From a bacterium (GTDB lineage Bacteria > Campylobacterota > Campylobacteria > Campylobacterales > Sulfurimonadaceae): DNA of 64,000 nucleotides. The stretch spans positions 186,001 through 250,000 of the forward strand of contig JAHJJX010000027.1 of the NCBI GenBank assembly GCA_018822665.1, written 5' to 3'. The position numbers were made by a program, and so were the translations under genes. The stretch's first letter is position 1. Each line of letters starts with the position of its first letter. The notes beneath the pieces were generated by a model. It did no database searches, was not told where the DNA came from, and saw nothing but the letters and a program-made list of their open reading frames with translations. Below are positions 1 to 64,000 of this stretch, in pieces.

Positions 1-38
1 TAAAGTAGACAAAATATGTCCACTTTATAGATTAAAAT
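1..38 (+). promoter_or_regulatory. WYL-type operator/promoter, site 1
   Basis: An inverted repeat TAGACA-AAATA-TGTCCA lies at 6-22. The dyad extends outward to TAAAG (1-5) and CTTTA (23-27), with a single mismatch across 11-bp arms. A -10-like TAAAAT at 33-38 follows exactly 10 nt after the repeat. The same layout recurs upstream of many genes in the first 19 kb. It serves the small gene at 68. The window edge may cut further upstream sequence. Confidence 0.75.
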
Positions 39-67
39 ACCTAAATAATTTAAAAAAGGAGTTCGTC

Positions 68-364
68 ATGTATCAAGCAACAATCACAAGAAACTTTAGG
101 GATGCCTATACGACTACACCAAAGGTATTGCTACTAAATGTTATAGATGAAAACGGAAGACTTTTTAGAGATCATTGTTGGGTAGTGATTTCTGATGCAC
201 TGGAAAGGTTTATCCCTCAAGACAATCATGTAAAAAATGTCATCACTTTTCATGGAAGAGTCAAAGAGTATCACTCGTTTGACTCCATGAGTACCATCAA
301 AAAGACATTTAGTTCTTTGAAGAAAATAGACTTACTAAGACAGATAAAAAGTATGTCGAAGTAA
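68..364 (+). CDS. Hypothetical protein, 98 aa
   Basis: A small soluble protein of 98 residues whose family I do not recognise. It has no signal peptide or membrane segment. The middle is aromatic and charged, and the C-terminus is basic (several Lys in the last 25 residues). An AAAAAGGAG ribosome site precedes the ATG. The gene sits alone behind operator site 1, so it is probably a member of the shared regulon in this accessory block. Function is unknown; its place beside helicases and toxin-antitoxin genes suggests an accessory or defence role, which is inference only. Confidence 0.7.
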   Translation: MYQATITRNFRDAYTTTPKVLLLNVIDENGRLFRDHCWVVISDALERFIPQDNHVKNVITFHGRVKEYHSFDSMSTIKKTFSSLKKIDLLRQIKSMSK

Positions 365-432
365 GGTGCAGTAAAAATCAAATAAAGTGAACTTTCGCTA
401 GAATGAAACAATATTTAAATTTAGGATTTATG

Positions 433-1446
433 ATGCAGTGGAAAAAAGAGACAATCACATTAGAAAATAACACGCAAGTAGAGGCGCAAGCCCCGGTCAT
501 TATCTCCGCAAGCCGTGCTACGGATATACCGACATTTTATGCTGATTGGTTTATCTCTCGCTGGGAAGCGGGTTATCTAAAATGGACAAATCCTTTCAAT
601 AATCAACCTCTATATGTCTCTTTTAAAAATGTCCTTGCTGTAGTGTTCTGGACAAAAAACCCACGCCCTATGTTTAAGTACTTGGATTACATGGACAAAA
701 ACATACCAAATTACTACTTTCAATATACGCTCAACGACTATGACAAAGAACTCTTTGAAGCAAAGGTGCCAAGTGTTGCAAGCAGGATAGAGAGCTTCAA
801 ACAACTCTCACAAAGACTAGGAAAGAATAGAGTCGTTTGGAGGTTTGATCCGCTCATGCTTACAGATACTATAGACGTCACAGAACTTTTACGAAGAGTA
901 AAAAACATTGGTGACCAACTTAAAAACCACACGCAAAAACTCGTTATTAGTTTTGCGGATATCGGAAGTTATAAAAAAGTTGAGAATAACTTTAAAAAAG
1001 AGCATGTCAACTACATAGAATTTACTGATGAGAGCATGGAAGAACTAGCAAAAGGACTCCAAGAGCTAAATAAAGAGTGGAATTTTGAAATAGGTACATG
1101 TTCAGAGAAGATAGACCTTGAAAAATACGCCATTGTCCATAATAAATGCGTAGATGATGACTTGATGGTAGAACTCTTTAGTCATGACAAAGAGCTCATG
1201 GAGTTTTTGGGTGTAGAAGTGCAGCAAGCAGACCTTTTTAGTGATGGGAAAATAGTAAAAAAAAGAAACCTCAAAGATAAAGGGCAAAGAGAAGATTGTG
1301 GCTGTGTCATGAGCAAGGACATAGGACAATATAACACATGTCCACATGAGTGCAACTACTGCTATGCTAACACCTCAAAAGAGCTGGCAAAGAAAAACTA
1401 CCAAAAGCATAAAGAGCATCCAAATGGTGAGAGCATCTTATTTTAA
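433..1446 (+). CDS. DUF1848 family protein
   Basis: A DUF1848-like protein of about 337 residues. The N-terminal part carries ISASRATDIP and FWTKNP-type motifs typical of this family. The C-terminus holds a Cys-rich motif (CGCVMSKDIGQYNTCPHECN, then YCYA) that resembles an iron-sulfur or radical-SAM-like cluster site; the reaction is not known. The frame is open from an ATG at 403, but that codon overlaps a -10-like TAGAAT (399-404). An AGGA at 423-426 fits the ATG at 433 (or 430), so I chose 433. No WYL-type operator precedes it. Confidence 0.75.
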   Translation: MQWKKETITLENNTQVEAQAPVIISASRATDIPTFYADWFISRWEAGYLKWTNPFNNQPLYVSFKNVLAVVFWTKNPRPMFKYLDYMDKNIPNYYFQYTLNDYDKELFEAKVPSVASRIESFKQLSQRLGKNRVVWRFDPLMLTDTIDVTELLRRVKNIGDQLKNHTQKLVISFADIGSYKKVENNFKKEHVNYIEFTDESMEELAKGLQELNKEWNFEIGTCSEKIDLEKYAIVHNKCVDDDLMVELFSHDKELMEFLGVEVQQADLFSDGKIVKKRNLKDKGQREDCGCVMSKDIGQYNTCPHECNYCYANTSKELAKKNYQKHKEHPNGESILF

Positions 1447-1456
1447 GTAGTAAATC

Positions 1457-1487
1457 TATGGTTACAACCATAATTTTAAGCTATAAT
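1457..1487 (+). promoter_or_regulatory. Palindromic operator with -10 box before the AAA/DUF4143 gene
   Basis: A perfect 16-bp palindrome (TATGGTTACAACCATA) lies at 1457-1472. TATAAT follows at 1482-1487, with 10 nt between the inner AACCAT arm (ends 1471) and the -10 box. That spacing equals the one in the WYL-type sites, but the arms differ. It is probably the operator of a different repressor. Confidence 0.55.
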
Positions 1488-1516
1488 TTTACAGACCCAT
1501 CAATAAAAGGAATAAA

Positions 1517-2701
1517 ATGCTGCAAAATCTTAAAGAGTATCAGGTCAATTATCTTCGAGTATTGCAAAGCGATTATAAAAGATATATACACTACGCAGTA
1601 GATTTCAACCAAAAACTCATCGGTATCATAGGTGCTAGAGGGGTTGGAAAAACAACTTTTTTACTCCAATATTTAAAAGAAAATGATTTACCCCTTTCAA
1701 AAAAGCTCTATTTTAGTGCAGATGCCATAGATTTAGATTCACTCTTTGAGATAGCATTTGAGTTTGCTAAAGAGGGAGGAGAACTTCTCATCATAGACGA
1801 AATCCACAAATATAAAAACTTTGAGAGTGAACTAAAAAAGATATATGACATGCTTAGTCTCAAAGTGATATTTAGCGGCAGTAGCGCTATACGGCTTGAC
1901 CACTCAAAAGGAGACCTTAGCAGAAGAGCGTTGCTTTACCACATGAAAGGTTTATCTTTTAGAGAGTTTGTAGAGCTTAAGAAATCGATAAAACTACCTA
2001 CTTTTACCACAGAAGAGATATTTAGTAACCATATCGATATAGCTTATGAACTGGGTAATGATTTTAAACCTTTTGAGTTTTTTCAAGAGTACCTAAAGTT
2101 TGGATACTATCCATTTTATTTTGAAAATGAGCAAAGCTATCTGCTCAAGCTCCAAGAGACCATAAACACTGTCATAGAGGTAGATATTCCATCCATCTTC
2201 CCCATAGAATACGACAAAATCATAAACTTAAAAAAACTTGTCCGTTTAGTGTGCCAATCAAAGCCTTTTAAAGTCAACATAAAAGAGTTATCTACAAAAA
2301 TAGGCATAAGCGACTACCAAACACTTTATAAATACCTAGAATATCTTAAAAGAGGAAAAATTTTAAATCTCTTAAGAGCTAAAAGCAAAGGAGACTCCAT
2401 CTTTGTAAAGCCCGATAAAATTTATCTTGCCAACACAAATCTGCACTACAGCTACTGTGATCAAGTGGAAATTGGCACTATTAGAGAAGTATTTTTTATG
2501 AGCATGTTTGATGAAAAAGATATAACACTATCATCAAAGGGCGACTTTAGTGTAAAAGATACTTATATAGTAGAAGTCGGCGGTAAAACCAAAAGCTATA
2601 AGCAGATAAAAGACTTACCAAATAGCTTCATAGTATCTGATGACATAGAAATAGGCAGCGGTAATAAAATCCCGCTCTGGCTGTTTGGGTTTTTGTATTG
2701 A
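1517..2701 (+). CDS. AAA_14/DUF4143 ATP-binding protein
   Basis: A 394-residue ATPase of the AAA_14 plus DUF4143 type. A Walker A motif (GARGVGKTTFL, about residues 40-50) and a Walker B motif (LLIIDEIHKY, about residues 90-100) are visible. A winged-helix-like segment lies in the second half, and a C-terminal nuclease-like region ends with DTYIVEVGGK, which fits the DUF4143 restriction-endonuclease-like fold. Such proteins are common in mobile and accessory regions; their cellular role is mostly unknown. AAAAGGAAT precedes the ATG. The gene is monocistronic behind its own palindromic promoter. Confidence 0.8.
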   Translation: MLQNLKEYQVNYLRVLQSDYKRYIHYAVDFNQKLIGIIGARGVGKTTFLLQYLKENDLPLSKKLYFSADAIDLDSLFEIAFEFAKEGGELLIIDEIHKYKNFESELKKIYDMLSLKVIFSGSSAIRLDHSKGDLSRRALLYHMKGLSFREFVELKKSIKLPTFTTEEIFSNHIDIAYELGNDFKPFEFFQEYLKFGYYPFYFENEQSYLLKLQETINTVIEVDIPSIFPIEYDKIINLKKLVRLVCQSKPFKVNIKELSTKIGISDYQTLYKYLEYLKRGKILNLLRAKSKGDSIFVKPDKIYLANTNLHYSYCDQVEIGTIREVFFMSMFDEKDITLSSKGDFSVKDTYIVEVGGKTKSYKQIKDLPNSFIVSDDIEIGSGNKIPLWLFGFLY

Positions 2702-2713
2702 AAAAAGATTTTA

Positions 2714-2746
2714 AGGACAGAATGTGGGTAGAGAGTTTGATATGAT
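2714..2746 (+). promoter_or_regulatory. WYL-type operator/promoter, diverged site 2
   Basis: AGGACA-GAATG-TGGGTA at 2714-2730 is followed after exactly 10 nt by TATGAT (2741-2746). The arms are diverged but the spacing matches the other sites. It precedes the broken FRG gene, so it is probably decaying together with it. Confidence 0.45.
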
Positions 2747-2766
2747 TTTAAGAAATAAGGGAAAAT

Positions 2767-2889
2767 ATGGAGCCAATAACAAATTTTCTAAAAAATATAG
2801 ATGAGTTTATAACAAACGAAACCATAGATTTAAACAACTATGAAATATTTTATCGTGGTGAAAATAAATTTTATGGCTCTCAATGGTGA
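2767..2889 (+). pseudogene. FRG-domain protein, N-terminal remnant
   Basis: A 40-codon fragment starting at an ATG with GGGAAAAT upstream. It contains NYEIFYRGENKFYGS, the hallmark start of an FRG domain (Phe-Arg-Gly, a domain seen in toxin and defence-associated proteins). It stops at a TGA where the domain should continue. Nothing after it restores the FRG frame, so this is a truncated gene. It lies behind diverged operator site 2. Confidence 0.6.
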
Positions 2890-2891
2890 AA

Positions 2892-2996
2892 GTCGCAAAC
2901 ACAGTTCCTAGGAGAGGGTTTTATTGTGAGATGGAACTCTATAAGAGACGTGAGCTTGAAAACGATGAAATACCATTGATTGCCATACCCTATTGA
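2892..2996 (+). pseudogene. Short coding remnant, unknown
   Basis: A 34-codon open stretch without a start codon (RRGFYCEMELYKRREL, then LIAIPY) looks protein-like but has no clear family. It overlaps nothing and follows directly on the FRG remnant in another frame. I read it as part of the gene debris between 2.7 and 4.0 kb. Confidence 0.3.
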
Positions 2997-3045
2997 ATGT
3001 CATTGCAAAAGTAATGAATAAGTTCACAAAACAAAAGATGCTAAA

Positions 3046-3411
3046 ATGAACGAAAAGAAAAAACTAAAAATTGCAGTTGTATGAATTGGTCGTGCCGGAT
3101 ACGCAACTATAGACCTACTCAGGAAAGAAAAGCTTAGTCCAGAGATTTATACAATCAAATTTAATAAAAATACTGACTCAACTAGAATTGTGGGCGCAGA
3201 AGAGCTAGAGAAAACTAGGCTTGTAAATACAAATGGTAAGAATATTGCATTTGGGTATATACACGATGAATGGGAAAAGATGAAAGATGGAGATTATCTT
3301 GTAGAATTTAAATCATCCCCTAGTAGCTGGAGCAACTTAGTAGGTAGCGCAGGCATTAGACTCATGAGAGGAGAAGAAGTTATAAACACAATGATAACAC
3401 GTATGAATTGA
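3046..3411 (+). pseudogene. Rossmann-like protein with an in-frame TGA
   Basis: From the ATG at 3046 the reading frame runs KLKIAVV, then TGA (3082-3084), then IGRAGYATIDLL and on to TGA at 3411. Read through, it would be 121 residues with a glycine-rich nucleotide-binding-like start (VVxIGRAGY). One GGA-to-TGA change would explain the stop. The 3' part (from GTG 3190) remains open for 73 codons and ends LMRGEEVINTMITRMN. I do not recognise the family. It is probably a gene inactivated by a point mutation. Confidence 0.5.
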
Positions 3412-3464
3412 AATTATTCATTATTCAGGGATACTTGCGTCAGATGCGTTAGAGCAGAACAGTA

Positions 3465-3580
3465 ATTTTGTCCTAGGCAGAATCGATATTAGCAGTTTTG
3501 TGGATAAGCAAGCCCTTCTTTTAGGCTTTTTTCATTGCAAATCATACTGATTTTTGCTCCGACGTTGACTGCTGTCATCG
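3465..3580. repeat. Diverged intergenic repeat, copy A
   Basis: This non-coding stretch shares ordered matches (TAGGCAGA, GCAG plus a T-run, AGCCC, GCTCCG, TTGAC) with 19868-19985, which lies upstream of the ArdC-like gene. I aligned them by eye; similarity is patchy. Here it precedes the helicase fragment at 3618. It may be a shared regulatory or transfer-related element. Confidence 0.35.
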
Positions 3581-3617
3581 GCGGAGTTAAAATAGGCAGT
3601 ATGAAAAGCCTTTAAAA

Positions 3618-4013
3618 GTGGTGGCTCCTGAATCTCAAGGAAGATATGAAATGATACTCAACAAGCTTGCAAAAGATGCAAAAATAGAAAAACACTATGA
3701 AACAAGAAAAAAGAAGTGGTATAGCTTTTTTGCTCTTAAAGATATGTTTGTAGATGTAAAATATACCTATGCTTCAACTATCCACAAAGTTCAAGGTAGC
3801 ACTTATGAGACAGTGTATATTGACCTAACAGAGATAGAAAATATGAGAGACAAAGATATGATGTACAGACTTTTGTATGTAGCACTAACAAGGGCTAGTA
3901 AAGATGTAAAAATACTCTTGCCAAATAGCACAAACATGCTATTGGCAAAAATGCAGGATGCTATTTTAAACTCTCTGGATGAGGAGTTTAAAAATCTTGG
4001 GATAGGTTTATGA
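3618..4013 (+). pseudogene. C-terminal fragment of a Pif1/RecD-like helicase
   Basis: About 130 codons match the C-terminal end of the intact helicase at 11640-13106: the shared pattern is WY-FF--(K/R)DMF--V-Y--ASTIHK-QGSTYE, then the YVALTRAS motif (YVAITRAS in the intact copy). This is the UvrD_C_2 helicase end with motifs V and VI. Walker A and Walker B are missing, so it cannot be a working helicase. The GTG at 3618 is only the first possible start. It is a truncated paralogue left in the gene-debris patch. Confidence 0.7.
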
Positions 4014-4046
4014 TAAACAAAATACTGGTGTTGATAGTTATATGAT
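4014..4046 (+). promoter_or_regulatory. Possible decayed WYL-type operator, site 3
   Basis: The left half TAAACA-AAATA (4014-4024) matches the consensus well. The right arm (CTGGTG) does not. TATGAT stands at 4041-4046 in exactly the register of the other sites. A nearer -10-like TAGAAT (4071-4076) lies about the same distance from the start as in the gene at 17577. This could be chance. Confidence 0.25.
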
Positions 4047-4106
4047 GTGGTTTAATAAGTGAATTTTAGGTAGAATGACTAGAATATAACATATAAAGGA
4101 TTTATT

Positions 4107-6587
4107 ATAGCTGCTGCTGTTTTCCCATCATTAGAAAATATAAATAGATTGAAAGTAAAACCAACAGAAGGTGAGTTATACCTTATTGAAAAACTTATAG
4201 AACATTTTGCTAACGATGAAATAGAAATTTATTTTCAACCTTTTTTTAATGGTGATAGACCTGATATAGTTTTAATGAAGAAAAATGTTGGGATAACGGT
4301 CATTGAAGTCAAAGATTGGAATTTGTCAAAATATTATGTAAATCAAGATAACAAATGGCATCTAAACAATGGAACGAAAATTTTATCTCCATTTCAGCAA
4401 GTTTTTAATTATAAAGATAGTTTTTTTAATTTACATATTAATGGGCTTTTAGAAAAAAAGATACAAAATTTTTACTTTTATGGAAGAGTGAATGTGTTTG
4501 TTTATTTTCATAAAGCAAATCGAGAAGATATAAAAAAATTTTATGCAGAGCAAATTTCATATTGGCGAGAGAAAAAAAGGCAATTAGCCTTAAATAGAGC
4601 TAATCCAGATGATTTTAATCAACAAGTAGATTTAATTTCTAAAAAACAACAACGAATAGAAAGAGATATGAAGCTTTCAATTGGATATGACACTATACAA
4701 AATATAAAGTTACCGCAAGAAGATAATACTGGACTTTTTTCTGATTCAATTTTTATAGAATTTCGACGCTATTTACAACCTCCATACCATACACTTGAAC
4801 AAGGTAAAGAGATAAGCTATACCCCTACACAAAAACAATATTTCAATAGCAAGTCTGTTCATGAGAAAATAAGAGGAGTGGCTGGTTCAGGCAAAACTGT
4901 TCTGTTAGCAAAAAGAGCTGTAAACGCACATATGAGACATGGAGGTAGAGTATTAATACTAACATACAATCTTACTTTGATGAGCTATATTCATGATAAG
5001 ATAAGCGATGTGAGGGAAGGTTTTCATTGGAATAATTTTTATATTATCAATTATCATGAATTTTTTGCACAAAGAGCGAATGAAGTTGGATTTGATATTA
5101 TTCTCTCTGATGAAATAAAGAAAAAATTAGAAAAAATTCATTCTTTAGAAGAGAAGAACAGAATCAAAGATGAATATTATGAAAAGCAATATTATTCAAA
5201 TTTAAATTTTTTCGATGGTTGCGAAGATATAACAGAGAAATACACCTCTATTTTTATCGATGAAGTTCAAGATTATAAACCAGAGTGGATAAAAATAATT
5301 CGTAAATATTTTGCTCATGAGAATACAGAATTAGTTTTATTTGGAGATGAAAAGCAAAATATTTATGAGAGGAGTCTTGATGAAGAAAAAAGATTTACTA
5401 CTCCACAAGGTTTTGGGAAATGGAAAAACTTATCTCAAAGTATTAGACAAAAAGAGAGTGGTAGCAGAGTATTGCAATTATTGAAAAATTTTCAAGAGGC
5501 TTTTTTTTCTTCAAAATATGTACTTGATGAATATGATAATAGTTTACAACAGACATATCTTGATCTTGAGTTATTTAAATCTAAAACATATGAAAATTTA
5601 AATGACAATAAAAAAGAAATTGTTGATAAAATTTATGAAGAGATTAGAAAAAATAATTTTCATCCTAATGATGTTTGCATTCTTGCATCAAAGATAAAAA
5701 TTTTACAAGAAATTGATGAAATCATTAGAAAAGATTTTAATGAAAAAACAATAACTACATTTGAACCATTGGAAAATAGAGTTGATATATCTCTTAGAAA
5801 AAATAAAAAAGTAGCTTTTAATCTCAATAGTGGAGTAATTAAGCTTTCTACTATTCATAGTTTTAAAGGGTTTGAGTCAAAAATTATTTTCCTGATAGTT
5901 AATGACAGTGACAGTGAAGAAGTAATCTACACAGGTATATCACGTACTAAATCTGACCTTATGATTTTTTCATCTATAAACAGTAGATATAATGAATTTT
6001 TTAGTGCTAAAATGCAAGTAGAAAACAATGATGATCAACAAGACATTTTTGAGATATTAAAAGAGTGTGTCTCAAAGGCAACAATGATAGATTTGCATTA
6101 TGATGTACACGGTAAAATAATAAATCAAATGAATGTAAAACCATACAAGATATTATTTATGAATGAAAATTTTTATTTGGCATGTGAAGTTGACAATGAA
6201 TATAAGTTTACAATGTTTAGAATTGGTAAGATTCAAAAAGTTCAAAAACATGATATAACATTTTACAAAGACCTAGATATAGTAGATTTTATAAATAATA
6301 TTCAAACGCCATTTGCAAAATACAAACCAAATTACAAAAACCATCTAATAGACATAAAAGTAGAAGTACTTAAGCAAAAGGCAGAATTTTTTAAAGCAAA
6401 GAAGTTCATGCCTTCTCAAAATATCATTGAAACAAGAGATAATGGAAATCTCATCATAACATTCCAAGTAACACAAGAATTGGAAATCGAAGAATTGATA
6501 AAAAGATGGTTGCCATACCTAAAAGTTCTAGAGCCTTTGACTCTCGATGAAAAAATTAAAAATGATATAAAGCTTTATTTAAATTAA
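4107..6587 (+). CDS. NERD-UvrD-type helicase fused to a C-terminal WYL domain
   Basis: An 826-residue protein if it starts at ATA 4107, or 812 from the TTG at 4149. An N-terminal NERD nuclease-like domain has DRPDIVLM and VIEVKDW, the PD-(D/E)xK pattern. A superfamily 1 helicase follows, with Walker A GVAGSGKT, Walker B FIDEVQD, GDEKQNI, LSTIHSFKGFE and YTGISRTK. The last 165 residues are a WYL-type domain closely similar to the regulator at 16195 (shared SFK/TFQ-VTQELEIEELIK). It probably acts on DNA, with WYL sensing a nucleic-acid ligand (inference). The leader AAAGGATTTATT is identical to that of the gene at 17577, but ATA stands where that gene has ATG. The homology MxxxxFPSLENINRLK-like start supports 4107. 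The body is very AT-rich. Confidence 0.8.
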   Translation: MAAAVFPSLENINRLKVKPTEGELYLIEKLIEHFANDEIEIYFQPFFNGDRPDIVLMKKNVGITVIEVKDWNLSKYYVNQDNKWHLNNGTKILSPFQQVFNYKDSFFNLHINGLLEKKIQNFYFYGRVNVFVYFHKANREDIKKFYAEQISYWREKKRQLALNRANPDDFNQQVDLISKKQQRIERDMKLSIGYDTIQNIKLPQEDNTGLFSDSIFIEFRRYLQPPYHTLEQGKEISYTPTQKQYFNSKSVHEKIRGVAGSGKTVLLAKRAVNAHMRHGGRVLILTYNLTLMSYIHDKISDVREGFHWNNFYIINYHEFFAQRANEVGFDIILSDEIKKKLEKIHSLEEKNRIKDEYYEKQYYSNLNFFDGCEDITEKYTSIFIDEVQDYKPEWIKIIRKYFAHENTELVLFGDEKQNIYERSLDEEKRFTTPQGFGKWKNLSQSIRQKESGSRVLQLLKNFQEAFFSSKYVLDEYDNSLQQTYLDLELFKSKTYENLNDNKKEIVDKIYEEIRKNNFHPNDVCILASKIKILQEIDEIIRKDFNEKTITTFEPLENRVDISLRKNKKVAFNLNSGVIKLSTIHSFKGFESKIIFLIVNDSDSEEVIYTGISRTKSDLMIFSSINSRYNEFFSAKMQVENNDDQQDIFEILKECVSKATMIDLHYDVHGKIINQMNVKPYKILFMNENFYLACEVDNEYKFTMFRIGKIQKVQKHDITFYKDLDIVDFINNIQTPFAKYKPNYKNHLIDIKVEVLKQKAEFFKAKKFMPSQNIIETRDNGNLIITFQVTQELEIEELIKRWLPYLKVLEPLTLDEKIKNDIKLYLN

Positions 6588-6659
6588 AATAAAACTTTAC
6601 AATTGTACTAATTAAAAATTTTAGTAAAACTATTTACAAAACAAAAAAGGAAATAAATT

Positions 6660-8870
6660 ATGAAACTTAACTCAAAATTGATTACAAATAACTATTTTTT
6701 TGTAGGGTTTATTATTGTCTTAGTTGGAATATTAACGGGTATTAATAATTATTATTTTTATGATCATGTTAAGAGTACTGTAGAGAGAAATGCATTTCAG
6801 TTAGAGTCAATTTTAAAAGATGAGATTGAATTTTGTAGAAACAACAGAATTAGTGGTAAGAGATATAGAGAAAATATAGAAATCATAGTAAGAAATTTTG
6901 CAAAAAATGCCTATTATAATAATGAATTAGTTTTAAGGCATGAGGAAGAGGGAGTTCTTTGGGAGAGACCTATTCCTGATTGGGACAATGTCACTAGTTC
7001 AAAGATAGAGATAGTTTTACCTAAACTAAAAAGTGATCATCCTTTGTATTATAATGTAAATGTTGAGTTTGATATAGGTCAATATTTTATTTCTGTCATT
7101 AGAAGTATGACTCTATCTGTATTTGATAAAGGTGAAAAATTTTTTAATAGTTTCTTTGTTGTTAGTAATGAAGATAAACAAGAGTTTAAGGAATTGGAAG
7201 AAAAATTAGAAGCAGGAAAAAAGAAAAAAGAAGATATTAATTTTCGTTTGAAAGAAGAATACAAAAAAAAGATAAAAGATGATGAACAATTGGCGAAACT
7301 TAACAGTGAGTTATCGCGAAAAATATTATCAGCCATTGAATATGAAAATTATAAGAAATTAAAAGAAAAAATAATAAATAGTTCTGACGCTGAAGTTATT
7401 TGGAAGAGAAGTAGACCAGCATTAGGTTTTACTATATTTGCAATTATTTTAGCATGGTTTTTCAGACGTAGAGAGATACAGAGAATAGAGTTAGAAATAG
7501 AGTTAGAAAAAGAAAAAAAGAATAGGGAGATTTTAGATACTTTTCGAACTCCTGAACAAAATGATGACATGGATTTGTATGATGCAGTTATGAAAAACGA
7601 TATTTCAAAACTTAAAAATATAAAATCTGCTAATCCTACTATGAATATAATAAAATTTAATGCGATGGTTGATCATACAGAAGAAGAGAAACTAAGAATT
7701 TTAGAGGTGTTGATAGAAAAAGGTATAGATTTAAATTTTCATGATGAAGATGGCATGACAGCTTTAATGTATTATGCAATTGGAAATGTAAATCATGAAA
7801 ATGATTCTAAAATAATAGAAACATTAATAAAAAATGGAATCGATATAAATGCCCAAAATAAATCTGGTATGACAGCTTTAATGCTCTGTTCTGTAAAAAA
7901 CAGACCTGCTTCTGTTGATATTCTGATAAAAAATGGTGCAGATATAAATATTAGACATAATTTAACTGCTAAAGAGTTAGCAGCTACAAAAGAGATAGAA
8001 GACAGAATAAGAGAAGCTGAAAATCATACTCCACAAAAACTTGTAAAGCTCCTCTCAAACTTTACGATAGATACTCCATTTAAACTCACTACGCATCTGT
8101 GGGAAAATAAAAACGATATAGTTGAAAAATATGGTGATTTTGATGGCTACATGTGTGCAGTCAAAAAACAGTTTGAGGGTATGAAGAGCGAACTAGAAGA
8201 GCTCTCCTCAAATCTTTCTAAAAAAATCCATGCATTTTTGGTAGAAGAAAATCCAGATTCAAACTACAGTTGGTGCAGCAAAACGGATATAAATATCGGT
8301 TGGTCAAGCGTAAAAGGACTCAAAGAGCATTGCGATAGCGGCAAACTTCCAAAAGATTTTAGACTCTCAAAACCTATCTTTATAGGGCGAGGACAAATAG
8401 CAACTTTTGGCGAAATAGTAGATCTCTTTAAGCAAGAGATAGAAATCAGAGCAGGCTATCAGCTCAAGAGCGTGCCAAATATTGAGTTTTCACGAAGAGA
8501 TTTTTATACAGATACACAAAATTTTGCAACAGTCATCGCTAAAATTTTCGATGAGATGCACAAACGCAAAGAATTTGAACAGATAGAAGTAAGCAACAAA
8601 GAGTTAGAAGACAGAAGCATAGAGATAAAAATAACCCAAATTGGTTCCTTTGGAGGCAAAAATGCTAGCGATATGCTTCAAGAGATACATGATGGGGATT
8701 TTGCAGATATCAAAAAAGCGCTTACAAACTTATGCGACTGGAGCATAGAGAGTGCTTTTGAGGGTGAATACTTTAGAGTAAATTTTCTCCATAGCAACAA
8801 TGTCAAAGATGTAGAGATGCTTCAAACAAAGCCAAACGGTTTTACTCATATTTTGAGGTTTTACAAATAG
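6660..8870 (+). CDS. Membrane-anchored ankyrin-repeat protein with a possible ATPase-like C-terminus
   Basis: 736 residues. Membrane segments lie at about 12-31 and 254-268, enclosing an extracytoplasmic region of about 220 residues that ends in a Lys/Glu-rich coiled coil. After a second coil (270-295) come ankyrin-like repeats (about 300-450, with two DxDGMTALM/KSGMTALM units). The C-terminal 280 residues (about 456-736) have a pattern like a degenerate histidine-kinase ATPase (SIEIKITQIGSFGG near 653); this is tentative. GC content by eye jumps near 8030, exactly where the C-terminal domain starts. It precedes the receiver/HEPN-like gene by 74 nt, and the two probably act as sensor and effector. 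AAAAAGGAAAT precedes the ATG. Confidence 0.65.
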   Translation: MKLNSKLITNNYFFVGFIIVLVGILTGINNYYFYDHVKSTVERNAFQLESILKDEIEFCRNNRISGKRYRENIEIIVRNFAKNAYYNNELVLRHEEEGVLWERPIPDWDNVTSSKIEIVLPKLKSDHPLYYNVNVEFDIGQYFISVIRSMTLSVFDKGEKFFNSFFVVSNEDKQEFKELEEKLEAGKKKKEDINFRLKEEYKKKIKDDEQLAKLNSELSRKILSAIEYENYKKLKEKIINSSDAEVIWKRSRPALGFTIFAIILAWFFRRREIQRIELEIELEKEKKNREILDTFRTPEQNDDMDLYDAVMKNDISKLKNIKSANPTMNIIKFNAMVDHTEEEKLRILEVLIEKGIDLNFHDEDGMTALMYYAIGNVNHENDSKIIETLIKNGIDINAQNKSGMTALMLCSVKNRPASVDILIKNGADINIRHNLTAKELAATKEIEDRIREAENHTPQKLVKLLSNFTIDTPFKLTTHLWENKNDIVEKYGDFDGYMCAVKKQFEGMKSELEELSSNLSKKIHAFLVEENPDSNYSWCSKTDINIGWSSVKGLKEHCDSGKLPKDFRLSKPIFIGRGQIATFGEIVDLFKQEIEIRAGYQLKSVPNIEFSRRDFYTDTQNFATVIAKIFDEMHKRKEFEQIEVSNKELEDRSIEIKITQIGSFGGKNASDMLQEIHDGDFADIKKALTNLCDWSIESAFEGEYFRVNFLHSNNVKDVEMLQTKPNGFTHILRFYK

Positions 8871-8944
8871 TTCCTTGAGGTGTTATGATAAAATACATTA
8901 GTACTTGTAGGCATATTTAATCAAAACCTTTGGGATTAAAACAT

Positions 8945-11224
8945 ATGAAAAAAATAGCACTTATAGAAGATAGATACGTAAGGCAACTCGGTTTTTTAGA
9001 ACAAAATAAGATAGAGCTTGATGCGTATGAAGATGTTTTGAGTAATTTTGTAGAAGATGATGCGCAAAATCTCATCGAGCAAATCGTTCATGACACTTTT
9101 GATTTGCAGGAGTATGCAATCATCATTTGTCATAAATCGGTTGTGTATGAAAATAAAAATACCACAATACTCAGCAACCTAAGACACTACTGCAAAAAAC
9201 ATGGCAAAACACTCATCCTTTTTTCAGGCGGGATTTCTGTAAACTATTATGATACTACTGAATTTGAACTGCTAGAGCTCAACTCTGAAACCTTTTATAG
9301 TAAGAATTTAGTGCTCTTTTTACAGGCGGTTCAAAATGGTGCTGAAGATATATTGATGCTCTCTTACGGCGAGCATTGGAAGCAAAACATAGTTGCAAAT
9401 GTTTTGGAGAAAACAAATCTTTTTATTTTTGATCTGCAAAATGGTGCTGAAGAGCCATCTAGTTTTCGCATGGATGCGAAACTCAAAAAAACAAAGTACC
9501 AATTTTATGAACCAAAAGAAAAAACAATTGACGAGATTATAAGATTTAAAGAGAGCTTGGAAGAGTATTTTAATTTGCAAGTGGCTACAAATAACTTAAA
9601 TCAATCAGTTATCATCCACCATGACAATGTATGTGATTTGCGAATATTTAATAATCATATAAAATTTATCCAAAGTAGTGAAGATATCGATACATATATA
9701 TCAGACGGTATTATCATCAAAGAGCTAGTTTCAAAAGAGTTTGACACAATATTTATCAAAGATAATCTTTCTTCAAATTATCTTGAACTTTATGGATTGA
9801 GAGTAGCTTATCATATCAGACTATCAAGTGAACTAGAAAATAAAAGATTTGCCCCTATTGTGATAATTAGTGATTTTGATGAGGCTGCTTTAAATAGATT
9901 TACTCATGAAGCAAATATACTTTTTACGCAAGGGATTTACCTTTGCAAAAATACAAAAGAGGATATACAAAAGTACCAATCTTTAGAGCTACAAGGGGTT
10001 ACAAACTATGATGAGTTCTTATCAAGTATCGAAGTTGCACCACCAAAAGACACCTCAGGAACTCATGGAATAGCAAATAAGTGGAGTATTTATAGATGGG
10101 CTAAGTTTTTGGGTGCAGAAGGTGAAGCGATTGATAAAAATAAAAGTGAAGTAGAAAATCAGCTCTATTTCAAATATCTCAAAGCAAAGAATCCTATCGT
10201 TAAAAAAAAGGGGTTGTCAATCGTTCCAAAAGCTCCACAGTCTGAAGGTAATATTTTATATATTGATGATGAATGGGATAAAGGATGGAAAGATATATTT
10301 GAGAAATATTTTTCAAAAAGTCAAAATATAAATTTTCATTTCGTTGAACATCAATACAAAGATACAAGTTATGAATCTATTGAAAATTTAGTAAAAGAAT
10401 TTTTAACTTCAAAGTCAATAGATACAGTATTGCTTGATATGAGACTCATAAAAGAAGACCATGAACAAAAAGAGGCAAAAGAGTTATCTGGTATCAAATT
10501 ACTAACTTTTATAAAAGCTTTTAATCCTGGAATTCAAGTGATACTTTTAACAGCGTCTGAAAAAAGCACAATACTGGATGAAGCAAATAAATATAATATT
10601 TTGGGTTACATTAAAAAAGAAAATTCTTCTGATGATAATACCTATACAAAAGAAGTTTTTAAAAAGATAACTAATTTGATTGATTTAGGATTTGAAAGAA
10701 AATATCTAAAAGATATTTGGAATATTCAAAAAGAAATTTTAGGATTAAGTTTTTTTGAAAAAGACAAACATCCAGAAATTAAAATTGAGATAGAGTCTGT
10801 TTTTGAAATATTACAAACAGATATGGAAAATAAATTTATTTATGCAATGTTTGCGTTATTTAAAACTATCGAAATTAGTATAGATTTATATATTGAAGAG
10901 AGAAGAGAAAATGGTAGAAGATTTGCTTACTGGAAAAGCAACAACACAAAAATTAACTTTGTTGATAGAGATGAATATTTTCCAAAAGAATTGCCTCATA
11001 ATTCACAAATATCAAATGACGCAACCATAAACAAAATAAGAGTATTGTGCTATGAAAAATTGCAATTGAATCTTAAAGAAATGCACGACTCACTTAAAAT
11101 ATTTGTTCAAACTAGAAACGAAACAATTCATATTCCTAGAGGTAAAATACTTTTAAAACCTACAAAAGGTAATATCGAAGAATGGTTTAAAACCATTCAA
11201 ACAATATTGAGTAAATTAAATTGA
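8945..11224 (+). CDS. Receiver-domain protein with a HEPN-like C-terminus
   Basis: 759 residues from ATG 8945 (a TTG at 8930 would add five). Two receiver-like folds without clear acceptors lie in the first 350 residues (KIALIED start; TIFIKDN). A full receiver domain follows at about 435-580: Asp pair YIDDEWD, acceptor LLDMRL, Thr in ILLTAS and Lys in YIKKE. The last 150 residues are helical and contain QTRNETIH, an R-x4-H motif as in HEPN ribonucleases. I infer a phosphorylation-gated RNA-cutting effector partnered with the membrane protein upstream. Composition turns AT-rich near 10,240, at the receiver-HEPN half. Confidence 0.65.
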   Translation: MKKIALIEDRYVRQLGFLEQNKIELDAYEDVLSNFVEDDAQNLIEQIVHDTFDLQEYAIIICHKSVVYENKNTTILSNLRHYCKKHGKTLILFSGGISVNYYDTTEFELLELNSETFYSKNLVLFLQAVQNGAEDILMLSYGEHWKQNIVANVLEKTNLFIFDLQNGAEEPSSFRMDAKLKKTKYQFYEPKEKTIDEIIRFKESLEEYFNLQVATNNLNQSVIIHHDNVCDLRIFNNHIKFIQSSEDIDTYISDGIIIKELVSKEFDTIFIKDNLSSNYLELYGLRVAYHIRLSSELENKRFAPIVIISDFDEAALNRFTHEANILFTQGIYLCKNTKEDIQKYQSLELQGVTNYDEFLSSIEVAPPKDTSGTHGIANKWSIYRWAKFLGAEGEAIDKNKSEVENQLYFKYLKAKNPIVKKKGLSIVPKAPQSEGNILYIDDEWDKGWKDIFEKYFSKSQNINFHFVEHQYKDTSYESIENLVKEFLTSKSIDTVLLDMRLIKEDHEQKEAKELSGIKLLTFIKAFNPGIQVILLTASEKSTILDEANKYNILGYIKKENSSDDNTYTKEVFKKITNLIDLGFERKYLKDIWNIQKEILGLSFFEKDKHPEIKIEIESVFEILQTDMENKFIYAMFALFKTIEISIDLYIEERRENGRRFAYWKSNNTKINFVDRDEYFPKELPHNSQISNDATINKIRVLCYEKLQLNLKEMHDSLKIFVQTRNETIHIPRGKILLKPTKGNIEEWFKTIQTILSKLN

Positions 11225-11264
11225 AAAAGAGGCAGATCAGAAGCTTATAGATAAATTTAAGTCT

Positions 11265-11297
11265 TAGACAAAATATGACCAAATAAAGCAATAAAAT
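11265..11297 (+). promoter_or_regulatory. WYL-type operator/promoter, site 4
   Basis: TAGACA-AAATA-TGACCA lies at 11265-11281. After exactly 10 nt comes TAAAAT (11292-11297). It drives the 42-residue gene at 11322. Confidence 0.75.
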
Positions 11298-11321
11298 TGC
11301 GAAAAATATTTGGAGAACACT

Positions 11322-11450
11322 ATGACAAAAATAACCATCAAAGTCCCAAAACTCAAATCAAGAGTTGTTTGGGGATTCAGTCCTGCTTCAAGAGTTAAAG
11401 CAAGTAAAAAAGTTTATAGTAGAAAAAATGTAAAAATTCTTATAGAATAA
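11322..11450 (+). CDS. Small basic protein, 42 aa
   Basis: A 42-codon ORF with TTGGAG six nucleotides before its ATG. The product is strongly basic (Lys/Arg spread through it) with a central RVVWGFSPASRVK segment and a KKVYSRKN stretch. It has no membrane segment. I cannot name the family, but the good ribosome site and its own operator/promoter (site 4) make translation likely. It is the first of several very small genes under this promoter type. A role as nucleic-acid-binding peptide is possible from charge only. Confidence 0.6.
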   Translation: MTKITIKVPKLKSRVVWGFSPASRVKASKKVYSRKNVKILIE

Positions 11451-11501
11451 AATCAAGCACTCCACTAAGTACCCCTTCTTATTTTAAAATCTATTCACCC
11501 T

Positions 11502-11534
11502 TTGACAAAATACGACCATCTAAACATCTATAAT
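11502..11534 (+). promoter_or_regulatory. WYL-type operator/promoter, site 5
   Basis: TTGACA-AAATA-CGACCA lies at 11502-11518. After 10 nt comes a perfect TATAAT (11529-11534). Downstream is only the 13-codon ORF at 11562, and then the next operator. Confidence 0.75.
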
Positions 11535-11561
11535 CTCGCAACCAAAAAAAGGATCACACTC

Positions 11562-11603
11562 ATGGTAAAAAATAAAACTTTCAAAACAGATAGAAATTTA
11601 TAG
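11562..11603 (+). CDS. Possible 13-residue peptide
   Basis: ATG with AAAAAGGATC upstream, 13 codons (MVKNKTFKTDRNL), stop TAG at 11601-11603. The stop lies inside the TAGACA arm of the next operator (site 6). The peptide is basic. It could be a leader peptide, a small toxin or antitoxin, or not translated at all. A dedicated promoter with a perfect -10 supports at least transcription of this 100-nt unit. Confidence 0.35.
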   Translation: MVKNKTFKTDRNL

Positions 11604-11633
11604 ACAAAATACGACCATAAATACTTGTAAACT
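11601..11633 (+). promoter_or_regulatory. WYL-type operator/promoter, site 6
   Basis: TAGACA-AAATA-CGACCA lies at 11601-11617. After 10 nt comes TAAACT (11628-11633). The helicase ATG at 11640 is only 6 nt past the -10 hexamer, which predicts a leaderless transcript. Confidence 0.75.
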
Positions 11634-11639
11634 TTCTTT

Positions 11640-13106
11640 ATGGAAAATTTAACACACAATAAACTTACAAATCATCAAGCTACTGTTTATAAAGCTCTAA
11701 ACTCTAAGATAGAGAGCATTTTGGAGAGTAAAATTCTTATGTCTTATAATGTGAGTGATTACATGTTATCTCTTATGGGTGCTGCTGGAACGGGAAAAAC
11801 TTACCTTACAACTGAGATAGTGAAATTTCTAAAAAACTCTAAAATCGACTTTACCATAACTGCACCGACACATAAAGCTGTAAATGTTTTGGCACGAAGT
11901 CTTGAAAAAAACAATGTTGAAGCTCCATGCAAAACTATCCACTCATTTTTGGGAATTAAGCCATTTAAAGATTACGATACCGGGATAGAGAAATTCGTAA
12001 TTGACAAAGCTACCAAACAAGACCAAAGAACAACTGTGCTTATTGTAGATGAAAGCTCTATGATTGGTGATGAGCTTTATGGGTATATCGCTGAAAAAAT
12101 AAAAGAAAATAAAATAAGCTGTGTATTATTTGTAGGAGACCCATACCAACTTCTTCCTATTAGCGGCGACAACCATCAAATTTACCGGCTAAAATATCAG
12201 TACGAACTCCAAGAGATAGTAAGACAGGCTAAAGACAGCAGTATCATAAAAATGTCAACACAAATACGAGACATGATTGCGCGCAAAACCTTTATTGATT
12301 TAAAAAAGTTTATTGAGCTTAATCAATATGCAGACATCACATACTTTCATAATGACAAAGATTTTTTAGAAGATTTTTATAAAAATGAAAGATGGTTTGA
12401 AGAAGATAAAATCATAGCTACTTATAAAAACAAAGATGTAGATGCTCTCAACAAAATAGTGAGAAATAAATACTGGGAACAAAAAAATGTTTCATTTTCT
12501 GACACACTTAGAGCCGGTGACAAACTGAGATTTGTAGATGCCTATAGTGCAAGAGAGATAACAATATATCATAATGGACAAATCGTAGAACTAGAGTATG
12601 CGCAAAAAGAGTATCATGAAGCATTAAACATCCAATACTGGGACTGTAAGGCAGTAAACGCCATGCAGCAACAAGTATTTAGAGTAGTTGACCCAGCCAG
12701 CATGTCAAAGTTTAACGACAAACTAAAAGCTCTGTCCGAAATTGCTAAGAGAGCGCCTCAAGCTGAAAAGAGCAAACTTTGGTATACATTTTTCACAACA
12801 AGAGATATGTTCGCAAATGTCCAGTACATTCACGCTTCAACCATACACAAACTCCAAGGGAGCACCTACGAGTCTTGCTATGTCGATATATTTCAACTTA
12901 TTGACAACCCATACATGAGCATCGAGGAAAAGTACCGATTGTTTTATGTTGCCATCACAAGAGCCTCGAAAAATTTGAAATTATTTGTGTCAGATTTTAA
13001 TAAAGCAAACACTCTCTCAAACACTTTGACCGTTAAAAAGATGCAACTAGATTTGCAACAAATTCATCAAGAAGTAGATGACATGCTAGAGGGTATTTTT
13101 AAATGA
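11640..13106 (+). CDS. Pif1/RecD-like ATP-dependent DNA helicase
   Basis: 488 residues. Walker A GAAGTGKTYL at 47-56, Walker B LIVDESSMIGD near 134-144, motif III GDPYQLLPI, and a C-terminal UvrD_C_2 region with ASTIHKLQGSTYE and YVAITRASK. This is the AAA_30/Dda-like superfamily 1B family that unwinds DNA 5' to 3' in repair, recombination or conflict systems. It has no ribosome site, and the start codon coincides with the expected transcription start, so translation is probably leaderless. A truncated paralogue lies at 3618. Regulation is by operator site 6. Confidence 0.85.
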   Translation: MENLTHNKLTNHQATVYKALNSKIESILESKILMSYNVSDYMLSLMGAAGTGKTYLTTEIVKFLKNSKIDFTITAPTHKAVNVLARSLEKNNVEAPCKTIHSFLGIKPFKDYDTGIEKFVIDKATKQDQRTTVLIVDESSMIGDELYGYIAEKIKENKISCVLFVGDPYQLLPISGDNHQIYRLKYQYELQEIVRQAKDSSIIKMSTQIRDMIARKTFIDLKKFIELNQYADITYFHNDKDFLEDFYKNERWFEEDKIIATYKNKDVDALNKIVRNKYWEQKNVSFSDTLRAGDKLRFVDAYSAREITIYHNGQIVELEYAQKEYHEALNIQYWDCKAVNAMQQQVFRVVDPASMSKFNDKLKALSEIAKRAPQAEKSKLWYTFFTTRDMFANVQYIHASTIHKLQGSTYESCYVDIFQLIDNPYMSIEEKYRLFYVAITRASKNLKLFVSDFNKANTLSNTLTVKKMQLDLQQIHQEVDDMLEGIFK

Positions 13107-13139
13107 TAGACAAACTTTGACTAAGTAAATATGTATAAT
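13107..13139 (+). promoter_or_regulatory. WYL-type operator/promoter, site 7
   Basis: TAGACA-AACTT-TGACTA lies at 13107-13123. After 10 nt comes TATAAT (13134-13139). It drives the pair of small genes at 13223 and 13506, leaving a leader of about 75 nt. Confidence 0.75.
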
Positions 13140-13222
13140 TTTGTAATAGTTCGTTAAAGATGTAAAATATAGTATTTGAATAGAAAGCAAAAATGCTAAA
13201 TCTATCTTATTAGGAAATATAT

Positions 13223-13528
13223 ATGAGTGAAATCAGAATCCAATCAAAGGTAATTGAAAGAAGTAAAAACGTTACCTTTACAGCAGTTTTAGATAAAAAA
13301 ATACAAGTGGAGGTTTTTATGTCGAGAAAACTTTTTGAAGAGATTGGTGGTTCCAATAATAACAACCCAAACAAAATATTAAGTGGTAATTTGTGGACTT
13401 TTGAGTGCTTAGTTGAAGATAAAATAAATGAAATGGAGCGCGCAGGAACAGCAATACCTGCAGAGTTAGAGATAGATGCGGAAGATATAAGGAGATACTT
13501 TCAAAATGAAAATTTTACAGATAGATAA
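13223..13528 (+). CDS. Hypothetical protein, 101 aa
   Basis: A small soluble acidic protein with no signal or membrane segment. The N-terminal half looks like a small beta-rich domain (VTFTAVLDKKIQVEVFMSR); the C-terminal half is helical. A DUF1488-like relation is conceivable but not shown. Its 3' end overlaps the next gene by 23 nt, a sign of translational coupling. It is under operator site 7. The overlapping pair has the size and layout of a toxin-antitoxin unit, but no motif proves that. Confidence 0.6.
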   Translation: MSEIRIQSKVIERSKNVTFTAVLDKKIQVEVFMSRKLFEEIGGSNNNNPNKILSGNLWTFECLVEDKINEMERAGTAIPAELEIDAEDIRRYFQNENFTDR

Positions 13529-13745
13529 CTTCATATTTGACAGTGCTACACATATAATTAAAAATGGTGATAGAGTTTTTCATTTTAAGGGTTATAATTT
13601 TCAAGCAAACGAATTTACTTTATCAAATGAAATATCCACTTCAAAAGAGTTTGAGTTATCATTGTCCGCATTTATATCTTCAAAGGAAAAACAAAAGATT
13701 TTTTTAGATTGGCTAGAAAGAAACTATCCAGAGTGTTACCTCTAA
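13506..13745 (+). CDS. Hypothetical protein, 79 aa
   Basis: A 79-residue acidic protein starting inside the end of the previous gene, with AAGGAG 11 nt before the ATG. It ends LDWLERNYPECYL. I do not recognise a family. The overlap and shared promoter imply that it works together with the 101-residue protein. Confidence 0.6.
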   Translation: MKILQIDNFIFDSATHIIKNGDRVFHFKGYNFQANEFTLSNEISTSKEFELSLSAFISSKEKQKIFLDWLERNYPECYL

Positions 13746-13786
13746 GTTAGTGCATAAAATACAAATTAATACTAGGATAATTATTG

Positions 13787-13819
13787 TAGACAAAATATGA
13801 CTACAGATGAATATATAAT
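13787..13819 (+). promoter_or_regulatory. WYL-type operator/promoter, site 8
   Basis: TAGACA-AAATA-TGACTA lies at 13787-13803. After 10 nt comes a perfect TATAAT (13814-13819). The next ORF is only 31 codons (ATG 13852 to stop 13947, no ribosome site), so this promoter may make a small RNA, a peptide, or the leader of the gene pair at 14016. Confidence 0.75.
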
Positions 13820-13885
13820 ACTCAATAACAGACTTACAATCTAACTAAAAAATGCAAAGAAGAAACAACAGAAAAACTTTACATT

Positions 13886-13902
13886 TAGTCAAACCATATC
13901 TA
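13886..13902 (+). promoter_or_regulatory. Decayed second operator copy
   Basis: TAGTCA-AACCA-TATCTA with its flanks matches 23 of 27 bases of the site 9 region (13879-13905 against 15757-15783 by eye). No -10 box stands at the usual distance. It lies inside the doubtful 31-codon ORF and looks like a duplicated promoter fragment. Confidence 0.35.
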
Positions 13903-13945
13903 TATGATTACTTTGGAAAATTTAAACTACTTTCTAATAAATATT

Positions 13946-13990
13946 AAATTTACATAAAAAATACATTATATACATAATATTGTAAATTTA
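13946..13990. promoter_or_regulatory. Inverted repeat upstream of the AbiE-like pair
   Basis: A perfect 10-bp inverted repeat, TAAATTTACA (13946-13955) and TGTAAATTTA (13981-13990), has a 25-nt AT-rich spacer. A -10-like TTATTATAAG follows just before the ATG at 14016. It is a plausible autoregulatory site for the winged-helix antitoxin-like protein. Confidence 0.4.
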
Positions 13991-14015
13991 TCATTTTTTA
14001 TGTTATTATAAGTTT

Positions 14016-14999
14016 ATGAAAGCAAAAAAAGAAATATTAGAATATCTTCAAAACAGTACTAATTGGCAAATCGTATCAAAGAAAGTCGATGTAAATGTTC
14101 CTCTTTATATGAAAGCAGGATATGAACTTTGGGGTGCTCAGATACAGGGCATAAGTGTTGTATTTGCAAGGGTTAAAGATACCAACACTGACATAAGAGT
14201 TCATCAAAACGCTATCAAGCGACTAGCTGAGATTACTTCATGCAATGCTGTTCTGGTTTTTGAAAAGCTTGATGCCAGAAGTGTTGATAGTTTAATTAAG
14301 AAGCATAGTGCATTTGTTATCAAAGATAAACAAATCTATATGCCTTTTGCATTGCTTCAAATACAAACCCAAAACTTTAAAAAAGTTCCCAAGAGAGAAG
14401 TACCCTTAAATAGTGATGCAGATATGATCTTAATTGGCTATTTAGACAATAAAATAGGTAATGGCTTGATGATAAAAGAGATTGCGCAAGTGATTGACAG
14501 AGAACTACGTGCCTCCTCACAAGCTTTAAAGATTTTAGAGAACTTGGGATATCTTCAAATAGAAGTAAAAGGTCGAAGTAGATATATATATTTTATCTCA
14601 CAAACCGAAGTTTATGAGCGTTTAAAAGAGGATGCTAAATCACCAATAAAATATACTTTTTTTGCTAAAAATTTTGCAAATAAAATAGTATATAGCGGAT
14701 ATACTGCATTATCAAAATATTCTACATTAGTCGAGGAAAAGATAAAAACAGTTGCAATTTCTCATAAGCAGCTTACAGCACAGCAGCTAGAGGCTTTGCA
14801 ATGTGACGAGGATGAAGCTACACTAAAGATTGAAGTTTGGAATAGAGATCCATCTGTTTTCTCTCATGATAATACAATTAGCCCTTTATATGTACTACGG
14901 TTTTTTCAAAACGATGAAGATGAGAGAGTGCAAGAAGCAATTGAACACATAGAAGCAAAAATAGTAGAAAAATTGAAGGGTAAAGATGAAAGAGACTGA
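14016..14999 (+). CDS. AbiEi-like winged-helix antitoxin candidate
   Basis: 327 residues. A winged-helix DNA-binding segment lies near 130-200 (IGNGLMIKEIAQVIDRELRASS, shortened here: helix LMIKEIAQVI and recognition helix ASSQALKILENLG). The remainder has no membrane or catalytic signature. Its end overlaps the following nucleotidyltransferase-like gene by 14 nt. This arrangement fits an AbiE-type (type IV) toxin-antitoxin pair in which the first gene is regulator and antitoxin. The family call rests on layout and fold pattern and could be wrong. It is probably autoregulated through the inverted repeat just upstream. Confidence 0.55.
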   Translation: MKAKKEILEYLQNSTNWQIVSKKVDVNVPLYMKAGYELWGAQIQGISVVFARVKDTNTDIRVHQNAIKRLAEITSCNAVLVFEKLDARSVDSLIKKHSAFVIKDKQIYMPFALLQIQTQNFKKVPKREVPLNSDADMILIGYLDNKIGNGLMIKEIAQVIDRELRASSQALKILENLGYLQIEVKGRSRYIYFISQTEVYERLKEDAKSPIKYTFFAKNFANKIVYSGYTALSKYSTLVEEKIKTVAISHKQLTAQQLEALQCDEDEATLKIEVWNRDPSVFSHDNTISPLYVLRFFQNDEDERVQEAIEHIEAKIVEKLKGKDERD

Positions 15000-15747
15000 T
15001 TACGCAGGTTTGAGCCATTTTCAAGATTACTGTAAAGATTTAGATGATTATTATGTAGTTGTTGGAGGTTTTGCGACTTTGATGCTCCTAGATAGTGAAC
15101 TTGAAAATCATGGAAAGGCAACTTTTGATATTGACCTGGTCCTTTTGACAACAAACTCAGTAGAGATGACAAAAAGAATAAAAGAGTATGTCAAAGAGGG
15201 AGGCTATAAGATTCAAATTGGTTCAAAAGACCAATACCAATACTATCGATTTATAGAACCTCAAAAAGAAAATTTTGCAAAAGAGATAGAGCTATTTGCA
15301 TCAAATGAAAATAGCTTAGAACTTGATGATGAACAAAGAATTATCCCAATTGATGCTGAAGATGGATTATATTCGCTGTCGGCCATTATGCTTGACCCAG
15401 AATATTTTGAGATGATTAAAAATAATGTCGAGAAAAAGCATAGAGCACCTTGTACAAATACTCAAGCAACTATTATGCTAAAGATGTCAGCATTTTATGA
15501 TTTGAAAAACCGTGATGATAAAAAGTGGAAAAAACATCGTAAAGATATACTAAAACTAGCACTTCTTTTAAGAGGTGATGAGAAGATAAATTTAGTTGGC
15601 AGAATGCAGCAAGATTTTGATGCATTTATAGAACACCTAAAACAAGATATTGACAAAAAAATGCTCAAAGCTATCGTAGATAAACTGCCTATCGAGAAAG
15701 AGCTGGTTATAGAAATATTGCAAAAAGTATTTCAAAAATACGAATGA
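14986..15747 (+). CDS. AbiEii-like nucleotidyltransferase (toxin candidate)
   Basis: 253 residues with a nucleotidyltransferase-fold start: VVVGGFATLML (GG motif, about residues 25-35) and ATFDIDLVLL (D-x-D metal site, about 46-56), then AKEIELFA as the likely third acidic strand. This is the pattern of AbiEii/MenT-like enzymes, which add nucleotides to RNA or proteins. ATG lies inside the upstream gene (GGGTAAAG ribosome site), so the two are coupled. I infer a type IV-like toxin-antitoxin unit. Confidence 0.65.
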   Translation: MKETDYAGLSHFQDYCKDLDDYYVVVGGFATLMLLDSELENHGKATFDIDLVLLTTNSVEMTKRIKEYVKEGGYKIQIGSKDQYQYYRFIEPQKENFAKEIELFASNENSLELDDEQRIIPIDAEDGLYSLSAIMLDPEYFEMIKNNVEKKHRAPCTNTQATIMLKMSAFYDLKNRDDKKWKKHRKDILKLALLLRGDEKINLVGRMQQDFDAFIEHLKQDIDKKMLKAIVDKLPIEKELVIEILQKVFQKYE

Positions 15748-15764
15748 ATACAAAAATTTACATT

Positions 15765-15797
15765 TAGCCAAAATATGTCTATAATTAAAACTACAAT
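15765..15797 (+). promoter_or_regulatory. WYL-type operator/promoter, site 9
   Basis: TAGCCA-AAATA-TGTCTA lies at 15765-15781. After 10 nt comes TACAAT (15792-15797). It drives the repeat-protein gene and the WYL regulator 26 nt downstream of it, so the regulator probably controls itself here. Confidence 0.75.
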
Positions 15798-15836
15798 ACT
15801 CCCACAAAAGCAAAAAGCATTTGAAAAGGAGAGTTT

Positions 15837-16169
15837 ATGTACAAAAAATTAACATTAGCAAGTTTAGTAGCCATTGCAAGTGTTGTGTCGGTAAATGCCG
15901 ATGGCTATAGAAACAGTGATGGCAGTTATGGTAATCGTGTTGGCAATAGCATGTATCACAGCGACGGCAGTTCCAGCACAAAAAGTGGCAATAATGTTTA
16001 TCATAGTGATGGAAGCTATAGTAACCGTGTAGGCAATAGTACATACAATAGCGATGGTTCTTCTAGCAACAAAGTAGGCAACAGTATCTACAATAGTGAT
16101 GGCTCTTCTAGTAACAAAGTCGGTAACACCTACTACCATAGTGACGGAACCTCCACAACCGTAGATTAG
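15837..16169 (+). CDS. Secreted 15-residue-repeat protein
   Basis: 110 residues. Residues 1-21 form a typical signal peptide (basic MYKK start, hydrophobic core, cleavage after VNA). The mature part is five full copies plus a partial copy of a 15-residue unit, Y-x-S-D-G-S-x-S-N-x-V-G-N-x-x. The Asp-Gly/Asn-rich repeats suggest a cell-surface or periplasmic protein. AAGGAG precedes the ATG. It is the first gene of an operon with the WYL regulator, which is unexpected company for a secreted protein. Confidence 0.7.
   Translation: MYKKLTLASLVAIASVVSVNADGYRNSDGSYGNRVGNSMYHSDGSSSTKSGNNVYHSDGSYSNRVGNSTYNSDGSSSNKVGNSIYNSDGSSSNKVGNTYYHSDGTSTTVD
15908..16150 (+). repeat. 45-bp tandem coding repeat
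   Basis: Five 45-bp units encode the 15-residue repeats of the secreted protein; the last two full units are nearly identical in DNA. Copy number could vary by slippage or recombination. Confidence 0.65.
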
Positions 16170-16194
16170 TAAAAAAGAGAAGGGAAAAACAAAT

Positions 16195-17154
16195 ATGACA
16201 AACCAAACAGCAAGAGTCTTAGAACTTTTAAAACGATTTAATGACGGGAAGAAAGTATGCATTGAAGCTTTGCAGAACGAAGTTTTATGGGAAGGCAAAA
16301 GCGAGAGGACGATTCGCAGAGATTTGGATGTTATCAAACTTGTTTTTCCTGAATCATTTGAACTCATTCGGGGTGACAAGGGATGCTATAAAGCCATCAC
16401 CAAAGGGGCATTTGAAAACTTTTTGACGCCAGAGACTATCTCCATGATGGCACAGGTTTATAATGTTGCGCAAAAGAGCAATCTTTTTGCAAACATCGAC
16501 CTTTGTGAATCAGATAAAAAACTCTTAGAGTCACAGCTCAAAAAATCCAAAGATTGCTATATGTTTATAGATAAACCTTATGAGAACAAAAAGAGCGACT
16601 ATCAACTCTTCAAAGAGATGGAAAATGCTATCTATCATCAGCAACATCTCATGGTTAAATATACCATAAATGATAAAACAGAGGTAATGGATATTAAACC
16701 CTATAAAATCCTCTTTATCAACCAAAACTTCTATCTTGTGTGTGAAGTCGTAGATAGCCAATACGAACTTACGCAACTAAGAATCTCAAATATCACCCAG
16801 GCGCAGATGCTCTCAAAACAGTTTCATAAAAACTATGAAATAGAAGATTTTATCAAAGAGATTCAAACGCCGTTTTCTACCTATACAAGCGGCTATAAAA
16901 AGTATATGATAGAGGTCATCGTAGAGGTCAAAAACGAGAAAGCTCGTTTTTTCAAAGCAAAAAACTTTCTCCCATCGCAGCGAATTGTAGAACAAAAGGC
17001 AGATGGGAGTTTGGTTTTATCTTTTAAAGTGACACAGGAGCTTGAGATAGAAGAGCTTATAAAGAAATGGCTGCCGCACATGAGAGTCATAGAGCCGCTA
17101 TCACTCAAAGAGAAGATTGAAAATGAGTTAAGAGAGTATCTTCTTCTTGCATAA
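16195..17154 (+). CDS. HTH-WYL domain transcription regulator
   Basis: 319 residues. An N-terminal DeoR/HTH_11-like helix-turn-helix lies at about 5-60 (ERTIRRDLDVIK recognition helix). A WYL domain occupies about 150-240 and a WYL C-terminal extension 240-319. WYL regulators such as BrxR, CapW and PafBC bind nucleic-acid ligands and often control defence genes; most characterised ones next to defence genes are repressors. It is 26 nt after the repeat-protein gene with no separate promoter visible, so it is under operator site 9. It is the obvious candidate to bind the TAGACA-N5-TGTCTA sites. Its C-terminal half matches the tail of the helicase at 4107. Confidence 0.85.
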   Translation: MTNQTARVLELLKRFNDGKKVCIEALQNEVLWEGKSERTIRRDLDVIKLVFPESFELIRGDKGCYKAITKGAFENFLTPETISMMAQVYNVAQKSNLFANIDLCESDKKLLESQLKKSKDCYMFIDKPYENKKSDYQLFKEMENAIYHQQHLMVKYTINDKTEVMDIKPYKILFINQNFYLVCEVVDSQYELTQLRISNITQAQMLSKQFHKNYEIEDFIKEIQTPFSTYTSGYKKYMIEVIVEVKNEKARFFKAKNFLPSQRIVEQKADGSLVLSFKVTQELEIEELIKKWLPHMRVIEPLSLKEKIENELREYLLLA

Positions 17155-17164
17155 TTTATCAAAA

Positions 17165-17404
17165 GTGATAACAAATAAATCTTTCATACTTCTTGATATG
17201 TGCCAAAGTGGCGCAATTATTGATAAGCTTATTGACGAGAAGGCAATTATGCCTATTTCGGAAAATAAAAAGAGCTTACAGTTACAAATTTGACTAAATT
17301 ATCTTGAAACAGAAGTTCCAAAAATCACTCAAGAGATATTTCATTTTGAGCAAACTCCACAAAAATACTTAAATGGTGATACTTTTTCAATAAGCACTAA
17401 ATAA
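17165..17404 (+). pseudogene. Caspase-like peptidase remnant
   Basis: An 80-codon frame broken by one TGA (17291-17293). It contains FILLDMCQSGAIIDK, the catalytic-Cys motif (D-x-C-x-S-G) of the caspase/C14 fold with Cys at 17201, and later ITQEIFHFEQTPQKYLNG, which fits the end of that domain. The catalytic His half and any start codon are missing, replaced by the end of the WYL regulator gene. It is the relic of a caspase-like protein, a class often used as a suicide effector. Confidence 0.6.
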
Positions 17405-17515
17405 AGCATCTCTTCCCTAAACTATCCACTAAATACTTTTGTAAATACATGAGTAGTTAGACTACATATCTGCACCTTTAATTAATCAAGTCTTCAAAGC
17501 AAATCATCTATATTA
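17405..17515. other. Non-coding spacer
   Basis: Between the caspase remnant and operator site 10 I see no ORF, repeat or hairpin of note. Confidence 0.5.
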
Positions 17516-17548
17516 TGGACAGAACTTGTCTATTTAAGCCTTTATAAT
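17516..17548 (+). promoter_or_regulatory. WYL-type operator/promoter, site 10
   Basis: TGGACA-GAACT-TGTCTA lies at 17516-17532. After 10 nt comes TATAAT (17543-17548). The AAAGGA ribosome site and ATG (17577) of the AAA+ gene follow. Confidence 0.75.
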
Positions 17549-17576
17549 ACCCCCCATACAAATTAAAGGATTTATT

Positions 17577-18797
17577 ATGGGCGACTGGGATTATGACAGA
17601 AACATGGACTTTGGGGCAACGATGCAAGATATTAAAATAAACAGCACTGTTTTACTCAGTGCAGAACAAGACCAGTTTCAAGTGCGTGATACGGAGATTT
17701 ATTTTCAAGATGCTTTGAGTGCCCAAGAGTATGCGAAGAATAACCCGGGGGCCATAGTCGTACGCAAAACGACGCAACCACAAGCTCCTATTGAGTACTC
17801 TGCTGTGAAAGAGCTTCTGGTTAAAAAAACGCCGAGTATGATTTTGGAGCATTTAAGCAAACATATTATTTCTCAAGATGAGGCTAAAAAAGAGATTGCA
17901 CTGGCTATGTACTATCATAGCCTAAAATCAAAATTTTCAACCAACGAAGATATTGGCACTAATGGTCCCATCATGATGGTTGGTCCTACGGGCTCCGGAA
18001 AAACATTTATTGTGCAGAAAGCTTGTGAGTTTATTGATACTGTTTATATCCATGTTGATACTTCAAGCATGGTACCAGAGGGGATTGTAGGGTATGCTAT
18101 TGGGGATTTGGCAAAAGAAATTTTAAGAGTATCAAATTACAACATCCATAAAGCAACTCATTGTGTAGTATTTTTTGATGAGATGGATAAATTATTTAGT
18201 AGTGATAGTGAATCAAGTTATGGGGACAGAATCGCAAACCAGTTACTTAGGCTTGTAGAAGGCTCAATCATAAAAATATCATATACACATACTGAAAGAG
18301 AACGTCTGCCCCATGCAATTGAAACACTTGACAGCTCAAATATGCAGTTCATATTAGGCGGTGCATTTCAATGGATACTTGATGAAAAAGCAGAGGCTAA
18401 ATCAACAGTTGGATTTGCAAGATCAATTACACAAGAAAAAAATCATTCAATCACTTTGGAAGATCTTTATGAGCAAGGGATACCAAAAGAGCTTTTAGGG
18501 AGAATGAACACTATTGTAAATCTGCATCCACTAACCGAGCATGATTACTACAAAATCCTCACCCAAAGCGAGAGCTCCCCGCTCAAAGAGTTTATCAAAA
18601 AAATAGAGTTTCATGGAGACAAAGTAGAGATACAAGAGGATACTTTAAAACAAATATCTAAGATTGCAGCCAGTAGCAAACTCGGCGTCAGGTCAATCAA
18701 GCAAACTCTCAAAGCTATGTTTAAAGATGTACTGTTTAGTACTCCGGAGGGAGCGTGTAAAACACATTATATAGAGTGCAAAGAATATCCTAGTTGA
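17577..18797 (+). CDS. ClpX-like AAA+ ATPase
   Basis: 406 residues. Walker A GPTGSGKT at about 136-143, Walker B CVVFFDEMDKLF near 200, arginine-finger/ELLGRMN region near 306, and sensor 2 LGVRSIKQTL near 375. The layout is that of ClpX, but the N-terminal zinc-binding domain is absent and replaced by about 90 unrelated residues, and no ClpP-binding IGF loop is evident. It may be a dedicated unfoldase or remodeller for a mobile or defence system. The codons follow AAAGGATTTATT. It is regulated by site 10. Confidence 0.75.
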   Translation: MGDWDYDRNMDFGATMQDIKINSTVLLSAEQDQFQVRDTEIYFQDALSAQEYAKNNPGAIVVRKTTQPQAPIEYSAVKELLVKKTPSMILEHLSKHIISQDEAKKEIALAMYYHSLKSKFSTNEDIGTNGPIMMVGPTGSGKTFIVQKACEFIDTVYIHVDTSSMVPEGIVGYAIGDLAKEILRVSNYNIHKATHCVVFFDEMDKLFSSDSESSYGDRIANQLLRLVEGSIIKISYTHTERERLPHAIETLDSSNMQFILGGAFQWILDEKAEAKSTVGFARSITQEKNHSITLEDLYEQGIPKELLGRMNTIVNLHPLTEHDYYKILTQSESSPLKEFIKKIEFHGDKVEIQEDTLKQISKIAASSKLGVRSIKQTLKAMFKDVLFSTPEGACKTHYIECKEYPS

Positions 18798-18826
18798 CAT
18801 AATATGTCCACCAAACATCCTACTAT
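18794..18826 (+). promoter_or_regulatory. WYL-type operator/promoter, site 11
   Basis: TTGACA-TAATA-TGTCCA lies at 18794-18810. After 10 nt comes TACTAT (18821-18826). It overlaps the stop of the AAA+ gene and serves the short ORF at 18875 and probably the two lipoproteins. Confidence 0.7.
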
Positions 18827-18874
18827 ACCAACAATTGAAACAACAAAAACTCTGCCCCATATAAGGAAAAAAAG

Positions 18875-19001
18875 ATGATGCAAATACCCATAGAAGATCT
18901 GCTTGAGGGCCTCAAACATGATGCTCAAAGCATACATCCAAAAAGAGATGCCCTCACCTACTCCAATCGAGCTTGATGATTTTGAGGAGCCGCCGTTTTG
19001 A
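18875..19001 (+). pseudogene. Small ORF, probably frameshifted
   Basis: From ATG 18875 (AAGGAAAAAAAG upstream) 33 codons run to TGA at 18974. In another frame a protein-like acidic tail (KEMPSPTPIELDDFEEPPF) runs on to the stop at 18999-19001. A single frameshift near 18,930 would join them into a protein of about 42 residues. No family is recognised. Confidence 0.4.
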
Positions 19002-19086
19002 GATACTAACACAAAGGATGAGGAATGTAGAAGAAGGGATTTATCTAAAAAATAGACAAACAATCAAAAATACAAGGAAAAAAGAT

Positions 19087-19437
19087 ATGAAAAAGATCGT
19101 TTTAACGACTGCGTCTGTATTGACGCTTGCTCTGCTCTCAGGATGTTCATCACATGATGTAACCATAGCCCCAAAACAACCTCAAAACTATGAAGTTCTC
19201 GGCAAGGCAGAAGGAAGTGCGACCGGCTCTTTGGGTTTACTCGCTACTGCGTATAACTTTGTACCGATGGGACTCAATACCAGAACGCAAAAAGCTTATG
19301 CTAATGCTTTGGAGAGTGTACCTGGTTCAACCGGGCTTATTAATGTCACTTACCAAGAGGATTGGGTGTGGTGGGTTTTAGGTACGGCAAGAACCGTTAC
19401 CATCAAAGGTGATGCAATCAAGGAGATTAAACAATGA
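19087..19437 (+). CDS. Lipoprotein, TRL-like
   Basis: 117 residues with a lipoprotein signal (MKKIVLTTASVLTLALLSGC; lipid Cys at 20). The mature domain of about 95 residues is mixed alpha/beta and related to the next protein (shared S-A(T)GS/ASGFxLL region, then SxxG-x-I-(N/T)D(V)). The frame is open upstream to 18973, but ATG 19087 with CAAGGAAAAAAG before it gives the signal peptide. It overlaps the next gene by 4 nt (ATGA). Function is unknown. Confidence 0.75.
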   Translation: MKKIVLTTASVLTLALLSGCSSHDVTIAPKQPQNYEVLGKAEGSATGSLGLLATAYNFVPMGLNTRTQKAYANALESVPGSTGLINVTYQEDWVWWVLGTARTVTIKGDAIKEIKQ

Positions 19438-19781
19438 AAAAATCACAAAAATTATTAGGTATGGCAGCGGCGACTCTTATTGCGTTTTCCATGGTGGGAT
19501 GTTCAGGAGTTCCTGTTTATATTGAGAGCACCGCTCCAAAACTTTATGAAAACAACAAAGACAAAGGAAGAGAGATTACTGCTTCAGCCAGCGGTTTTCA
19601 ATTGCTTTTATTTATCCCTATTGATGTTAATGAGCGTCAAAACACCGCTTATGAGTCACTAAAATCACAAGCAGGCGGCGGATATATAACCGATGTAAAA
19701 ATCAAAGAGTCTTGGACTTATGCATTTATAGGTACTTCTTACAAGACTACTATGACGGCTACGGTCTATCCTAGAAACTAA
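19434..19781 (+). CDS. Lipoprotein, paralogue of the preceding one
   Basis: 115 residues with a lipobox (MVGC, Cys 23). The mature part resembles the preceding lipoprotein in length and in the final SWTYAFIGTSYKTTMTATV strand, which parallels DWVWWVLGTARTVTIKG. The two are probably a duplicated pair acting in the periplasm or at a membrane. It is translationally coupled through the ATGA overlap. Confidence 0.75.
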   Translation: MKKSQKLLGMAAATLIAFSMVGCSGVPVYIESTAPKLYENNKDKGREITASASGFQLLLFIPIDVNERQNTAYESLKSQAGGGYITDVKIKESWTYAFIGTSYKTTMTATVYPRN

Positions 19782-20162
19782 AGCAATATATAACTATACA
19801 GGTTTGCATGTCATAAACGACTTCAAACTTGCATGGCTTACCTTATAGAAAGGTATTTTAGTATTTTTACTGTCATAGGCAGAGTAAATTTTGGCAGCTT
19901 TTTTATTGTTAGCCCTAATCTCAGGTTATTTATCGAATTAATTGTGCCGATTTCAGCTCCGCCTTTGACAACTCATACTGCTTATTGCTAATAATCTCAA
20001 GCTGTTTTAATTAAAACTACCAGCATAAAAACATACTCAAGAAACTCAACGAAGCAAATTAGACAATAAAGAGGATCTAAACCTTTTTCTTAAAAATTTA
20101 ATTAAGAGAAAGAGAAAACACCTCTTCAAATCTAACAAAGCAAATTTAACAGGAAGAACAAA
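19782..20162 (+). other. Intergenic region before the ArdC-like gene
   Basis: No ORF is seen in these 381 nt. It holds a small hairpin (TACCTT-ATAG-AAGGTA type near 19,840), a direct repeat of TTGCATG, and copy B of the diverged repeat shared with 3465-3580 (19868-19985). The length and structure before an antirestriction gene recall single-stranded promoters of transfer elements; that is a guess. Confidence 0.4.
19868..19985. repeat. Diverged intergenic repeat, copy B
   Basis: Matches copy A at 3465-3580 in ordered blocks (ATAGGCAGA, GGCAG plus T-run, AGCCCT, CAGCTCCG, TTTGAC). The alignment was made by eye and similarity is moderate. Confidence 0.35.
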
Positions 20163-21011
20163 ATGGCAAATAACATAACACAAGACAAAATGAATGAGAT
20201 AGTTCAAAAAGTGATTACTAGTATTGATAAGAACGAAACAGGAATCTGGAATAAATGCTGGATAGGCTCAAATTTACCTCAAAATTTTAAAACACAGATA
20301 GCTTATAGCGGCTTTAACACTTTAACATTAATGTTTATGCAGTCAGAAATGGGATTTAGCTCAAATCAATGGCTCACATTTAATCAAGTAAAATTCATAA
20401 AAGGAGCGAAATTAAAAAAAGGCAGTACAAGCACACCTATATTTTTTTTCAAAATGCTTGAAAGAGAGGAAATTGTAGAAGGCAAAAAAGAGAAAAAAAG
20501 TATTCCTCTTCTAAAATTCTATTACGTTTTTAACACGGATCAAGAAGAAGGAATTAACATCAGCACCGAGAAGCCTCAGAACGTCGAATTAAATAAATTC
20601 GTATCCAACTGTAACGTAGAGATTAAAACAAATCATACAGCATTTTACACTCCAAAAAATGACTATATTGGAATGCCAGATTTAAAACTATTTAAATCTT
20701 CAGAAGCTTATGCTGCAACACTTTTACACGAGTTAGCTCACTCAACTGGACATAGTTCAAGACTTGACAGAGATATGACTGGCGAATTCGCAAGCGAAGC
20801 TTATTCCTTTGAAGAGTGTGTTGCAGAATTATCTTCAATGTTCCTCATGTCTCATTTAAATATTCAAAATGAAACTAAGAACTCAGAAGCGTATATAAAG
20901 GGGTGGTTAGTTGACGGACTCAAAGCTGATACAAAATTATTATGGCGAATAGCTTCTAAAGCTAACAAAGCTTTTCAATATATATTAGAACAACAGGAGC
21001 AAGCAGCATAG
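20163..21011 (+). CDS. ArdC-like antirestriction / zincin metallopeptidase
   Basis: 282 residues. The N-terminal 130 residues match the ArdC single-strand-DNA-binding domain (GIWNKCWIG, YSGFNTLTL, GAKLKKGSTSTPIFFFK). The C-terminal domain has a zinc-peptidase motif LLHELAHSTGH (HExxH plus third His). Such proteins protect incoming plasmid DNA from restriction and mark conjugative or integrative elements. AGGAAGAACAAA precedes the ATG. It suggests that the accessory block includes transfer-element parts. Confidence 0.8.
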   Translation: MANNITQDKMNEIVQKVITSIDKNETGIWNKCWIGSNLPQNFKTQIAYSGFNTLTLMFMQSEMGFSSNQWLTFNQVKFIKGAKLKKGSTSTPIFFFKMLEREEIVEGKKEKKSIPLLKFYYVFNTDQEEGINISTEKPQNVELNKFVSNCNVEIKTNHTAFYTPKNDYIGMPDLKLFKSSEAYAATLLHELAHSTGHSSRLDRDMTGEFASEAYSFEECVAELSSMFLMSHLNIQNETKNSEAYIKGWLVDGLKADTKLLWRIASKANKAFQYILEQQEQAA

Positions 21012-21018
21012 AAACTGC

Positions 21019-21243
21019 TTGAAAAACAACATAAATTTAGAAAACATAGCAATAGCAATAGACATCTATAGATCCAAAAACGGAAGAAACTGGAAATCAA
21101 AATTCAATGAACTGTATTCTTCTGGCAAAAATACTTCAACAGAACTTCAACAATTCAAAAATAAATTCAATTTTGAGACATTAGACAAGATCAAATATCA
21201 CACAACAAAATCTGAGATACAAAAAATAGTAGAAAATAATTAA
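21019..21243 (+). CDS. Hypothetical protein, 74 aa
   Basis: A small Lys/Asn-rich protein read from a TTG start 7 nt after the ArdC-like gene. No ribosome site or known domain is clear. It may be coupled to the upstream gene. Low certainty. Confidence 0.4.
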   Translation: MKNNINLENIAIAIDIYRSKNGRNWKSKFNELYSSGKNTSTELQQFKNKFNFETLDKIKYHTTKSEIQKIVENN

Positions 21244-21714
21244 AAATATAAAGCAATTACTTGAAAAATTTAATAAAGTTTTTCGATCTTTTGTTTGAAC
21301 TTAGAATTAATTCTTGTAAAATCTTTTTGATACTTAGATTTTTGTGAAAAATAGTTGATTGATTATGTGATATATATGAAAAGAAATCTTCTGATAAAAT
21401 TGTTTTTAACTTAAAATTTCAAGAGAAATTTATGAGATTTTTGTTTTTGTGCTGATACTTGTTTTGACATGTTTTTTAAAAAACAACAATAAGCTTCCAT
21501 TAACGACACACCCGATACAATGCCACTTAATAAATAGAATTAAATTACGAAAAAAACTAATAGACATGTAGAAATGATACGCACAAAATCGACTACCACA
21601 CAGCACTGCGTATCATTTTGATTAAGTGATCGCTCTTTTAGTTTAATTTAAGCGATTAGGTGTCAAAACAAAAGCTTAGTAAAGCCCATAAAATAGGGAA
21701 AGAGAAAAACATAT
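21244..21714. other. Structured intergenic region at the block/core boundary
   Basis: 471 nt without a gene. It contains a 16-bp palindrome (TGTTTTTTAAAAAACA near 21,470), a perfect 12-bp inverted repeat at 21572-21618, and a second small stem (ATCGCT/AGCGAT near 21,630-21,655). It separates the accessory block from the core genes and could be an old element end. Confidence 0.45.
21572..21618. repeat. Perfect 12-bp inverted repeat
   Basis: AAATGATACGCA (21572-21583) and TGCGTATCATTT (21607-21618) have a 23-nt spacer. There is no T-run directly after, so it is not a standard terminator. It could be a protein-binding site or recombination end. Confidence 0.6.
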
Positions 21715-23658
21715 ATGGCACTCATAGACTTACTCAATATTTCCAAACACTACTCATCGCAAAAGATTCTAACCGATATTAATTTTCATGTTGATGAGGG
21801 TGAGAGAATCGTTATAATTGGGAAAAACGGAAGTGGCAAATCAACTCTCATGCAAATCATCAACGGCACGCTCGACCAAGATGCAGGGGAAAGAATCATA
21901 CGACAAAATTTGGAAATAAAGATGCTTTCCCAGAAACCTGACTTTAAAGAGGGTGATACGGTAAGGGAAGCTGTTGAAGCCGGTTTGGATGAGCTTAACA
22001 AGGCAAAAAAAAGATACAATGAACTCTCTCTGCTCTTAGCGGATGACTTTGAAAATAAAAATTATATCGATGAACATGAGAGACTCTCAAATTATCTAGA
22101 ACATCATAATGCTTGGAATTTGGATGATAAAATAGAGAGAATTATCCAGCATTTTGATTTAAAACAGTACGAGGACAAGCCTATAACGCTCTTAAGCGGA
22201 GGAGAGCAAAGAAGAGTTGCTCTCGCCTCGCTACTTTTACAAAAACCGGATATTTTACTTCTTGATGAACCTACCAACCACCTTGATGTTTATATGGTTG
22301 AGTTTTTAGAAGAGCTTATACTCAAAGAAAAGTTTACACTTGTTTTCATCTCCCACGATAGATATTTTATAGATAGAATTGCTACAAAATCTGTCGAAGT
22401 CGAAGATTGTGTATTAAGAGAATACAGCGGTGGCTATAGCAACTATCTGACTCAAAAAGAGGAGTGGATTAGAACTTTGCAAAAGCAACATGATAATCTG
22501 CTCGGGGTTTTAAAAAGAGAAAATGAATGGTTTGCAAGGGGTGTTCGAGCAAGGCTTAAACGAAATGAAGGCCGAAAAGAGCGACTGATGGAGATTAGGG
22601 AAAATGCAAAAACAAATCCTGCCAAGATTAGACAAATGTCCATTGAGCTCCAACGTGAGGCAAAACATTTTAACCGTGACAAAAGTATCAACAAACAAAA
22701 AATGCTTTTTGAAGTTGAAGATTTATCTCTTACTCTTGGAAACAAAGAACTTCTTAAAAACTTCACAACCCGCATACTTCAAAAAGATGTTATAGCTATT
22801 GTTGGACCCAATGGAAGCGGAAAATCAACTCTGCTCAAAGCACTTTTGGGTCGAATAAAGCCGACAAGCGGAAAGATAAAGCAAGGGGAACTGAAGATAG
22901 GCTACTTTGACCAACATAGAGAAATGTTGGATGATGATAAAAACCTTATAGAGACTTTTTGTCCAAACGGAGGAGACAGAGTCAATGTTCGCGGCGTAGA
23001 TATGCATGTTTACGGATATTTAAAAAACTTCCTTTTTCCAAGAGAGTTTTTAGAAAAAAAGATAGGTATTTTAAGTGGTGGAGAAAAAAATCGTATAGCG
23101 CTTGCACTGCTTTTTACTAAAAATGTTGATATTTTGATTCTAGATGAGCCTACGAATGACTTGGATATCCCGACTATCAATATTTTAGAAGAACAATTAA
23201 GCAATTTTCCGGGGGCTGTTATAATCGTCAGCCATGATAGATATTTTGTAGATAAAATAGCTAAAAAACTTTTTATCTTTAAAAAAGACAAACATATAGA
23301 AGAATCGCATCAGCAATATTCTGAATATTTGGAGCTTGAAAAAGAGTTAGAAGAACTTGCAGAAATAGAAGCAAATGCGCAAGTTATAAAACCTAAAGAA
23401 AAAACTTTTCAAAAAGAAAAAACTCTTAAACTCACTTTTAAAGAAAAAATTTCCTTAGAAAAGCTGCCGCTTGAAATAGATAAGCTAGAAAGAGAAATTC
23501 AAGAAAAAAATAAATGTTTAGCCAATCCGAAATGTTACGAGAAAAGTGGAATCATTCAATTGGCAAAAGAGTTGGAAGATTTGGAAAACCTTTATGAGCA
23601 AAAAGTTGAAGAACTCTTAACGCTTCAAGAAAAAGAAGAGGAAATCAACAGCATATAA
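21715..23658 (+). CDS. uup: ABC-F ATPase, Uup type
   Basis: 647 residues, two ABC domains without membrane segments: Walker A GKNGSGKS and GPNGSGKS, signatures LLSGGEQRR and LSGGEKNRI, Walker B LLLDEPTNHLD and LILDEPTNDLD. The linker has the Uup-type ARLKRNEGRKERL segment, and a C-terminal coiled coil of about 100 residues ends the protein, as in Uup. ABC-F proteins act on ribosomes and Uup also affects DNA branch processing. GGGAAAGAG precedes the ATG. First core-like gene after the accessory block. Confidence 0.85.
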   Translation: MALIDLLNISKHYSSQKILTDINFHVDEGERIVIIGKNGSGKSTLMQIINGTLDQDAGERIIRQNLEIKMLSQKPDFKEGDTVREAVEAGLDELNKAKKRYNELSLLLADDFENKNYIDEHERLSNYLEHHNAWNLDDKIERIIQHFDLKQYEDKPITLLSGGEQRRVALASLLLQKPDILLLDEPTNHLDVYMVEFLEELILKEKFTLVFISHDRYFIDRIATKSVEVEDCVLREYSGGYSNYLTQKEEWIRTLQKQHDNLLGVLKRENEWFARGVRARLKRNEGRKERLMEIRENAKTNPAKIRQMSIELQREAKHFNRDKSINKQKMLFEVEDLSLTLGNKELLKNFTTRILQKDVIAIVGPNGSGKSTLLKALLGRIKPTSGKIKQGELKIGYFDQHREMLDDDKNLIETFCPNGGDRVNVRGVDMHVYGYLKNFLFPREFLEKKIGILSGGEKNRIALALLFTKNVDILILDEPTNDLDIPTINILEEQLSNFPGAVIIVSHDRYFVDKIAKKLFIFKKDKHIEESHQQYSEYLELEKELEELAEIEANAQVIKPKEKTFQKEKTLKLTFKEKISLEKLPLEIDKLEREIQEKNKCLANPKCYEKSGIIQLAKELEDLENLYEQKVEELLTLQEKEEEINSI

Positions 23659-23663
23659 AAGTT

Positions 23664-23675
23664 CCACATGCCAAG
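23664..23675 (+). repeat. Dispersed 12-mer, exact copy
   Basis: CCACATGCCAAG, preceded by TT, as left arm of the uup/aroG terminator hairpin. Confidence 0.8.
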
Positions 23676-23692
23676 CAATGATTCGGCATGTG
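23665..23692. terminator. Bidirectional hairpin between uup and aroG
   Basis: CACATGCC (23665-23672) pairs with GGCATGTG (23685-23692) around a 12-nt loop, between two convergent stop codons. The left arm is an exact copy of the dispersed 12-mer CCACATGCCAAG (23664-23675). Confidence 0.6.
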
Positions 23693-23705
23693 CAAAGCGC
23701 AATGA

Positions 23706-25064
23706 TTATTTGCGGGCATCTTTTAAAGTGTCTGCAATTAAAAATGCCAATTCTAAGGCCTGGTCCGCGTTGAGACGTGGATCACAGTGTGTATGGTAAC
23801 GGGAAGATAAATCCTCTTCAGTCACCACAAAAGAACCGCCAATACATTCAGTAACATTTTTACCTGTCATCTCCAAATGTACACCCCCGGCAAAAGTCCC
23901 CTCCGCTTTATGAATTTGGAAAAACTGTTTCATCTCTGTCAAAATAGAATCTACCGGACGTGTTTTAAAGTTATTGGATGATTTTATCGTGTTACCGTGC
24001 ATAGGGTCACAACTCCATACAACTTTCAAACCTTCTTTTTCGACTGCACGAATAAGTCTTGACATACCCGTTTTTTCATCAGCAACTTTATCAGCGCCCA
24101 TTCTTATGATAATATTTAATCGTCCAGCTTCATTTTCAGGATTTAATCTATGCGCAAGTCTTAGCAAATCATCTGTATCCATTGTTGGACCGGCTTTAAC
24201 ACCGATAGGATTTTTAATGCCTCTCATATATTCAACATGCGCATCATTTAATCCACGGGTTCTATCCCCTATCCATAACATGTGAGCAGAAGTATCATAC
24301 CACTCACCTGTTAAAGAATCTTTTCTAGTAAAGGCTTCCTCATAAGGAAGCAAGAGTGCTTCATGGGAAGTGTAAAAATCTGTCTCTCTTAATGTTCTAT
24401 ATGTTTTGGAATTAATTCCGCATGCTTCCATAAATTTCAAAGATTTACCGATATCTTCTGCCAAATCTTCAAACTTTTGACTAATTTCACTTTTATGTGC
24501 AAAATCCAGAGTCCATTTGTGCACTTGGTGTAAATCTGCCAAACCGCCTGATGCAAAAGCACGAAGCAAATTCAATGTTGCAGCTGATTGGTTATATGCT
24601 TTTATCATTCTTTTGGGATCAGGAGTACGTGATTCTTTGGTAAAATCTACACCGTTGATAATATCGCCGCGGTAGGAGTCAAGGGTTATTCCGTCTATGG
24701 TCTCTGTATCGGATGAGCGAGGCTTCGCAAATTGTCCTCCCAAGCGACCTACTTTAACAACGGGAAGTTCTCCTGCATACGTCATAACAACCGACATTTG
24801 AAGAATAGCTTTAAATGTATCACGAATGTTAATTGCATGAAATTCACTAAAGCTCTCAGCACAATCTCCACCTTGAAGTAAAAAAGCCTTACCTTCTGCA
24901 ACATTTGCCAATTGTTCCTTTAAAGAACGGGCTTCACCCGCAAAAACAAGTGGCGGATAATTTTTTAATTCTGATAAAACATTATTTAACTCATCTTGAT
25001 TTGGATAAATCGGTTGTTGCGATACAGGCTTTTCTTTCCAGCTTGACGGGCTCCAAATACTCAT
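23706..25064 (-). CDS. aroG: Class II DAHP synthase
   Basis: 452 residues. 3-deoxy-D-arabino-heptulosonate-7-phosphate synthase of the plant/Mycobacterium type II, first step of the shikimate pathway. Motifs: [11 protein letters not shown] near 79, [13 protein letters not shown] near 105-118, [16 protein letters not shown] and [10 protein letters not shown] (metal and substrate sites). The length is normal for the family. A TAAGGTTTTATT leader precedes the ATG. It is transcribed alone, convergent with uup; other chorismate genes (aroE, trpE) lie 7-8 kb away. Confidence 0.92.
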
Positions 25065-25250
25065 AATAAAACCTTAAATTAATATATTTCGCAATTTTAC
25101 ATAAAAATACTTAAAATCGCTCTGATTTACTCTCCTGTCATAAAAATTTAACTTTAAACATAGCAGTAAAATATAAAAGAAAGAGTACTATGAAAGCTTT
25201 TTTTATGCTTAAAAATGTATAATGGCGCAACAATATTTGGGATGAATACT

Positions 25251-26162
25251 ATGCAAAAAAATGAACTTAAAGTACTTGCAAAAGAAATATACGAAAAGTT
25301 ATTAGATTCAATTGACAAAGAAAATAATGCTACAAAAGAGCAGCTTGTAAATTATTTGATAGAAACTGCGAATATAATTTCTAATTTAGATGATGACCAT
25401 TTAGACAAATTACATCATGCCAATTCTCTATTTACAAATTTACATCAAAATATTGCGGATAAAAGTTTATCTTCTTATAAAGATACAAATTCAAAATTTC
25501 AAGAGTTAACACAGATTAATGAAGAAGCCTTAAATAATTTTAACGCCAAACATATAGATGTACTTTCGTTAACTAAGAAATTTAATGAGATTCAAGGTCA
25601 GATGACGGATGAGATTCATAAAGCCAACAGTGTAATTTCTCAGCTTACTGAACAAATTAAAACCTTGGAAACTGAATCAAATCTTGATTCTCTCACAAAA
25701 GTATTTAACAGAAGAGCCTTAACCGCATATCTTTCAGATATATGTTCAAATCAAAATATAACACATGAGTTGCATCTTCTCATCTTAGATATAGATGACT
25801 TTAAAATCATCAATGACAAATATGGACATATTGCAGGAGATAAAATACTTATTTTTATTGCCAACATCTTAAGAAAAACACTCAGAGACGGAGATAAAAT
25901 ATTTAGATACGGCGGAGAAGAATTCATTATCGTCCTTAATAGAATAGATAATTTTAGATGTAAATCCATTACGACAAGACTCTTGCATTTAGTAAGTGAC
26001 AACAAACTTATATACAAGGGTGAGAATTTAAATGTAACTATGAGCATAGGGACTACTAAATTCATAAAAAATGATACACCGGATTCTTTAGTTGCAAGGG
26101 CAGATAAAGCTCTATATTTAGCAAAGAAAAACGGAAAAAATCAAATGGTCTCGGAGATGTAA
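25251..26162 (+). CDS. GGDEF diguanylate cyclase
   Basis: About 303 residues from ATG 25251 (GGGAT upstream; in-frame ATGs at 25215 and 25242 also exist). The first 140 residues are helical coiled coil. The GGDEF domain has LDIDDFKIINDKYGH and an intact YGGEEF active site. An RDGD five residues before it is the product-inhibition I-site. It makes cyclic di-GMP in the cytoplasm. It ends directly against cvpA. Confidence 0.85.
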   Translation: MQKNELKVLAKEIYEKLLDSIDKENNATKEQLVNYLIETANIISNLDDDHLDKLHHANSLFTNLHQNIADKSLSSYKDTNSKFQELTQINEEALNNFNAKHIDVLSLTKKFNEIQGQMTDEIHKANSVISQLTEQIKTLETESNLDSLTKVFNRRALTAYLSDICSNQNITHELHLLILDIDDFKIINDKYGHIAGDKILIFIANILRKTLRDGDKIFRYGGEEFIIVLNRIDNFRCKSITTRLLHLVSDNKLIYKGENLNVTMSIGTTKFIKNDTPDSLVARADKALYLAKKNGKNQMVSEM

Positions 26163-26819
26163 ATGGATATTAGTTATTTTGACATCATTGCTTCAGTAAT
26201 TATTCTTCTTTTAGGATTAAAGGGGATTATAAACGGATTTTTTAAAGAAGTTTTTGGTCTTTTAGGAATAGTGGGCGGTATTTTTGTTGCCTCTCGAGTC
26301 GGTGATGATGTAGGCAATTATATAAGCGATATGGTTTTTAAATTTGAAAACCATGCAGCGATAAGCTTTACCGGCTTTTTGGCTACATTAGCTCTCTTTT
26401 GGCTCATCATGCTTGGGGTGGGATTTGCATTTAAAAAATTAAGCAATTTAAGCGGTTTGGGTCCTGTTGATAAAACTCTTGGTTTTGTTTTTGGCGCAAG
26501 CAAGTTTTTTCTTATTGCCGCTGTTATAGCACATGCAACTTACAATATCAAGGCTATCAAGTCAAGCATTGAGCCGAGTATGCAAAAGAGTATTTTATTT
26601 CCTATCTTAGTTGAAACAGGCAGTTTTATTATGAAACTCGACCCTATCGAAATAGCAGATGACATCAATAGCACAATGAGTGAAAATGCAAAAATCATGC
26701 AAGATAAAATAGAAAATACTGTAAATAATTCAACACTCGACATCGTAAACAAAGCAAAAGAACAGATTAAACAAAGCATGCCTGACATTCCTCTTCCTGA
26801 AAAAATAAAGGAAAATTAG
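26163..26819 (+). CDS. cvpA: CvpA family membrane protein
   Basis: 218 residues with four hydrophobic segments in the first 130 (start DIIASVIILLLGLKGIING), typical of CvpA, then a charged cytoplasmic tail. In E. coli CvpA is needed for colicin V production and stress tolerance; the basic role is unclear. ATG follows the upstream TAA without a gap. Second gene of the run GGDEF-cvpA-fur-lysS-glyA. Confidence 0.85.
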   Translation: MDISYFDIIASVIILLLGLKGIINGFFKEVFGLLGIVGGIFVASRVGDDVGNYISDMVFKFENHAAISFTGFLATLALFWLIMLGVGFAFKKLSNLSGLGPVDKTLGFVFGASKFFLIAAVIAHATYNIKAIKSSIEPSMQKSILFPILVETGSFIMKLDPIEIADDINSTMSENAKIMQDKIENTVNNSTLDIVNKAKEQIKQSMPDIPLPEKIKEN

Positions 26820-26822
26820 AAT

Positions 26823-27296
26823 ATGCGAAAAGTATCCACAGATTTTAATGATAAAACTATTGAATATGAACAACTGCTAAGTGATTTCAAAACTTTATTA
26901 AAAAAGAATAATCTGAAGTTCACTATTCAAAGAGAAGTTATCTTGGAATCTTTGTATAACTCAGATGAACATTTAACTCCGGAGTCACTTCATCATCTCA
27001 TTCAAGATAAATTTCCAAATTTAAATACCGGGATTGCAACGGTATACAGAACTTTAGCTCTTTTAGAAGATTCCAATATGGTGACATCTCTCTCTTTTGG
27101 TGCGCAGGGCAAAAAATATGAACTTGGAGCAAAAGAGCATCATGACCACATGATATGTACGGAGTGCGGAAGCATTACGGAATTTGTAGATGAAGAGATA
27201 GAAAAAAGACAACATCAGATAGCAGATGCTCTTGGATTTTATATGTCTGACCATTCAATGCAGATTTACGGTATCTGTAAAAACTGTAAAAAATAA
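26823..27296 (+). CDS. fur: Fur family metal-dependent repressor
   Basis: 157 residues. Winged-helix N-terminal domain with the Fur signature ([11 protein letters not shown]), metal-binding HHDHMIC, and structural zinc pairs CTEC and CKNC. It is the ferric uptake regulator in Campylobacterota. It follows cvpA by 3 nt and precedes lysS by 14 nt, the order known from Helicobacter and relatives. Confidence 0.92.
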
Positions 27297-27310
27297 TTAA
27301 AGGAAAACTA

Positions 27311-28828
27311 TTGGCTTTTGAAAACAAGTTTATACAACAAAGAATAGAAAAAGCAGAGATACTGAGAAAAGTTGGAATCAACCCATACTCAAACGACGCT
27401 CAAAGAAATACGACGATTGCAAAATATTTAAATGTAAATTCTGATGTTGCAGACAAAGAAAACGCAAGAGATGAAAACAGACACTATATAGTGAGTGGGC
27501 GCATAAAACTTCTTCGCATCATGGGCAAAGCGAGTTTTTTACAAATAGAAGACGAAAGTGGTGTACTTCAAATTTATCTAGCAAGAGATAACCTTCCTGA
27601 AGGTTTTTATAATGATATTTTTAAGAAGCTTATTGAAGTCGGTGATATTATTGAAGTTGCAGGATACCCTTTTGTAACTGGGCAAGGCGAGTTATCGCTT
27701 CATGCCGATGCACTCAAACTTTTAACAAAAGCCATTTCTCCATTACCTGAAAAATTTCATGGAGTAACAGACAAAGAGATTCGATACAGAAAAAGATATC
27801 TTGACCTTATCATGAATGCAGATGTTCGAAAAACATTTAAAATTCGTTCAAAAGTTATTTCATTGACTAGACGCTTTTTTGAAGACAAGGGATTCTTAGA
27901 AGTTGAAACACCTATGATGCACCCTATTGCCGGCGGAGCAAATGCAAAGCCTTTTGTTACGCATCACAATGCACTTGGTATTGACAGATATTTAAGAATC
28001 GCACCGGAACTTTATTTAAAAAGACTTATAGTCGGCGGTTTTGAAGCCGTATTTGAGATAAACAGAAATTTTAGAAACGAAGGTATGGATGCTACTCACA
28101 ATCCTGAGTTTACATCTATAGAATTTTACTGGGCTTACAAAACATACAAAGATTTGATTGTAATTACCAAAGAGTATTTTGAATATCTTTTTGACCATCT
28201 GGATTTGCCTACACAGCTTCCTTATGGCGATTTTGAGGTAGATTTTAGTAAATTTAGCGAGATTCCTCTTATAGAATCACTTTCTACTATTGGCGGGGTC
28301 CCTTCTGAAATAGTGAATAACAAAGAAAAAATAGCAGATTTTTTAAAGAGCAAAAATATTACACTCAAGCCCGGACTAACCTTAGGTCAACTTCAAGGTG
28401 AACTTTTTGATGCGTTTGTTGAGAAAAAATTAATTAATCCAACTTTTATAACTGAATATCCTGTTGAAATATCCCCGCTCGCAAGAAGAAGTGATGAGAA
28501 TCCGGATATTACTGAAAGATTTGAACTTTTTATTGCAGGTCGAGAGATAGCAAATGCCTTTAGCGAGTTAAATGACCCTGTAGATCAGCTGAATCGCTTT
28601 GAAGGACAGATGGCAGCAAAAGAGAGCGGAGATGATGAAGCGCATGAGATGGATGAAGATTTCATAGAAGCACTAAGCTACGGGATGGCTCCTACGGCCG
28701 GACAAGGTATAGGAATAGACAGACTTGTTATGCTTTTAACAAATGAGCATTCTATTCGCGATGTTTTACTGTTTCCTGCAATGAAACCAATACATAATGA
28801 AGAATTAAATCAAGAAGAAGAGGTATAA
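27311..28828 (+). CDS. lysS: Lysyl-tRNA synthetase, class II
   Basis: 505 residues. N-terminal OB anticodon-binding domain ([19 protein letters not shown]) and class II core: motif 1 near [21 protein letters not shown], shortened to LEVETPMMH; motif 2 [15 protein letters not shown]; motif 3 [10 protein letters not shown]. Starts with TTG 14 nt after fur with AAAGGAAAA before it. Charges tRNA-Lys. Confidence 0.93.
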
Positions 28829-28833
28829 ATAAA

Positions 28834-30081
28834 ATGAGTTTTTTAAAAGAATTTGACAGCGAAATTTTTGAATTATGTGAAAAAGAGTTAGAGCGCCAAA
28901 CAGATCATTTAGAGATGATTGCATCGGAGAACTTTACACTTCCTGCTGTTATGGAAGCTATGGGTTCGGTATTTACTAACAAATATGCAGAAGGGTATCC
29001 TGCGAAACGTTATTATGGTGGTTGTGAGTATGCGGATGGTGTTGAACAATTAGCCATAGACAGAGCATGCGAGCTTTTTGGATGTAGCTATGCAAATGTG
29101 CAGCCTCATTCAGGCTCTCAGGCAAATGCTGCCGTATATGCAGGTTTACTCAAAGCGGGTGATAAACTTCTTGGTATGGATTTGAGTCACGGCGGTCACT
29201 TAACACATGGTTCCAAACCAAGCTTTTCAGGTCAAAATTATTCTAGTTTTACATACGGTGTGGAGCTTGATGGTCGCATTAATTATGAGAGAGTTTTAGA
29301 TATAGCAAAAATTACTCAGCCAAAAATCATAGTTTGCGGGGCATCTGCCTATGCAAGAGAAATTGACTTTAAAAAATTCCGTGAAATTGCTGACGCAGTT
29401 GGAGCAATTTTATTCGCCGACATCGCGCACATTGCGGGTCTTGTTGCAGCCGGTGAACACCCTAGCCCATTTCCACATGCCCACGTTGTAACAACAACAA
29501 CTCATAAAACTCTTGCAGGTCCAAGAGGCGGTATGATTATGACAAATGATGAAGATATAGCAAAAAAAATGAACTCTGCTATCTTCCCTGCACTTCAAGG
29601 CGGTCCGCTTGTTCATGTAATCGCCGCAAAAGCTGTTGGATTCAAATACAACCTTTCCCCTGCATGGAAAGATTATGCTAAACAGGTAAAAGCAAATGCG
29701 AAAGTATTAGCCGAAGTACTTATAAAAAGAGGCTATGATGTAGTAAGCGGAGGAACCGATAATCACTTGGTTTTAGTGTCTTTTGTCGGCCGTGAATTCT
29801 CTGGTAAAGATGCGGACGCTGCACTTGGAAATGCCGGAATAACCATCAATAAAAATACAGTTCCAGGTGAGACAAGAAGTCCTTTTGTTACTTCAGGTAT
29901 TCGTGTCGGTTCTCCTGCACTTACCTCAAGAGGTATGAAAGAAAAAGAGTTTGAATTTATAGCAAACAAAATGGCTGATGTTCTAGATGATATCAACAAT
30001 ACACAGCTGCAAGAATCTATTAAAAAAGAGTTAAAAGAACTAGCGCAAAACTTTGTAATTTACAATCAATCAACATACTAA
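28834..30081 (+). CDS. glyA: Serine hydroxymethyltransferase
   Basis: 415 residues. Converts serine and tetrahydrofolate to glycine and 5,10-methylene-tetrahydrofolate. PLP lysine lies in [14 protein letters not shown]; other family marks are [14 protein letters not shown] and QPHSGSQAN. It lies 5 nt after lysS, in the same operon. Confidence 0.95.
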
Positions 30082-30091
30082 GGCAGATATT

Positions 30092-30634
30092 ATGACGAGC
30101 ATGGATTTAAAACTTATTAAAATGGTTACTGACCATTACTGGAAAAAAAGTGATACCGTAATAGATAAACTCACTTTCAAAGGTCGTACTTTTTACAATA
30201 AATTTGAAAAAATAAATGCTCCTCTGAGTCAGGCTCTTATTAATCAACACTTAAAAGGGGAAGTCACTTTGGCGCACTCTTTAGTAAATAAACACAATAA
30301 AGTTGAGAATATAGTCATTGATTACAATGGAAGAGACCCTGAGCGATTCTACCACAAAGCACAGCTTTTGCTTCGTGAAGAGGGATACATAAATTTTACT
30401 GCTTATACAACAAAAACAGAGGGTCATCTTCATGTTTATATTCATAAAGGGCATACTACCCTACAAGAGGCTATTGCTCTTGGTAAAATGATTTCTATGA
30501 AACTTGCCGCCAAACAGCCTAAGCAATGGAGAATGTTTCCAAATGATGAAATGCCGGATGAATACAATATTTTGACTCTTCCTTATGAGGTTTACTCCAA
30601 AGAGCGCGGAGCTTCATGGTCGAAGCACATGTAG
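30092..30634 (+). CDS. DUF1882 family protein
   Basis: 180 residues, soluble, of a Campylobacterota-restricted family (DUF1882 by recall) that regularly follows glyA. It contains [10 protein letters not shown] near 110-120. The function is unknown. It lies 10 nt after glyA with AAGGCAG before the ATG, so it is co-transcribed. Confidence 0.7.
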
Positions 30635-30711
30635 TGTTTATTTTAGAAGAGTTATATGTTTATTTGCACAAAATTAGGTATGATTAGAAAATACAATCTG
30701 GGGGTAGCGTT

Positions 30712-31392
30712 ATGGAAGACAAAAATGAATTAAATGATATCATATTAAATCGTGGCAGTTCTGCAAACAACAATAAGAAGATTATTTTGGCTGTTGCCAC
30801 ATTGGGAGTAATTTTAATCATTGTTGTAATGTTGATGAATACTCTTACTTCAAACGGTACAGATAATTTACCTCAAGCAGTTTTACCACCTGAACCAACA
30901 ATCCAAGCAGTGCCGGCTGTGCAGGATGAACCTTTATTCGAAGAGGTTGTAGTGGTTGAAGAAAATGACAGCAATAATGACAATTTAGATAAAATTGCTC
31001 AAAGACTCAAACAAGAAAGTCAAGCACAGACGGGAACTCCTCAGATCCAAGATGAACGAGAAACACAAGAGAGTCTTCCTGCTCTCACACAACAAAAAGC
31101 TGTTCCTGCAAAAGTTGTAAGCAAGGCTAAAGAAACTCCTAAGGAATACGCAACTTCATCAAGACAATACTACGTTCAAGTCGGCTCTTTTTCAAAATAT
31201 GAACCAGATAAAAAATTCCTAACATCTATTACAAACAAAGGTTTTGAATATAAATACCACAAGGTAGCAAATGGTTCAAAAACTATCAATAAAGTTTTAG
31301 TAGGTCCATTTGAAAGTGAAAAAGAAGCAAGAAAAGCTCTTAAAACTATCAGAAGCAGTATTGAACCAGGTGCTTTTTTAACTAAAATATAA
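30712..31392 (+). CDS. SPOR-domain membrane protein
   Basis: 226 residues. One membrane segment at about 23-44 (IILAVATLGVILIIVVMLM), a Pro/Glu/Gln-rich periplasmic linker, and a C-terminal SPOR domain (YYVQVGSFSKYEPD to VLVGPFESEKEARKAL). SPOR domains bind denuded septal peptidoglycan, so it probably works in division. A promoter with TATGAT lies in the 77-nt gap upstream; GGGGGT precedes the ATG. Confidence 0.85.
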   Translation: MEDKNELNDIILNRGSSANNNKKIILAVATLGVILIIVVMLMNTLTSNGTDNLPQAVLPPEPTIQAVPAVQDEPLFEEVVVVEENDSNNDNLDKIAQRLKQESQAQTGTPQIQDERETQESLPALTQQKAVPAKVVSKAKETPKEYATSSRQYYVQVGSFSKYEPDKKFLTSITNKGFEYKYHKVANGSKTINKVLVGPFESEKEARKALKTIRSSIEPGAFLTKI

Positions 31393-31400
31393 CTCTTAAA

Positions 31401-31416
31401 TGCTCCTTTTGGAGCA
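31401..31416 (+). other. Small hairpin before trpE
   Basis: TGCTCC-TTTT-GGAGCA forms a 6-bp stem with a 4-nt loop between the SPOR gene and trpE. No T-run follows, so it is a weak terminator or a stabilising structure at best. Confidence 0.4.
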
Positions 31417-31437
31417 AATAATCCATAAGGTTTTACT

Positions 31438-32841
31438 TTGATATACTCAAGACAGTTTATACTTGACCAATTAGCTCCTATTGCTGTTTATTCTAAACTA
31501 AAAGCTATGTTTAAAAATGAAATTTCATACCTTTTTGAAAGTGCTGGACAATCTGAAGGAAATTACAGTTTTATTTGCATCGGAGCAAGGGAAAGACTTC
31601 AATACCTTCATGGCAAAACTCTCTATACTGATGCGAATCAGAAACTCCATATTAAAGAAGAAAATCCGTTTGCCTTTTTAAAAGAATACTATAAAAACAG
31701 AGATACGGCTGCCTATAAACAAGCAACAAAAGAATTGAAAGTTGGCTATGTAGACGGATTTATCGGTTATATCGGTTACGATATGGTCAAAGTATTTGAG
31801 CCAAAATTACACGCTTCGATGGACAATTTAATTGATGAATTAAATACTCCGGATTTAGATTTGATACTGCCTAAAATAATTTTAGTTTATTCTCATAAAA
31901 ATCATCAAATTACTCTTATAAGCACCCTTGAAGAATTCAGCAATACATTTGATAGTATTGAAAATGAACTCAAAAGCACCTACGAATATGTTCACATGAA
32001 AAAGAATAAGGGTAATGATAAAGGAAGCTTTGCGCATTCAAAAGAAAAATTCTTTAAGATGATTGATGATTCCAAAGAGATGATACGAAGCGGTGATGTT
32101 TTTCAAATTCTTATGACAAACCGTTTTACAAGAAATATTCAAGTGGACCCTTTTAGTTTTTACAGAATATTAAGAACAAAAAATCCATCTCCTTATATGT
32201 TTTTATTGGAATATGAAGATTGTAATATCGTCGGGAGCTCACCGGAGGTTATGGTGAGGCTTACAAACGGGGAACTTCTTCTTCGACCAATTGCAGGAAC
32301 AAGAAAAAGAGGAAACACCAAAGAAAGAGACAAAGAGCTGGAAATTGAGCTTTTAAATGATCCAAAAGAGTTAGCAGAACATCTGATGCTGATAGACTTA
32401 GGTCGCAATGACATAGGAAGAGTTGCTAAAACAGGAAGTGTAAAAGTTGAAAATATGATGCATATTGAGAGATTTTCTCATGTTATGCACATAGTCACCG
32501 ATGTTGTTGCACAGCTTGATGAGAATAAAGATATGTTTGATTTGTTTATGGCAACATTCACGGCCGGCACGATGACAGGTGCTCCTAAAATCAGGGCGAT
32601 GGAACTTATCGCTGCTTATGAAGGCATAAAAAGAGGTTTTTATAGCGGAAGTATCGGTTATTTTGGTTTTGATGGAAATATGGACAGCGCAATCACGATA
32701 AGAACCGCTATGGTAAAAAAGGACAAAGTGGTTCTTCAAGCCGGTGCAGGTGTTGTTGCAGACAGCCAAAACGAATTAGAATATCTTGAGGTCAATAACA
32801 AACTTGGCGCGCTCATACATTCACTCGAAGATTTAGACTAA
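31438..32841 (+). CDS. trpE: Anthranilate synthase component I
   Basis: 467 residues. Chorismate-binding fold with RPIAGTRKRG, LMLIDLGRNDIGRV, FSHVMHIVTDV, TAGTMTGAPK and the QAGAGVVADS end. The N-terminal LFESAG resembles the tryptophan-feedback LLES site, favouring TrpE over PabB. It starts with TTG (TAAGG upstream). No trpG is adjacent. aroE follows by 9 nt. Confidence 0.82.
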   Translation: MIYSRQFILDQLAPIAVYSKLKAMFKNEISYLFESAGQSEGNYSFICIGARERLQYLHGKTLYTDANQKLHIKEENPFAFLKEYYKNRDTAAYKQATKELKVGYVDGFIGYIGYDMVKVFEPKLHASMDNLIDELNTPDLDLILPKIILVYSHKNHQITLISTLEEFSNTFDSIENELKSTYEYVHMKKNKGNDKGSFAHSKEKFFKMIDDSKEMIRSGDVFQILMTNRFTRNIQVDPFSFYRILRTKNPSPYMFLLEYEDCNIVGSSPEVMVRLTNGELLLRPIAGTRKRGNTKERDKELEIELLNDPKELAEHLMLIDLGRNDIGRVAKTGSVKVENMMHIERFSHVMHIVTDVVAQLDENKDMFDLFMATFTAGTMTGAPKIRAMELIAAYEGIKRGFYSGSIGYFGFDGNMDSAITIRTAMVKKDKVVLQAGAGVVADSQNELEYLEVNNKLGALIHSLEDLD

Positions 32842-32850
32842 AGGCAGATT

Positions 32851-33642
32851 TTGGAACTTTTTGCTATTTTTGGCGACCCGGTAGAGCACTCTCGCTCTCC
32901 GCTAATGCACAACAGTGTATTTAAACACTTACATTATCCTGCCTGCTACACAAGAGTACATTTAAAAGAGGGTTCAAAACTAAAAGAAACTTTTTTCAAT
33001 CTTGCTCTTAGCGGTGCAAATGTAACTGTTCCGCATAAAGAAGATGCTTTTAATGCCTGTGATGAAGTGAGAGGTTTTGCAAAAAATATAGGCGTTGTCA
33101 ATACGCTGCTAAATGAAAATGGCCGTCTTATCGGTTACAACACAGATGCGGATGGTTTTATGTATGCAATAGAAGAGTTTGGGCATGTGGAAAATATTTT
33201 GCTTATTGGGGCTGGCGGGACTGCAAAGGCTTTAGCTTCAAGATTTATTCAAGATAACATCAATGTAACAGTTTTAAATAGAAGTGAAAAAAGGCTCTCT
33301 TATTTTAAAGAGATAGCCTGCTTAGCCTTTACATGGGATGACTTTGAGGTAAAAAAATATGATTTAGTTGTCAATACGACAAGTGCAGGACTCAAAGATG
33401 AAGAACTTCCTGCTCCACTAGAAATGATAGAAGATATTTTAAACAACACCTCTTTTGCAGCGGATGCAATTTACGGTAAACTAACACCATTTTTAAAGTT
33501 GGCAAAAGAAAAAAACATTACCTTCAAAGACGGTGCAGACATGCTTTTAGGTCAAGGTGTTTTGGCAAATGAACTTTTTACCAAGGGTGATTTAACGCTT
33601 AAAGATATTAAAACCCACATGCAAAAAAGTTTTAAACTCTAA
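32851..33642 (+). CDS. aroE: Shikimate dehydrogenase
   Basis: 263 residues. NADP-dependent reduction of 3-dehydroshikimate. Substrate site FGDPVEHSRSPLMHN, catalytic Lys/Asp region NVTVPHKEDA and NTDADGF, NADP loop LLIGAGGTAKA and NRS. Starts with TTG 9 nt after trpE (AAAGGCAG). Ends 8 nt from the convergent ATPase gene. Confidence 0.92.
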   Translation: MELFAIFGDPVEHSRSPLMHNSVFKHLHYPACYTRVHLKEGSKLKETFFNLALSGANVTVPHKEDAFNACDEVRGFAKNIGVVNTLLNENGRLIGYNTDADGFMYAIEEFGHVENILLIGAGGTAKALASRFIQDNINVTVLNRSEKRLSYFKEIACLAFTWDDFEVKKYDLVVNTTSAGLKDEELPAPLEMIEDILNNTSFAADAIYGKLTPFLKLAKEKNITFKDGADMLLGQGVLANELFTKGDLTLKDIKTHMQKSFKL

Positions 33643-33650
33643 GCCCCTTC

Positions 33651-36359
33651 TTATCTATATTTTTTATGAGACAACTTACTGTCTATAAACCTTTTTATCT
33701 CAACTACAAAAAGTATACAAAAAGAGATGCTCAATATCTGCAACCATGTAATAAGGTCTAGTTTTTCACTTTTAAACATTGTATTCATAAAACTTGCATG
33801 CGTAAACGTAATCTGAGCCAAACTCATCATTGCCACACCTAAAAGCAGCAACTTGTTATTCATGATATTCGTCTTAAATACAGATTTGTGTAACTCTTTA
33901 CAGGAAAACAGATAAAACAACTCAACAAAAACAAATATATTTACCGCTACCGTTCTTGCGTATTCTACACTATGTCCCATTGAGATAGAATAGTTAAACA
34001 TAAAATAAGAAGCTATAAGCATATAGAACCCAACCACCAACATCTGTGTTACTATTACCTTCGTCAGTATTGGTTCTTTAGGATTCCGTGGAGGACGACT
34101 CATAATATTGTCTTCTTGTGGCTCAAATACAAGCATCAGTCCCAATAAAATTGCCGTTGACATATTTATCCACAAAATTTGCACCGGCAATATTGGAAGT
34201 GTTAATCCCAACATAATTGCTACTAAAATTACAAGCCCTTCTCCAAGATTTGTCGGAAGTGTCCATGTAATAAATTTAATTAAGTTATCAAAAACATTTC
34301 TTCCCTCTTTGATGGCATGTGCAATGGAGCTAAAATTATCATCACTTAAAATCATATCTGCGGCTTCTTTTGCAACCTCGGTACCGCCTTTACCCATAGC
34401 TATGCCGATATCAGCCTGTTTTAATGCAGGAGCATCATTTACACCGTCTCCCGTCATCGCTACAATCTCACCTCTTGCCTGAAGGGCATCGACTATTCGC
34501 AGTTTTTGTTCCGGCTCAACCCTTGCAAATACTTTTATATTTGCAACTTTTTCAATAAGTTCACTGTCGCTAAGAGCAAAAAGATCTTTTCCTTGTAGCA
34601 CAGAGTCCTTAAATTTTGCGTCCTTATCTACAATCGACATCATTTTAGAAATTGAAAAAGCGGTAAGTGCATGGTCTCCCGTTATCATCATAACTTTTAT
34701 ACCTGCGCCAAGAGATTCTTTTACCGCTTCAATCGCTTCGGGACGCGGGGGATCCATCATCGCCTGAAGACCGATAAAAATAAAATCATCTCTAAACATT
34801 TCATAATCTATCAACTCTTGATTTGTCAGCTTTTTAGCAAAAGCGAGTACCCGTAAACCACTCCCTGCATACAATTCTGATTGTAATATAATCTTCTCTT
34901 TTTCTATGGCTTGAACTTTTCCATCGGCGAGTTCATATTTACAGATGTCTAAAGTTCTTTCTATGGAGCCTTTTAAATAAATAGTATTTTGCGAATTTTG
35001 AATATCTTTATTGATTGTAGCCATGAACTGTCTGTCTGATTCAAAAGGCAAGATATCCAGTCTCGGATATTTTTTGTTGATTGTGTATTCATCCACCCCT
35101 CCTTTTAATGCACTCACTATCAAGGAACCTTCGGTAGGGTCACCGTTTATGCTGTATTCACCCTCTTTTTGGACTAAATAAGACTCATTACAAAGATATC
35201 CAACCTTGAGAATCTCAGAGATATCACCATTTATGGATGTTAATTTTTCTCCATCATAGATAAAATCACCTTTTGGCTCGTAACCGTTTGCGCTTATCTC
35301 ATACGATTTGCCGGAACAAAATATATTGACGACGCTCATCTTATTTTGCGTGAGGGTTCCTGTTTTATCGGAACATATCGTGGTAACACTGCCAAGGGTT
35401 TCAACGGCAGGAAGTTTTCTTATAATGGCATTTTTTTTCGCCATTCTATGTACACCAATCGCCAGAGTAATGGTAACAGCAGCAGGCAAGCCCTCAGGAA
35501 TCGCTCCGACTGCTAAAGCGACAGAGGCCATAAAGGTCTCGACAGCACTGTAGTCTCTAAGTAAACCCATAATAAAAGTAATTGCGGCCAAAACCAAAAT
35601 GACATACAGAAGTATTTTACTAAAAGCTGAGATTTTTTTTGTAAGCGGAGTATCCATTGACGAAGTTTCTTCAATCAAATGGGCAATTTTTCCAAGCTCC
35701 GTAAAAGAAGCTGTGGCTACAACTATCCCCCTTGCTCTTCCATATGTTACATACGTACCGGAATATGCCATATTTTTTCTGTCATTGAGTGTAATATCTT
35801 GATTGTATTGAGAGATATTTTTAGATACAGGCAAGGATTCTCCTGTGAGCATAGATTCATCCACTTTCAAATCTTTACACTCTAAGAGTCTCATATCTGC
35901 CGGTACTTTTGAGCCGGATTCTAAAAGAATTATATCTCCGGGAACTAAATCAACCGAAGATATATTAAGCTTTTTTCCATCCCTGATAACGACAGCTTCG
36001 GTAATCATCATCTGCTTAAGTGATTCAATAGCTTCTTGGGCTTTAAGTTCTTGTATGAATCCAACTATTACATTTATGATAACAACTGCAAAAATAACTC
36101 CGCTGTCAACCCATTCATGTAAAGCAGCAGTTACGATGGAAGCTCCTAGAAGGATGTAGATAAGAGCATTGTGAAACTGCATAAAGAATTTTTTTAGTTT
36201 TGAGTCTTGTTTTTTCTCTTTGAGGGCATTTTTACCGAAGTACTCTTCTCTATGTTTAATACTAAGCGGTCCAAGACCGTCATTTACATCACTCTCAAAA
36301 AGTTCAACAACACTATCGCCCTCTATACTGTGCCAGCTCTTTCCTATTAAATGTTGCAT
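33651..36359 (-). CDS. P-type cation (Ca2+-type) ATPase
   Basis: 902 residues from the ATG at 36359 (AAGAAAGGG upstream; the frame is open to 36407). P2A layout: N-terminal cation ATPase domain, TGES, PEGLP in membrane helix 4, phosphorylation site CSDKTGTLTQ, hinge GDGVNDAPAL, and a C-terminal set of six membrane helices. PEGLP is typical of Ca2+ or Mn2+ exporters. It is a single gene between aroE and the hydrogenase operon, on the same strand as the latter. Confidence 0.87.
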   Translation of the reverse strand: MQHLIGKSWHSIEGDSVVELFESDVNDGLGPLSIKHREEYFGKNALKEKKQDSKLKKFFMQFHNALIYILLGASIVTAALHEWVDSGVIFAVVIINVIVGFIQELKAQEAIESLKQMMITEAVVIRDGKKLNISSVDLVPGDIILLESGSKVPADMRLLECKDLKVDESMLTGESLPVSKNISQYNQDITLNDRKNMAYSGTYVTYGRARGIVVATASFTELGKIAHLIEETSSMDTPLTKKISAFSKILLYVILVLAAITFIMGLLRDYSAVETFMASVALAVGAIPEGLPAAVTITLAIGVHRMAKKNAIIRKLPAVETLGSVTTICSDKTGTLTQNKMSVVNIFCSGKSYEISANGYEPKGDFIYDGEKLTSINGDISEILKVGYLCNESYLVQKEGEYSINGDPTEGSLIVSALKGGVDEYTINKKYPRLDILPFESDRQFMATINKDIQNSQNTIYLKGSIERTLDICKYELADGKVQAIEKEKIILQSELYAGSGLRVLAFAKKLTNQELIDYEMFRDDFIFIGLQAMMDPPRPEAIEAVKESLGAGIKVMMITGDHALTAFSISKMMSIVDKDAKFKDSVLQGKDLFALSDSELIEKVANIKVFARVEPEQKLRIVDALQARGEIVAMTGDGVNDAPALKQADIGIAMGKGGTEVAKEAADMILSDDNFSSIAHAIKEGRNVFDNLIKFITWTLPTNLGEGLVILVAIMLGLTLPILPVQILWINMSTAILLGLMLVFEPQEDNIMSRPPRNPKEPILTKVIVTQMLVVGFYMLIASYFMFNYSISMGHSVEYARTVAVNIFVFVELFYLFSCKELHKSVFKTNIMNNKLLLLGVAMMSLAQITFTHASFMNTMFKSEKLDLITWLQILSISFCILFVVEIKRFIDSKLSHKKYR

Positions 36360-36452
36360 ATACAGCCCTTTCTTGCAATAGAATAAAATGTCTACTATTT
36401 TAACCATTATTTACTAACAATATATACAATATATTTCAAAAAAGTGCTTTGC

Positions 36453-36851
36453 CTACTCTTCTTTTTTTAATTTTTCAAGCACAAACCAATCCTCATTCAC
36501 CTTGTCGCTTTTAATAGCGATTGAAGGTTTTTTATTGCTCTGCCAAAGGGCCTCATCTGGTTTTGGACAGGCTCTGACACATTCACCGCAATAAATGCAA
36601 AGATAGGGATTGTAGTGATATTGAAGCCCTTTCTTATTTTTCTCATTCTCTGGAGGATTCTCTACCGGCACAAATAAAATACTACCGGGAGGACAAGCTT
36701 TTTCACATTTCAAACAGTAGATACACGACGCTTCGCCATACTCTATCAAACCCCTATACTCTTTGTCCTTCAGGATAGGGGTGAGCGGATAATCTATGGT
36801 TTGCGGTTTTTTAAAAAGATTTGTAAACGCTTTTATCAATGATGTAAACAT
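36453..36851 (-). CDS. Ech-type hydrogenase ferredoxin subunit (EchF-like)
   Basis: 132 residues with two [4Fe-4S] motifs: CIYCLKCEKACP and CIYCGECVRACP. This is the polyferredoxin subunit that passes electrons between soluble ferredoxin and the NuoB-like subunit. Last gene of the eight-gene operon, 9 nt after the large subunit. Confidence 0.85.
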   Translation of the reverse strand: MFTSLIKAFTNLFKKPQTIDYPLTPILKDKEYRGLIEYGEASCIYCLKCEKACPPGSILFVPVENPPENEKNKKGLQYHYNPYLCIYCGECVRACPKPDEALWQSNKKPSIAIKSDKVNEDWFVLEKLKKEE

Positions 36852-36860
36852 CTCAACAGC

Positions 36861-37949
36861 CTATTTTGCGGTGCATGAAAGGCAAGGGTCAAAAGATGCC
36901 AAAATAGCAGGAGCATCTGCATAATTTTCACCTACAAAGATATGAGAAAATGCGGGTATGCAGGAAAATGTGGGTGTTTTAATTCTCACCCTCTCAAGCA
37001 TAGCCGTCCCATTACCCTTAACATAATACATCAACTCTCCCCTTGGAGCTTCAAATCGTATGACAGCTTCCCCTTTTGGTTTGCCTTTGAGTTTTGTAAA
37101 GATTGCACCCTCGGGAAGCCCCTCGAGTATATTATTGCACATCTCAATAGAGTTTATTATCTCATTGAGTCTTACAAGATTTCTCGCATTGATATCTCCG
37201 TCTCTATGGGTTTGCATCTTAAAGCCTACCTCATCGAAGGGAAGATACTCTATCTCGTTTCTTACGTCTATATTGAGCCCTGAAGCACGAGCCAATGGTC
37301 CTATCGCATTCAACATGTAAGCATCATCAAGACTTAATGCTCCTATACCTTTGAACTTTAAAGAGAGACTCCAGTTATTTGTAAACTCATCCATATAGCC
37401 AAGAGCTCTTTGCTTGACCTCATAAAGATTGGCTATAATTTTTTTACTTATTTCACTGCTGATATCTCTATTGACTCCGCCGATAGAGATATAATCAAAC
37501 TGAATTCTGTTTCCAGTCAAAAGTTCTTGTATCTCCATCACAAGTTCTCTATCGCCCATAATTCTCATAAACATTGCTTCAAAGCCTGCGTTTTCACAAG
37601 TGTGGGAGAGGCAGAGCATGTGGGAGTGGATTCTGTCGAGCTCCAAAAGTAAAATTCTTAAATATTTTGATTTTGCAGTAATCTCACCGCCTAAAAGTTT
37701 TTCTATTGCAGCCGTATAGGAGAGTGAATGTGTAATGGCGCAAAGTCCGCATACTCTTGCGACGACATACCCTATGGCATCAAACTTAAACTTTGTAGTA
37801 CACGCTCTTTCGATGCCTCTGTGCACAAAACCAACGTCTGAATCAACAGTTATAATTTTCTCATTTTCACATTCAAACTTAAACCTTACAGGTTCTAAAA
37901 GAGAAATATGTTGTGAACCAAGTGGAATATTGATGGTTTTCTTACTCAT
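36861..37949 (-). CDS. Group 4 [NiFe] hydrogenase large subunit (EchE/NuoD-like)
   Basis: 362 residues. Both nickel-binding motifs are intact: RVCGLCAITH near 67-76 and the C-terminal DPCLSCTAK. Thus it is a real hydrogenase and not only a complex I subunit. The chain ends right after the second motif, so no maturation protease step is needed at the C-terminus, as known for some Ech/Coo enzymes. Start chosen at 37949 because its ATG overlaps the upstream TGA (ATGA). Confidence 0.88.
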   Translation of the reverse strand: MSKKTINIPLGSQHISLLEPVRFKFECENEKIITVDSDVGFVHRGIERACTTKFKFDAIGYVVARVCGLCAITHSLSYTAAIEKLLGGEITAKSKYLRILLLELDRIHSHMLCLSHTCENAGFEAMFMRIMGDRELVMEIQELLTGNRIQFDYISIGGVNRDISSEISKKIIANLYEVKQRALGYMDEFTNNWSLSLKFKGIGALSLDDAYMLNAIGPLARASGLNIDVRNEIEYLPFDEVGFKMQTHRDGDINARNLVRLNEIINSIEMCNNILEGLPEGAIFTKLKGKPKGEAVIRFEAPRGELMYYVKGNGTAMLERVRIKTPTFSCIPAFSHIFVGENYADAPAILASFDPCLSCTAK

Positions 37950-38296
37950 ATTGAACACCCGCTTAAAGGAGCTTGCAGAGAATCTTCATCCAAATAAAGT
38001 CCCTTGGAGCTTCCTTCTACCTGCACACCGAACATATCCACAAGCTCACGTTGAGAGATGATAGCGGAGGGGATAATATCTACAATAGACGCAATAATAT
38101 CTTTGTACTCAATCTCTGCATAATAGATAACTATCTCATCGAGTGCCTCATACTTTGAAAATATCCACTGAACTTCCAGCTTGTTATCTTCAAGGGCAAG
38201 ACCATTGAGAGTCAGAAAATGCCATTTTTTATAATCATAAAAACCTTGAATCTCATTTGTTATATCTTCAAGTGAAACTTTAATTTTTTTCATCAA
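37946..38296 (-). CDS. Ech-type NuoC-like subunit (EchD-like)
   Basis: 116 residues, soluble, matching the short 30-kDa-subunit family (IVYYAEIEYKD-like strand, then SQRELVDMFGVQVEG, which parallels the NuoC WERExxDxFG motif). It is a connecting subunit of group 4 hydrogenases. It overlaps neighbours on both sides. Confidence 0.78.
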   Translation of the reverse strand: MMKKIKVSLEDITNEIQGFYDYKKWHFLTLNGLALEDNKLEVQWIFSKYEALDEIVIYYAEIEYKDIIASIVDIIPSAIISQRELVDMFGVQVEGSSKGLYLDEDSLQAPLSGCSI

Positions 38297-38813
38297 TTTT
38301 TCCTACTTTTAGTGCAGTATCTCTTCTGTTTACTATGCCCTCTTCGCAAGTGGACTCTTTAAAGAGCTTCAAGGGTTTTTCCATCTCTTTTGTCTTTTGT
38401 TCTAAAATTTCCAAACCTTGAACCAACCCGTCTATTATCAGCTCAGGAGAAACTGCGCACCCAGGGATGTAAACATCTACGGGAATATATCTGTCTACTC
38501 CGTCTTCAACATTGTACATATCTCTAAACACGCCTCCTGTGCAACTGCAACTCCCAACTGCCACCACGACTTTTGGTTCGGGCATCTGCATGTAAAGCTC
38601 TACAAGCCTCTCCCTGCTCCTTAAAGTAACCGGACCTGTGACTAAAAAGATATCTGATTGCTTTGGATTTCCCGTGTTTACAACCCCAAACCTCTCCAAA
38701 TCATATTTAGGTGCAAGAGAAGCAAGTATCTCTATATCGCAGCCGTTGCAGCTTCCTGCATTGTAGTGAAGTATCCAAGGTGATTTTTTTCTATACTTTT
38801 TTAGATTAAACAT
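38280..38813 (-). CDS. Ech-type hydrogenase small subunit (EchC/NuoB-like)
   Basis: 177 residues. [4Fe-4S] ligands in AGSCNGCDIEIL, VGSCSCTGG and PGCAVSPE. It is the proximal-cluster subunit next to the nickel site. It overlaps the NuoH-like gene by 8 nt. Confidence 0.87.
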   Translation of the reverse strand: MFNLKKYRKKSPWILHYNAGSCNGCDIEILASLAPKYDLERFGVVNTGNPKQSDIFLVTGPVTLRSRERLVELYMQMPEPKVVVAVGSCSCTGGVFRDMYNVEDGVDRYIPVDVYIPGCAVSPELIIDGLVQGLEILEQKTKEMEKPLKLFKESTCEEGIVNRRDTALKVGKIDEKN

Positions 38814-39630
38814 AAGAGAGTCCTATCAAGTTGCACATGCCAAGCGTTAAGCCGATACCTAAAACTATTTTCAGAAGATGGCTCATTTTAATTCTCGCTG
38901 TTGCGTTATCTACTAAATTTACCAAAAAGAAAACTATGGCGAATAAACCCGTTCCAAGTAAAATATTATCACCCGCAAACAACATAAGCAAGAGATAAAT
39001 AAAGATATATTCAAGCCATTTTGCCATATATAAAAATTCAAAAAAAACCCCGCTAAACTCAATCTCCACACCGCCTACTATCTCCTGATGCGCCTCACTC
39101 GCATCAAAAGGGGATTTTTTCAGTTTTATAGGAATGAGCATTAAAAATGCTAAAAAAAGTAAAAAAAGTGAAGCAAGTGCCGGAGAATTTTCCCGTATAA
39201 CCGAGATGTCAAAACTTCCGTTTAAGATAAAAAAACCTACGCCAAGCATAATTAAAATCGGCTCATACGCAAGGATTGCAAGGAGTTCTCTGTTGGAGCC
39301 GATATGGGAGTAAATAGACTTTACACTAAAACCTGCAAGGATTAAAAAGATGCTTGAGAGAAGATGTAAAAAAATCACATAAAGTAAATTCTCTCCCAAG
39401 ATTATAAAAGCAACCACCATCCACAGCGATATAAAATGCATCATTCCCAAAATAGTATGATAAGGATTTATTATAAAAGCCTGTTTGTCTATAAGTTTCC
39501 ACATGTCATAAAAAGGTTGTAAAAGCGGAGGACCTTGACGGTTTTGCATTCTCGCTCTCATTTTTCTCTCCAAACCATATATCAAACCTCCAATGAGAGG
39601 AGCACAAACTATCAACAAGATTTCTATCAT
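38806..39630 (-). CDS. Ech-type membrane subunit (EchB/NuoH-like)
   Basis: 274 residues with about eight membrane helices. Family marks are GLERKMRARMQNRQGPP near the start and SPFDASEAHQEIVGG in the middle, the loops facing the hydrogenase. Start set at 39630, whose ATG overlaps the upstream stop. It carries proton or Na+ translocation with the NuoL-like subunit. The C-terminal codons include a one-mismatch copy of the dispersed 12-mer. Confidence 0.87.
   Translation of the reverse strand: MIEILLIVCAPLIGGLIYGLERKMRARMQNRQGPPLLQPFYDMWKLIDKQAFIINPYHTILGMMHFISLWMVVAFIILGENLLYVIFLHLLSSIFLILAGFSVKSIYSHIGSNRELLAILAYEPILIMLGVGFFILNGSFDISVIRENSPALASLFLLFLAFLMLIPIKLKKSPFDASEAHQEIVGGVEIEFSGVFFEFLYMAKWLEYIFIYLLLMLFAGDNILLGTGLFAIVFFLVNLVDNATARIKMSHLLKIVLGIGLTLGMCNLIGLSYV
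38833..38844 (+). repeat. Dispersed 12-mer, one mismatch, in coding sequence
   Basis: GCACATGCCAAG inside the 3' end of the NuoH-like gene (encodes LGMCN on the minus strand). Confidence 0.65.
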
Positions 39631-41387
39631 ACTATAGTTCCCAAAAGAAGTATCCACATGCCAAGCGTTGCTAAAATTGTTAGAGTGATTTGAACACGTC
39701 TTGGCATGTGGAAATAATACATACTCAGTTGTATATCATCTTTTTCACCGCAGTTGTATTCTTTGACTCTATGTGCTTTTTTGAAGAGCAGAAGTGAAAA
39801 AAGTGCGGGAATAAGAGCGATGAGAACTAAGGGCACAACAATCTCCAAAGAGCTTAAAAACGCTCTCTCAAAACTTATATACATCCCGATTAAAAGTAAA
39901 AATACGAGTAAAAAGGAGGGAATGGTGTAAAACTTTGAGATTTCCACATGCCGAGATTTTACGTCGGCATCTTTTGCAAAAAGTTTTGTCACTACTTTGA
40001 AATACAGCAAGGTTAAAAATACACTTCCAAGGGCTAAAAATATCAGAGCAAAGGCATAAAGCGGGTTATGGATTATCTCCCCTGCAATAGATTCTATTGC
40101 CATAAATTTTGCTATAAAGGCTCCAAAAGGGGGAAGTGTGAGCGAAGCGAAACCAATAACGATAAAAAAAACTACAAGCGGTGCGTGATTGACTAAGCCG
40201 TTTATATCATCCACATACTTCAAATGAAAATTTTTCTCCAATATTCCCGCTTGTAAAAAAAGGAGGGCTTTGGAGATTGCATGAAAAACTATAAGAACCA
40301 AACATGCCGTGACGGCTTCAGGTGTTCCTATTGCCGCAAGAGCCATCATCAAGCCAAGAAGTGCTATCGTGGAGAGACCGAGTATCTCTTTAAAATAATC
40401 TTTGCTAAGCGCAAGCAGTGAGGCCGAAAAAAATACAAATGTACCTATTAAAGTAATAGTAAGTGAGACAAATCCGCTCATCGCAGGTGCGAGTTTCAAC
40501 ATCAGATAAGGAGCTATTTTCACCATTGTTGCACTGTGAAGTATGGCACTTACCGGTGTAGGCGCCACCATTGCACCAAGCAGCCATTTATCAAACGGGA
40601 TGCTTGCACCCTTGACAAATGCCGCAATCGCTAAAAGAACGATAGGCAGAAGATAAAGAGGATTGCTGTTTGCTATTAGCACATCAAAGTAAACAGTGTC
40701 ATATTGAAGTATTGAAAAAATCAAAGCCGCTAAAATAGCAATTCCCCCTATCTGATTCATCCAAAGTGCTTGAAGCGCATTTTTTCGTGAGAGCGCATCC
40801 CCGCGATAAGCTATGAGAATATAAGAGCAAAGTGTGGTAAGTTCAAAAAGTAAAAAGAAAATTTCGATGTTATTCGTACAGACAATGAAATTCATCACAG
40901 CCAAAAAGAAAAATAACATTGCGATAAAACCGTTTTTCTTCAAGCTTGTAAACTCTTCATTTTCTATGTACTCCAAGGCATAAACAATGATAATCCCCCC
41001 TACGATATTTATAACAAGCAACATGACAGCAGAAATATCATCTACGAAGATATCGCCGGAGACAATGCTTGGTGATAAAAACATCACAGCACCATAAAGA
41101 AGAATTTGCACAAGAGCAAAGAAAATCACATAAGCGTGTTTTAAGAGTGCGCCCTGCCAGAGAAAATACGCAAGAACGGCTACATCAATAAGAATAAACA
41201 AAACATGAAACGTCTCAGGCAAGCTCATTTCTAAAGGTGCATTGAATGAAAAGATATTACTAAGGCTCAAAGCACCTAAAATCACTATAAAAATAGCACT
41301 CAATACATCTCTCACTCTCCTTGTACCGACGAAGACAAGTACTGCAAAAAGCAAAGGTGCTGCAATCAATGTACTGTAAATACTCAT
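39627..41387 (-). CDS. Ech-type proton-pumping subunit (EchA/NuoL-like)
   Basis: 586 residues from the ATG at 41387, which overlaps the upstream stop by 4 nt. About 14-16 membrane helices; antiporter-like core with FLLFELTTLCSYILIAY (Glu in helix 5) and the Lys/His-bearing PFDKWLLGAM-PTPVSAILHSATMV region. It is the ion-translocating subunit of group 4 hydrogenases. Three copies of the dispersed 12-mer lie within its 3' third. Confidence 0.87.
   Translation of the reverse strand: MSIYSTLIAAPLLFAVLVFVGTRRVRDVLSAIFIVILGALSLSNIFSFNAPLEMSLPETFHVLFILIDVAVLAYFLWQGALLKHAYVIFFALVQILLYGAVMFLSPSIVSGDIFVDDISAVMLLVINIVGGIIIVYALEYIENEEFTSLKKNGFIAMLFFFLAVMNFIVCTNNIEIFFLLFELTTLCSYILIAYRGDALSRKNALQALWMNQIGGIAILAALIFSILQYDTVYFDVLIANSNPLYLLPIVLLAIAAFVKGASIPFDKWLLGAMVAPTPVSAILHSATMVKIAPYLMLKLAPAMSGFVSLTITLIGTFVFFSASLLALSKDYFKEILGLSTIALLGLMMALAAIGTPEAVTACLVLIVFHAISKALLFLQAGILEKNFHLKYVDDINGLVNHAPLVVFFIVIGFASLTLPPFGAFIAKFMAIESIAGEIIHNPLYAFALIFLALGSVFLTLLYFKVVTKLFAKDADVKSRHVEISKFYTIPSFLLVFLLLIGMYISFERAFLSSLEIVVPLVLIALIPALFSLLLFKKAHRVKEYNCGEKDDIQLSMYYFHMPRRVQITLTILATLGMWILLLGTIV
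39654..39665 (+). repeat. Dispersed 12-mer, exact copy, in coding sequence
   Basis: CCACATGCCAAG inside the last codons of the NuoL-like gene (encodes LGMW on the minus strand). Confidence 0.75.
39700..39711 (-). repeat. Dispersed 12-mer, exact copy, opposite orientation
   Basis: CTTGGCATGTGG, 34 nt from the previous copy, so the two are inverted to each other inside the NuoL-like gene (encodes FHMPR). Confidence 0.75.
39944..39970. repeat. Dispersed 12-mer with a partner arm
   Basis: CCACATGCCGAG (39944-39955, one mismatch). Its ATGCCGA pairs with TCGGCAT (39964-39970), forming a hairpin within coding sequence. Confidence 0.6.
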
Positions 41388-43054
41388 AAAGTTTTTATCC
41401 TGTATCTGCTCAGTTCTTTGCCCTTCGTATCTATGATGTGCACCGCACATGCCAAACAGGGATCAAAAGAATGAAGGACCCGCAAAACTTCTAGCGGCTT
41501 AGAGGTGTCTTCTATTTTTATACCCACAAGAGCTTCTTCATAAGCTCCCCTGACACCGTCAAAGTTTTTAGGAGTGGCATTCCATGTTGTTGGTGCTATC
41601 ACGGAAAAATTGTCTATCTTTTGATTTTTTATATTCACAAAATGAGACAAAACGCCACGGGGAACTTCTAAAAAAGCTCTCCCTTTGGCATCTTTTTCTA
41701 AAGTATTAAAATCAAATCGCACCCAAGTGTCTGTGTCATAGTATTTTATATTTTGAATAAGACGTGAAACAAGTTTAAAAATGTACTCACAAATGTAACT
41801 CGTTTCTATAGCTCTTGCACAGTTTCTCCCCACCGTAGTGGATAAATCAATAAGCTCCAATTCTGTTTCTTGCAAAAACTCATCTACAAAAGATTTTATC
41901 AGCGTATTGTCTTTTGCGTAACTCACCAACACTCTTGCAAGCGGTCCCGTCTCCATAGGTTTTCCATCGTATCTTGGAGCTTTGACCCAAGAGTATTTAT
42001 CATCATTTTTGGCAGTTTTTAAAGAGCCGTCTGCGTTCAAATCCGTATAACATACTTCATTTTCTTTGGCATCGCCGCTGTACCAAGCACGGTCAATCTC
42101 TTCGGTCACCTTTGTTTCATCAAACTCTTCAATGTTCTCAAAATCATGTGCATAAATCACGCCATTGCAAAAAAGTCTTTGTTCCCCCTCAAATTCATAA
42201 CCGCCAACCGATAAAAAATTACCGTTTGCGCGCCCTGCTCCGGCTTTGATTTCCGCTTTGTATGCACTAGTTATCAGTTTCATATCGGGCAAATAAGCAC
42301 GGTCTATAAACTCTTTGGCTTCTTTGATAATAAAAAGATAATCATTCAGCCTTTGAGGGTTCAGCATATCGGCTACGCTTGTTACGCCTCCCACAACAAT
42401 ACTTTGCGGATGTGGAGTCTTTCCTCCAAAAATTGCCACCGCTTTACTTATCTTTGTCTGAAATTTCAGTGCTTCAAGATAGTGGGAAATAACTATCAGA
42501 TTTTGTTCAGGTGTAAGTTTGTAATCTACATGCCCCCAATAACCGTTGCTAAAGGGTCCGAGTTTTCCCGCTTTAACAAAGTTTTGCAGTTTCGCAAGCA
42601 CTTCTTCATAATGCGTATTTGAATTTCTAAACGGATTTTTAGAGTATTTATGCGCCTCTTTAGAAGTGAGTTTTGGATTTGCGTTTAAAGCGCTTGTGAC
42701 ATCCACAAAATCCAAAGAGTGAAGATGATAAAAATGTACGACATGGTCTTGAATAAAAAGTGCCATCGCCATCAAATCTCTTACAATCTCCGCATTTTTT
42801 GGAATTTTTAATGCGTAGGCATCTTCCACGCAAGAAACTGCCCCTCGAAAATGGGAGTTTGTGCAGACTCCGCAAATTCTCCCCGCGAGAAGTCCTGCAT
42901 CTCGCGGATCGCGCCCTTTTAAGATAATTTCAATACCCCGAAAAAGCTGTCCGCTTACATACGCTTCTTGAACAACTCCATTCTTATCCACTTCAACTTC
43001 AGCCCTTAAATGCCCTTCAATTCTTGCGATTGGGTCGATTACAACTTTACGCAT
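41384..43054 (-). CDS. [NiFe] hydrogenase large subunit
   Basis: 556 residues. N-terminal IARIEGH and RICGVCTNSH (L1), C-terminal SFDPCLACAVH (L2) followed by a 15-residue tail that a HyaD/HupD-type protease would remove after the His. This is the catalytic subunit paired with the small-subunit part of the upstream fusion. It overlaps that gene by 8 nt. No Tat signal is present on its partner, so it should be cytoplasmic. Confidence 0.92.
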   Translation of the reverse strand: MRKVVIDPIARIEGHLRAEVEVDKNGVVQEAYVSGQLFRGIEIILKGRDPRDAGLLAGRICGVCTNSHFRGAVSCVEDAYALKIPKNAEIVRDLMAMALFIQDHVVHFYHLHSLDFVDVTSALNANPKLTSKEAHKYSKNPFRNSNTHYEEVLAKLQNFVKAGKLGPFSNGYWGHVDYKLTPEQNLIVISHYLEALKFQTKISKAVAIFGGKTPHPQSIVVGGVTSVADMLNPQRLNDYLFIIKEAKEFIDRAYLPDMKLITSAYKAEIKAGAGRANGNFLSVGGYEFEGEQRLFCNGVIYAHDFENIEEFDETKVTEEIDRAWYSGDAKENEVCYTDLNADGSLKTAKNDDKYSWVKAPRYDGKPMETGPLARVLVSYAKDNTLIKSFVDEFLQETELELIDLSTTVGRNCARAIETSYICEYIFKLVSRLIQNIKYYDTDTWVRFDFNTLEKDAKGRAFLEVPRGVLSHFVNIKNQKIDNFSVIAPTTWNATPKNFDGVRGAYEEALVGIKIEDTSKPLEVLRVLHSFDPCLACAVHIIDTKGKELSRYRIKTL

Positions 43055-45470
43055 TATTTTTTTCCTCTACATATTTTCTCTCATTTGCAAACTTGTCAAA
43101 AAAGCCTATCTCCGTGCATCCCATGCATCCGTGTCCCGCTTGCACAGGCCAGCTTGTTCCGGAGTTAAACTTCATGGTTGGGCAGTTTACATTTGCATAA
43201 GGACCTTTGCACCCCATTTCAAAAAGGCAAAACCCTTTTTTAGCTCCAGAGTCTCCCCACTCTTTGACAAATTCTCCAAGTTCATAATGCCCCCGTCTTT
43301 CACAATTATCATGCACCCTTCCCTCATACGCCCATAAAGGACGATTGAACTTGTCAAGGGCAGGCAACTCTTCAAACATGATGTAAGAAAGAAGTGTTCC
43401 CACTATATTTGTCGGATTTGTCGGGCAACCGGGAATATTGATAATATCCTTACGTCCGAGCGCCTGCGCAACACCTACTGCGCCGGTTGGATTTGGATAT
43501 GCCGCTACAACGCCGCCATCAAGCGCACAGCTTCCAACAGCTATCACAAGCGCTGCATCCTGTGCACATTTTTTTAGAAGCTCTATTCCCGTTTCACCTT
43601 TTGGTCCTATGCGAAGGTATTTTCCCTCCATCGCAAGGGGAACGGCACCCTCAACTATCAGAACATATTCCCCTTTTTGATGCTGAATGATATCTTCTAA
43701 AATCGTCTCACTCTGATCCCCGCTCGCACTCATCAAAAGCTCATGATAATCAAGAGAAATATAATCAAAAATCAAATCTTCTATGGCGGGGTTTGTTGAT
43801 TTTATAAAAGCTTCGGAATTTCCACTGCAATCTGAGAGTTCCAACCAAATAATAGGCACTTTATTGAGAGATTTTACACTCTCTTGCACAACTTCTTCAA
43901 AATTTGGATGCAGTTGCATATCTGCCGTCACCATAGAAATCCAGCTGTTAATCTCATGTTTTGCTATATCTAAAGATTCCATCGCAGAATCAAGATTTTC
44001 TGTTGTAAGATTATTTCTCGGATGCAGGGTGTTGAATTTGTCTATCCGTTTTCGAACGGCTGCTATCTCTTTTTCATTTTGAATATCTTGCACGCTTTTT
44101 CTTGGCATCTTCGGGTCTATGAATTGCTGTGCGTCTTTGATGACATCCGCCACCATTATTTTACATCTGCCGCACACTCTTCCTGCTTGCGAAAAATCGG
44201 AGAGTTCCCCAAAAGAAGAGATACCTGTCTGCGTGACTATATCTACCAAATCCTGATGATACATGTGCTCACAGCTACAGATAAGTCTTCCTCTCTCGCC
44301 TATAAGTCTATTTTCGTAGAGATAGTTTATGTCTACGGCTTCACCGCTATTGATGAGCCCTTCTATGTACCCTACATCTACATTGGAATTTATCCCTATA
44401 AACCGAACTAACTTATCTTCATGCATAAAATACTCATCTATGCGTTTGTTCTCTTTTGAAGAAATAAGTATCTTTTCATAGTCATCCGTGAATTGTGCCG
44501 AGTTTACTTCCACCAAATCAAACTCACCCACTTTGAGCATGTCGATGCTCACTTCTTGTTTAAACGCTTTGATATCCGTTTGAAGCAAATGCGAGATGGC
44601 ACAATCAGCCTGCAGAGTGCATTCTTTTACATGCCCCGCAATAAAACCGAGTTCCTTTACCTCGGCACACTCTCCCACTGCATAGATATTTTCATCCTCT
44701 GTCTGCATATACAGGTTGGTTAAAACACCCTTGTTGCATTCTAATGTGTCTCTAAAATTTTCTATGTTTGGTTTGATGCCCGTGCCAAAAACTAAAAAAG
44801 GATTTTTAATCTCAAGTTTTTTTGTTTTAAGAAGCTTTATTACACCCTCTTGCACTACGGTATCAACAATCTCATCTTCATAAGAAATTTTAATTTTTCC
44901 ACTTTGGAGGTAGCATTGTTCGATAGTTTTAATGGAGTCGATGGAAAGGTTTTTATCATAAAGATGTGTTCCTCGAATAAGAAGCGTAATGTCTGAAACA
45001 TAAGGCATTTCATTGAGTGTTTCCAAAAGTTCCAGCCCAATCGGACCGCTTCCCACCACAACAACCTCTCTGTTTTTCACACCCTTTTTGATGATTTCAC
45101 AATCCTTTGCACTTCTAAATACAGCCGCATTTTTTATCCCCTCTATGTTAAAAAGAGATACGGGAAGCGAACCTGTTGCTAGAATGAGTTTGTCGTAACT
45201 AAAGACAGAATTATTTGAAAATATTCTCTTGCTTTGCTTGTCAATTTTCTCTATTTTTTGACCCAGTTCAAGCTTGACACTCGGGTCAAGTACAAGAGAA
45301 ATTCTGCTTGTATCCTCGGAAGAATCCACCAAACGGCACAGATGAATCCTGTCATAGGGCGGATATTCTTCATCGCTCACTATTGTAACTTCTAAAGAAC
45401 TATCGTGCTTTTTAAGATTGTTTGCCAAATAAACCGCGGCTATTCCGCCTCCGACAATTACCACTCGCAT
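43047..45470 (-). CDS. Flavoprotein-[2Fe-2S]-hydrogenase small subunit fusion
   Basis: 807 residues. An FAD/NAD(P)-dependent oxidoreductase like the N-terminus of NirB (GGGIAAVY at 7-14, GSGPIGLE at 140-147) takes residues 1-380. A BFD-like [2Fe-2S] domain follows with Cys 398, 400, 433, 436. After a linker, residues 536-800 are a [NiFe] hydrogenase small subunit. Cluster ligands seen: Cys 548, 648, 682 (proximal); His 720, Cys 723, 748, 754 (distal); Cys 763, 782, 785 (medial). The fourth proximal ligand, normally Cys, is Asn 551 (codon 43818-43820). I infer NAD(P)-linked H2 oxidation or production. AAAGGAGAACGA precedes the ATG. Confidence 0.88.
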   Translation of the reverse strand: MRVVIVGGGIAAVYLANNLKKHDSSLEVTIVSDEEYPPYDRIHLCRLVDSSEDTSRISLVLDPSVKLELGQKIEKIDKQSKRIFSNNSVFSYDKLILATGSLPVSLFNIEGIKNAAVFRSAKDCEIIKKGVKNREVVVVGSGPIGLELLETLNEMPYVSDITLLIRGTHLYDKNLSIDSIKTIEQCYLQSGKIKISYEDEIVDTVVQEGVIKLLKTKKLEIKNPFLVFGTGIKPNIENFRDTLECNKGVLTNLYMQTEDENIYAVGECAEVKELGFIAGHVKECTLQADCAISHLLQTDIKAFKQEVSIDMLKVGEFDLVEVNSAQFTDDYEKILISSKENKRIDEYFMHEDKLVRFIGINSNVDVGYIEGLINSGEAVDINYLYENRLIGERGRLICSCEHMYHQDLVDIVTQTGISSFGELSDFSQAGRVCGRCKIMVADVIKDAQQFIDPKMPRKSVQDIQNEKEIAAVRKRIDKFNTLHPRNNLTTENLDSAMESLDIAKHEINSWISMVTADMQLHPNFEEVVQESVKSLNKVPIIWLELSDCSGNSEAFIKSTNPAIEDLIFDYISLDYHELLMSASGDQSETILEDIIQHQKGEYVLIVEGAVPLAMEGKYLRIGPKGETGIELLKKCAQDAALVIAVGSCALDGGVVAAYPNPTGAVGVAQALGRKDIINIPGCPTNPTNIVGTLLSYIMFEELPALDKFNRPLWAYEGRVHDNCERRGHYELGEFVKEWGDSGAKKGFCLFEMGCKGPYANVNCPTMKFNSGTSWPVQAGHGCMGCTEIGFFDKFANERKYVEEKNNA

Positions 45471-45511
45471 TCGTTCTCCTTTTCTCTATAAACTTCACAG
45501 ATTATGACTAT

Positions 45512-45517
45512 ATTATA
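45512..45517 (-). promoter_or_regulatory. Probable -10 box of the hydrogenase operon
   Basis: On the minus strand TATAAT stands 42 nt before the ATG of the fusion gene, in an AT-rich stretch. No operator is recognised. Confidence 0.45.
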
Positions 45518-45551
45518 TAACTATTTTATTACATTTAGATTATGCGTTATG

Positions 45552-45601
45552 CTTGGCATGTGGAAGTACTTTGGCATGTGGAATGTTTTGCACATGCCAA
45601 G
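45552..45601. repeat. Cluster of three dispersed 12-mers
   Basis: CTTGGCATGTGG at 45552-45563 is an exact reverse-complement copy of CCACATGCCAAG. TTTGGCATGTGG (45570-45581) and GCACATGCCAAG (45590-45601) each differ by one base. The last two face each other and can form a hairpin. They lie between the hydrogenase operon promoter and the end of the pldA operon. Confidence 0.8.
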
Positions 45602-45606
45602 AAGAA

Positions 45607-45632
45607 AGAGTAAAAGGGGAACATTTTACTCT
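45607..45632 (-). terminator. Terminator of the mltA-recR-pldA operon
   Basis: A perfect 9-bp stem (AGAGTAAAA / TTTTACTCT) with an 8-nt loop. On the minus strand it is followed by TTCTTC, so it can act as an intrinsic terminator 40 nt after pldA. Confidence 0.6.
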
Positions 45633-45674
45633 TAGAGTAGTGGTTTGCTTTTTGTCTCTTTAGTTTACAAGTTA

Positions 45675-46592
45675 CTATCTTGAAAAACTAAAACCTATTG
45701 CAAATTTTGTTATGTAGTTATTATAGTCTATAAGACTTTCCCCGTACCCGCTAAAAATTTTTGCGTATAAAAAAACATCATCCACGAGAGGATAGGAATA
45801 TGTTGTTTCTAGCGCACCGTTTGCGGTGATGAAATTCATTCTTCCCATTAAAGTAAAAAGATGTTTGTTATGAAAATATCTGAATCTTATACTGCTAAAG
45901 CCTGTATAGTCCATTATATCCGGATTATCACTCAGGTCACCGTTTGCCGTAAAAGGCATCCATATTTTCAAATCTGTTATAAGCGCATCATGCTGAAATC
46001 GAATTGTGGAGGAGAGATAGTTAATGCTTCTTGAGCGATTTATAACATAGGGCTGTAATTCAGCCGGAATGGTTGAAGTATTTGAATCAATACTCTCTTC
46101 TATATTCCCTTGTCCGTTTGAAAGGTGGGAAAATCCAAAGGTAACAGACCTGAGTCCAAAATCCGAATTATCATCAATCGGGAAAAGGGCAAATATTTCA
46201 GGATTATAGTTTGTTTCTCTAAAGGGGGAAGATTTTGCGTACACTTGCCAAAACGAGAGGTGGGAATACGCCATATAATACATCTCGTTTAAACCAAAAA
46301 GATTATTTCCGACATTAATTTTCAAACTCACCTGCAACTCGGCTTCTGACTTTTTATATTCCGACTCAGGAGAATAAGATTTGTAAGCGCCGTCCCTATA
46401 CCCGTAAGGCAGTATATAATTCTCCTTATACGGTTTGAGTCCAAACCCGCCATCCAGCCAATTTTGCACATGTTTTTTAGTTTCATTGTTTTGTATCTTA
46501 TTGATATCACACGTGAAAACATCCGAACTATCACTTGGATTTTGAGCAAATAAGACCAAAACGCACAAAAATAAAAGTAAAACCTTTTTCAT
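45675..46592 (-). CDS. pldA: Outer membrane phospholipase A
   Basis: 305 residues. Signal peptide at 1-16, then a beta-barrel. Catalytic region GFSHLSNGQGN (His and Ser, as in OmpLA H-x-S-N-G) and SPFRETNYNPEIF, typical of phospholipase A1. It hydrolyses outer-membrane phospholipids. It follows recR directly in one minus-strand operon. Confidence 0.85.
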   Translation of the reverse strand: MKKVLLLFLCVLVLFAQNPSDSSDVFTCDINKIQNNETKKHVQNWLDGGFGLKPYKENYILPYGYRDGAYKSYSPESEYKKSEAELQVSLKINVGNNLFGLNEMYYMAYSHLSFWQVYAKSSPFRETNYNPEIFALFPIDDNSDFGLRSVTFGFSHLSNGQGNIEESIDSNTSTIPAELQPYVINRSRSINYLSSTIRFQHDALITDLKIWMPFTANGDLSDNPDIMDYTGFSSIRFRYFHNKHLFTLMGRMNFITANGALETTYSYPLVDDVFLYAKIFSGYGESLIDYNNYITKFAIGFSFSR

Positions 46593-47162
46593 CTAAACTT
46601 TAACCCTGTCTACCAATGCTCTTGTAAGAGACAATACATCTATATTTTCCAGACTCACTCCGGTTGGAACGCCTTGCGCTATTTTTGAAAAGTTCACATG
46701 ATACGCGGTGAGTTTATCTTCTATATAAAGAATGACCGCATCATTTGCAATGGATGGAGTCAGGGCGAAAACAACCTCGCTAATCCCATTCTTAACCATG
46801 TTTTGCAAGTGTGAGATACTCAACTCTTCTAAAGATTCAAGAACAAAATATTTACCGTCAAAAAGTCTATTTTCTTCCAAGAGTAAAATATCTTTTGCAT
46901 TTTCTACAATGCAAAGCAAAGCGTTGTCACGACTCTCATCACAGCACACGAAGCAAAGTTCATCCTCGCTCATTCCGCCGCAAGAACTGCATTTTCTCAA
47001 ACTTCCCAGAGCATCTTCTATGGTGTGAGAAATTTTCATTCCCACATAACTGTCTTTCATTATCATGTGATAAGCAAGCCGTGTCGCAGATTTTTTACCG
47101 ATTGTCGGAAGCTCTTGCAAAGCATCTACCAAGCGATTAAATTTTTCTAATGAGCCTCTCAT
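46593..47162 (-). CDS. recR: Recombination mediator RecR
   Basis: 189 residues from the ATG at 47162, whose ATGA overlaps the mltA stop. Helix-hairpin-helix start, zinc finger CSSCGG-(x)n-CFVC, Toprim domain ALLCIVENAKDILLLE. Works with RecO in loading RecA. Confidence 0.93.
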   Translation of the reverse strand: MRGSLEKFNRLVDALQELPTIGKKSATRLAYHMIMKDSYVGMKISHTIEDALGSLRKCSSCGGMSEDELCFVCCDESRDNALLCIVENAKDILLLEENRLFDGKYFVLESLEELSISHLQNMVKNGISEVVFALTPSIANDAVILYIEDKLTAYHVNFSKIAQGVPTGVSLENIDVLSLTRALVDRVKV

Positions 47163-48319
47163 ATATTGCTTGTCTCTTTTGGCAGTAATATCCATAATTT
47201 AAGAGGCGCTTTCAACTCTCCCGCTATATGCATCGCTTCTTCTCCATAACCTAAAAAAAGGTCAGCTCTAATTGCGCCTACAATTGCTCCACCCGTATCT
47301 TGCGCAAGCACAATAGAATTCATCTCTCTCTCTTTAAAACTCGCATTCAAATAAAGCATGCTCCCTAGGGGAATATATCTTCTATCTACTGCTATGGACC
47401 TTTTTGCAGTCAATCGTATACCAAGCGAGCCCGTTGCAGAATGTTCTTTTTGTTTGAAATATACCACGGATTTGTTGTAATTAAGAACCTCATCGATTCT
47501 TGATGGATTTTTATAAAGCCAAGCTTTAATATTCTGAAGCGAAACATCTTCTATTTTCATCTCATTTTGAAGAACCAAATATTTTCCAATGGCTCTATAT
47601 GCATGTCCGTTTTGATTCGCATAACCGATGAAAATAGTTTCTCCATTATCCAATTCAACCCTTCCAGAACCTTGAATCTCTAAAAAAAATCTATCAATTT
47701 TTGAATCAGTATAGCAGATAACATCTGCATTTATATGCGATGACTTTGTTTCTTTTCTTGTATAGTAAGGAACCAGCTTGTTTCCTTCAAGCCTGCCCCT
47801 CAACCTATAATCTTTAAGCTTTGGATAGATTGAACCTAAATCTACAACAATCAAATCATCAGGAGTTTTATAGATAGGATAGATATAAGACTCTTTTTTT
47901 GTTAATGAACCTCTTAATCGCGGTTCATAATAACCCGTTAGCAAACCTTTGTCATTCCCGTCTTCCGTATTTATCAAATAAGGTTTAAATCTATTTTGCA
48001 AAAACTCTTTTGCATCCGGAGTATATTTTGCTTCTTCACATAAATCTTTATAAAGTATTTGCGTGTTTTTACTACGGCAACTCTCTATGAACGAATTTAA
48101 TGCAAAAAGATAATTTTCTTGTTCCCAATTTGGGAGCTGTTCAAATTCATTTTTTAAAAGATATGTTTTGGGTAAATCATCGAAAAGTATTTTTGCGGCG
48201 CTCACTCTTTGAGTTGAAATATTTTTATCTGCTATATTCTCAACTTTGCCAATTTTTGGCTCGATGGAACAGCCCCAAAATGATACTAAGATGATAAAAA
48301 TATAAATTATTGATTTCAT
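47159..48319 (-). CDS. mltA: Membrane-bound lytic transglycosylase A
   Basis: 386 residues. Lipoprotein signal with Cys 17 (VSFWGC). MltA domain (LLTGYYEPRLRGS) and a C-terminal 3D domain with the catalytic-type AQDTGGAIVGAIRADLFLG. Cleaves peptidoglycan at the membrane to 1,6-anhydro products. First gene of mltA-recR-pldA. Confidence 0.9.
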   Translation of the reverse strand: MKSIIYIFIILVSFWGCSIEPKIGKVENIADKNISTQRVSAAKILFDDLPKTYLLKNEFEQLPNWEQENYLFALNSFIESCRSKNTQILYKDLCEEAKYTPDAKEFLQNRFKPYLINTEDGNDKGLLTGYYEPRLRGSLTKKESYIYPIYKTPDDLIVVDLGSIYPKLKDYRLRGRLEGNKLVPYYTRKETKSSHINADVICYTDSKIDRFFLEIQGSGRVELDNGETIFIGYANQNGHAYRAIGKYLVLQNEMKIEDVSLQNIKAWLYKNPSRIDEVLNYNKSVVYFKQKEHSATGSLGIRLTAKRSIAVDRRYIPLGSMLYLNASFKEREMNSIVLAQDTGGAIVGAIRADLFLGYGEEAMHIAGELKAPLKLWILLPKETSNI

Positions 48320-48394
48320 AAAAGTTATTATACTTAAAATTAAACCACAAAAACGGTATAATTGCGAAAAATTTTTATATTTATGTGGGAAAAG

Positions 48395-49519
48395 ATGGAA
48401 GAATTAAGCTATTATGAAATATTAGAAGTCTCGCAAAGTGCGGACTCTGCAACAATAAAAAAAGCGTATAGACAAATGGCAAAGATTTATCATCCGGATA
48501 AAAATCCCGGAGATTCAGAAGCTGAACACAAGTTTAAACTGTGTAATGAAGCGTACCAATGCTTAAGTGATGAAAAACAAAGAAGTATCTACGACAGATA
48601 CGGTAAAGAAGGTCTTCAAGGCGGAGGCGCTCGCGGATCCAGAGGGGGCGGATTTGATGATTTGGGTTCTATGTTTGAAGAGATGTTCAGCGGTTTCGCA
48701 GGGGGTGGCTCCCGTCGCCGCCAAAATCCTGCGGAGATGGAAAAATATGCTCTTGACATGAACGTAGAGATGTATCTTAGTTTTCATGAAGCGATATTTG
48801 GCTGTGAAAAAGAGATTGAATTTACTTATAAAAATGCATGTAAAAGCTGTAAAGGCACGGGTGCAAAAGATGGTAAATTATCTACCTGTAAACAGTGTAA
48901 AGGTCAAGGTCAAGTTTATATAAAACAAGGTTTTATGACTTTTTCTCAAACCTGTCCCGCTTGTCACGGCGCGGGAAATGCCCCAACCGACACATGCAAC
49001 AACTGTCATGGTGCAAGCTACAATGAAGTAAGAGAAAAAGTAACTATAAAAGTGCCTAAAGGTATTGATTCCGACAACCGTTTAAGAGTTTCCGGAAAAG
49101 GAAATATAGGCAAACGCGGAACTCGCGGTGACTTATATGTAACATTTACCGTAAAACCGGACAAACATTTTCAAAGAAACGGTAACGATGTTTACATCTC
49201 TATTCCTGTCTTTTTCACACAGGCAGTTTCAGGTGACACTTTTAAAATCCCATCATTAACCGGTGAACTTGACCTTAAACTTGATGTTGGAACAAAAGAC
49301 AAACAACACTTCACTTTTAGAGGTGAAGGAATAGAAGATGTTCACGGACACGGCAAAGGTGATTTAATCGCGCAGGTGGACATTACTTACCCAAAAAAAC
49401 TCAATGATGCACAAAAAGAACTTCTCTCTAAATTACAAGAGTCTTTTGGAATCGAGTCAAAGCCGCATGAAAGCGTTTTAGATTCTGCAATAGAAAAAAT
49501 GAAAAACTGGTTTAAATAA
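48395..49519 (+). CDS. dnaJ: Chaperone DnaJ
   Basis: 374 residues from ATG 48395 (GGGAAAAG upstream; open to 48362). J domain with HPD at about 32-34, Gly-rich region [14 protein letters not shown], four CxxCxGxG-type zinc motifs ([32 protein letters not shown]), and C-terminal substrate domains. Partner of DnaK. Divergent from mltA. Another J-domain gene starts at the right edge of the window. Confidence 0.93.
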
Positions 49520-49526
49520 ACCGGTT
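49505..49526 (+). terminator. Terminator of dnaJ
   Basis: AACTGGTTT-AAAT-AAACCGGTT with one G-T pair, overlapping the stop codon and followed by TTACTCTTTCTTT. Confidence 0.6.
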
Positions 49527-49658
49527 TTACTCTTTCTTTGCAGTCGCATTGGAGTGCGCTCTCAAAAAGCTGATTTACACTACCAATCCGATTAAATCCT
49601 CACATTCAAAAATCAATATCCAAACTATATCTTCTGTCACTTTTAGTCCTGCACTAGA

Positions 49659-49898
49659 CTATTTCTCTTCAAACTCAAACTTACATATGTTTGAGCTATT
49701 ACTATTTAGATAAGTGTTTGCTATGACACTATTGCCATCTATACTGTAATCCATAGCAAAATTCTCTGAGCCATTCACTCTTGTAAAAGTTTTTGTAAAA
49801 ATATATTTTCCAAGATTAGCATCATATTTATATGAAGCCGGATACTCTGAAGCTCCATTAGGATTTGATAGTTTAGGACTTGGGAAAGTACTAATCAA
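49659..49898 (-). pseudogene. 3' fragment of an unknown gene cut off by an IS remnant
   Basis: About 80 codons, rich in Ser and Asn (YDANLGKYIFTKTFTRVN, then YSIDGNSVIANTYLN), ending FEFEEK. It looks like the end of a longer, possibly secreted or lipoprotein beta-rich protein. No ATG or ribosome site is present (TTG only), and transposase debris adjoins its 5' end. Probably truncated. Confidence 0.45.
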
Positions 49899-49944
49899 TA
49901 AGATTTTGCACCAAATCCTCGATCGGCGTTACTCAGAGCACATA

Positions 49945-50449
49945 TCAGATTAAAGCGTAAACCGAATCGTTTTCTACGGTTACGGTATTTTTCACCGAGT
50001 ATTTTAACGTTTTAATTTTAGCATTGACATGTTCAACGCAAATCCATGCGGATGCTTTGGCTTTATTGGCAAGTTTATCTTCTTTTGTAAGGGGATGAAG
50101 TTTTGTTTTTTTCTTTGGCTGTGTGTCGCTTTTTCTTTCCGCTGTAGCATCGGTGCTGCCTTTTTTTGGGCGCTGCACTGGGCATTCAGTCGCATCGATA
50201 ACGATATATTCAAGTTCAATCCCTGTATCTTCATGCAAAGCCTTTTTTCCCGGTAGCGAAAACTTGCCCGATTGTATCAGCACGCTTTCCATCTCTTGAA
50301 TGACCCTTGAAACGGTTGCTTCGCTCACACCGTAATCAAATGCAATATGTGCCATCTTCAATCATCAATTCGAAGGTCTCTTTTTTTACACCTACCAGCC
50401 GTTTAAAATAAGCAGGCTTTAATTTCTTTAATCGTTCAAACTTTTCCAT
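49945..50449 (-). pseudogene. IS5-like transposase remnant
   Basis: The start is ATG at 50449 (MEKFERLKKLKPAYFKR), then a frameshift near 50,350 leads into YGVSEATVSRVIQEME (helix-turn-helix) and EYIVIDATECPVQRPKKG (DDE-domain Asp). The middle of the catalytic domain is missing: the sequence jumps to LTKEDKLANKAKAS and WICVEHVNAKIK. So the element is deleted and frameshifted. Possible ends with weakly matching TTTTGCA/TTCTTGCA motifs lie near 49,900 and 50,500. Confidence 0.7.
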
Positions 50450-50649
50450 ACTCCTCAAAAGCAACTTTTGAACCGCTTTTTGGGTTATGCAAGAAGTCTA
50501 ATATTTATCTCATAAATATATATAGGTTGTAAAGTGTGAAGTTGTTCCTAAAAGAACAGCTTTAGACAATAGTGTTTACCTAAAAAAAGTTACATTATTT
50601 ATACTATGATATAATTTTTACACATCAAATAATAGTAAGGCAAAGGGTA

Positions 50650-50967
50650 ATGAAACAAAATATCATTATTAGTATAGTTATATTTTGTCTTGCAAGTGTG
50701 AATGTATTTGCACTTAACAACTTTGTAAAAGAACAAAAAATTCATCATCATGACTTTTGTTCGGTTCTTGCACATGAGCATAGTCATATGCATCATGGAG
50801 TTCAACATTCTCATGGACATGTCCATAAAGTTAATCTTGTAGATTTTCAGACTGCTGATACGCAGTTTATTCTCACATATAATTTTGACAATGATAGACC
50901 TCTTGTTCTCAAGCAATGGCGCATAGAGTCTCACCCCACTCAAGTATTCAGACCCCCAATCTCTTAA
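50650..50967 (+). CDS. Small His-rich exported protein
   Basis: 105 residues. Signal peptide at 1-21 (IIISIVIFCLASVNVFA). The mature part has a dense His stretch (HEHSHMHHGVQHSHGHVH) likely to bind Ni, Co, Zn or Cu. Family unknown. First of three genes in one direction, all with His-rich segments, placed between IS5-like and IS21-like remnants. Confidence 0.65.
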   Translation: MKQNIIISIVIFCLASVNVFALNNFVKEQKIHHHDFCSVLAHEHSHMHHGVQHSHGHVHKVNLVDFQTADTQFILTYNFDNDRPLVLKQWRIESHPTQVFRPPIS

Positions 50968-51018
50968 TTAATATTCTCAACAATCAGTCATAAAACAAAA
51001 AATTCAGAAGGATATTTA

Positions 51019-51792
51019 ATGAAGACACTCCTAATAATGGGTGTTTTACTTCTGCTAAATGGTGTAGCGTATGCACATGGAATTTCAGCAGAGGATAAAC
51101 AAGCAATGCTTGATGGAGGCAATTTACGCTACATTTGGCTAGGTGCAACACATATGCTCACAGGATACGACCATTTACTTTTTCTATTTGGTGTAGTGTT
51201 CTTTCTTAAAACACTCAAAGATATTGTAAAGTTTGTCTCAATATTTACACTTGGGCATAGTATTACTCTTATCTTTGCAACTTTTATGGGTATCAATGCA
51301 AACTATTATCTTATCGATGCAGTGATTGCTCTGAGTGTTATTTACAAAGCATTTGACAATAACAAAGGGTTTGAGAACTATTTACATATGAAGTCTCCAA
51401 ACTTGCTATGGATGGTATTGATTTTTGGTCTTATCCATGGATTTGGTCTTTCAACAAGACTACAGCAGCTTCCATTGGGAGAAGATAGTTTTGAGATGCT
51501 GATGCGTATCATCTCATTTAATATAGGTGTAGAAGTTGGACAAGTTCTTGCACTTATTCCAATGTTATTTATACTTGCTATATGGCGTAATACAAAATCA
51601 TTTATGCAACATAGTAAAGTTGCCAATCATGCATTGATATTTGTAGGTTTTATGTTGCTGTTAATGCAACTACATGGATATTTACATACAACAAACGAAG
51701 AAGAGTTTGGGTTTAATAAAGATGCCCACACACATATCCATATGGATATGGAAGCCCAAAAAGCTAAACAATATACACACGGTTCATTATAA
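51019..51792 (+). CDS. hupE: HupE/UreJ family metal transporter
   Basis: 257 residues. Signal-like first helix, then GATHMLTGYDHLLFLFGVVFF, the HupE/UreJ signature with His and Asp in a membrane helix, and IHGFGLST in a later one; about seven membrane helices and a His-rich tail (DAHTHIHMDM). The family takes up nickel or cobalt. Nickel supply for the two hydrogenases of this window is a plausible role. AAGGATATTTA precedes the ATG. Confidence 0.75.
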   Translation: MKTLLIMGVLLLLNGVAYAHGISAEDKQAMLDGGNLRYIWLGATHMLTGYDHLLFLFGVVFFLKTLKDIVKFVSIFTLGHSITLIFATFMGINANYYLIDAVIALSVIYKAFDNNKGFENYLHMKSPNLLWMVLIFGLIHGFGLSTRLQQLPLGEDSFEMLMRIISFNIGVEVGQVLALIPMLFILAIWRNTKSFMQHSKVANHALIFVGFMLLLMQLHGYLHTTNEEEFGFNKDAHTHIHMDMEAQKAKQYTHGSL

Positions 51793-51806
51793 ACAAGGAG
51801 AACAAA

Positions 51807-52172
51807 ATGAGAAAAATTATTACAAGTGTTGCAATGGCAACTTTTTTAGCATTAGGAATTAACCCTCTATATGCGGGTTCAGGACATAGTCATGAAGACC
51901 ATGGGCATAGTCATGGAAACTCAAAGGTTAATGAAGCACAAGCAAAGCAAATTGCTACACAACAATTAAACAGTTATGTAGCTCACGGGAAATTAGATAA
52001 GAGCTGGAAAAATATTCCTGTTCATAATATAGAACAGAAGAAATTTCATGGAAATCCTGAATGGGTTTTTACATTTAATAACCCTAATGAAGTAAAAGCA
52101 AACCAAAAAAATCTCTATATTTTTGTAAATCAGTATGGAGAGATGACAGGCGTTAATTTTACAGGCAACTAG
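51807..52172 (+). CDS. His-rich periplasmic protein (DUF6488-like)
   Basis: 121 residues. Signal peptide at 1-23, then GHSHEDHGHSHGNS as metal-binding head and a PepSY-like small domain (EAQAKQIATQQLNSYVAHG to WVFTFNNP). AAGGAGAACAAA precedes the ATG, 14 nt after hupE. Probably a metal-binding helper of the transporter. The family name is from memory and uncertain. Confidence 0.65.
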   Translation: MRKIITSVAMATFLALGINPLYAGSGHSHEDHGHSHGNSKVNEAQAKQIATQQLNSYVAHGKLDKSWKNIPVHNIEQKKFHGNPEWVFTFNNPNEVKANQKNLYIFVNQYGEMTGVNFTGN

Positions 52173-52180
52173 AACCCTAG

Positions 52181-52663
52181 ATGGATTCTAACTGCTCCAT
52201 CGCTAATTTCAAAAAGAATCAAAAAAGTAGATCAGTTTTCAGTCAAAAAATTCATAGCTCAAGCGCCTATGCCAATCATGCAATTCATTATTCATACAAG
52301 GTCTGTTACGTGCGGATGCCATCACTACTTGAAGAGATACGACTTGCTCGAATTGATGGAACCTATATCAATGTTCTTAAAAAATATTCACGATTCCAAC
52401 TACTGGTACTTGATGATTTCGGCGTTATACCTATGGCAGATAATGATGCAACAAACTTATTTGAAATTATTGAAGATAGAACTTCTATAAATTCAACTAT
52501 CATCACTTCACAACTTCCTGTAAGTGAATGGTACAGCTATCTCAATAATAATACAGTTGCAGATGCAATTTTAGATAGGATTGTTCACTCATCTCATAGG
52601 ATACAACTCAGTGGCCCATCTATGAGAAAAATCAACTCATTAGCCGAAAATGTAGAGTACTGA
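52181..52663 (+). pseudogene. IS21-type istB remnant
   Basis: The C-terminal two thirds of an IstB-like AAA+ helper are clear: MPSLLEEIRLARIDGTY, LLVLDDFGVIPM (Walker B), EDRTSINSTIITSQLPVSEW and ILDRIVHSSHRI. The Walker A part is missing and replaced by unrelated codons. No istA is near. Transposition helper left over from an IS21 element. Confidence 0.75.
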
Positions 52664-52669
52664 AAATCA

Positions 52670-52734
52670 ACATCCGGCCACTTTATGTTAAAATGATGCT
52701 ACAGAAAATATCTTCTCAGAGGGTGGCCGGATGT
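52670..52734. mobile_element. End of an IS21-type element, inverted repeat
   Basis: ACATCCGGCCAC (52670-52681) and GTGGCCGGATGT (52723-52734) are a perfect 12-bp inverted repeat, starting 6 nt after the istB stop. IS21 elements end shortly after istB with such repeats. The left end was not found. Confidence 0.6.
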
Positions 52735-52852
52735 CTCCGCGATTGGTGGCCCGTTTGAGCGTCATGCGCAAAATAGAGCAAGATTAAAAAATGTTTGCTT
52801 AGGGTGTGATTGATATATTCTCTTTAAAGAGTACTTAATTCTGATTTACCGT

Positions 52853-52864
52853 GCACATGCCAAG
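52853..52864 (+). repeat. Dispersed 12-mer, one mismatch
   Basis: GCACATGCCAAG upstream of the tRNA-Arg gene. Confidence 0.7.
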
Positions 52865-52914
52865 CTTACTGCATACTATTTATGCTAAAATTCCATACTT
52901 GTTAGTTTAATTTT

Positions 52915-52990
52915 CTCCTTATCGCTTAACTGGATAAAGCAGTCCCCTCCTAAGGGATAGCTCTAGGTTCGATTCCTGGTGGGGAGACCA
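52915..52990 (+). tRNA. tRNA-Arg (anticodon CCU)
   Basis: 76 nt. Acceptor CTCCTTA pairs with TGGGGAG, D stem GCTT/AAGC, anticodon stem GTCCC/GGGAT with loop CT-CCT-AA, T stem CTAGG/CCTGG with TTCGATT loop, discriminator A and encoded CCA. All arms pair with only G-T wobbles. It reads AGG codons. It adjoins the IS21 remnant, a common position for integrations. Confidence 0.93.
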
Positions 52991-53311
52991 TCTAAAGTAC
53001 GGACTTTCAAGCTCGTTTCAAATCCCCAAAACTACATACTCTCATTCATTAATTTACTTTGCCAATTTTACATATAAATATACATCCAAAAAAACAATTA
53101 TTATTTCCACATGCCAAGATATTTTCTTTTTTCTTGTGTTTTGTATATTATTCAGTTATACTGCCGCCAATGAAAGATGATTCGAGTTACATCTTTAGAC
53201 TGCTTTATATTGACGACTTCTGTTACCAGTACATTCTGCCTAAAATAAAACTTCATATTAGATTTTCAACCACCGGAGAAATTTGGTGTATTCAAACATA
53301 AAGGTATTACA
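52991..53311. other. Region between tRNA-Arg and the cold-shock gene
   Basis: 321 nt without a credible gene. It contains one exact dispersed 12-mer (53107-53118) and an AT-rich stretch that probably holds the promoter and long 5' leader of the cold-shock gene, as usual for csp genes. No tRNA or other RNA fold is seen. Confidence 0.4.
53107..53118 (+). repeat. Dispersed 12-mer, exact copy
   Basis: CCACATGCCAAG, preceded by TTT, in the gap before the cold-shock gene. Confidence 0.8.
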
Positions 53312-53530
53312 ATGGCAGCATTAGTAAACGGAACAGTTAAATGGTTCAACAGTGAAAAAGGCTTCGGATTTATCGAACAAGAAAATGGTGGTAAAGATGT
53401 ATTCGTACACTTCCGTCAGATTAACAGCACAGGATACGGTCGTGTATCACTAGACGAAGGTCAAAAAGTAACTTTCGAAATCGGTGAAGGCGAAAAAGGT
53501 CCTCAAGCAGAAAACGTTACAGGTCTGTAA
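53312..53530 (+). CDS. Cold-shock domain protein
   Basis: 72 residues. Single CSD with both RNA-binding motifs, KGFGFI (RNP1) and DVFVHF (RNP2). Binds single-stranded nucleic acids as RNA chaperone or antiterminator. AAAGGTATTACA precedes the ATG. Monocistronic, with a hairpin after it. Its codon use is more GC-rich, as in highly expressed genes. Confidence 0.92.
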
Positions 53531-53538
53531 TTTTTCTT

Positions 53539-53557
53539 TGAGCGGGTTTTCCGCTCA
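53539..53557 (+). terminator. Terminator of the cold-shock gene
   Basis: TGAGCGG-GTTTT-CCGCTCA, a 7-bp stem 9 nt after the stop, followed by TTCTATCT. Confidence 0.6.
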
Positions 53558-53681
53558 TTCTATCTCACCCTTCTTCTTTATTTTAAACTTTTCAAAACTC
53601 TTTCAACGCATATTATAAAAATCTTTTTTAAAAGACAAATTATGATAAAATCCAAAAATATTTACATTATAGAGGCTCTTG

Positions 53682-54272
53682 ATGAATAGAGATAAACTTA
53701 AAAGTCAACTATCTAGTCTTGCTTTATCTATGTTTAGAAAAGATTTTTTTGGAATATATCACGGTTCAATCTCTGCGAAAACTGAATCAAATCGTTTTAT
53801 CATTAATACAAAAGAAGCCGTTTTTGACGCTTTAGACGAACATAGTCTTATACAATTGTATTTCAAAAGAGATTATCGATGGAATCAGGCTAGCATCGAT
53901 GCTAAAATACATTTCAGCATTTACTCACAAATCTCTGACGCAAAGTTCATCTGTTTTACCATGCCCCCTTTTACTACAGCCTATTCGCTGGACCATAATA
54001 TTATAACTCCAAAAGATTATTTCGGACACAAAGAGTTAGGTTCTATCGCCATTGTCGACCCTAAACAATTTGATGACTGGTACGATAGAGTTCAGAGTGA
54101 AATCACCTACTACTTTCAAACCAACGATACAGACCTGATGGTTATTAGAGGCTATGGCGTTTATGCCTTCAACAGGGATTTGCATGAGATGGCAAAAAAA
54201 CTCTCTATTTTAGAAAAAAGTTGCCGACTTCTTATGCTCGATAACAACAGTAAAGACCATCTTTTTGATTAA
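53682..54272 (+). CDS. Class II aldolase/adducin-like protein
   Basis: 196 residues from ATG 53682 (AGAGG upstream; a TTG lies one codon earlier). It resembles the class II aldolase/adducin N-terminal fold (FGIYHGSISAKTESNRFIINT, like the G-N-x-S-x-R/K substrate loop). The histidines that bind zinc in true aldolases are not clear, so the activity is uncertain. Its stop overlaps the stop of the convergent bioA. Confidence 0.65.
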   Translation: MNRDKLKSQLSSLALSMFRKDFFGIYHGSISAKTESNRFIINTKEAVFDALDEHSLIQLYFKRDYRWNQASIDAKIHFSIYSQISDAKFICFTMPPFTTAYSLDHNIITPKDYFGHKELGSIAIVDPKQFDDWYDRVQSEITYYFQTNDTDLMVIRGYGVYAFNRDLHEMAKKLSILEKSCRLLMLDNNSKDHLFD

Positions 54273-55567
54273 TCGAGAAGTTTTATAGCCTCATAAGCCG
54301 TATCCATCATCGTATCAATCTCTTCGGATGTTATGATATAGGGAGGCATAAAGTAGATAACATCTCCAAGTGGTCTTAATAAAACTCCATTTTTCAGACA
54401 ATGCCGATAAATATTCAGTCCTATTCTACGCTCTGGGCTATAACCTTTAAGCTTCACTGCACAAATCATCCCTGTTTGTCTTATGGACTCAACATTCTCA
54501 AGTTCTCTAAACTTTTGTAGTTTTTCACTCATATACTTTATAATAATTCTGTTTTTTTCTATCACATTATCATTTTCGAATATATCAAGTGTTGCATTTG
54601 CAGCCGCACAGGCAAGAGCATTTCCTGTATAGCTGTGTGAGTGCAAAAAGGCTTTATGCTCGCTATAATCACAATAAAACTTTGTATAAATAGTATTTGT
54701 TGTGAGCACCACGGAAAGGGGAAGATATCCTCCGGTTAAACCCTTGGAAAGTACTAAAAAATCGGGTGTAATATCGGCTTTTTGACATGCAAACAATTCT
54801 CCCGTCCTACCAAAACCAACCATAACCTCATCCGCAATCAAATGCACATCATACTTGTTGCACGTATTGCGAACAAACCTTAAAAATTCCGGATGATACA
54901 TGTGCATAGAACCTGCACCCTGAACCAAAGGTTCTAGGATAATTGCACTGATTTCTCCCGCTCTTTTTTTACATAACTCTTCAAATCCACATGCCGCAAT
55001 GTGCGCTGCTTCAATACTCATATCTTTTGGCACAGGAGTTTGGATTGAATGGATAAGAAGCGGTTTGTACGTTTGCTTATAAAGTTCGACATCACCTACA
55101 CTCAGAGCGCCTATGGTTTCACCGTGATAAGAGTTTGTTAGCGAAACAAACAGCGATTTAGTTTTACCGTCATTTCTATGCGCATGAAAACTCATTTTCA
55201 GAGCCACTTCTACCGCGCTTGAGCCATTGTCTGAATAAAAACACTTTTCCAAACCTGCTGGGCTTAGTTTTACAAGTCGTTCCGAGAGTCGCACCACTTG
55301 CTCATGCGTAAATCCAGCAAGAATTACATGTTCCAAAGTATCTAATTGTTCTTTGATTTTTTCATTGATATACACATTTGTATGCCCAAAAAGATTAACC
55401 CACCAGCTACTGATGGCATCAATGTAGCGATTACCTTCAAAATCCTCCAAATAAACACCATGCGCTTGTTTTATAGGAATAAGCGGCAAAGTTTCATGAT
55501 CTTTCATCTGCGTACACGGATGCCATAAAACATCTAAATCTCTGTTTTTCAACTCTAAATTGTTCAT
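54269..55567 (-). CDS. bioA: Adenosylmethionine-8-amino-7-oxononanoate aminotransferase
   Basis: 432 residues. PLP aminotransferase class III of biotin synthesis: WHPCTQMKDHE start, ISSWWVNLFGH, YSDNGSSAVEVALKM, DEVMVGFGRTG, PLP Lys in VLSKGLTGGYLPLS, SYTGNALACAAA. Length is normal. Probably controlled at the palindromes upstream. An imperfect dispersed 12-mer lies inside (54987-54998). Confidence 0.92.
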   Translation of the reverse strand: MNNLELKNRDLDVLWHPCTQMKDHETLPLIPIKQAHGVYLEDFEGNRYIDAISSWWVNLFGHTNVYINEKIKEQLDTLEHVILAGFTHEQVVRLSERLVKLSPAGLEKCFYSDNGSSAVEVALKMSFHAHRNDGKTKSLFVSLTNSYHGETIGALSVGDVELYKQTYKPLLIHSIQTPVPKDMSIEAAHIAACGFEELCKKRAGEISAIILEPLVQGAGSMHMYHPEFLRFVRNTCNKYDVHLIADEVMVGFGRTGELFACQKADITPDFLVLSKGLTGGYLPLSVVLTTNTIYTKFYCDYSEHKAFLHSHSYTGNALACAAANATLDIFENDNVIEKNRIIIKYMSEKLQKFRELENVESIRQTGMICAVKLKGYSPERRIGLNIYRHCLKNGVLLRPLGDVIYFMPPYIITSEEIDTMMDTAYEAIKLLD

Positions 55568-55590
55568 ATATGTTACCTTGCATGATGTAA

Positions 55591-55654
55591 TTCAAATATA
55601 AATTAATTTTATATTTGAAATCAATATTCAAATTAATAAAATAAAGTTTATTTT
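55591..55654. promoter_or_regulatory. Two palindromes between bioA and the sensor gene
   Basis: TTCAAATATAAA (55591-55602) and TTTATATTTGAA (55608-55619) form a perfect 12-bp inverted repeat with a 5-nt spacer. A second one, AAAATAAA-G-TTTATTTT, lies at 55638-55654. They sit between divergent genes and are good operator candidates. They do not resemble the E. coli BirA site. Confidence 0.5.
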
Positions 55655-55742
55655 AGCATTATAACTATAAACTGCGTACATAATTGGCGCTTGGAATTTT
55701 GCTTACAATTATTTTTATATAAGCCATTTGAAAGTATAGGTT

Positions 55743-57263
55743 ATGCGATTCTTAAAAAATATATTTTTATTAGTTTTTTTTACTTTCTCTTTGTTCGCCA
55801 CAGAGAAAACAAGCGTGTTTGTGCTTCACTCCTATTCACAAGAATACTCTTGGACGGATAAACAACACTCTTCTTTTGTATCGACTTTAAATAAAAGTGA
55901 TAAAAAATTCGAATTTTACACTGAGTATTTAGATACAAAAAGATTCAGATTAACATATACATATCAAAATAATTTTCTTACATTTTTACAAAAAAAATAT
56001 GCAGATATTCATCCGGACTTAATTTATGTTACCGATGATAATGCCTTAAATTTTATCTTTAGCAATTATAAAAAAATATTTAGCGATACAAAACCCATAC
56101 CAATATTTTTTTCAGGCATAAACAACTTGGATATGTATTCTCTCCTTCCCAAAGACTCTTTTACGGGAGTCTATGAAATAAAAGAGATAAAACAAAATAT
56201 AGAACTCATTAAGCAGTTTTCTCCGCAAACAAGAGAAATATACTTTATTGGCGATGACTCAAACACATACCATTCAATAGAAAAAAAGATTCACTCACAA
56301 GAAGAAGAATTTTCAAATTTAAATTTTCATTATATTAATGATGAAAATATTTCCAAAGTTCAAAGTCAGTTGCCAGACGCGCCAAGAAGTTTTCTAATTT
56401 TAACAACGATTGGCAATTTCAAAGACAATAATAACAATACGCTCTCGCCTGAAGAATCAATTAAAAAAATAACAGAAAATAAAAATCTTATTCTCTTAAG
56501 CATGGAAGATGCCTATATGCATCAGGGTGTTGTCGGCGGCTATGTTACGAGCGGAACCAAACAAGGGGAGACTGCCGCGAACTTAGTCTTGGAGTATGTA
56601 AAGAACAAATCACTTAAGAATTTAAAACCTGTAATAAAAAGCCCAAATGTATATATTTTTAACGCAAAAGAATTGGTAAATTCAAGACTTATCTTATCCC
56701 AATACATTGCAAGGGAGGCTATTATCATTGGTAAGGACAAGGACTTTCTAGAAAGAAACAAGTCTATACTCTTAGATATTTCCATGCTTTGTTTAGTGCT
56801 ATTAATTTTTACAATTATTTCGCTCTATGCTATTCAAAGAAAAAAATATATGATTCAATCAGATAAACTACAAAAATTAGAGTTTATAAGAAAAAAACTA
56901 TTCATAAAAACCCAATTTATTGACAATACTTTTGTTTTGGGTGATTTAGGATATTGGAGATTAAATACGCAAACAAACGAATTGATTGCATCACAAGAAT
57001 TATTAAGTATTTTAGAAATGAAAGATACTATTTATAAAGAAGAGTCGGAGATGTTGTCTTATTTTATACATCCGAATGATAAAAAGCTTTTTAATGAGAA
57101 ATTTGCAAATGTAAAAATATTAAACAAAACCGTGAGATTCAATCATAAAGTAGTAACCGCAAAGAAAACCATTTTAAATGCAACACATATCATTTACATA
57201 GAAGATACAATTCTTGCAAGCCCTTTGATAATAGTTGGAATCATAAGATTTGAAAAACAGTAA
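55743..57263 (+). CDS. Membrane sensor with ABC-substrate-binding-like domain and PAS-like tail
   Basis: 506 residues. Signal peptide at 1-20, a periplasmic ABC substrate-binding-like domain at about 22-320 (VFVLHSYSQEYSWTDKQHSS, FFSGINN, VVGGYVTSGTKQGE), a membrane helix at about 345-366, and a cytoplasmic PAS-like fold to the end (DLGYWRLNTQTNELIASQEL). No kinase or cyclase follows, so it is a sensor lacking its own output. It overlaps the next gene by 14 nt, which suggests joint work with the SCO-like protein and the GGDEF-EAL protein. Confidence 0.7.
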   Translation: MRFLKNIFLLVFFTFSLFATEKTSVFVLHSYSQEYSWTDKQHSSFVSTLNKSDKKFEFYTEYLDTKRFRLTYTYQNNFLTFLQKKYADIHPDLIYVTDDNALNFIFSNYKKIFSDTKPIPIFFSGINNLDMYSLLPKDSFTGVYEIKEIKQNIELIKQFSPQTREIYFIGDDSNTYHSIEKKIHSQEEEFSNLNFHYINDENISKVQSQLPDAPRSFLILTTIGNFKDNNNNTLSPEESIKKITENKNLILLSMEDAYMHQGVVGGYVTSGTKQGETAANLVLEYVKNKSLKNLKPVIKSPNVYIFNAKELVNSRLILSQYIAREAIIIGKDKDFLERNKSILLDISMLCLVLLIFTIISLYAIQRKKYMIQSDKLQKLEFIRKKLFIKTQFIDNTFVLGDLGYWRLNTQTNELIASQELLSILEMKDTIYKEESEMLSYFIHPNDKKLFNEKFANVKILNKTVRFNHKVVTAKKTILNATHIIYIEDTILASPLIIVGIIRFEKQ

Positions 57264-57855
57264 ATATAAACGAATAACTTTAATTGCAGTTTTTGTATTT
57301 TTTATGACTGTTCCATTTTTACAATCTATATTTTTTAGTAATACTATCGGAGGAGTTATGAAGGTTAATAAAAAGATACAGGCAGATTATATTGATAGTG
57401 ATAAAAAAGTATTGCTGCTATTTTTCGGATATTTTGGGTGTAAAGAGGTCTGCACACCCGTGTTGCATGAACTTAGTAATTTATATGAATCAGAAGAATT
57501 TAAAGATATTAAAAGCAGTGTGGATATTTTCTTTATAAACCTTACGCCTGAAGTTGAAGAACATCAGCCGAATTTATTTGCAAAGTATTTTAACAAAGAT
57601 TTTAAGGGGATTTATTTGTCAAGAAAAAATGTACTGAACATTGACAGAAATTTTGATGTATTTTTTGCAAGCAGTTTAAATGACCAAGCAGAACTAAATC
57701 ATACAGACCATATTTATCTGTTGCAAAACAACTTAGATTCCAAGATTTTAAAATATATATATTCTACACATCCATTAAAAACAAAAAAGTTAATTCATGA
57801 TATCATACAAATCAATATAAAAAGTTTGGAGGAAATGAATGAAAAATATAATTAA
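57250..57855 (+). CDS. SCO1/SenC-like thioredoxin-fold protein
   Basis: 201 residues from a TTG inside the previous gene. One N-terminal membrane anchor (about 9-29), then a thioredoxin-like domain with FGYFGCKEVCTP (C-x3-C copper site) and HTDHIYLL (the conserved His), as in SCO/SenC proteins. These deliver copper to cytochrome oxidase or act as thiol redox proteins. Overlaps both neighbours. Confidence 0.75.
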   Translation: MKNSKYKRITLIAVFVFFMTVPFLQSIFFSNTIGGVMKVNKKIQADYIDSDKKVLLLFFGYFGCKEVCTPVLHELSNLYESEEFKDIKSSVDIFFINLTPEVEEHQPNLFAKYFNKDFKGIYLSRKNVLNIDRNFDVFFASSLNDQAELNHTDHIYLLQNNLDSKILKYIYSTHPLKTKKLIHDIIQINIKSLEEMNEKYN

Positions 57856-59764
57856 TTATATTTTTTCATACCCGAAAATACCAGACTTTGCCAGTAAAAA
57901 TTTTCAACTTTTTCATATACAATCTGACAAGACAATGGTAGTTTTGCTCATTGTTCAATGGCTGATAGCTACATTTATTACGTCCATTTTATACAATACT
58001 CACTTTTACGGATTCTTTGGTGGTGCCCTCATCGTTTTACCTATAATATTTTTATATCCATATTTAAAAGGGGAGAGTTATTACAGATATTTTATTGCAA
58101 TTGCGATGATGCTGTTTTCTGTCATATTTATACAACAATATTTAGGTCGTATAGAGATGCATTTTCATGTATTTATAGTTATGGCCATCTTAACCCTTTA
58201 TAAAGACATCATGCCTTTGATTGTTGCAGCCATAACAACAATTTTGCATCATATAGTTTTTAATTATTTACAATTCTATGAAGTATCACTTTTTGATATG
58301 CCTGTCATGGTATTTAACTATGGCTGTGGTTTTGACATTGTTATCTTCCATGCGATATTTGTTGTAAGTGAACTTACTGTTCTAGGCTATATTATAAGAT
58401 TTCAAATTGAGCACAGCGTCAGTTTAAATAATACACAAAATAAAGTGAATCAATTAAATAAAGAGCTAGAACACACCTCTTTACATGACAATCTCACAGG
58501 ACTTCCCAATAGGCTCTATTTAAATCAGCAAATAGACTCCCTCAAGCAAGAAGCGCTCAAAAATGATACAAAATTGGCCATTATCTTTTTAGATTTGGAC
58601 CACTTTAAAAATATAAATGATACTTTGGGACATCATATAGGTGATGAGCTTTTGCAAATCGTAGCAAAAATTTTAATAAAATGCGTATCACAGAACAGTT
58701 TTATCACAAGAATAGGCGGTGATGAATTTATCATCATAGAATCAGGATTTCAAAATGAAGATGAGCTATTGCCTATTATTAGTAGTTTATTGGAAGATTT
58801 TCGAAAAGAATTTCTTATCAAAGGACATTCTCTCAGACTTTCGGCAAGCATTGGCATTTCGTTATTCCCAGATGATTCATCCAATATAAGTGAACTTATG
58901 AAATATGCTGATATCGCCATGTATAAAGTAAAAGCCGATGGACGCAACAATTTTAGTTTTTTTACACAATCATTAAACAATAAAATACATGATGAAGTTA
59001 ATATTATCAACGATATGCAAAGGGCCTTTTACGAGGGTGAATTTGTATTGTATTATCAACCTAAAATTAATGCCAAAACCGGACAAATTATTGGAGCTGA
59101 AACTCTGCTAAGATGGAAACATTGTCAACATGGCTATATTGGACCAAATATTTTTATTCCTCTTGCTGAGAGTACTGGCTTTATCCTTAATTTGGGTGAA
59201 TTTGTAATTCAAGAGAGTACAAAAACCATTAAACAATTAAACGAATTGGGTTATCATGATTTAATCCTCTCAATCAATGTATCTACAAGACAGTTTCAAA
59301 ATGGAAATTTATATCAAAATTTACAAGAAAAAATATCTGAAAATAACATAAATCCAAAGCAGCTTGGGATAGAAATAACCGAAAGTATAATGATGAAATA
59401 TGTTGATAAGACTTTATCCACTCTGCAAAAGATTAAAAAACTTGGCATACTAATTTATATTGATGATTTTGGAACAGGATATTCATCTTTATCTTATTTA
59501 AAAAAGTTTCCAATAGACGTACTTAAAATAGATAAAAACTTTATCGATGACATAAGTGAAAATAATACGAATGACAGATTGTTACTCAATACGATTTTAG
59601 CTATGGGAAAAAGTCTTGGGCTAAAAGTCATAGCCGAAGGGGTGGAACATGAATATCAATTTCACTATTTGAGAAAAAAAGATTGCGACATGATTCAAGG
59701 ATATTACTTTGCAAAACCAATGAATAAAGAAGATTTTATTGCATTGCTGAAAAGTTCCAAATAA
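57839..59764 (+). CDS. GGDEF-EAL cyclic di-GMP protein with a His-rich membrane sensor
   Basis: 641 residues. Five to six membrane helices in the first 200 residues carry RIEMHFHVF, TTILHHIVFNY and IFHAIF; the histidines could bind haem or a metal. A GGDEF domain with intact RIGGDEF follows (LDLDHFKNINDTLGHH), then an EAL domain with ETLLRW, DDFGTGYSSL and IAEGVE. Both activities may exist. GGAGG stands before the ATG. Third gene of an overlapping set with a periplasmic sensor and a SCO-like protein. Confidence 0.82.
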   Translation: MKNIINYIFSYPKIPDFASKNFQLFHIQSDKTMVVLLIVQWLIATFITSILYNTHFYGFFGGALIVLPIIFLYPYLKGESYYRYFIAIAMMLFSVIFIQQYLGRIEMHFHVFIVMAILTLYKDIMPLIVAAITTILHHIVFNYLQFYEVSLFDMPVMVFNYGCGFDIVIFHAIFVVSELTVLGYIIRFQIEHSVSLNNTQNKVNQLNKELEHTSLHDNLTGLPNRLYLNQQIDSLKQEALKNDTKLAIIFLDLDHFKNINDTLGHHIGDELLQIVAKILIKCVSQNSFITRIGGDEFIIIESGFQNEDELLPIISSLLEDFRKEFLIKGHSLRLSASIGISLFPDDSSNISELMKYADIAMYKVKADGRNNFSFFTQSLNNKIHDEVNIINDMQRAFYEGEFVLYYQPKINAKTGQIIGAETLLRWKHCQHGYIGPNIFIPLAESTGFILNLGEFVIQESTKTIKQLNELGYHDLILSINVSTRQFQNGNLYQNLQEKISENNINPKQLGIEITESIMMKYVDKTLSTLQKIKKLGILIYIDDFGTGYSSLSYLKKFPIDVLKIDKNFIDDISENNTNDRLLLNTILAMGKSLGLKVIAEGVEHEYQFHYLRKKDCDMIQGYYFAKPMNKEDFIALLKSSK

Positions 59765-59766
59765 TT

Positions 59767-59778
59767 CCACATGCCAAA
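59767..59778 (+). repeat. Dispersed 12-mer, one mismatch
   Basis: CCACATGCCAAA, preceded by TT, directly after the stop of the GGDEF-EAL gene. Confidence 0.7.
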
Positions 59779-59860
59779 TACAATATTACTCTCTATTTAT
59801 CAAGGTTTAATGCGAATTTACATAGAATTACAAAAATATCACACTTAAGGTTTTTTACTA

Positions 59861-61327
59861 ATGATTACATGGATGCAAAAACATAAAAAATATTTGATAG
59901 TTACAATATGGATTTCTACTATCGCTTTCGTAGGAGCTGGGTTTGTCGGCTGGGGGCAGTATAGCTATGGAGATAAGGCTGGTGCTGTTGCAAAAGTTGG
60001 AAATGTAGAAATAACTATGGGTGAATTGCAAAAAAGCTATTCTAACCTGTATAACCAATACAACCAAATGTTTCAAGGAGAATTTGATGAAGAAAAAGCA
60101 AAGAGTTTCGGTCTTCAACAACAAGCACTTCAACAACTTACACAACAAGCTTTAATCCTTAATTTGGCTGCTTCGTACGATTTGCAAATTAATGATGCAG
60201 AACTTTTGTCAGAAATAAAAACTCAGAACTATTTTTTTAAAGACGGTGTTTTCGATAAAGAAGTTTATAAACAAGTTCTTTCTAAAAATAATTTAAACCT
60301 TAATGAGTATGAAGCTGATGTGAAAAAACAGCTTTTAATCCAAAAAACTCTTCAATTACTTCCCGTAAATACGAATCAAAATGAGTCAGAAATTTTAAAC
60401 ACTGTAATGAATATTGCAGACAAAATAAACTACAAAGTTCTCAATGAAGAGCAAATCAGCGTTGATGCTTCAGATAAAAATTTAAAATCATTTTGGGAAG
60501 ACAGACAACAAAATTTTATGAGTGAAGTCAGTTATGATGTAAAATACATTAAACAGGAAAAAGTATCTCTTACGCATGATGAAGCCAAAATAACTGAATA
60601 TTACAATGAAAATAAAACACATTTTAAAGACAGTGATGGAAAAATTATCCCTTTAGAAGATGCAAAAGAAGCCGTAATTTCAGAATTAAATGAAAAATTT
60701 ACAAAAGATTCAGCCCTTAGAAACTATATCGCTTACAAAAAAAATCAACTGGCGGAAGATATAAAAATTCAAGCTTTGAGCATCTCTGCCTTAAATAATC
60801 CATTCAATGAAGAAACTTTAGAAAGTATTTCAAAATTATCTCCAACTTCTCCTTTTATGAAACCAGTTTTAGTACTTGGAGATTATTATACTTTTGAATT
60901 GGTAAGAATCAATCCGTCCAAGTCAAAAACTTATGAAGAAGCTAAAAAAGATGTTTTACCTTTATTTGTGCAAGAACAAAAAAAGGCTAAATTGCTGGAG
61001 CTTGCTCAAAATTCTTTAGCTACATTCAACGGTACAATTACTGAATTTATTACAAGTTCCGATGCTGATAAATTAAGTGAGTTGAATGATAATGAAGCAA
61101 ACAGTTTTCTGATGCAATTATTTGCACAACAAAATAAAAGAGGCTACCTTATTTTAGATAGTGGAAAAATTGTTTTATACAATATTTTGGAACAAAAGTT
61201 GCTTCAAAATAAAAATAATAATCAAGACAGTTCAATTGTAAAATTGAAAAGTGCTATGTTCAATGAAGGTTTAATTAAAAACTTGCAAAACAAGTACAAA
61301 ACTGAGATATTCATCCAAGGATTATAA
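59861..61327 (+). CDS. ppiD: PpiD/SurA-N-type periplasmic chaperone
   Basis: 488 residues. Cytoplasmic start and one membrane helix at about 13-32, then a SurA_N_3-type helical chaperone region (VGNVEITMGELQKSYSNLYN, GLQQQALQQLTQQALI). A parvulin domain is weak: the middle has DVKYIKQEKV but no clear PPIase core. It helps fold exported proteins at the inner membrane. It lies 1 nt before ftsA, so the three genes are one operon. Confidence 0.78.
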   Translation: MITWMQKHKKYLIVTIWISTIAFVGAGFVGWGQYSYGDKAGAVAKVGNVEITMGELQKSYSNLYNQYNQMFQGEFDEEKAKSFGLQQQALQQLTQQALILNLAASYDLQINDAELLSEIKTQNYFFKDGVFDKEVYKQVLSKNNLNLNEYEADVKKQLLIQKTLQLLPVNTNQNESEILNTVMNIADKINYKVLNEEQISVDASDKNLKSFWEDRQQNFMSEVSYDVKYIKQEKVSLTHDEAKITEYYNENKTHFKDSDGKIIPLEDAKEAVISELNEKFTKDSALRNYIAYKKNQLAEDIKIQALSISALNNPFNEETLESISKLSPTSPFMKPVLVLGDYYTFELVRINPSKSKTYEEAKKDVLPLFVQEQKKAKLLELAQNSLATFNGTITEFITSSDADKLSELNDNEANSFLMQLFAQQNKRGYLILDSGKIVLYNILEQKLLQNKNNNQDSSIVKLKSAMFNEGLIKNLQNKYKTEIFIQGL

Positions 61328-61328
61328 G

Positions 61329-62687
61329 TTGAGCAAAACTATTTTAGCAATCGATGTTGGTTCCACAAAGATATGTGCAATAATCGCTCAAATACATGAT
61401 GATAATTCAATACAAATAATTGGTGCTGGAACAACGAAGGCGCAAGGCTTAAAAAAAGGAAGTATCACAAATATTGAACTAGCTTCCAAATCTATAAAAT
61501 CGGCTGTCTCCGATGCTAAAAGAGTTGCGGGAAGCGATATCAAAAGTGCTATTGTTTCAATCTCTGGCGCTTATACCAAAAGCTTAAACTCGAATGGAAT
61601 TGTAAATATACCGCATAAAGAAATAACAATAAAAGAGATAGAGAGGGTAATGCACACCTCTTTATATAATGCAAATATACCCAATGAATATGAAATACTG
61701 CATGCTCTTCCTTTTAATTTCAAAGTGGATGACCAAGATTTTATAGAAGACCCCCTTGGCATGAATGCCTCAAGACTAGAGGTTGAAACACATATTATAA
61801 CAACACAGAAATCAAATCTTAACAACCTTAAAAAAGCAGTTCGAGGGGCTGGAATAGAAGTTGAAAATGTTGTACTAAGCGGATATGCATCTTCCATTGC
61901 AACTTTAAACAGTGATGAAAAAGAGTTAGGTGTCGCAGTTATAGATATGGGTGGAAATACCAGTAATATTATTATACATTCTGGAAATTCTCTCCGATAC
62001 GATGACTTCTTAGGGGTAGGTTCAAACCATGTAACAAGTGATTTATCAATGGCTCTTCACACCCCGTTGAATGTTGCTGATTCAGTAAAACTTAACTATG
62101 GTTCACTTTTAAAGCCAAGCAACGATTTAATTGAACTTCCAGTAATAGGTGATGAAAAAACAACGCATGAAGTATCTTTAGAAGTAGTTCACAATGTTAT
62201 TTTTGCCAGAGTAGAAGAAACGTTGATGATTTTAGCCCAGTTTATCGAAAACAGCGGGCTTAAAGATCAAATCGGCGCAGGTGTTGTTTTAACCGGTGGC
62301 TTTTCAAAAATGGAGGGTATAAGAGATTTGGCAGTTGCAACTTTTGGCTCTATTCCTGTTCGTTTAGCCCGTCCAAAAGAGATGAATGGTTTGTTTGACA
62401 ATCTTAGAAGTCCTGAATATTCAAGTGCTGTAGGTCTTGTTCTGTACAGCGCTTCTGCATATACTCCTTATGAAATAGATGTAAACAAAAGAGTAAGACA
62501 TTCAAATGAGTCTCCGGCTTCACAAAGCAGTGTAGACTTTAAGAATAATCCTGAAATTCCAATTGCGCCATCACAAGAAGACTTACCAAGAGAAACCATG
62601 GTGACTCTTCCATCAAAAAGCAATAAAAAAAGTGATGAAGCTGGAGCTTTTAGTAAATTTTGGAACTGGGCGACCCAGTTATTTTAA
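61329..62687 (+). CDS. ftsA: Cell division protein FtsA
   Basis: 452 residues, TTG start. Actin fold with LAIDVGSTKICAII, VIDMGGNTSNIII and GVVLTGGFSKMEGI; an amphipathic C-terminal helix (SKFWNWATQLF) anchors it to the membrane. Tethers FtsZ. 12 nt before ftsZ. Confidence 0.93.
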   Translation: MSKTILAIDVGSTKICAIIAQIHDDNSIQIIGAGTTKAQGLKKGSITNIELASKSIKSAVSDAKRVAGSDIKSAIVSISGAYTKSLNSNGIVNIPHKEITIKEIERVMHTSLYNANIPNEYEILHALPFNFKVDDQDFIEDPLGMNASRLEVETHIITTQKSNLNNLKKAVRGAGIEVENVVLSGYASSIATLNSDEKELGVAVIDMGGNTSNIIIHSGNSLRYDDFLGVGSNHVTSDLSMALHTPLNVADSVKLNYGSLLKPSNDLIELPVIGDEKTTHEVSLEVVHNVIFARVEETLMILAQFIENSGLKDQIGAGVVLTGGFSKMEGIRDLAVATFGSIPVRLARPKEMNGLFDNLRSPEYSSAVGLVLYSASAYTPYEIDVNKRVRHSNESPASQSSVDFKNNPEIPIAPSQEDLPRETMVTLPSKSNKKSDEAGAFSKFWNWATQLF

Positions 62688-62699
62688 AGGAGTGAGATA

Positions 62700-63821
62700 A
62701 TGGAACCATTTTTAGTAAAAGAATCACGGAATATAAGCGGAGCAAGAATCATTGCTGTTGGTGTTGGTGGCGGTGGTGGAAACATGATTGGTCACATGCT
62801 CAAAGAAGGGGTTACTGGCATTGAAATGATGGTCATTAATACAGATGCCCAAGTTTTGTCAGAAACCAGCGGTGCTTCAAAAATTCAGATTGGTACCAAA
62901 CTTACAAAAGGGCTTGGCGCGGGAATGAAACCTTCGGTAGGTAAAGATTCTGCATTAGAGAGCTATGATGAAATAAGAGCTGCCCTAGAAGGTGCGGATA
63001 TAGTATTCATATCTGCTGGTCTTGGCGGAGGAACCGGTACTGGTGCTGCTCCTATTATTGCACAAATCGCTAAAGAAGTTGGAGCTTTAACAATATCAGT
63101 TGTTACTAAACCTTTTATGTTTGAAGGTAAAAAGAGATTAAAACTTGCAGAAGCCGGTCTTGAAGAGCTAAAGAAAGAGAGTGACTCAATAGTTGTGATT
63201 CCAAATGACAAGCTATTGTCTATAATAGATAGAAGACTTGGGCTAAAAGACAGTTTTAAAATTGTTGATAGCGTTTTAGCGCAGGCAGTTAGCGGAACAT
63301 CAGGCGTCATCCTTTCAAGCGGTGAAAATGACATAAACCTTGACTTTGCCGACTTGCAAACGGTTATGAGCCATAAAGGTATGGCGCTTATGGGTGTTGG
63401 TGAATTTGAAGGGGAGAATGCAGCGTATGAAGCTATCAAATCCGCAATAGAATCTCCTCTTCTTGACAACATGTCCATCAACGGTGCAATGGGTGTTTTA
63501 GTACACTTTAAGATGAATCCTAATTTTCCTATGATGGAAATATCTGAAGCAATGATTGTAGTGCAGGAGAGTGCTCATGAAGATGCAGAAGTTATCTTTG
63601 GAACATCCACTGATGCTAGCATTCCTGAGAATTATGTAAAAATCACCATTGTTGCAACCGGTTTTGAAAAAGAATTAAATCTAAGTGAAAACAATAAAGA
63701 TTTTATTAGCGAAACTGCTAGTGCTCCAAAAGCAAAACTTCGTCCAAGGCTTGTAGTTGGCGGTGATTTTGATAGTGACTTTTTAGATATTCCTGCTTAC
63801 ATGAGACAACAACAAGACTAA
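62700..63821 (+). CDS. ftsZ: Cell division protein FtsZ
   Basis: 373 residues. Tubulin-like GTPase with GVGGGGGNM, GLGGGTGTGAAP (signature) and NLDFADLQTVM. The C-terminal peptide DIPAYMRQQQD is the FtsA-binding tail. AAAGGAGTGAGATA precedes the ATG. Confidence 0.96.
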   Translation: MEPFLVKESRNISGARIIAVGVGGGGGNMIGHMLKEGVTGIEMMVINTDAQVLSETSGASKIQIGTKLTKGLGAGMKPSVGKDSALESYDEIRAALEGADIVFISAGLGGGTGTGAAPIIAQIAKEVGALTISVVTKPFMFEGKKRLKLAEAGLEELKKESDSIVVIPNDKLLSIIDRRLGLKDSFKIVDSVLAQAVSGTSGVILSSGENDINLDFADLQTVMSHKGMALMGVGEFEGENAAYEAIKSAIESPLLDNMSINGAMGVLVHFKMNPNFPMMEISEAMIVVQESAHEDAEVIFGTSTDASIPENYVKITIVATGFEKELNLSENNKDFISETASAPKAKLRPRLVVGGDFDSDFLDIPAYMRQQQD

Positions 63822-63830
63822 GAACTATTC

Positions 63831-64000
63831 TTGTACTCCTTTGAACAACTCATGAAGTCCAAAACACTACTTGGGCTTCGTGAAAAATCCACTTTAAAAG
63901 AAATCAAACTAAAATATAAAAATCTTATGAAAAAATGGCATCCCGACAAACATAAAGATGATGTAGAAAAAGCAACAAAAATGAGCGCTAAAATTAATGA
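63831..64000 (+). CDS. J-domain protein, 5' part (cut by the window edge)
   Basis: From TTG 63831, 9 nt after ftsZ, the frame is open to the edge. It encodes a J domain: LLGLREKSTLKEIKLKYKNL, then KKWHPDKHKDD with the HPD motif, at the N-terminus. The rest is not visible. Probably a DnaJ-like co-chaperone attached to the ftsAZ operon. Confidence 0.75.
   Translation, partial: MYSFEQLMKSKTLLGLREKSTLKEIKLKYKNLMKKWHPDKHKDDVEKATKMSAKIN

Follow-up and report, generated by a model that had tools for sequence, protein, structure and literature searches.

The question raised by the left part of the window (the whole 64,000 nt analysed from contig JAHJJX010000027.1, positions 186,001–250,000; source lineage Sulfurimonadaceae) is whether its unrelated accessory genes are controlled together and, if so, by which protein. 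A sequence-only reading had claimed eleven copies, two of them diverged and one doubtful, of an inverted repeat, TAGACA-N5-TGTCTA, each exactly 10 nt before a -10 hexamer. The distance proved correct. The literal repeat did not, having no exact match genome-wide and, at three mismatches, 31 matches in the window against a shuffle mean of 33.3, which is no enrichment. The operator signal emerges only once TGWCYA is taken as the right half and the -10 is held at its fixed distance. The operator, here called the W-box, is a 17 bp sequence (TAGACAAAATAyGwCyA) followed by exactly 10 variable bases and then TAnnnT.

The operator element

A matrix was built from nine sites (6, 11265, 11502, 11601, 13107, 13787, 15765, 17516 and 18794) and scanned across 84 kb, comprising the window and 20 kb to its left. 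The nine input sites and one new site at window position -13 took the top ten ranks, with scores of 18.2 to 26.4, and the next independent place in the 84 kb scored 14.7. The arms alone (TDGWCA-N5-TGWCYA, at most two mismatches) matched 90 times in this range; requiring N10-TAnnnT reduced these to 10, precisely the ten top sites. Genome-wide, TWGACAAAATAYGWCYA with at most two mismatches gave 25 matches versus 12 for the control, the pattern read backwards. Nine of the 25 lie in the block C20:185971–204810, and N10-TAnnnT follows all nine versus one of the 16 elsewhere.

Nine of the eleven claimed sites, that at 17516 included, were therefore upheld, each with N10-TAnnnT, while those at 2714 and 4014 were not. 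Their matrix scores are 6.8 and 1.5, respectively. Both possess TATGAT at offset 10, yet 69 places in the window score at least 6 and 334 at least 2, and among 698 places scoring at least 0 below the nine true sites, TAnnnT is found at offset 10 in 16 anyway, two of them in the band 6–8 where 2714 scores. The two could be remnants of operators in front of genes that have also decayed, though they are inseparable from chance.

All nine sites are on the plus strand, with 10 bases between operator and -10. The first, TAGACAAAATATGTCCA (6–22; TAAAAT at 33–38; score 26.1), precedes a 98-aa ORF (68–364), a DUF1848 protein (403–1446, plus strand; Pfam 1.2e-93) and an AAA_14 protein (1517–2701). Its divergent partner is the new site just left of the window (-13 to -29, minus strand), where N10 is followed by TATTAT. 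TAGACAAAATATGACCA (11265–11281; TAAAAT; score 26.4) precedes a 42-aa basic micro-ORF (11322–11450), TTGACAAAATACGACCA (11502–11518; TATAAT; score 24.2) follows, and TAGACAAAATACGACCA (11601–11617; TAAACT; score 25.6) is immediately 5' of a helicase gene (11640–13106). TAGACAAACTTTGACTA (13107–13123; TATAAT; score 21.7) precedes ORFs 13223–13528 and 13506–13745, and TAGACAAAATATGACTA (13787–13803; TATAAT; score 25.2) precedes ORFs 14016–14999 and 14986–15747, with approximately 200 nt between the -10 and the first of these. TAGCCAAAATATGTCTA (15765–15781; TACAAT; score 23.0) stands before the operon comprising 15837–16169 and the WYL regulator gene W1, TGGACAGAACTTGTCTA (17516–17532; TATAAT; score 18.2) before a gene for a ClpX-like AAA+ protein (17577–18797), and TTGACATAATATGTCCA (18794–18810; TACTAT; score 22.2) before two small, lipoprotein-like genes (18973–19437 and 19434–19781).

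Promoter geometry

In 17 other Sulfurimonas genomes, TAnnnT occurs at offset exactly 10 in 71 of 74 distinct sites with a score of at least 17, site counts that are not independent since orthologous promoters are common to G005, G022, G032 and G038. One of the three exceptions, G011:467086 (score 25.3), lies before a reverse-transcriptase fragment and csm locus and was rejected as a CRISPR promoter because its TATAAT is at offset 11, not 10. The 17-mer alone, at one mismatch, was likewise discarded as a genome-level marker, with matches in 74 of 135 genomes and similar control counts in most.

The ten spacer bases vary among sites (0.13–0.67 bits per position) and the -10 hexamers are near consensus. 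An A is located 7 nt past the hexamer in 69 of the 80 sites with a -10, so transcription likely starts there, which would place the operator at -39 to -23. At 90 sites outside the genome under study, the strand preferred by the matrix is that of the -10 in 74, both strands qualify in nine, the opposite one in four and neither in three. Where two genes diverge, each direction has a W-box and an N10-TAnnnT of its own, and no box is shared (G000, G022, G040 and loci L168, L176 and L177).

For spacers of 16–18, the best match to TTGACA at 93 sites is 2/6 in 67 and 3/6 in 24. A -35 concealed inside the operator is ruled out at these spacers, the TTGACA-like left arms sitting 21 nt from the -10. Promoters of Campylobacterota often have no clear -35, and its absence here is therefore weak evidence. 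Of the two actions that the sequence-only reading had allowed a bound protein, blocking or replacing -35 contacts, the fixed spacing favours replacement, which would mean activation.

Genes behind the operator

In related genomes the operator is found before genes for ZorA2/ZorB2-like proteins, DarT-NADAR and DarT-macro pairs, a UG17 reverse transcriptase, ShosA, Cas6/Cas10, SSB and helicases, with up to 13 W-boxes per fetched island. These families were assigned by scanning chosen representatives, namely 30 island proteins (26 among the 224 behind operators) and 10 further proteins. The 42-aa micro-ORF also has family members in the islands of G009, G022, G040 and G097.

The product of 11640–13106 (plus strand) is a SF1 helicase, PIF1/RecD-like, with AAA_30 (Pfam, 4.6e-25) and UvrD_C_2 domains. 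Its homologs are preceded by an operator in G005, G009 and G127 and by none in G004, G045 and G087; for this family, the operator is present in 4/4 genomes with W1 or a second WYL subfamily, W2, versus 0/3 with neither. A search with the ClpX-like AAA+ protein (17577–18797, plus strand) matched proteins in 129 of the 135 genomes, most of them near 30% identity and read as ClpX; only matches at 45% or more were counted as its family. This family has eight members in the genus, itself included, all in operator-bearing genomes (six with strict operators; G026 and G111 with looser ones).

Association with WYL regulators

W1 (16195–17154, plus strand) encodes a 319-aa wHTH-WYL-WCX regulator which, from Pfam, structure and co-occurrence, is the probable operator-binding protein. 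The earlier claim that it controls the set gains good support from comparison, through co-occurrence, its position behind the operator, loci outside the genus and the helicase family. Strict operators occur in 11 of the 12 Sulfurimonas genomes with a full-length W1 orthologue (at least 51% identity; fragments in G006 and G091, both genomes without a strict site, being excluded) versus 4 of 123 others (Fisher P = 3.6e-12). WYL regulators are also the most widespread of 84 families behind 102 operators, being found in 12 of 18 genomes (two of these islands, G006 and G111, were chosen for W1 presence), with the next family in nine. The gene is W1 in 11 of the 12, one a contig-end fragment, and W2 in one.

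A W-box lies 412–414 nt before W1 in G005, G022, G032 and G038, as it does at 15765, and ends 42–48 nt before W1 in G006, G011, G039, G040, G068 and G111; no box scoring at least 13 precedes W1 in G097 or G117. Outside Sulfurimonas, 23 loci of W1 relatives (counted after removal of 10 Sulfurimonas loci) contain 42 operators, 29 with N10-TAnnnT, versus 2.55 and 0.0 in shuffled sets. An operator ends 48–60 nt 5' of the W1 match in eight of the 23, four loci have no operators, and W1 relatives of just 36–37% identity still have N10-type boxes nearby (L203–L207). In the class draw, nine genomes have W1 at an identity of at least 48%, and strict sites were present in only five of them. Looser boxes lie just before W1 in G111 and G459. 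In G304 and G445 W1 was reported with an internal stop; the contig in G445 has two looser boxes, and in G304 no box, even a looser one, was found within 18 kb.

Sites without W1 were found in G009, G026, G052, G119 and G127 of the genus, where a search with the W1 HTH gave no match at E 0.01, and in G405 and G484 of the class draw. Four of these seven genomes contain W2 instead, namely G009, G026 (in two pieces, on another contig), G127 and G405. The claim of one WYL regulator for the operator thus stands insofar as W1 is linked to it, and fails in that W1 is not the only one. Among the eight W2 genomes of the genus, strict sites are missing from G026 and G122; the latter has no operator near W2 (locus L225) and was not matched when the genus was scanned strictly, which counts against the W2 reading. 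A W2-like protein of G049 (34% identity; no strict site) was not counted as W2.

Neither W1 nor W2 was found in G052 (71% complete), G119 (88% complete) or G484 (98% complete), all with operators, as would be expected if some other island-encoded DNA-binding protein used the box and W1 and W2 were merely frequent passengers. The 17577 AAA+ family, with eight of eight members in operator-bearing genomes, likewise indicates that other island genes co-occur with the box. We nevertheless regard this explanation as quite improbable: two of the three genomes with neither regulator are incomplete, no family is commoner behind the box than the WYL regulators, the box recurs at short distances before W1 within and outside the genus and near its distant relatives, and W1 is predicted to have a winged helix.

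Still harder to credit is the proposal that a single mobile promoter was copied from place to place, as a repeat or cassette, under no common regulator. It would account for the clustering of sites in one accessory block and for promoters that are clearly orthologous between related islands. However, what the sites have in common is the 17-mer, a -10 at 10 nt from it and the start-site A, and not the spacer or flanks; genome-wide presence of the operator tracks W1/W2 (P = 1.3e-13), and helicase homologs in genomes lacking both regulators have no box. A phage origin of the module was also looked for: in a viral contig collection, 82 pattern stretches for W1 relatives yielded no confirmed case, and the strict operator pattern had no matches.

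The W1 protein and its relatives

W1 contains a WCX domain (PF25583, 40.4 bits, cut-off 23.9, E 3.8e-10) and a WYL domain (PF13280, 22.8 bits, cut-off 21.8, E 9e-5). In its structural model (mean pLDDT 73), residues 1–69 match winged-helix chains (PurR, Z 8.5, rmsd 2.3, 66 residues), and matches to DriD (Z 13.9, rmsd 12.3, 179 aligned), BrxR (Z 12.2, rmsd 13.6, 210 aligned), CapW (Z 12.1, rmsd 7.3, 160 aligned) and PafBC (Z 12.0, rmsd 15.4, 252 aligned) run from residue 1. In a profile search, DriD chains come first among solved relatives (E 4e-4 to 2e-3). R196 and Y180 are invariant in 27 sequences, but just one of the arginines of the DriD WRLDRM stretch aligns, with R196, so that an ssDNA pocket in W1 is putative. 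At E 1e-10 the genome has one further match to W1, the WYL part (42% identity) of a NERD-SF1 helicase-WYL-WCX fusion (4149–6587, plus strand; Pfam and search), directly 5' of which the matrix scan revealed no credible operator.

DriD of Caulobacter crescentus, a WYL activator of a SOS-independent DNA damage regulon, shares the wHTH-WYL-WCX plan and, as described, has pseudo-palindromic sites at several promoters of its regulon, at one constant distance from the -10 and covering poor -35 elements that match at 1–2/6 (PMC12340889). Its described targets are repair and related genes (recJ, dnaG, bapE, didA; PMC12340889), unlike the defence and accessory island genes found here, many with their own box. 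Identity to W1 is 17–19% in structure alignments, and control by ssDNA would apply here by analogy. PafBC, the mycobacterial sigma-adaptation activator, has the same domain plan and a motif given as tTGTCRgtg, 8 nt and TAnnnT (PMC5656591), so that TGTC there, like TGwC here, ends 12 nt before TAnnnT. It is reported as a heterodimer in which PafB recognises the -26 motif, and as unable to bind without RNA polymerase (PMC11804915), in contrast to the full palindrome and single regulator gene seen here. SiwR of Mycobacterium smegmatis, another WYL activator, uses an imperfect palindrome of 19 bp that lies between the -35 and the -10, and is described for one adjacent operon (PMC10693628).

BrxR and CapW, WYL repressors of BREX and CBASS loci, resemble W1 in fold, defence-gene neighbourhood and a box near their own promoter. 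Each of their loci is described with one or two boxes, which overlap the -10 or follow it (PMC9122588, PMC9122601), unlike the numerous W-boxes per island at one exact upstream position, which in the ten own sites end 10 nt before the -10. Could W1, like them, be a repressor, covering the -35 region and keeping the island silent until an infection-linked ligand releases it? These closest functional precedents among defence-linked WYL proteins would suggest so (PMC9122588, PMC9122601), as would the near-consensus -10 hexamers, the similar fold scores of all four relatives and autoregulation, which fits a repressor as well. We nonetheless consider repression unlikely, since a blocker would need neither an exact 10-nt spacer of unconserved sequence, nor a fixed orientation, nor separate boxes at the two promoters of divergent genes, and since the box overlaps the -10 in the case of CapW and follows it in that of BrxR (PMC9122588, PMC9122601).

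Other regulators offer partial parallels. RptR of E. coli, the repressor of a DarTG2/type I R-M island, is likewise a single regulator for a composite defence island, and differs in repressing one promoter via direct repeats (minimal site TAGCTA); it is not called a WYL protein there (PMC12255303). Gac/Rsm co-regulates several phage defence systems in Pseudomonas, in this case post-transcriptionally and chromosome-wide (PMC11888443). In Vibrio cholerae, the WYL protein VC1772 is encoded next to ddmDE and is a candidate regulator within a defence region, its role being described as under study (PMC12409362).

Proposed regulation

Sequence comparison establishes the element and its constant geometry, the list of targets and the genetic link to W1/W2; from these we infer direct binding by W1, activation rather than repression, and the signal. 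We think it probable that the W-box is the binding site of the W1/W2 WYL family, which would run the accessory or defence island as one regulon by DriD/PafBC-like activation. Many of the island's transcription units have a module of their own, made up of W-box, 10 variable bases and -10, with a likely start 7 bases on. A W1 homodimer, suggested by the palindromic operator, would occupy -39 to -23 in place of the missing -35 and contact RNA polymerase or sigma, thereby recruiting polymerase to an otherwise weak promoter; this position, the PafBC-like TGTC register and the lack of a -35 together suggest activation. The trigger is probably a nucleic-acid ligand, for example single-stranded DNA bound in the pocket of the WYL domain when phages attack or DNA is damaged, and W1, being behind its own W-box, would be under positive feedback.

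Implications for Campylobacterota defence islands

Since a switch at fixed distance stands before many gene groups and travels with one regulator family, one signal probably controls many unrelated defences. Perhaps the portable W-box-N10--10 module is an entry ticket to Campylobacterota defence islands, through which W1 or W2, triggered by ssDNA, would switch on the whole arsenal; this we put forward tentatively. LexA is not known from this clade. If true, the module would represent an island-borne, LexA-free immune SOS response extending across Zorya-like systems, DarT pairs, DRT, ShosA, type III CRISPR, SSB and helicases. Among the literature matches listed, there is no such WYL regulon in this clade. 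The defence-linked WYL regulators BrxR and CapW are local repressors, whereas here an activator-like operator precedes many units of plastic islands, and this single operator, from a marine sulphur bacterium, is found in islands of several Campylobacterota families. The prediction is one signal, one regulator and one spacing rule, and the W-box motif may offer a route to new defence genes by promoter instead of by homology.

Operator sites and their geometry

The operator studied here is a 17-bp element (TAGACAAAATAyGwCyA) which is followed by ten bases and a -10 hexamer, TAnnnT. The genome that carries the window comprises 2.5 Mb and was compared with 134 further Sulfurimonas genomes (135 in all). 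A matrix built from nine of the eleven aligned sites proposed in the sequence-only reading was run over 84 kb and set ten sites apart, at 18.2-26.4 bits versus 14.7 for the next independent place. These comprise the eight main sites of that reading, site 17516, which it had classed as diverged, and a new minus-strand operator at window position -13; the two other sites of the reading, at 2714 (score 6.8) and 4014 (score 1.5), were indistinguishable from background. The latter lie at the two ends of a decayed stretch (2702-4013) holding a short broken ORF start and, at 3618-4013, a C-terminal remnant of a PIF1/UvrD-like helicase. The gap between operator and TAnnnT is exactly 10 bases at all ten sites, and the constant distance claimed earlier is borne out at the eight main sites and at 17516. 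A pattern restricted to the arms (up to two mismatches) matched 90 times in the 84 kb, and only the ten sites remained when N10-TAnnnT was required. Across the whole genome, the 17-mer with up to two mismatches gave 25 matches, versus 12 for a reversed control; the -10 at N10 accompanied 9/9 matches inside the accessory block and 1/16 outside it.

The strict pattern, including N10-TAnnnT, was found in 15/135 genomes of the genus and in 8/397 genomes drawn across the class, with a backwards-read control pattern occurring in 1/135 and 0/397, respectively. The 17-mer without the -10, allowing one mismatch, was uninformative as a genome-level marker, having matches in 74/135 genomes. In addition, stretches around operator matches, plus some around genes for the putative regulator W1, were scanned by the operator matrix alone, with no -10 demanded. 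Outside the window's own genome this revealed 74 distinct sites scoring at least 17 in 17 genomes, counts that are partly non-independent since several islands are closely related. TAnnnT was located at offset exactly 10 in 71 of the 74, and at no other offset in more than 20; these 20, at offset 12, we read as largely the same hexamer displaced by two bases. The intervening ten bases are variable, the arms and hexamer constant. An A is present 7 nt past the hexamer in 69/80 sites; taken as the transcription start, it places the operator at -39 to -23, its centre at -31 and TGwC at -28 to -25.

The WYL regulators

W1 (16195-17154) is a wHTH-WYL-WCX protein with full-length orthologues in 12/135 genomes, its own included (51-91% identity apart from itself). 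Strict operators occur in 11 of these 12 genomes versus 4/123 others (P = 3.6e-12), W1 fragments in G006 and G091, both without a strict site, being left out of the orthologue count. This co-occurrence supports the earlier proposal that W1 controls the operator set. Behind the 102 operators analysed from 18 genomes, gene calling yielded 224 proteins, which fall into 84 families; the WYL regulators are the family present in most genomes (12; next family, 9). Eleven of the 12 carry W1, that of G006 being a contig-end fragment, and one carries W2, a second WYL subfamily; the islands of G006 and G111 were included on account of their W1 genes. The box ends 42–48 nt before W1 in G006, G011, G039, G040, G068 and G111, and 412–414 nt before it, with one small gene between, in the window's own genome, G005, G022, G032 and G038. 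No box scoring at least 13 precedes W1 in G097 and G117.

A NERD-SF1 helicase fused to WYL-WCX is encoded at 4149-6587, and its WYL part is the sole other W1 match in this genome at E 1e-10 (42%). Its start is uncertain because homology to the G040 relative begins, by eye, upstream of the TTG at 4149; the triplet opposite the G040 ATG is ATA.

The W1 helix-turn-helix was not found in five operator-bearing genomes of the genus. W2 is present in three of them (G009, G026 and G127) and in G405 of the class draw, on the same contig as the sites in G009, G127 and G405, and as two pieces on another contig in G026. W1 or W2 was found in 13/15 strict-site genomes versus 3/120 others (P = 1.3e-13), the two without either being G052 (71% complete) and G119 (88% complete). 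Two genomes argue against a tight regulator-box rule, namely the operator-bearing G484 (class draw, 98% complete), in which neither protein was found, and G122, which possesses W2 and no operator sites. W2 has an unusual helix-turn-helix; copies at L136:4473-5423, L150:6788-7744, L071:3342-4286 and in L139 lie near type III CRISPR or MYG1-like genes, and in G011, G097 and G127 the genes adjoining it are CRISPR-associated or MYG1-like. W2 is possibly an alternative reader of the same box. We predict with considerable confidence that a WYL protein of the W1/W2 type is the regulator.

The helicase at 11640-13106, which has relatives in six other genomes, provides what may be termed a natural control. 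A box lies directly upstream in all four genomes with W1 or W2 (the window's own, G005, G009 and G127) and in none of the three in which neither was found, G045 (54% identical), G004 (41%) and G087 (35%), the copies in G004 and G087 containing a stop.

Relatives outside the genus

Loci with W1 relatives bear the names Sulfurovum, Arcobacter, Aliarcobacter, Poseidonibacter, Sulfurospirillum, Campylobacter and Nautiliaceae, among others; some labels, such as Gracilibacteria, seem doubtful. W1 is present at 47% identity in the cultured Poseidonibacter ostreae SJOD-M-5 (locus L178). Of 33 such loci, 23 were scanned, the 10 from Sulfurimonas being omitted. They contained 42 operators, versus 2.55 per set in 20 Markov-shuffled sets, and 29 of the 42 had N10-TAnnnT, versus 0.0 per set. 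The box ends 48–60 nt before the W1 match in 8/23, and the operator is absent from 4/23. Near W1 relatives of only 36-37% identity (L203-L207) there are altered boxes, TATACACAATATGTCCA and TAGACACTATATGTCTA, with N10-TATAAT kept; these loci represent another family of the class, and their drifted boxes are useful for studying regulator-operator co-evolution. In the class draw, strict sites were found in 5/9 genomes with W1 of at least 48% identity versus 3/388 others (P = 8.6e-8). G111 and G459, with W1 and no strict sites, have looser boxes directly before W1. The W1 copies of G304 and G445 are reported with an internal stop; G445 has two looser boxes on the contig of its copy, and G304 has none in 18 kb.

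Genes behind the operator

In the window, the boxes precede genes for a DUF1848 protein, an AAA_14 ATPase, a helicase, a ClpX-like AAA+ protein, W1 itself, small secreted or lipoprotein-like products and micro-ORFs. Among relatives, the proteins encoded immediately behind a box, or further along its operon, include SSB, DarT with NADAR or macro partners, ZorB2- and ZorA2-like proteins, a UG17-type reverse transcriptase, a ShosA/DprA-like protein, Cas6, Cas10, a DnaB-like helicase, an ExoX-like exonuclease, PIF1 helicases, MYG1-like proteins, a VWA protein and a TPR-caspase protein. The box of the DarT-macro pair in G097 has perfect arms and an unusual centre, and scores only 7.7. The regulated set looks like a defence-rich accessory island, not a metabolic regulon.

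In the AAA+ protein (17577-18797) the N-terminal part comprises about 80 residues, and a motif like AQEYAKNNPG is common to the relatives; all eight genus members of this family are in operator-bearing genomes. At 6660-11224, an Ankyrin-HisKin-conflict kinase adjoins a protein with inactive receiver (iREC) and receiver domains, and clustering placed related pairs behind boxes in G005, G011, G022 and G117. A basic micro-ORF of 41–45 amino acids (11322-11450; motif like RVxWGFxPxxRVxxSKKxYSRK) recurs in the G009, G022, G040 and G097 islands, several copies lying behind a box. L139:15846-16169, the G009 copy, encodes a ~100-residue N-terminal piece of the FtsZ/tubulin GTPase domain (PF00091), and short ORFs in the G052, G068 and G127 islands were assigned to it by similarity; all are too short for a full FtsZ.

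Mode of action

The strand preferred by the matrix is the -10 side in 74/90 sites outside the window's genome and the opposite in 4, divergent gene pairs have a separate box for each side, and no recognisable -35 was found in the box promoters. Together with the fixed spacing over unconserved sequence, these features fit an activator, and regulation is probably by activation; the box-bound protein would work by touching RNA polymerase. Two WYL activators described in the literature show this geometry. DriD boxes lie at one distance from the -10, over a poor -35 (PMC12340889), and the PafBC promoter motif, tTGTCRgtg-8 nt-TAnnnT (PMC5656591), places the end of TGTC 12 nt before TAnnnT, exactly as for TGwC here. 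In contrast, the repressors CapW and BrxR bind over or after the -10 (PMC9122588, PMC9122601), whereas the present box ends 10 nt before it. DriD chains are the best solved relatives of the W1 profile; the fold scores against DriD, BrxR, CapW and PafBC are all within two units, and just one arginine of the DriD arginine stretch aligns with W1. By analogy, there is perhaps an even chance that the W1 ligand is single-stranded DNA.

WYL regulators, defence islands and DriD-type activation are already known. Up to 13 copies of the promoter module occur per island examined. The combination, one exact repeated module that serves defence systems of unrelated kinds across several families of the class, was not found in the literature among the matches listed.
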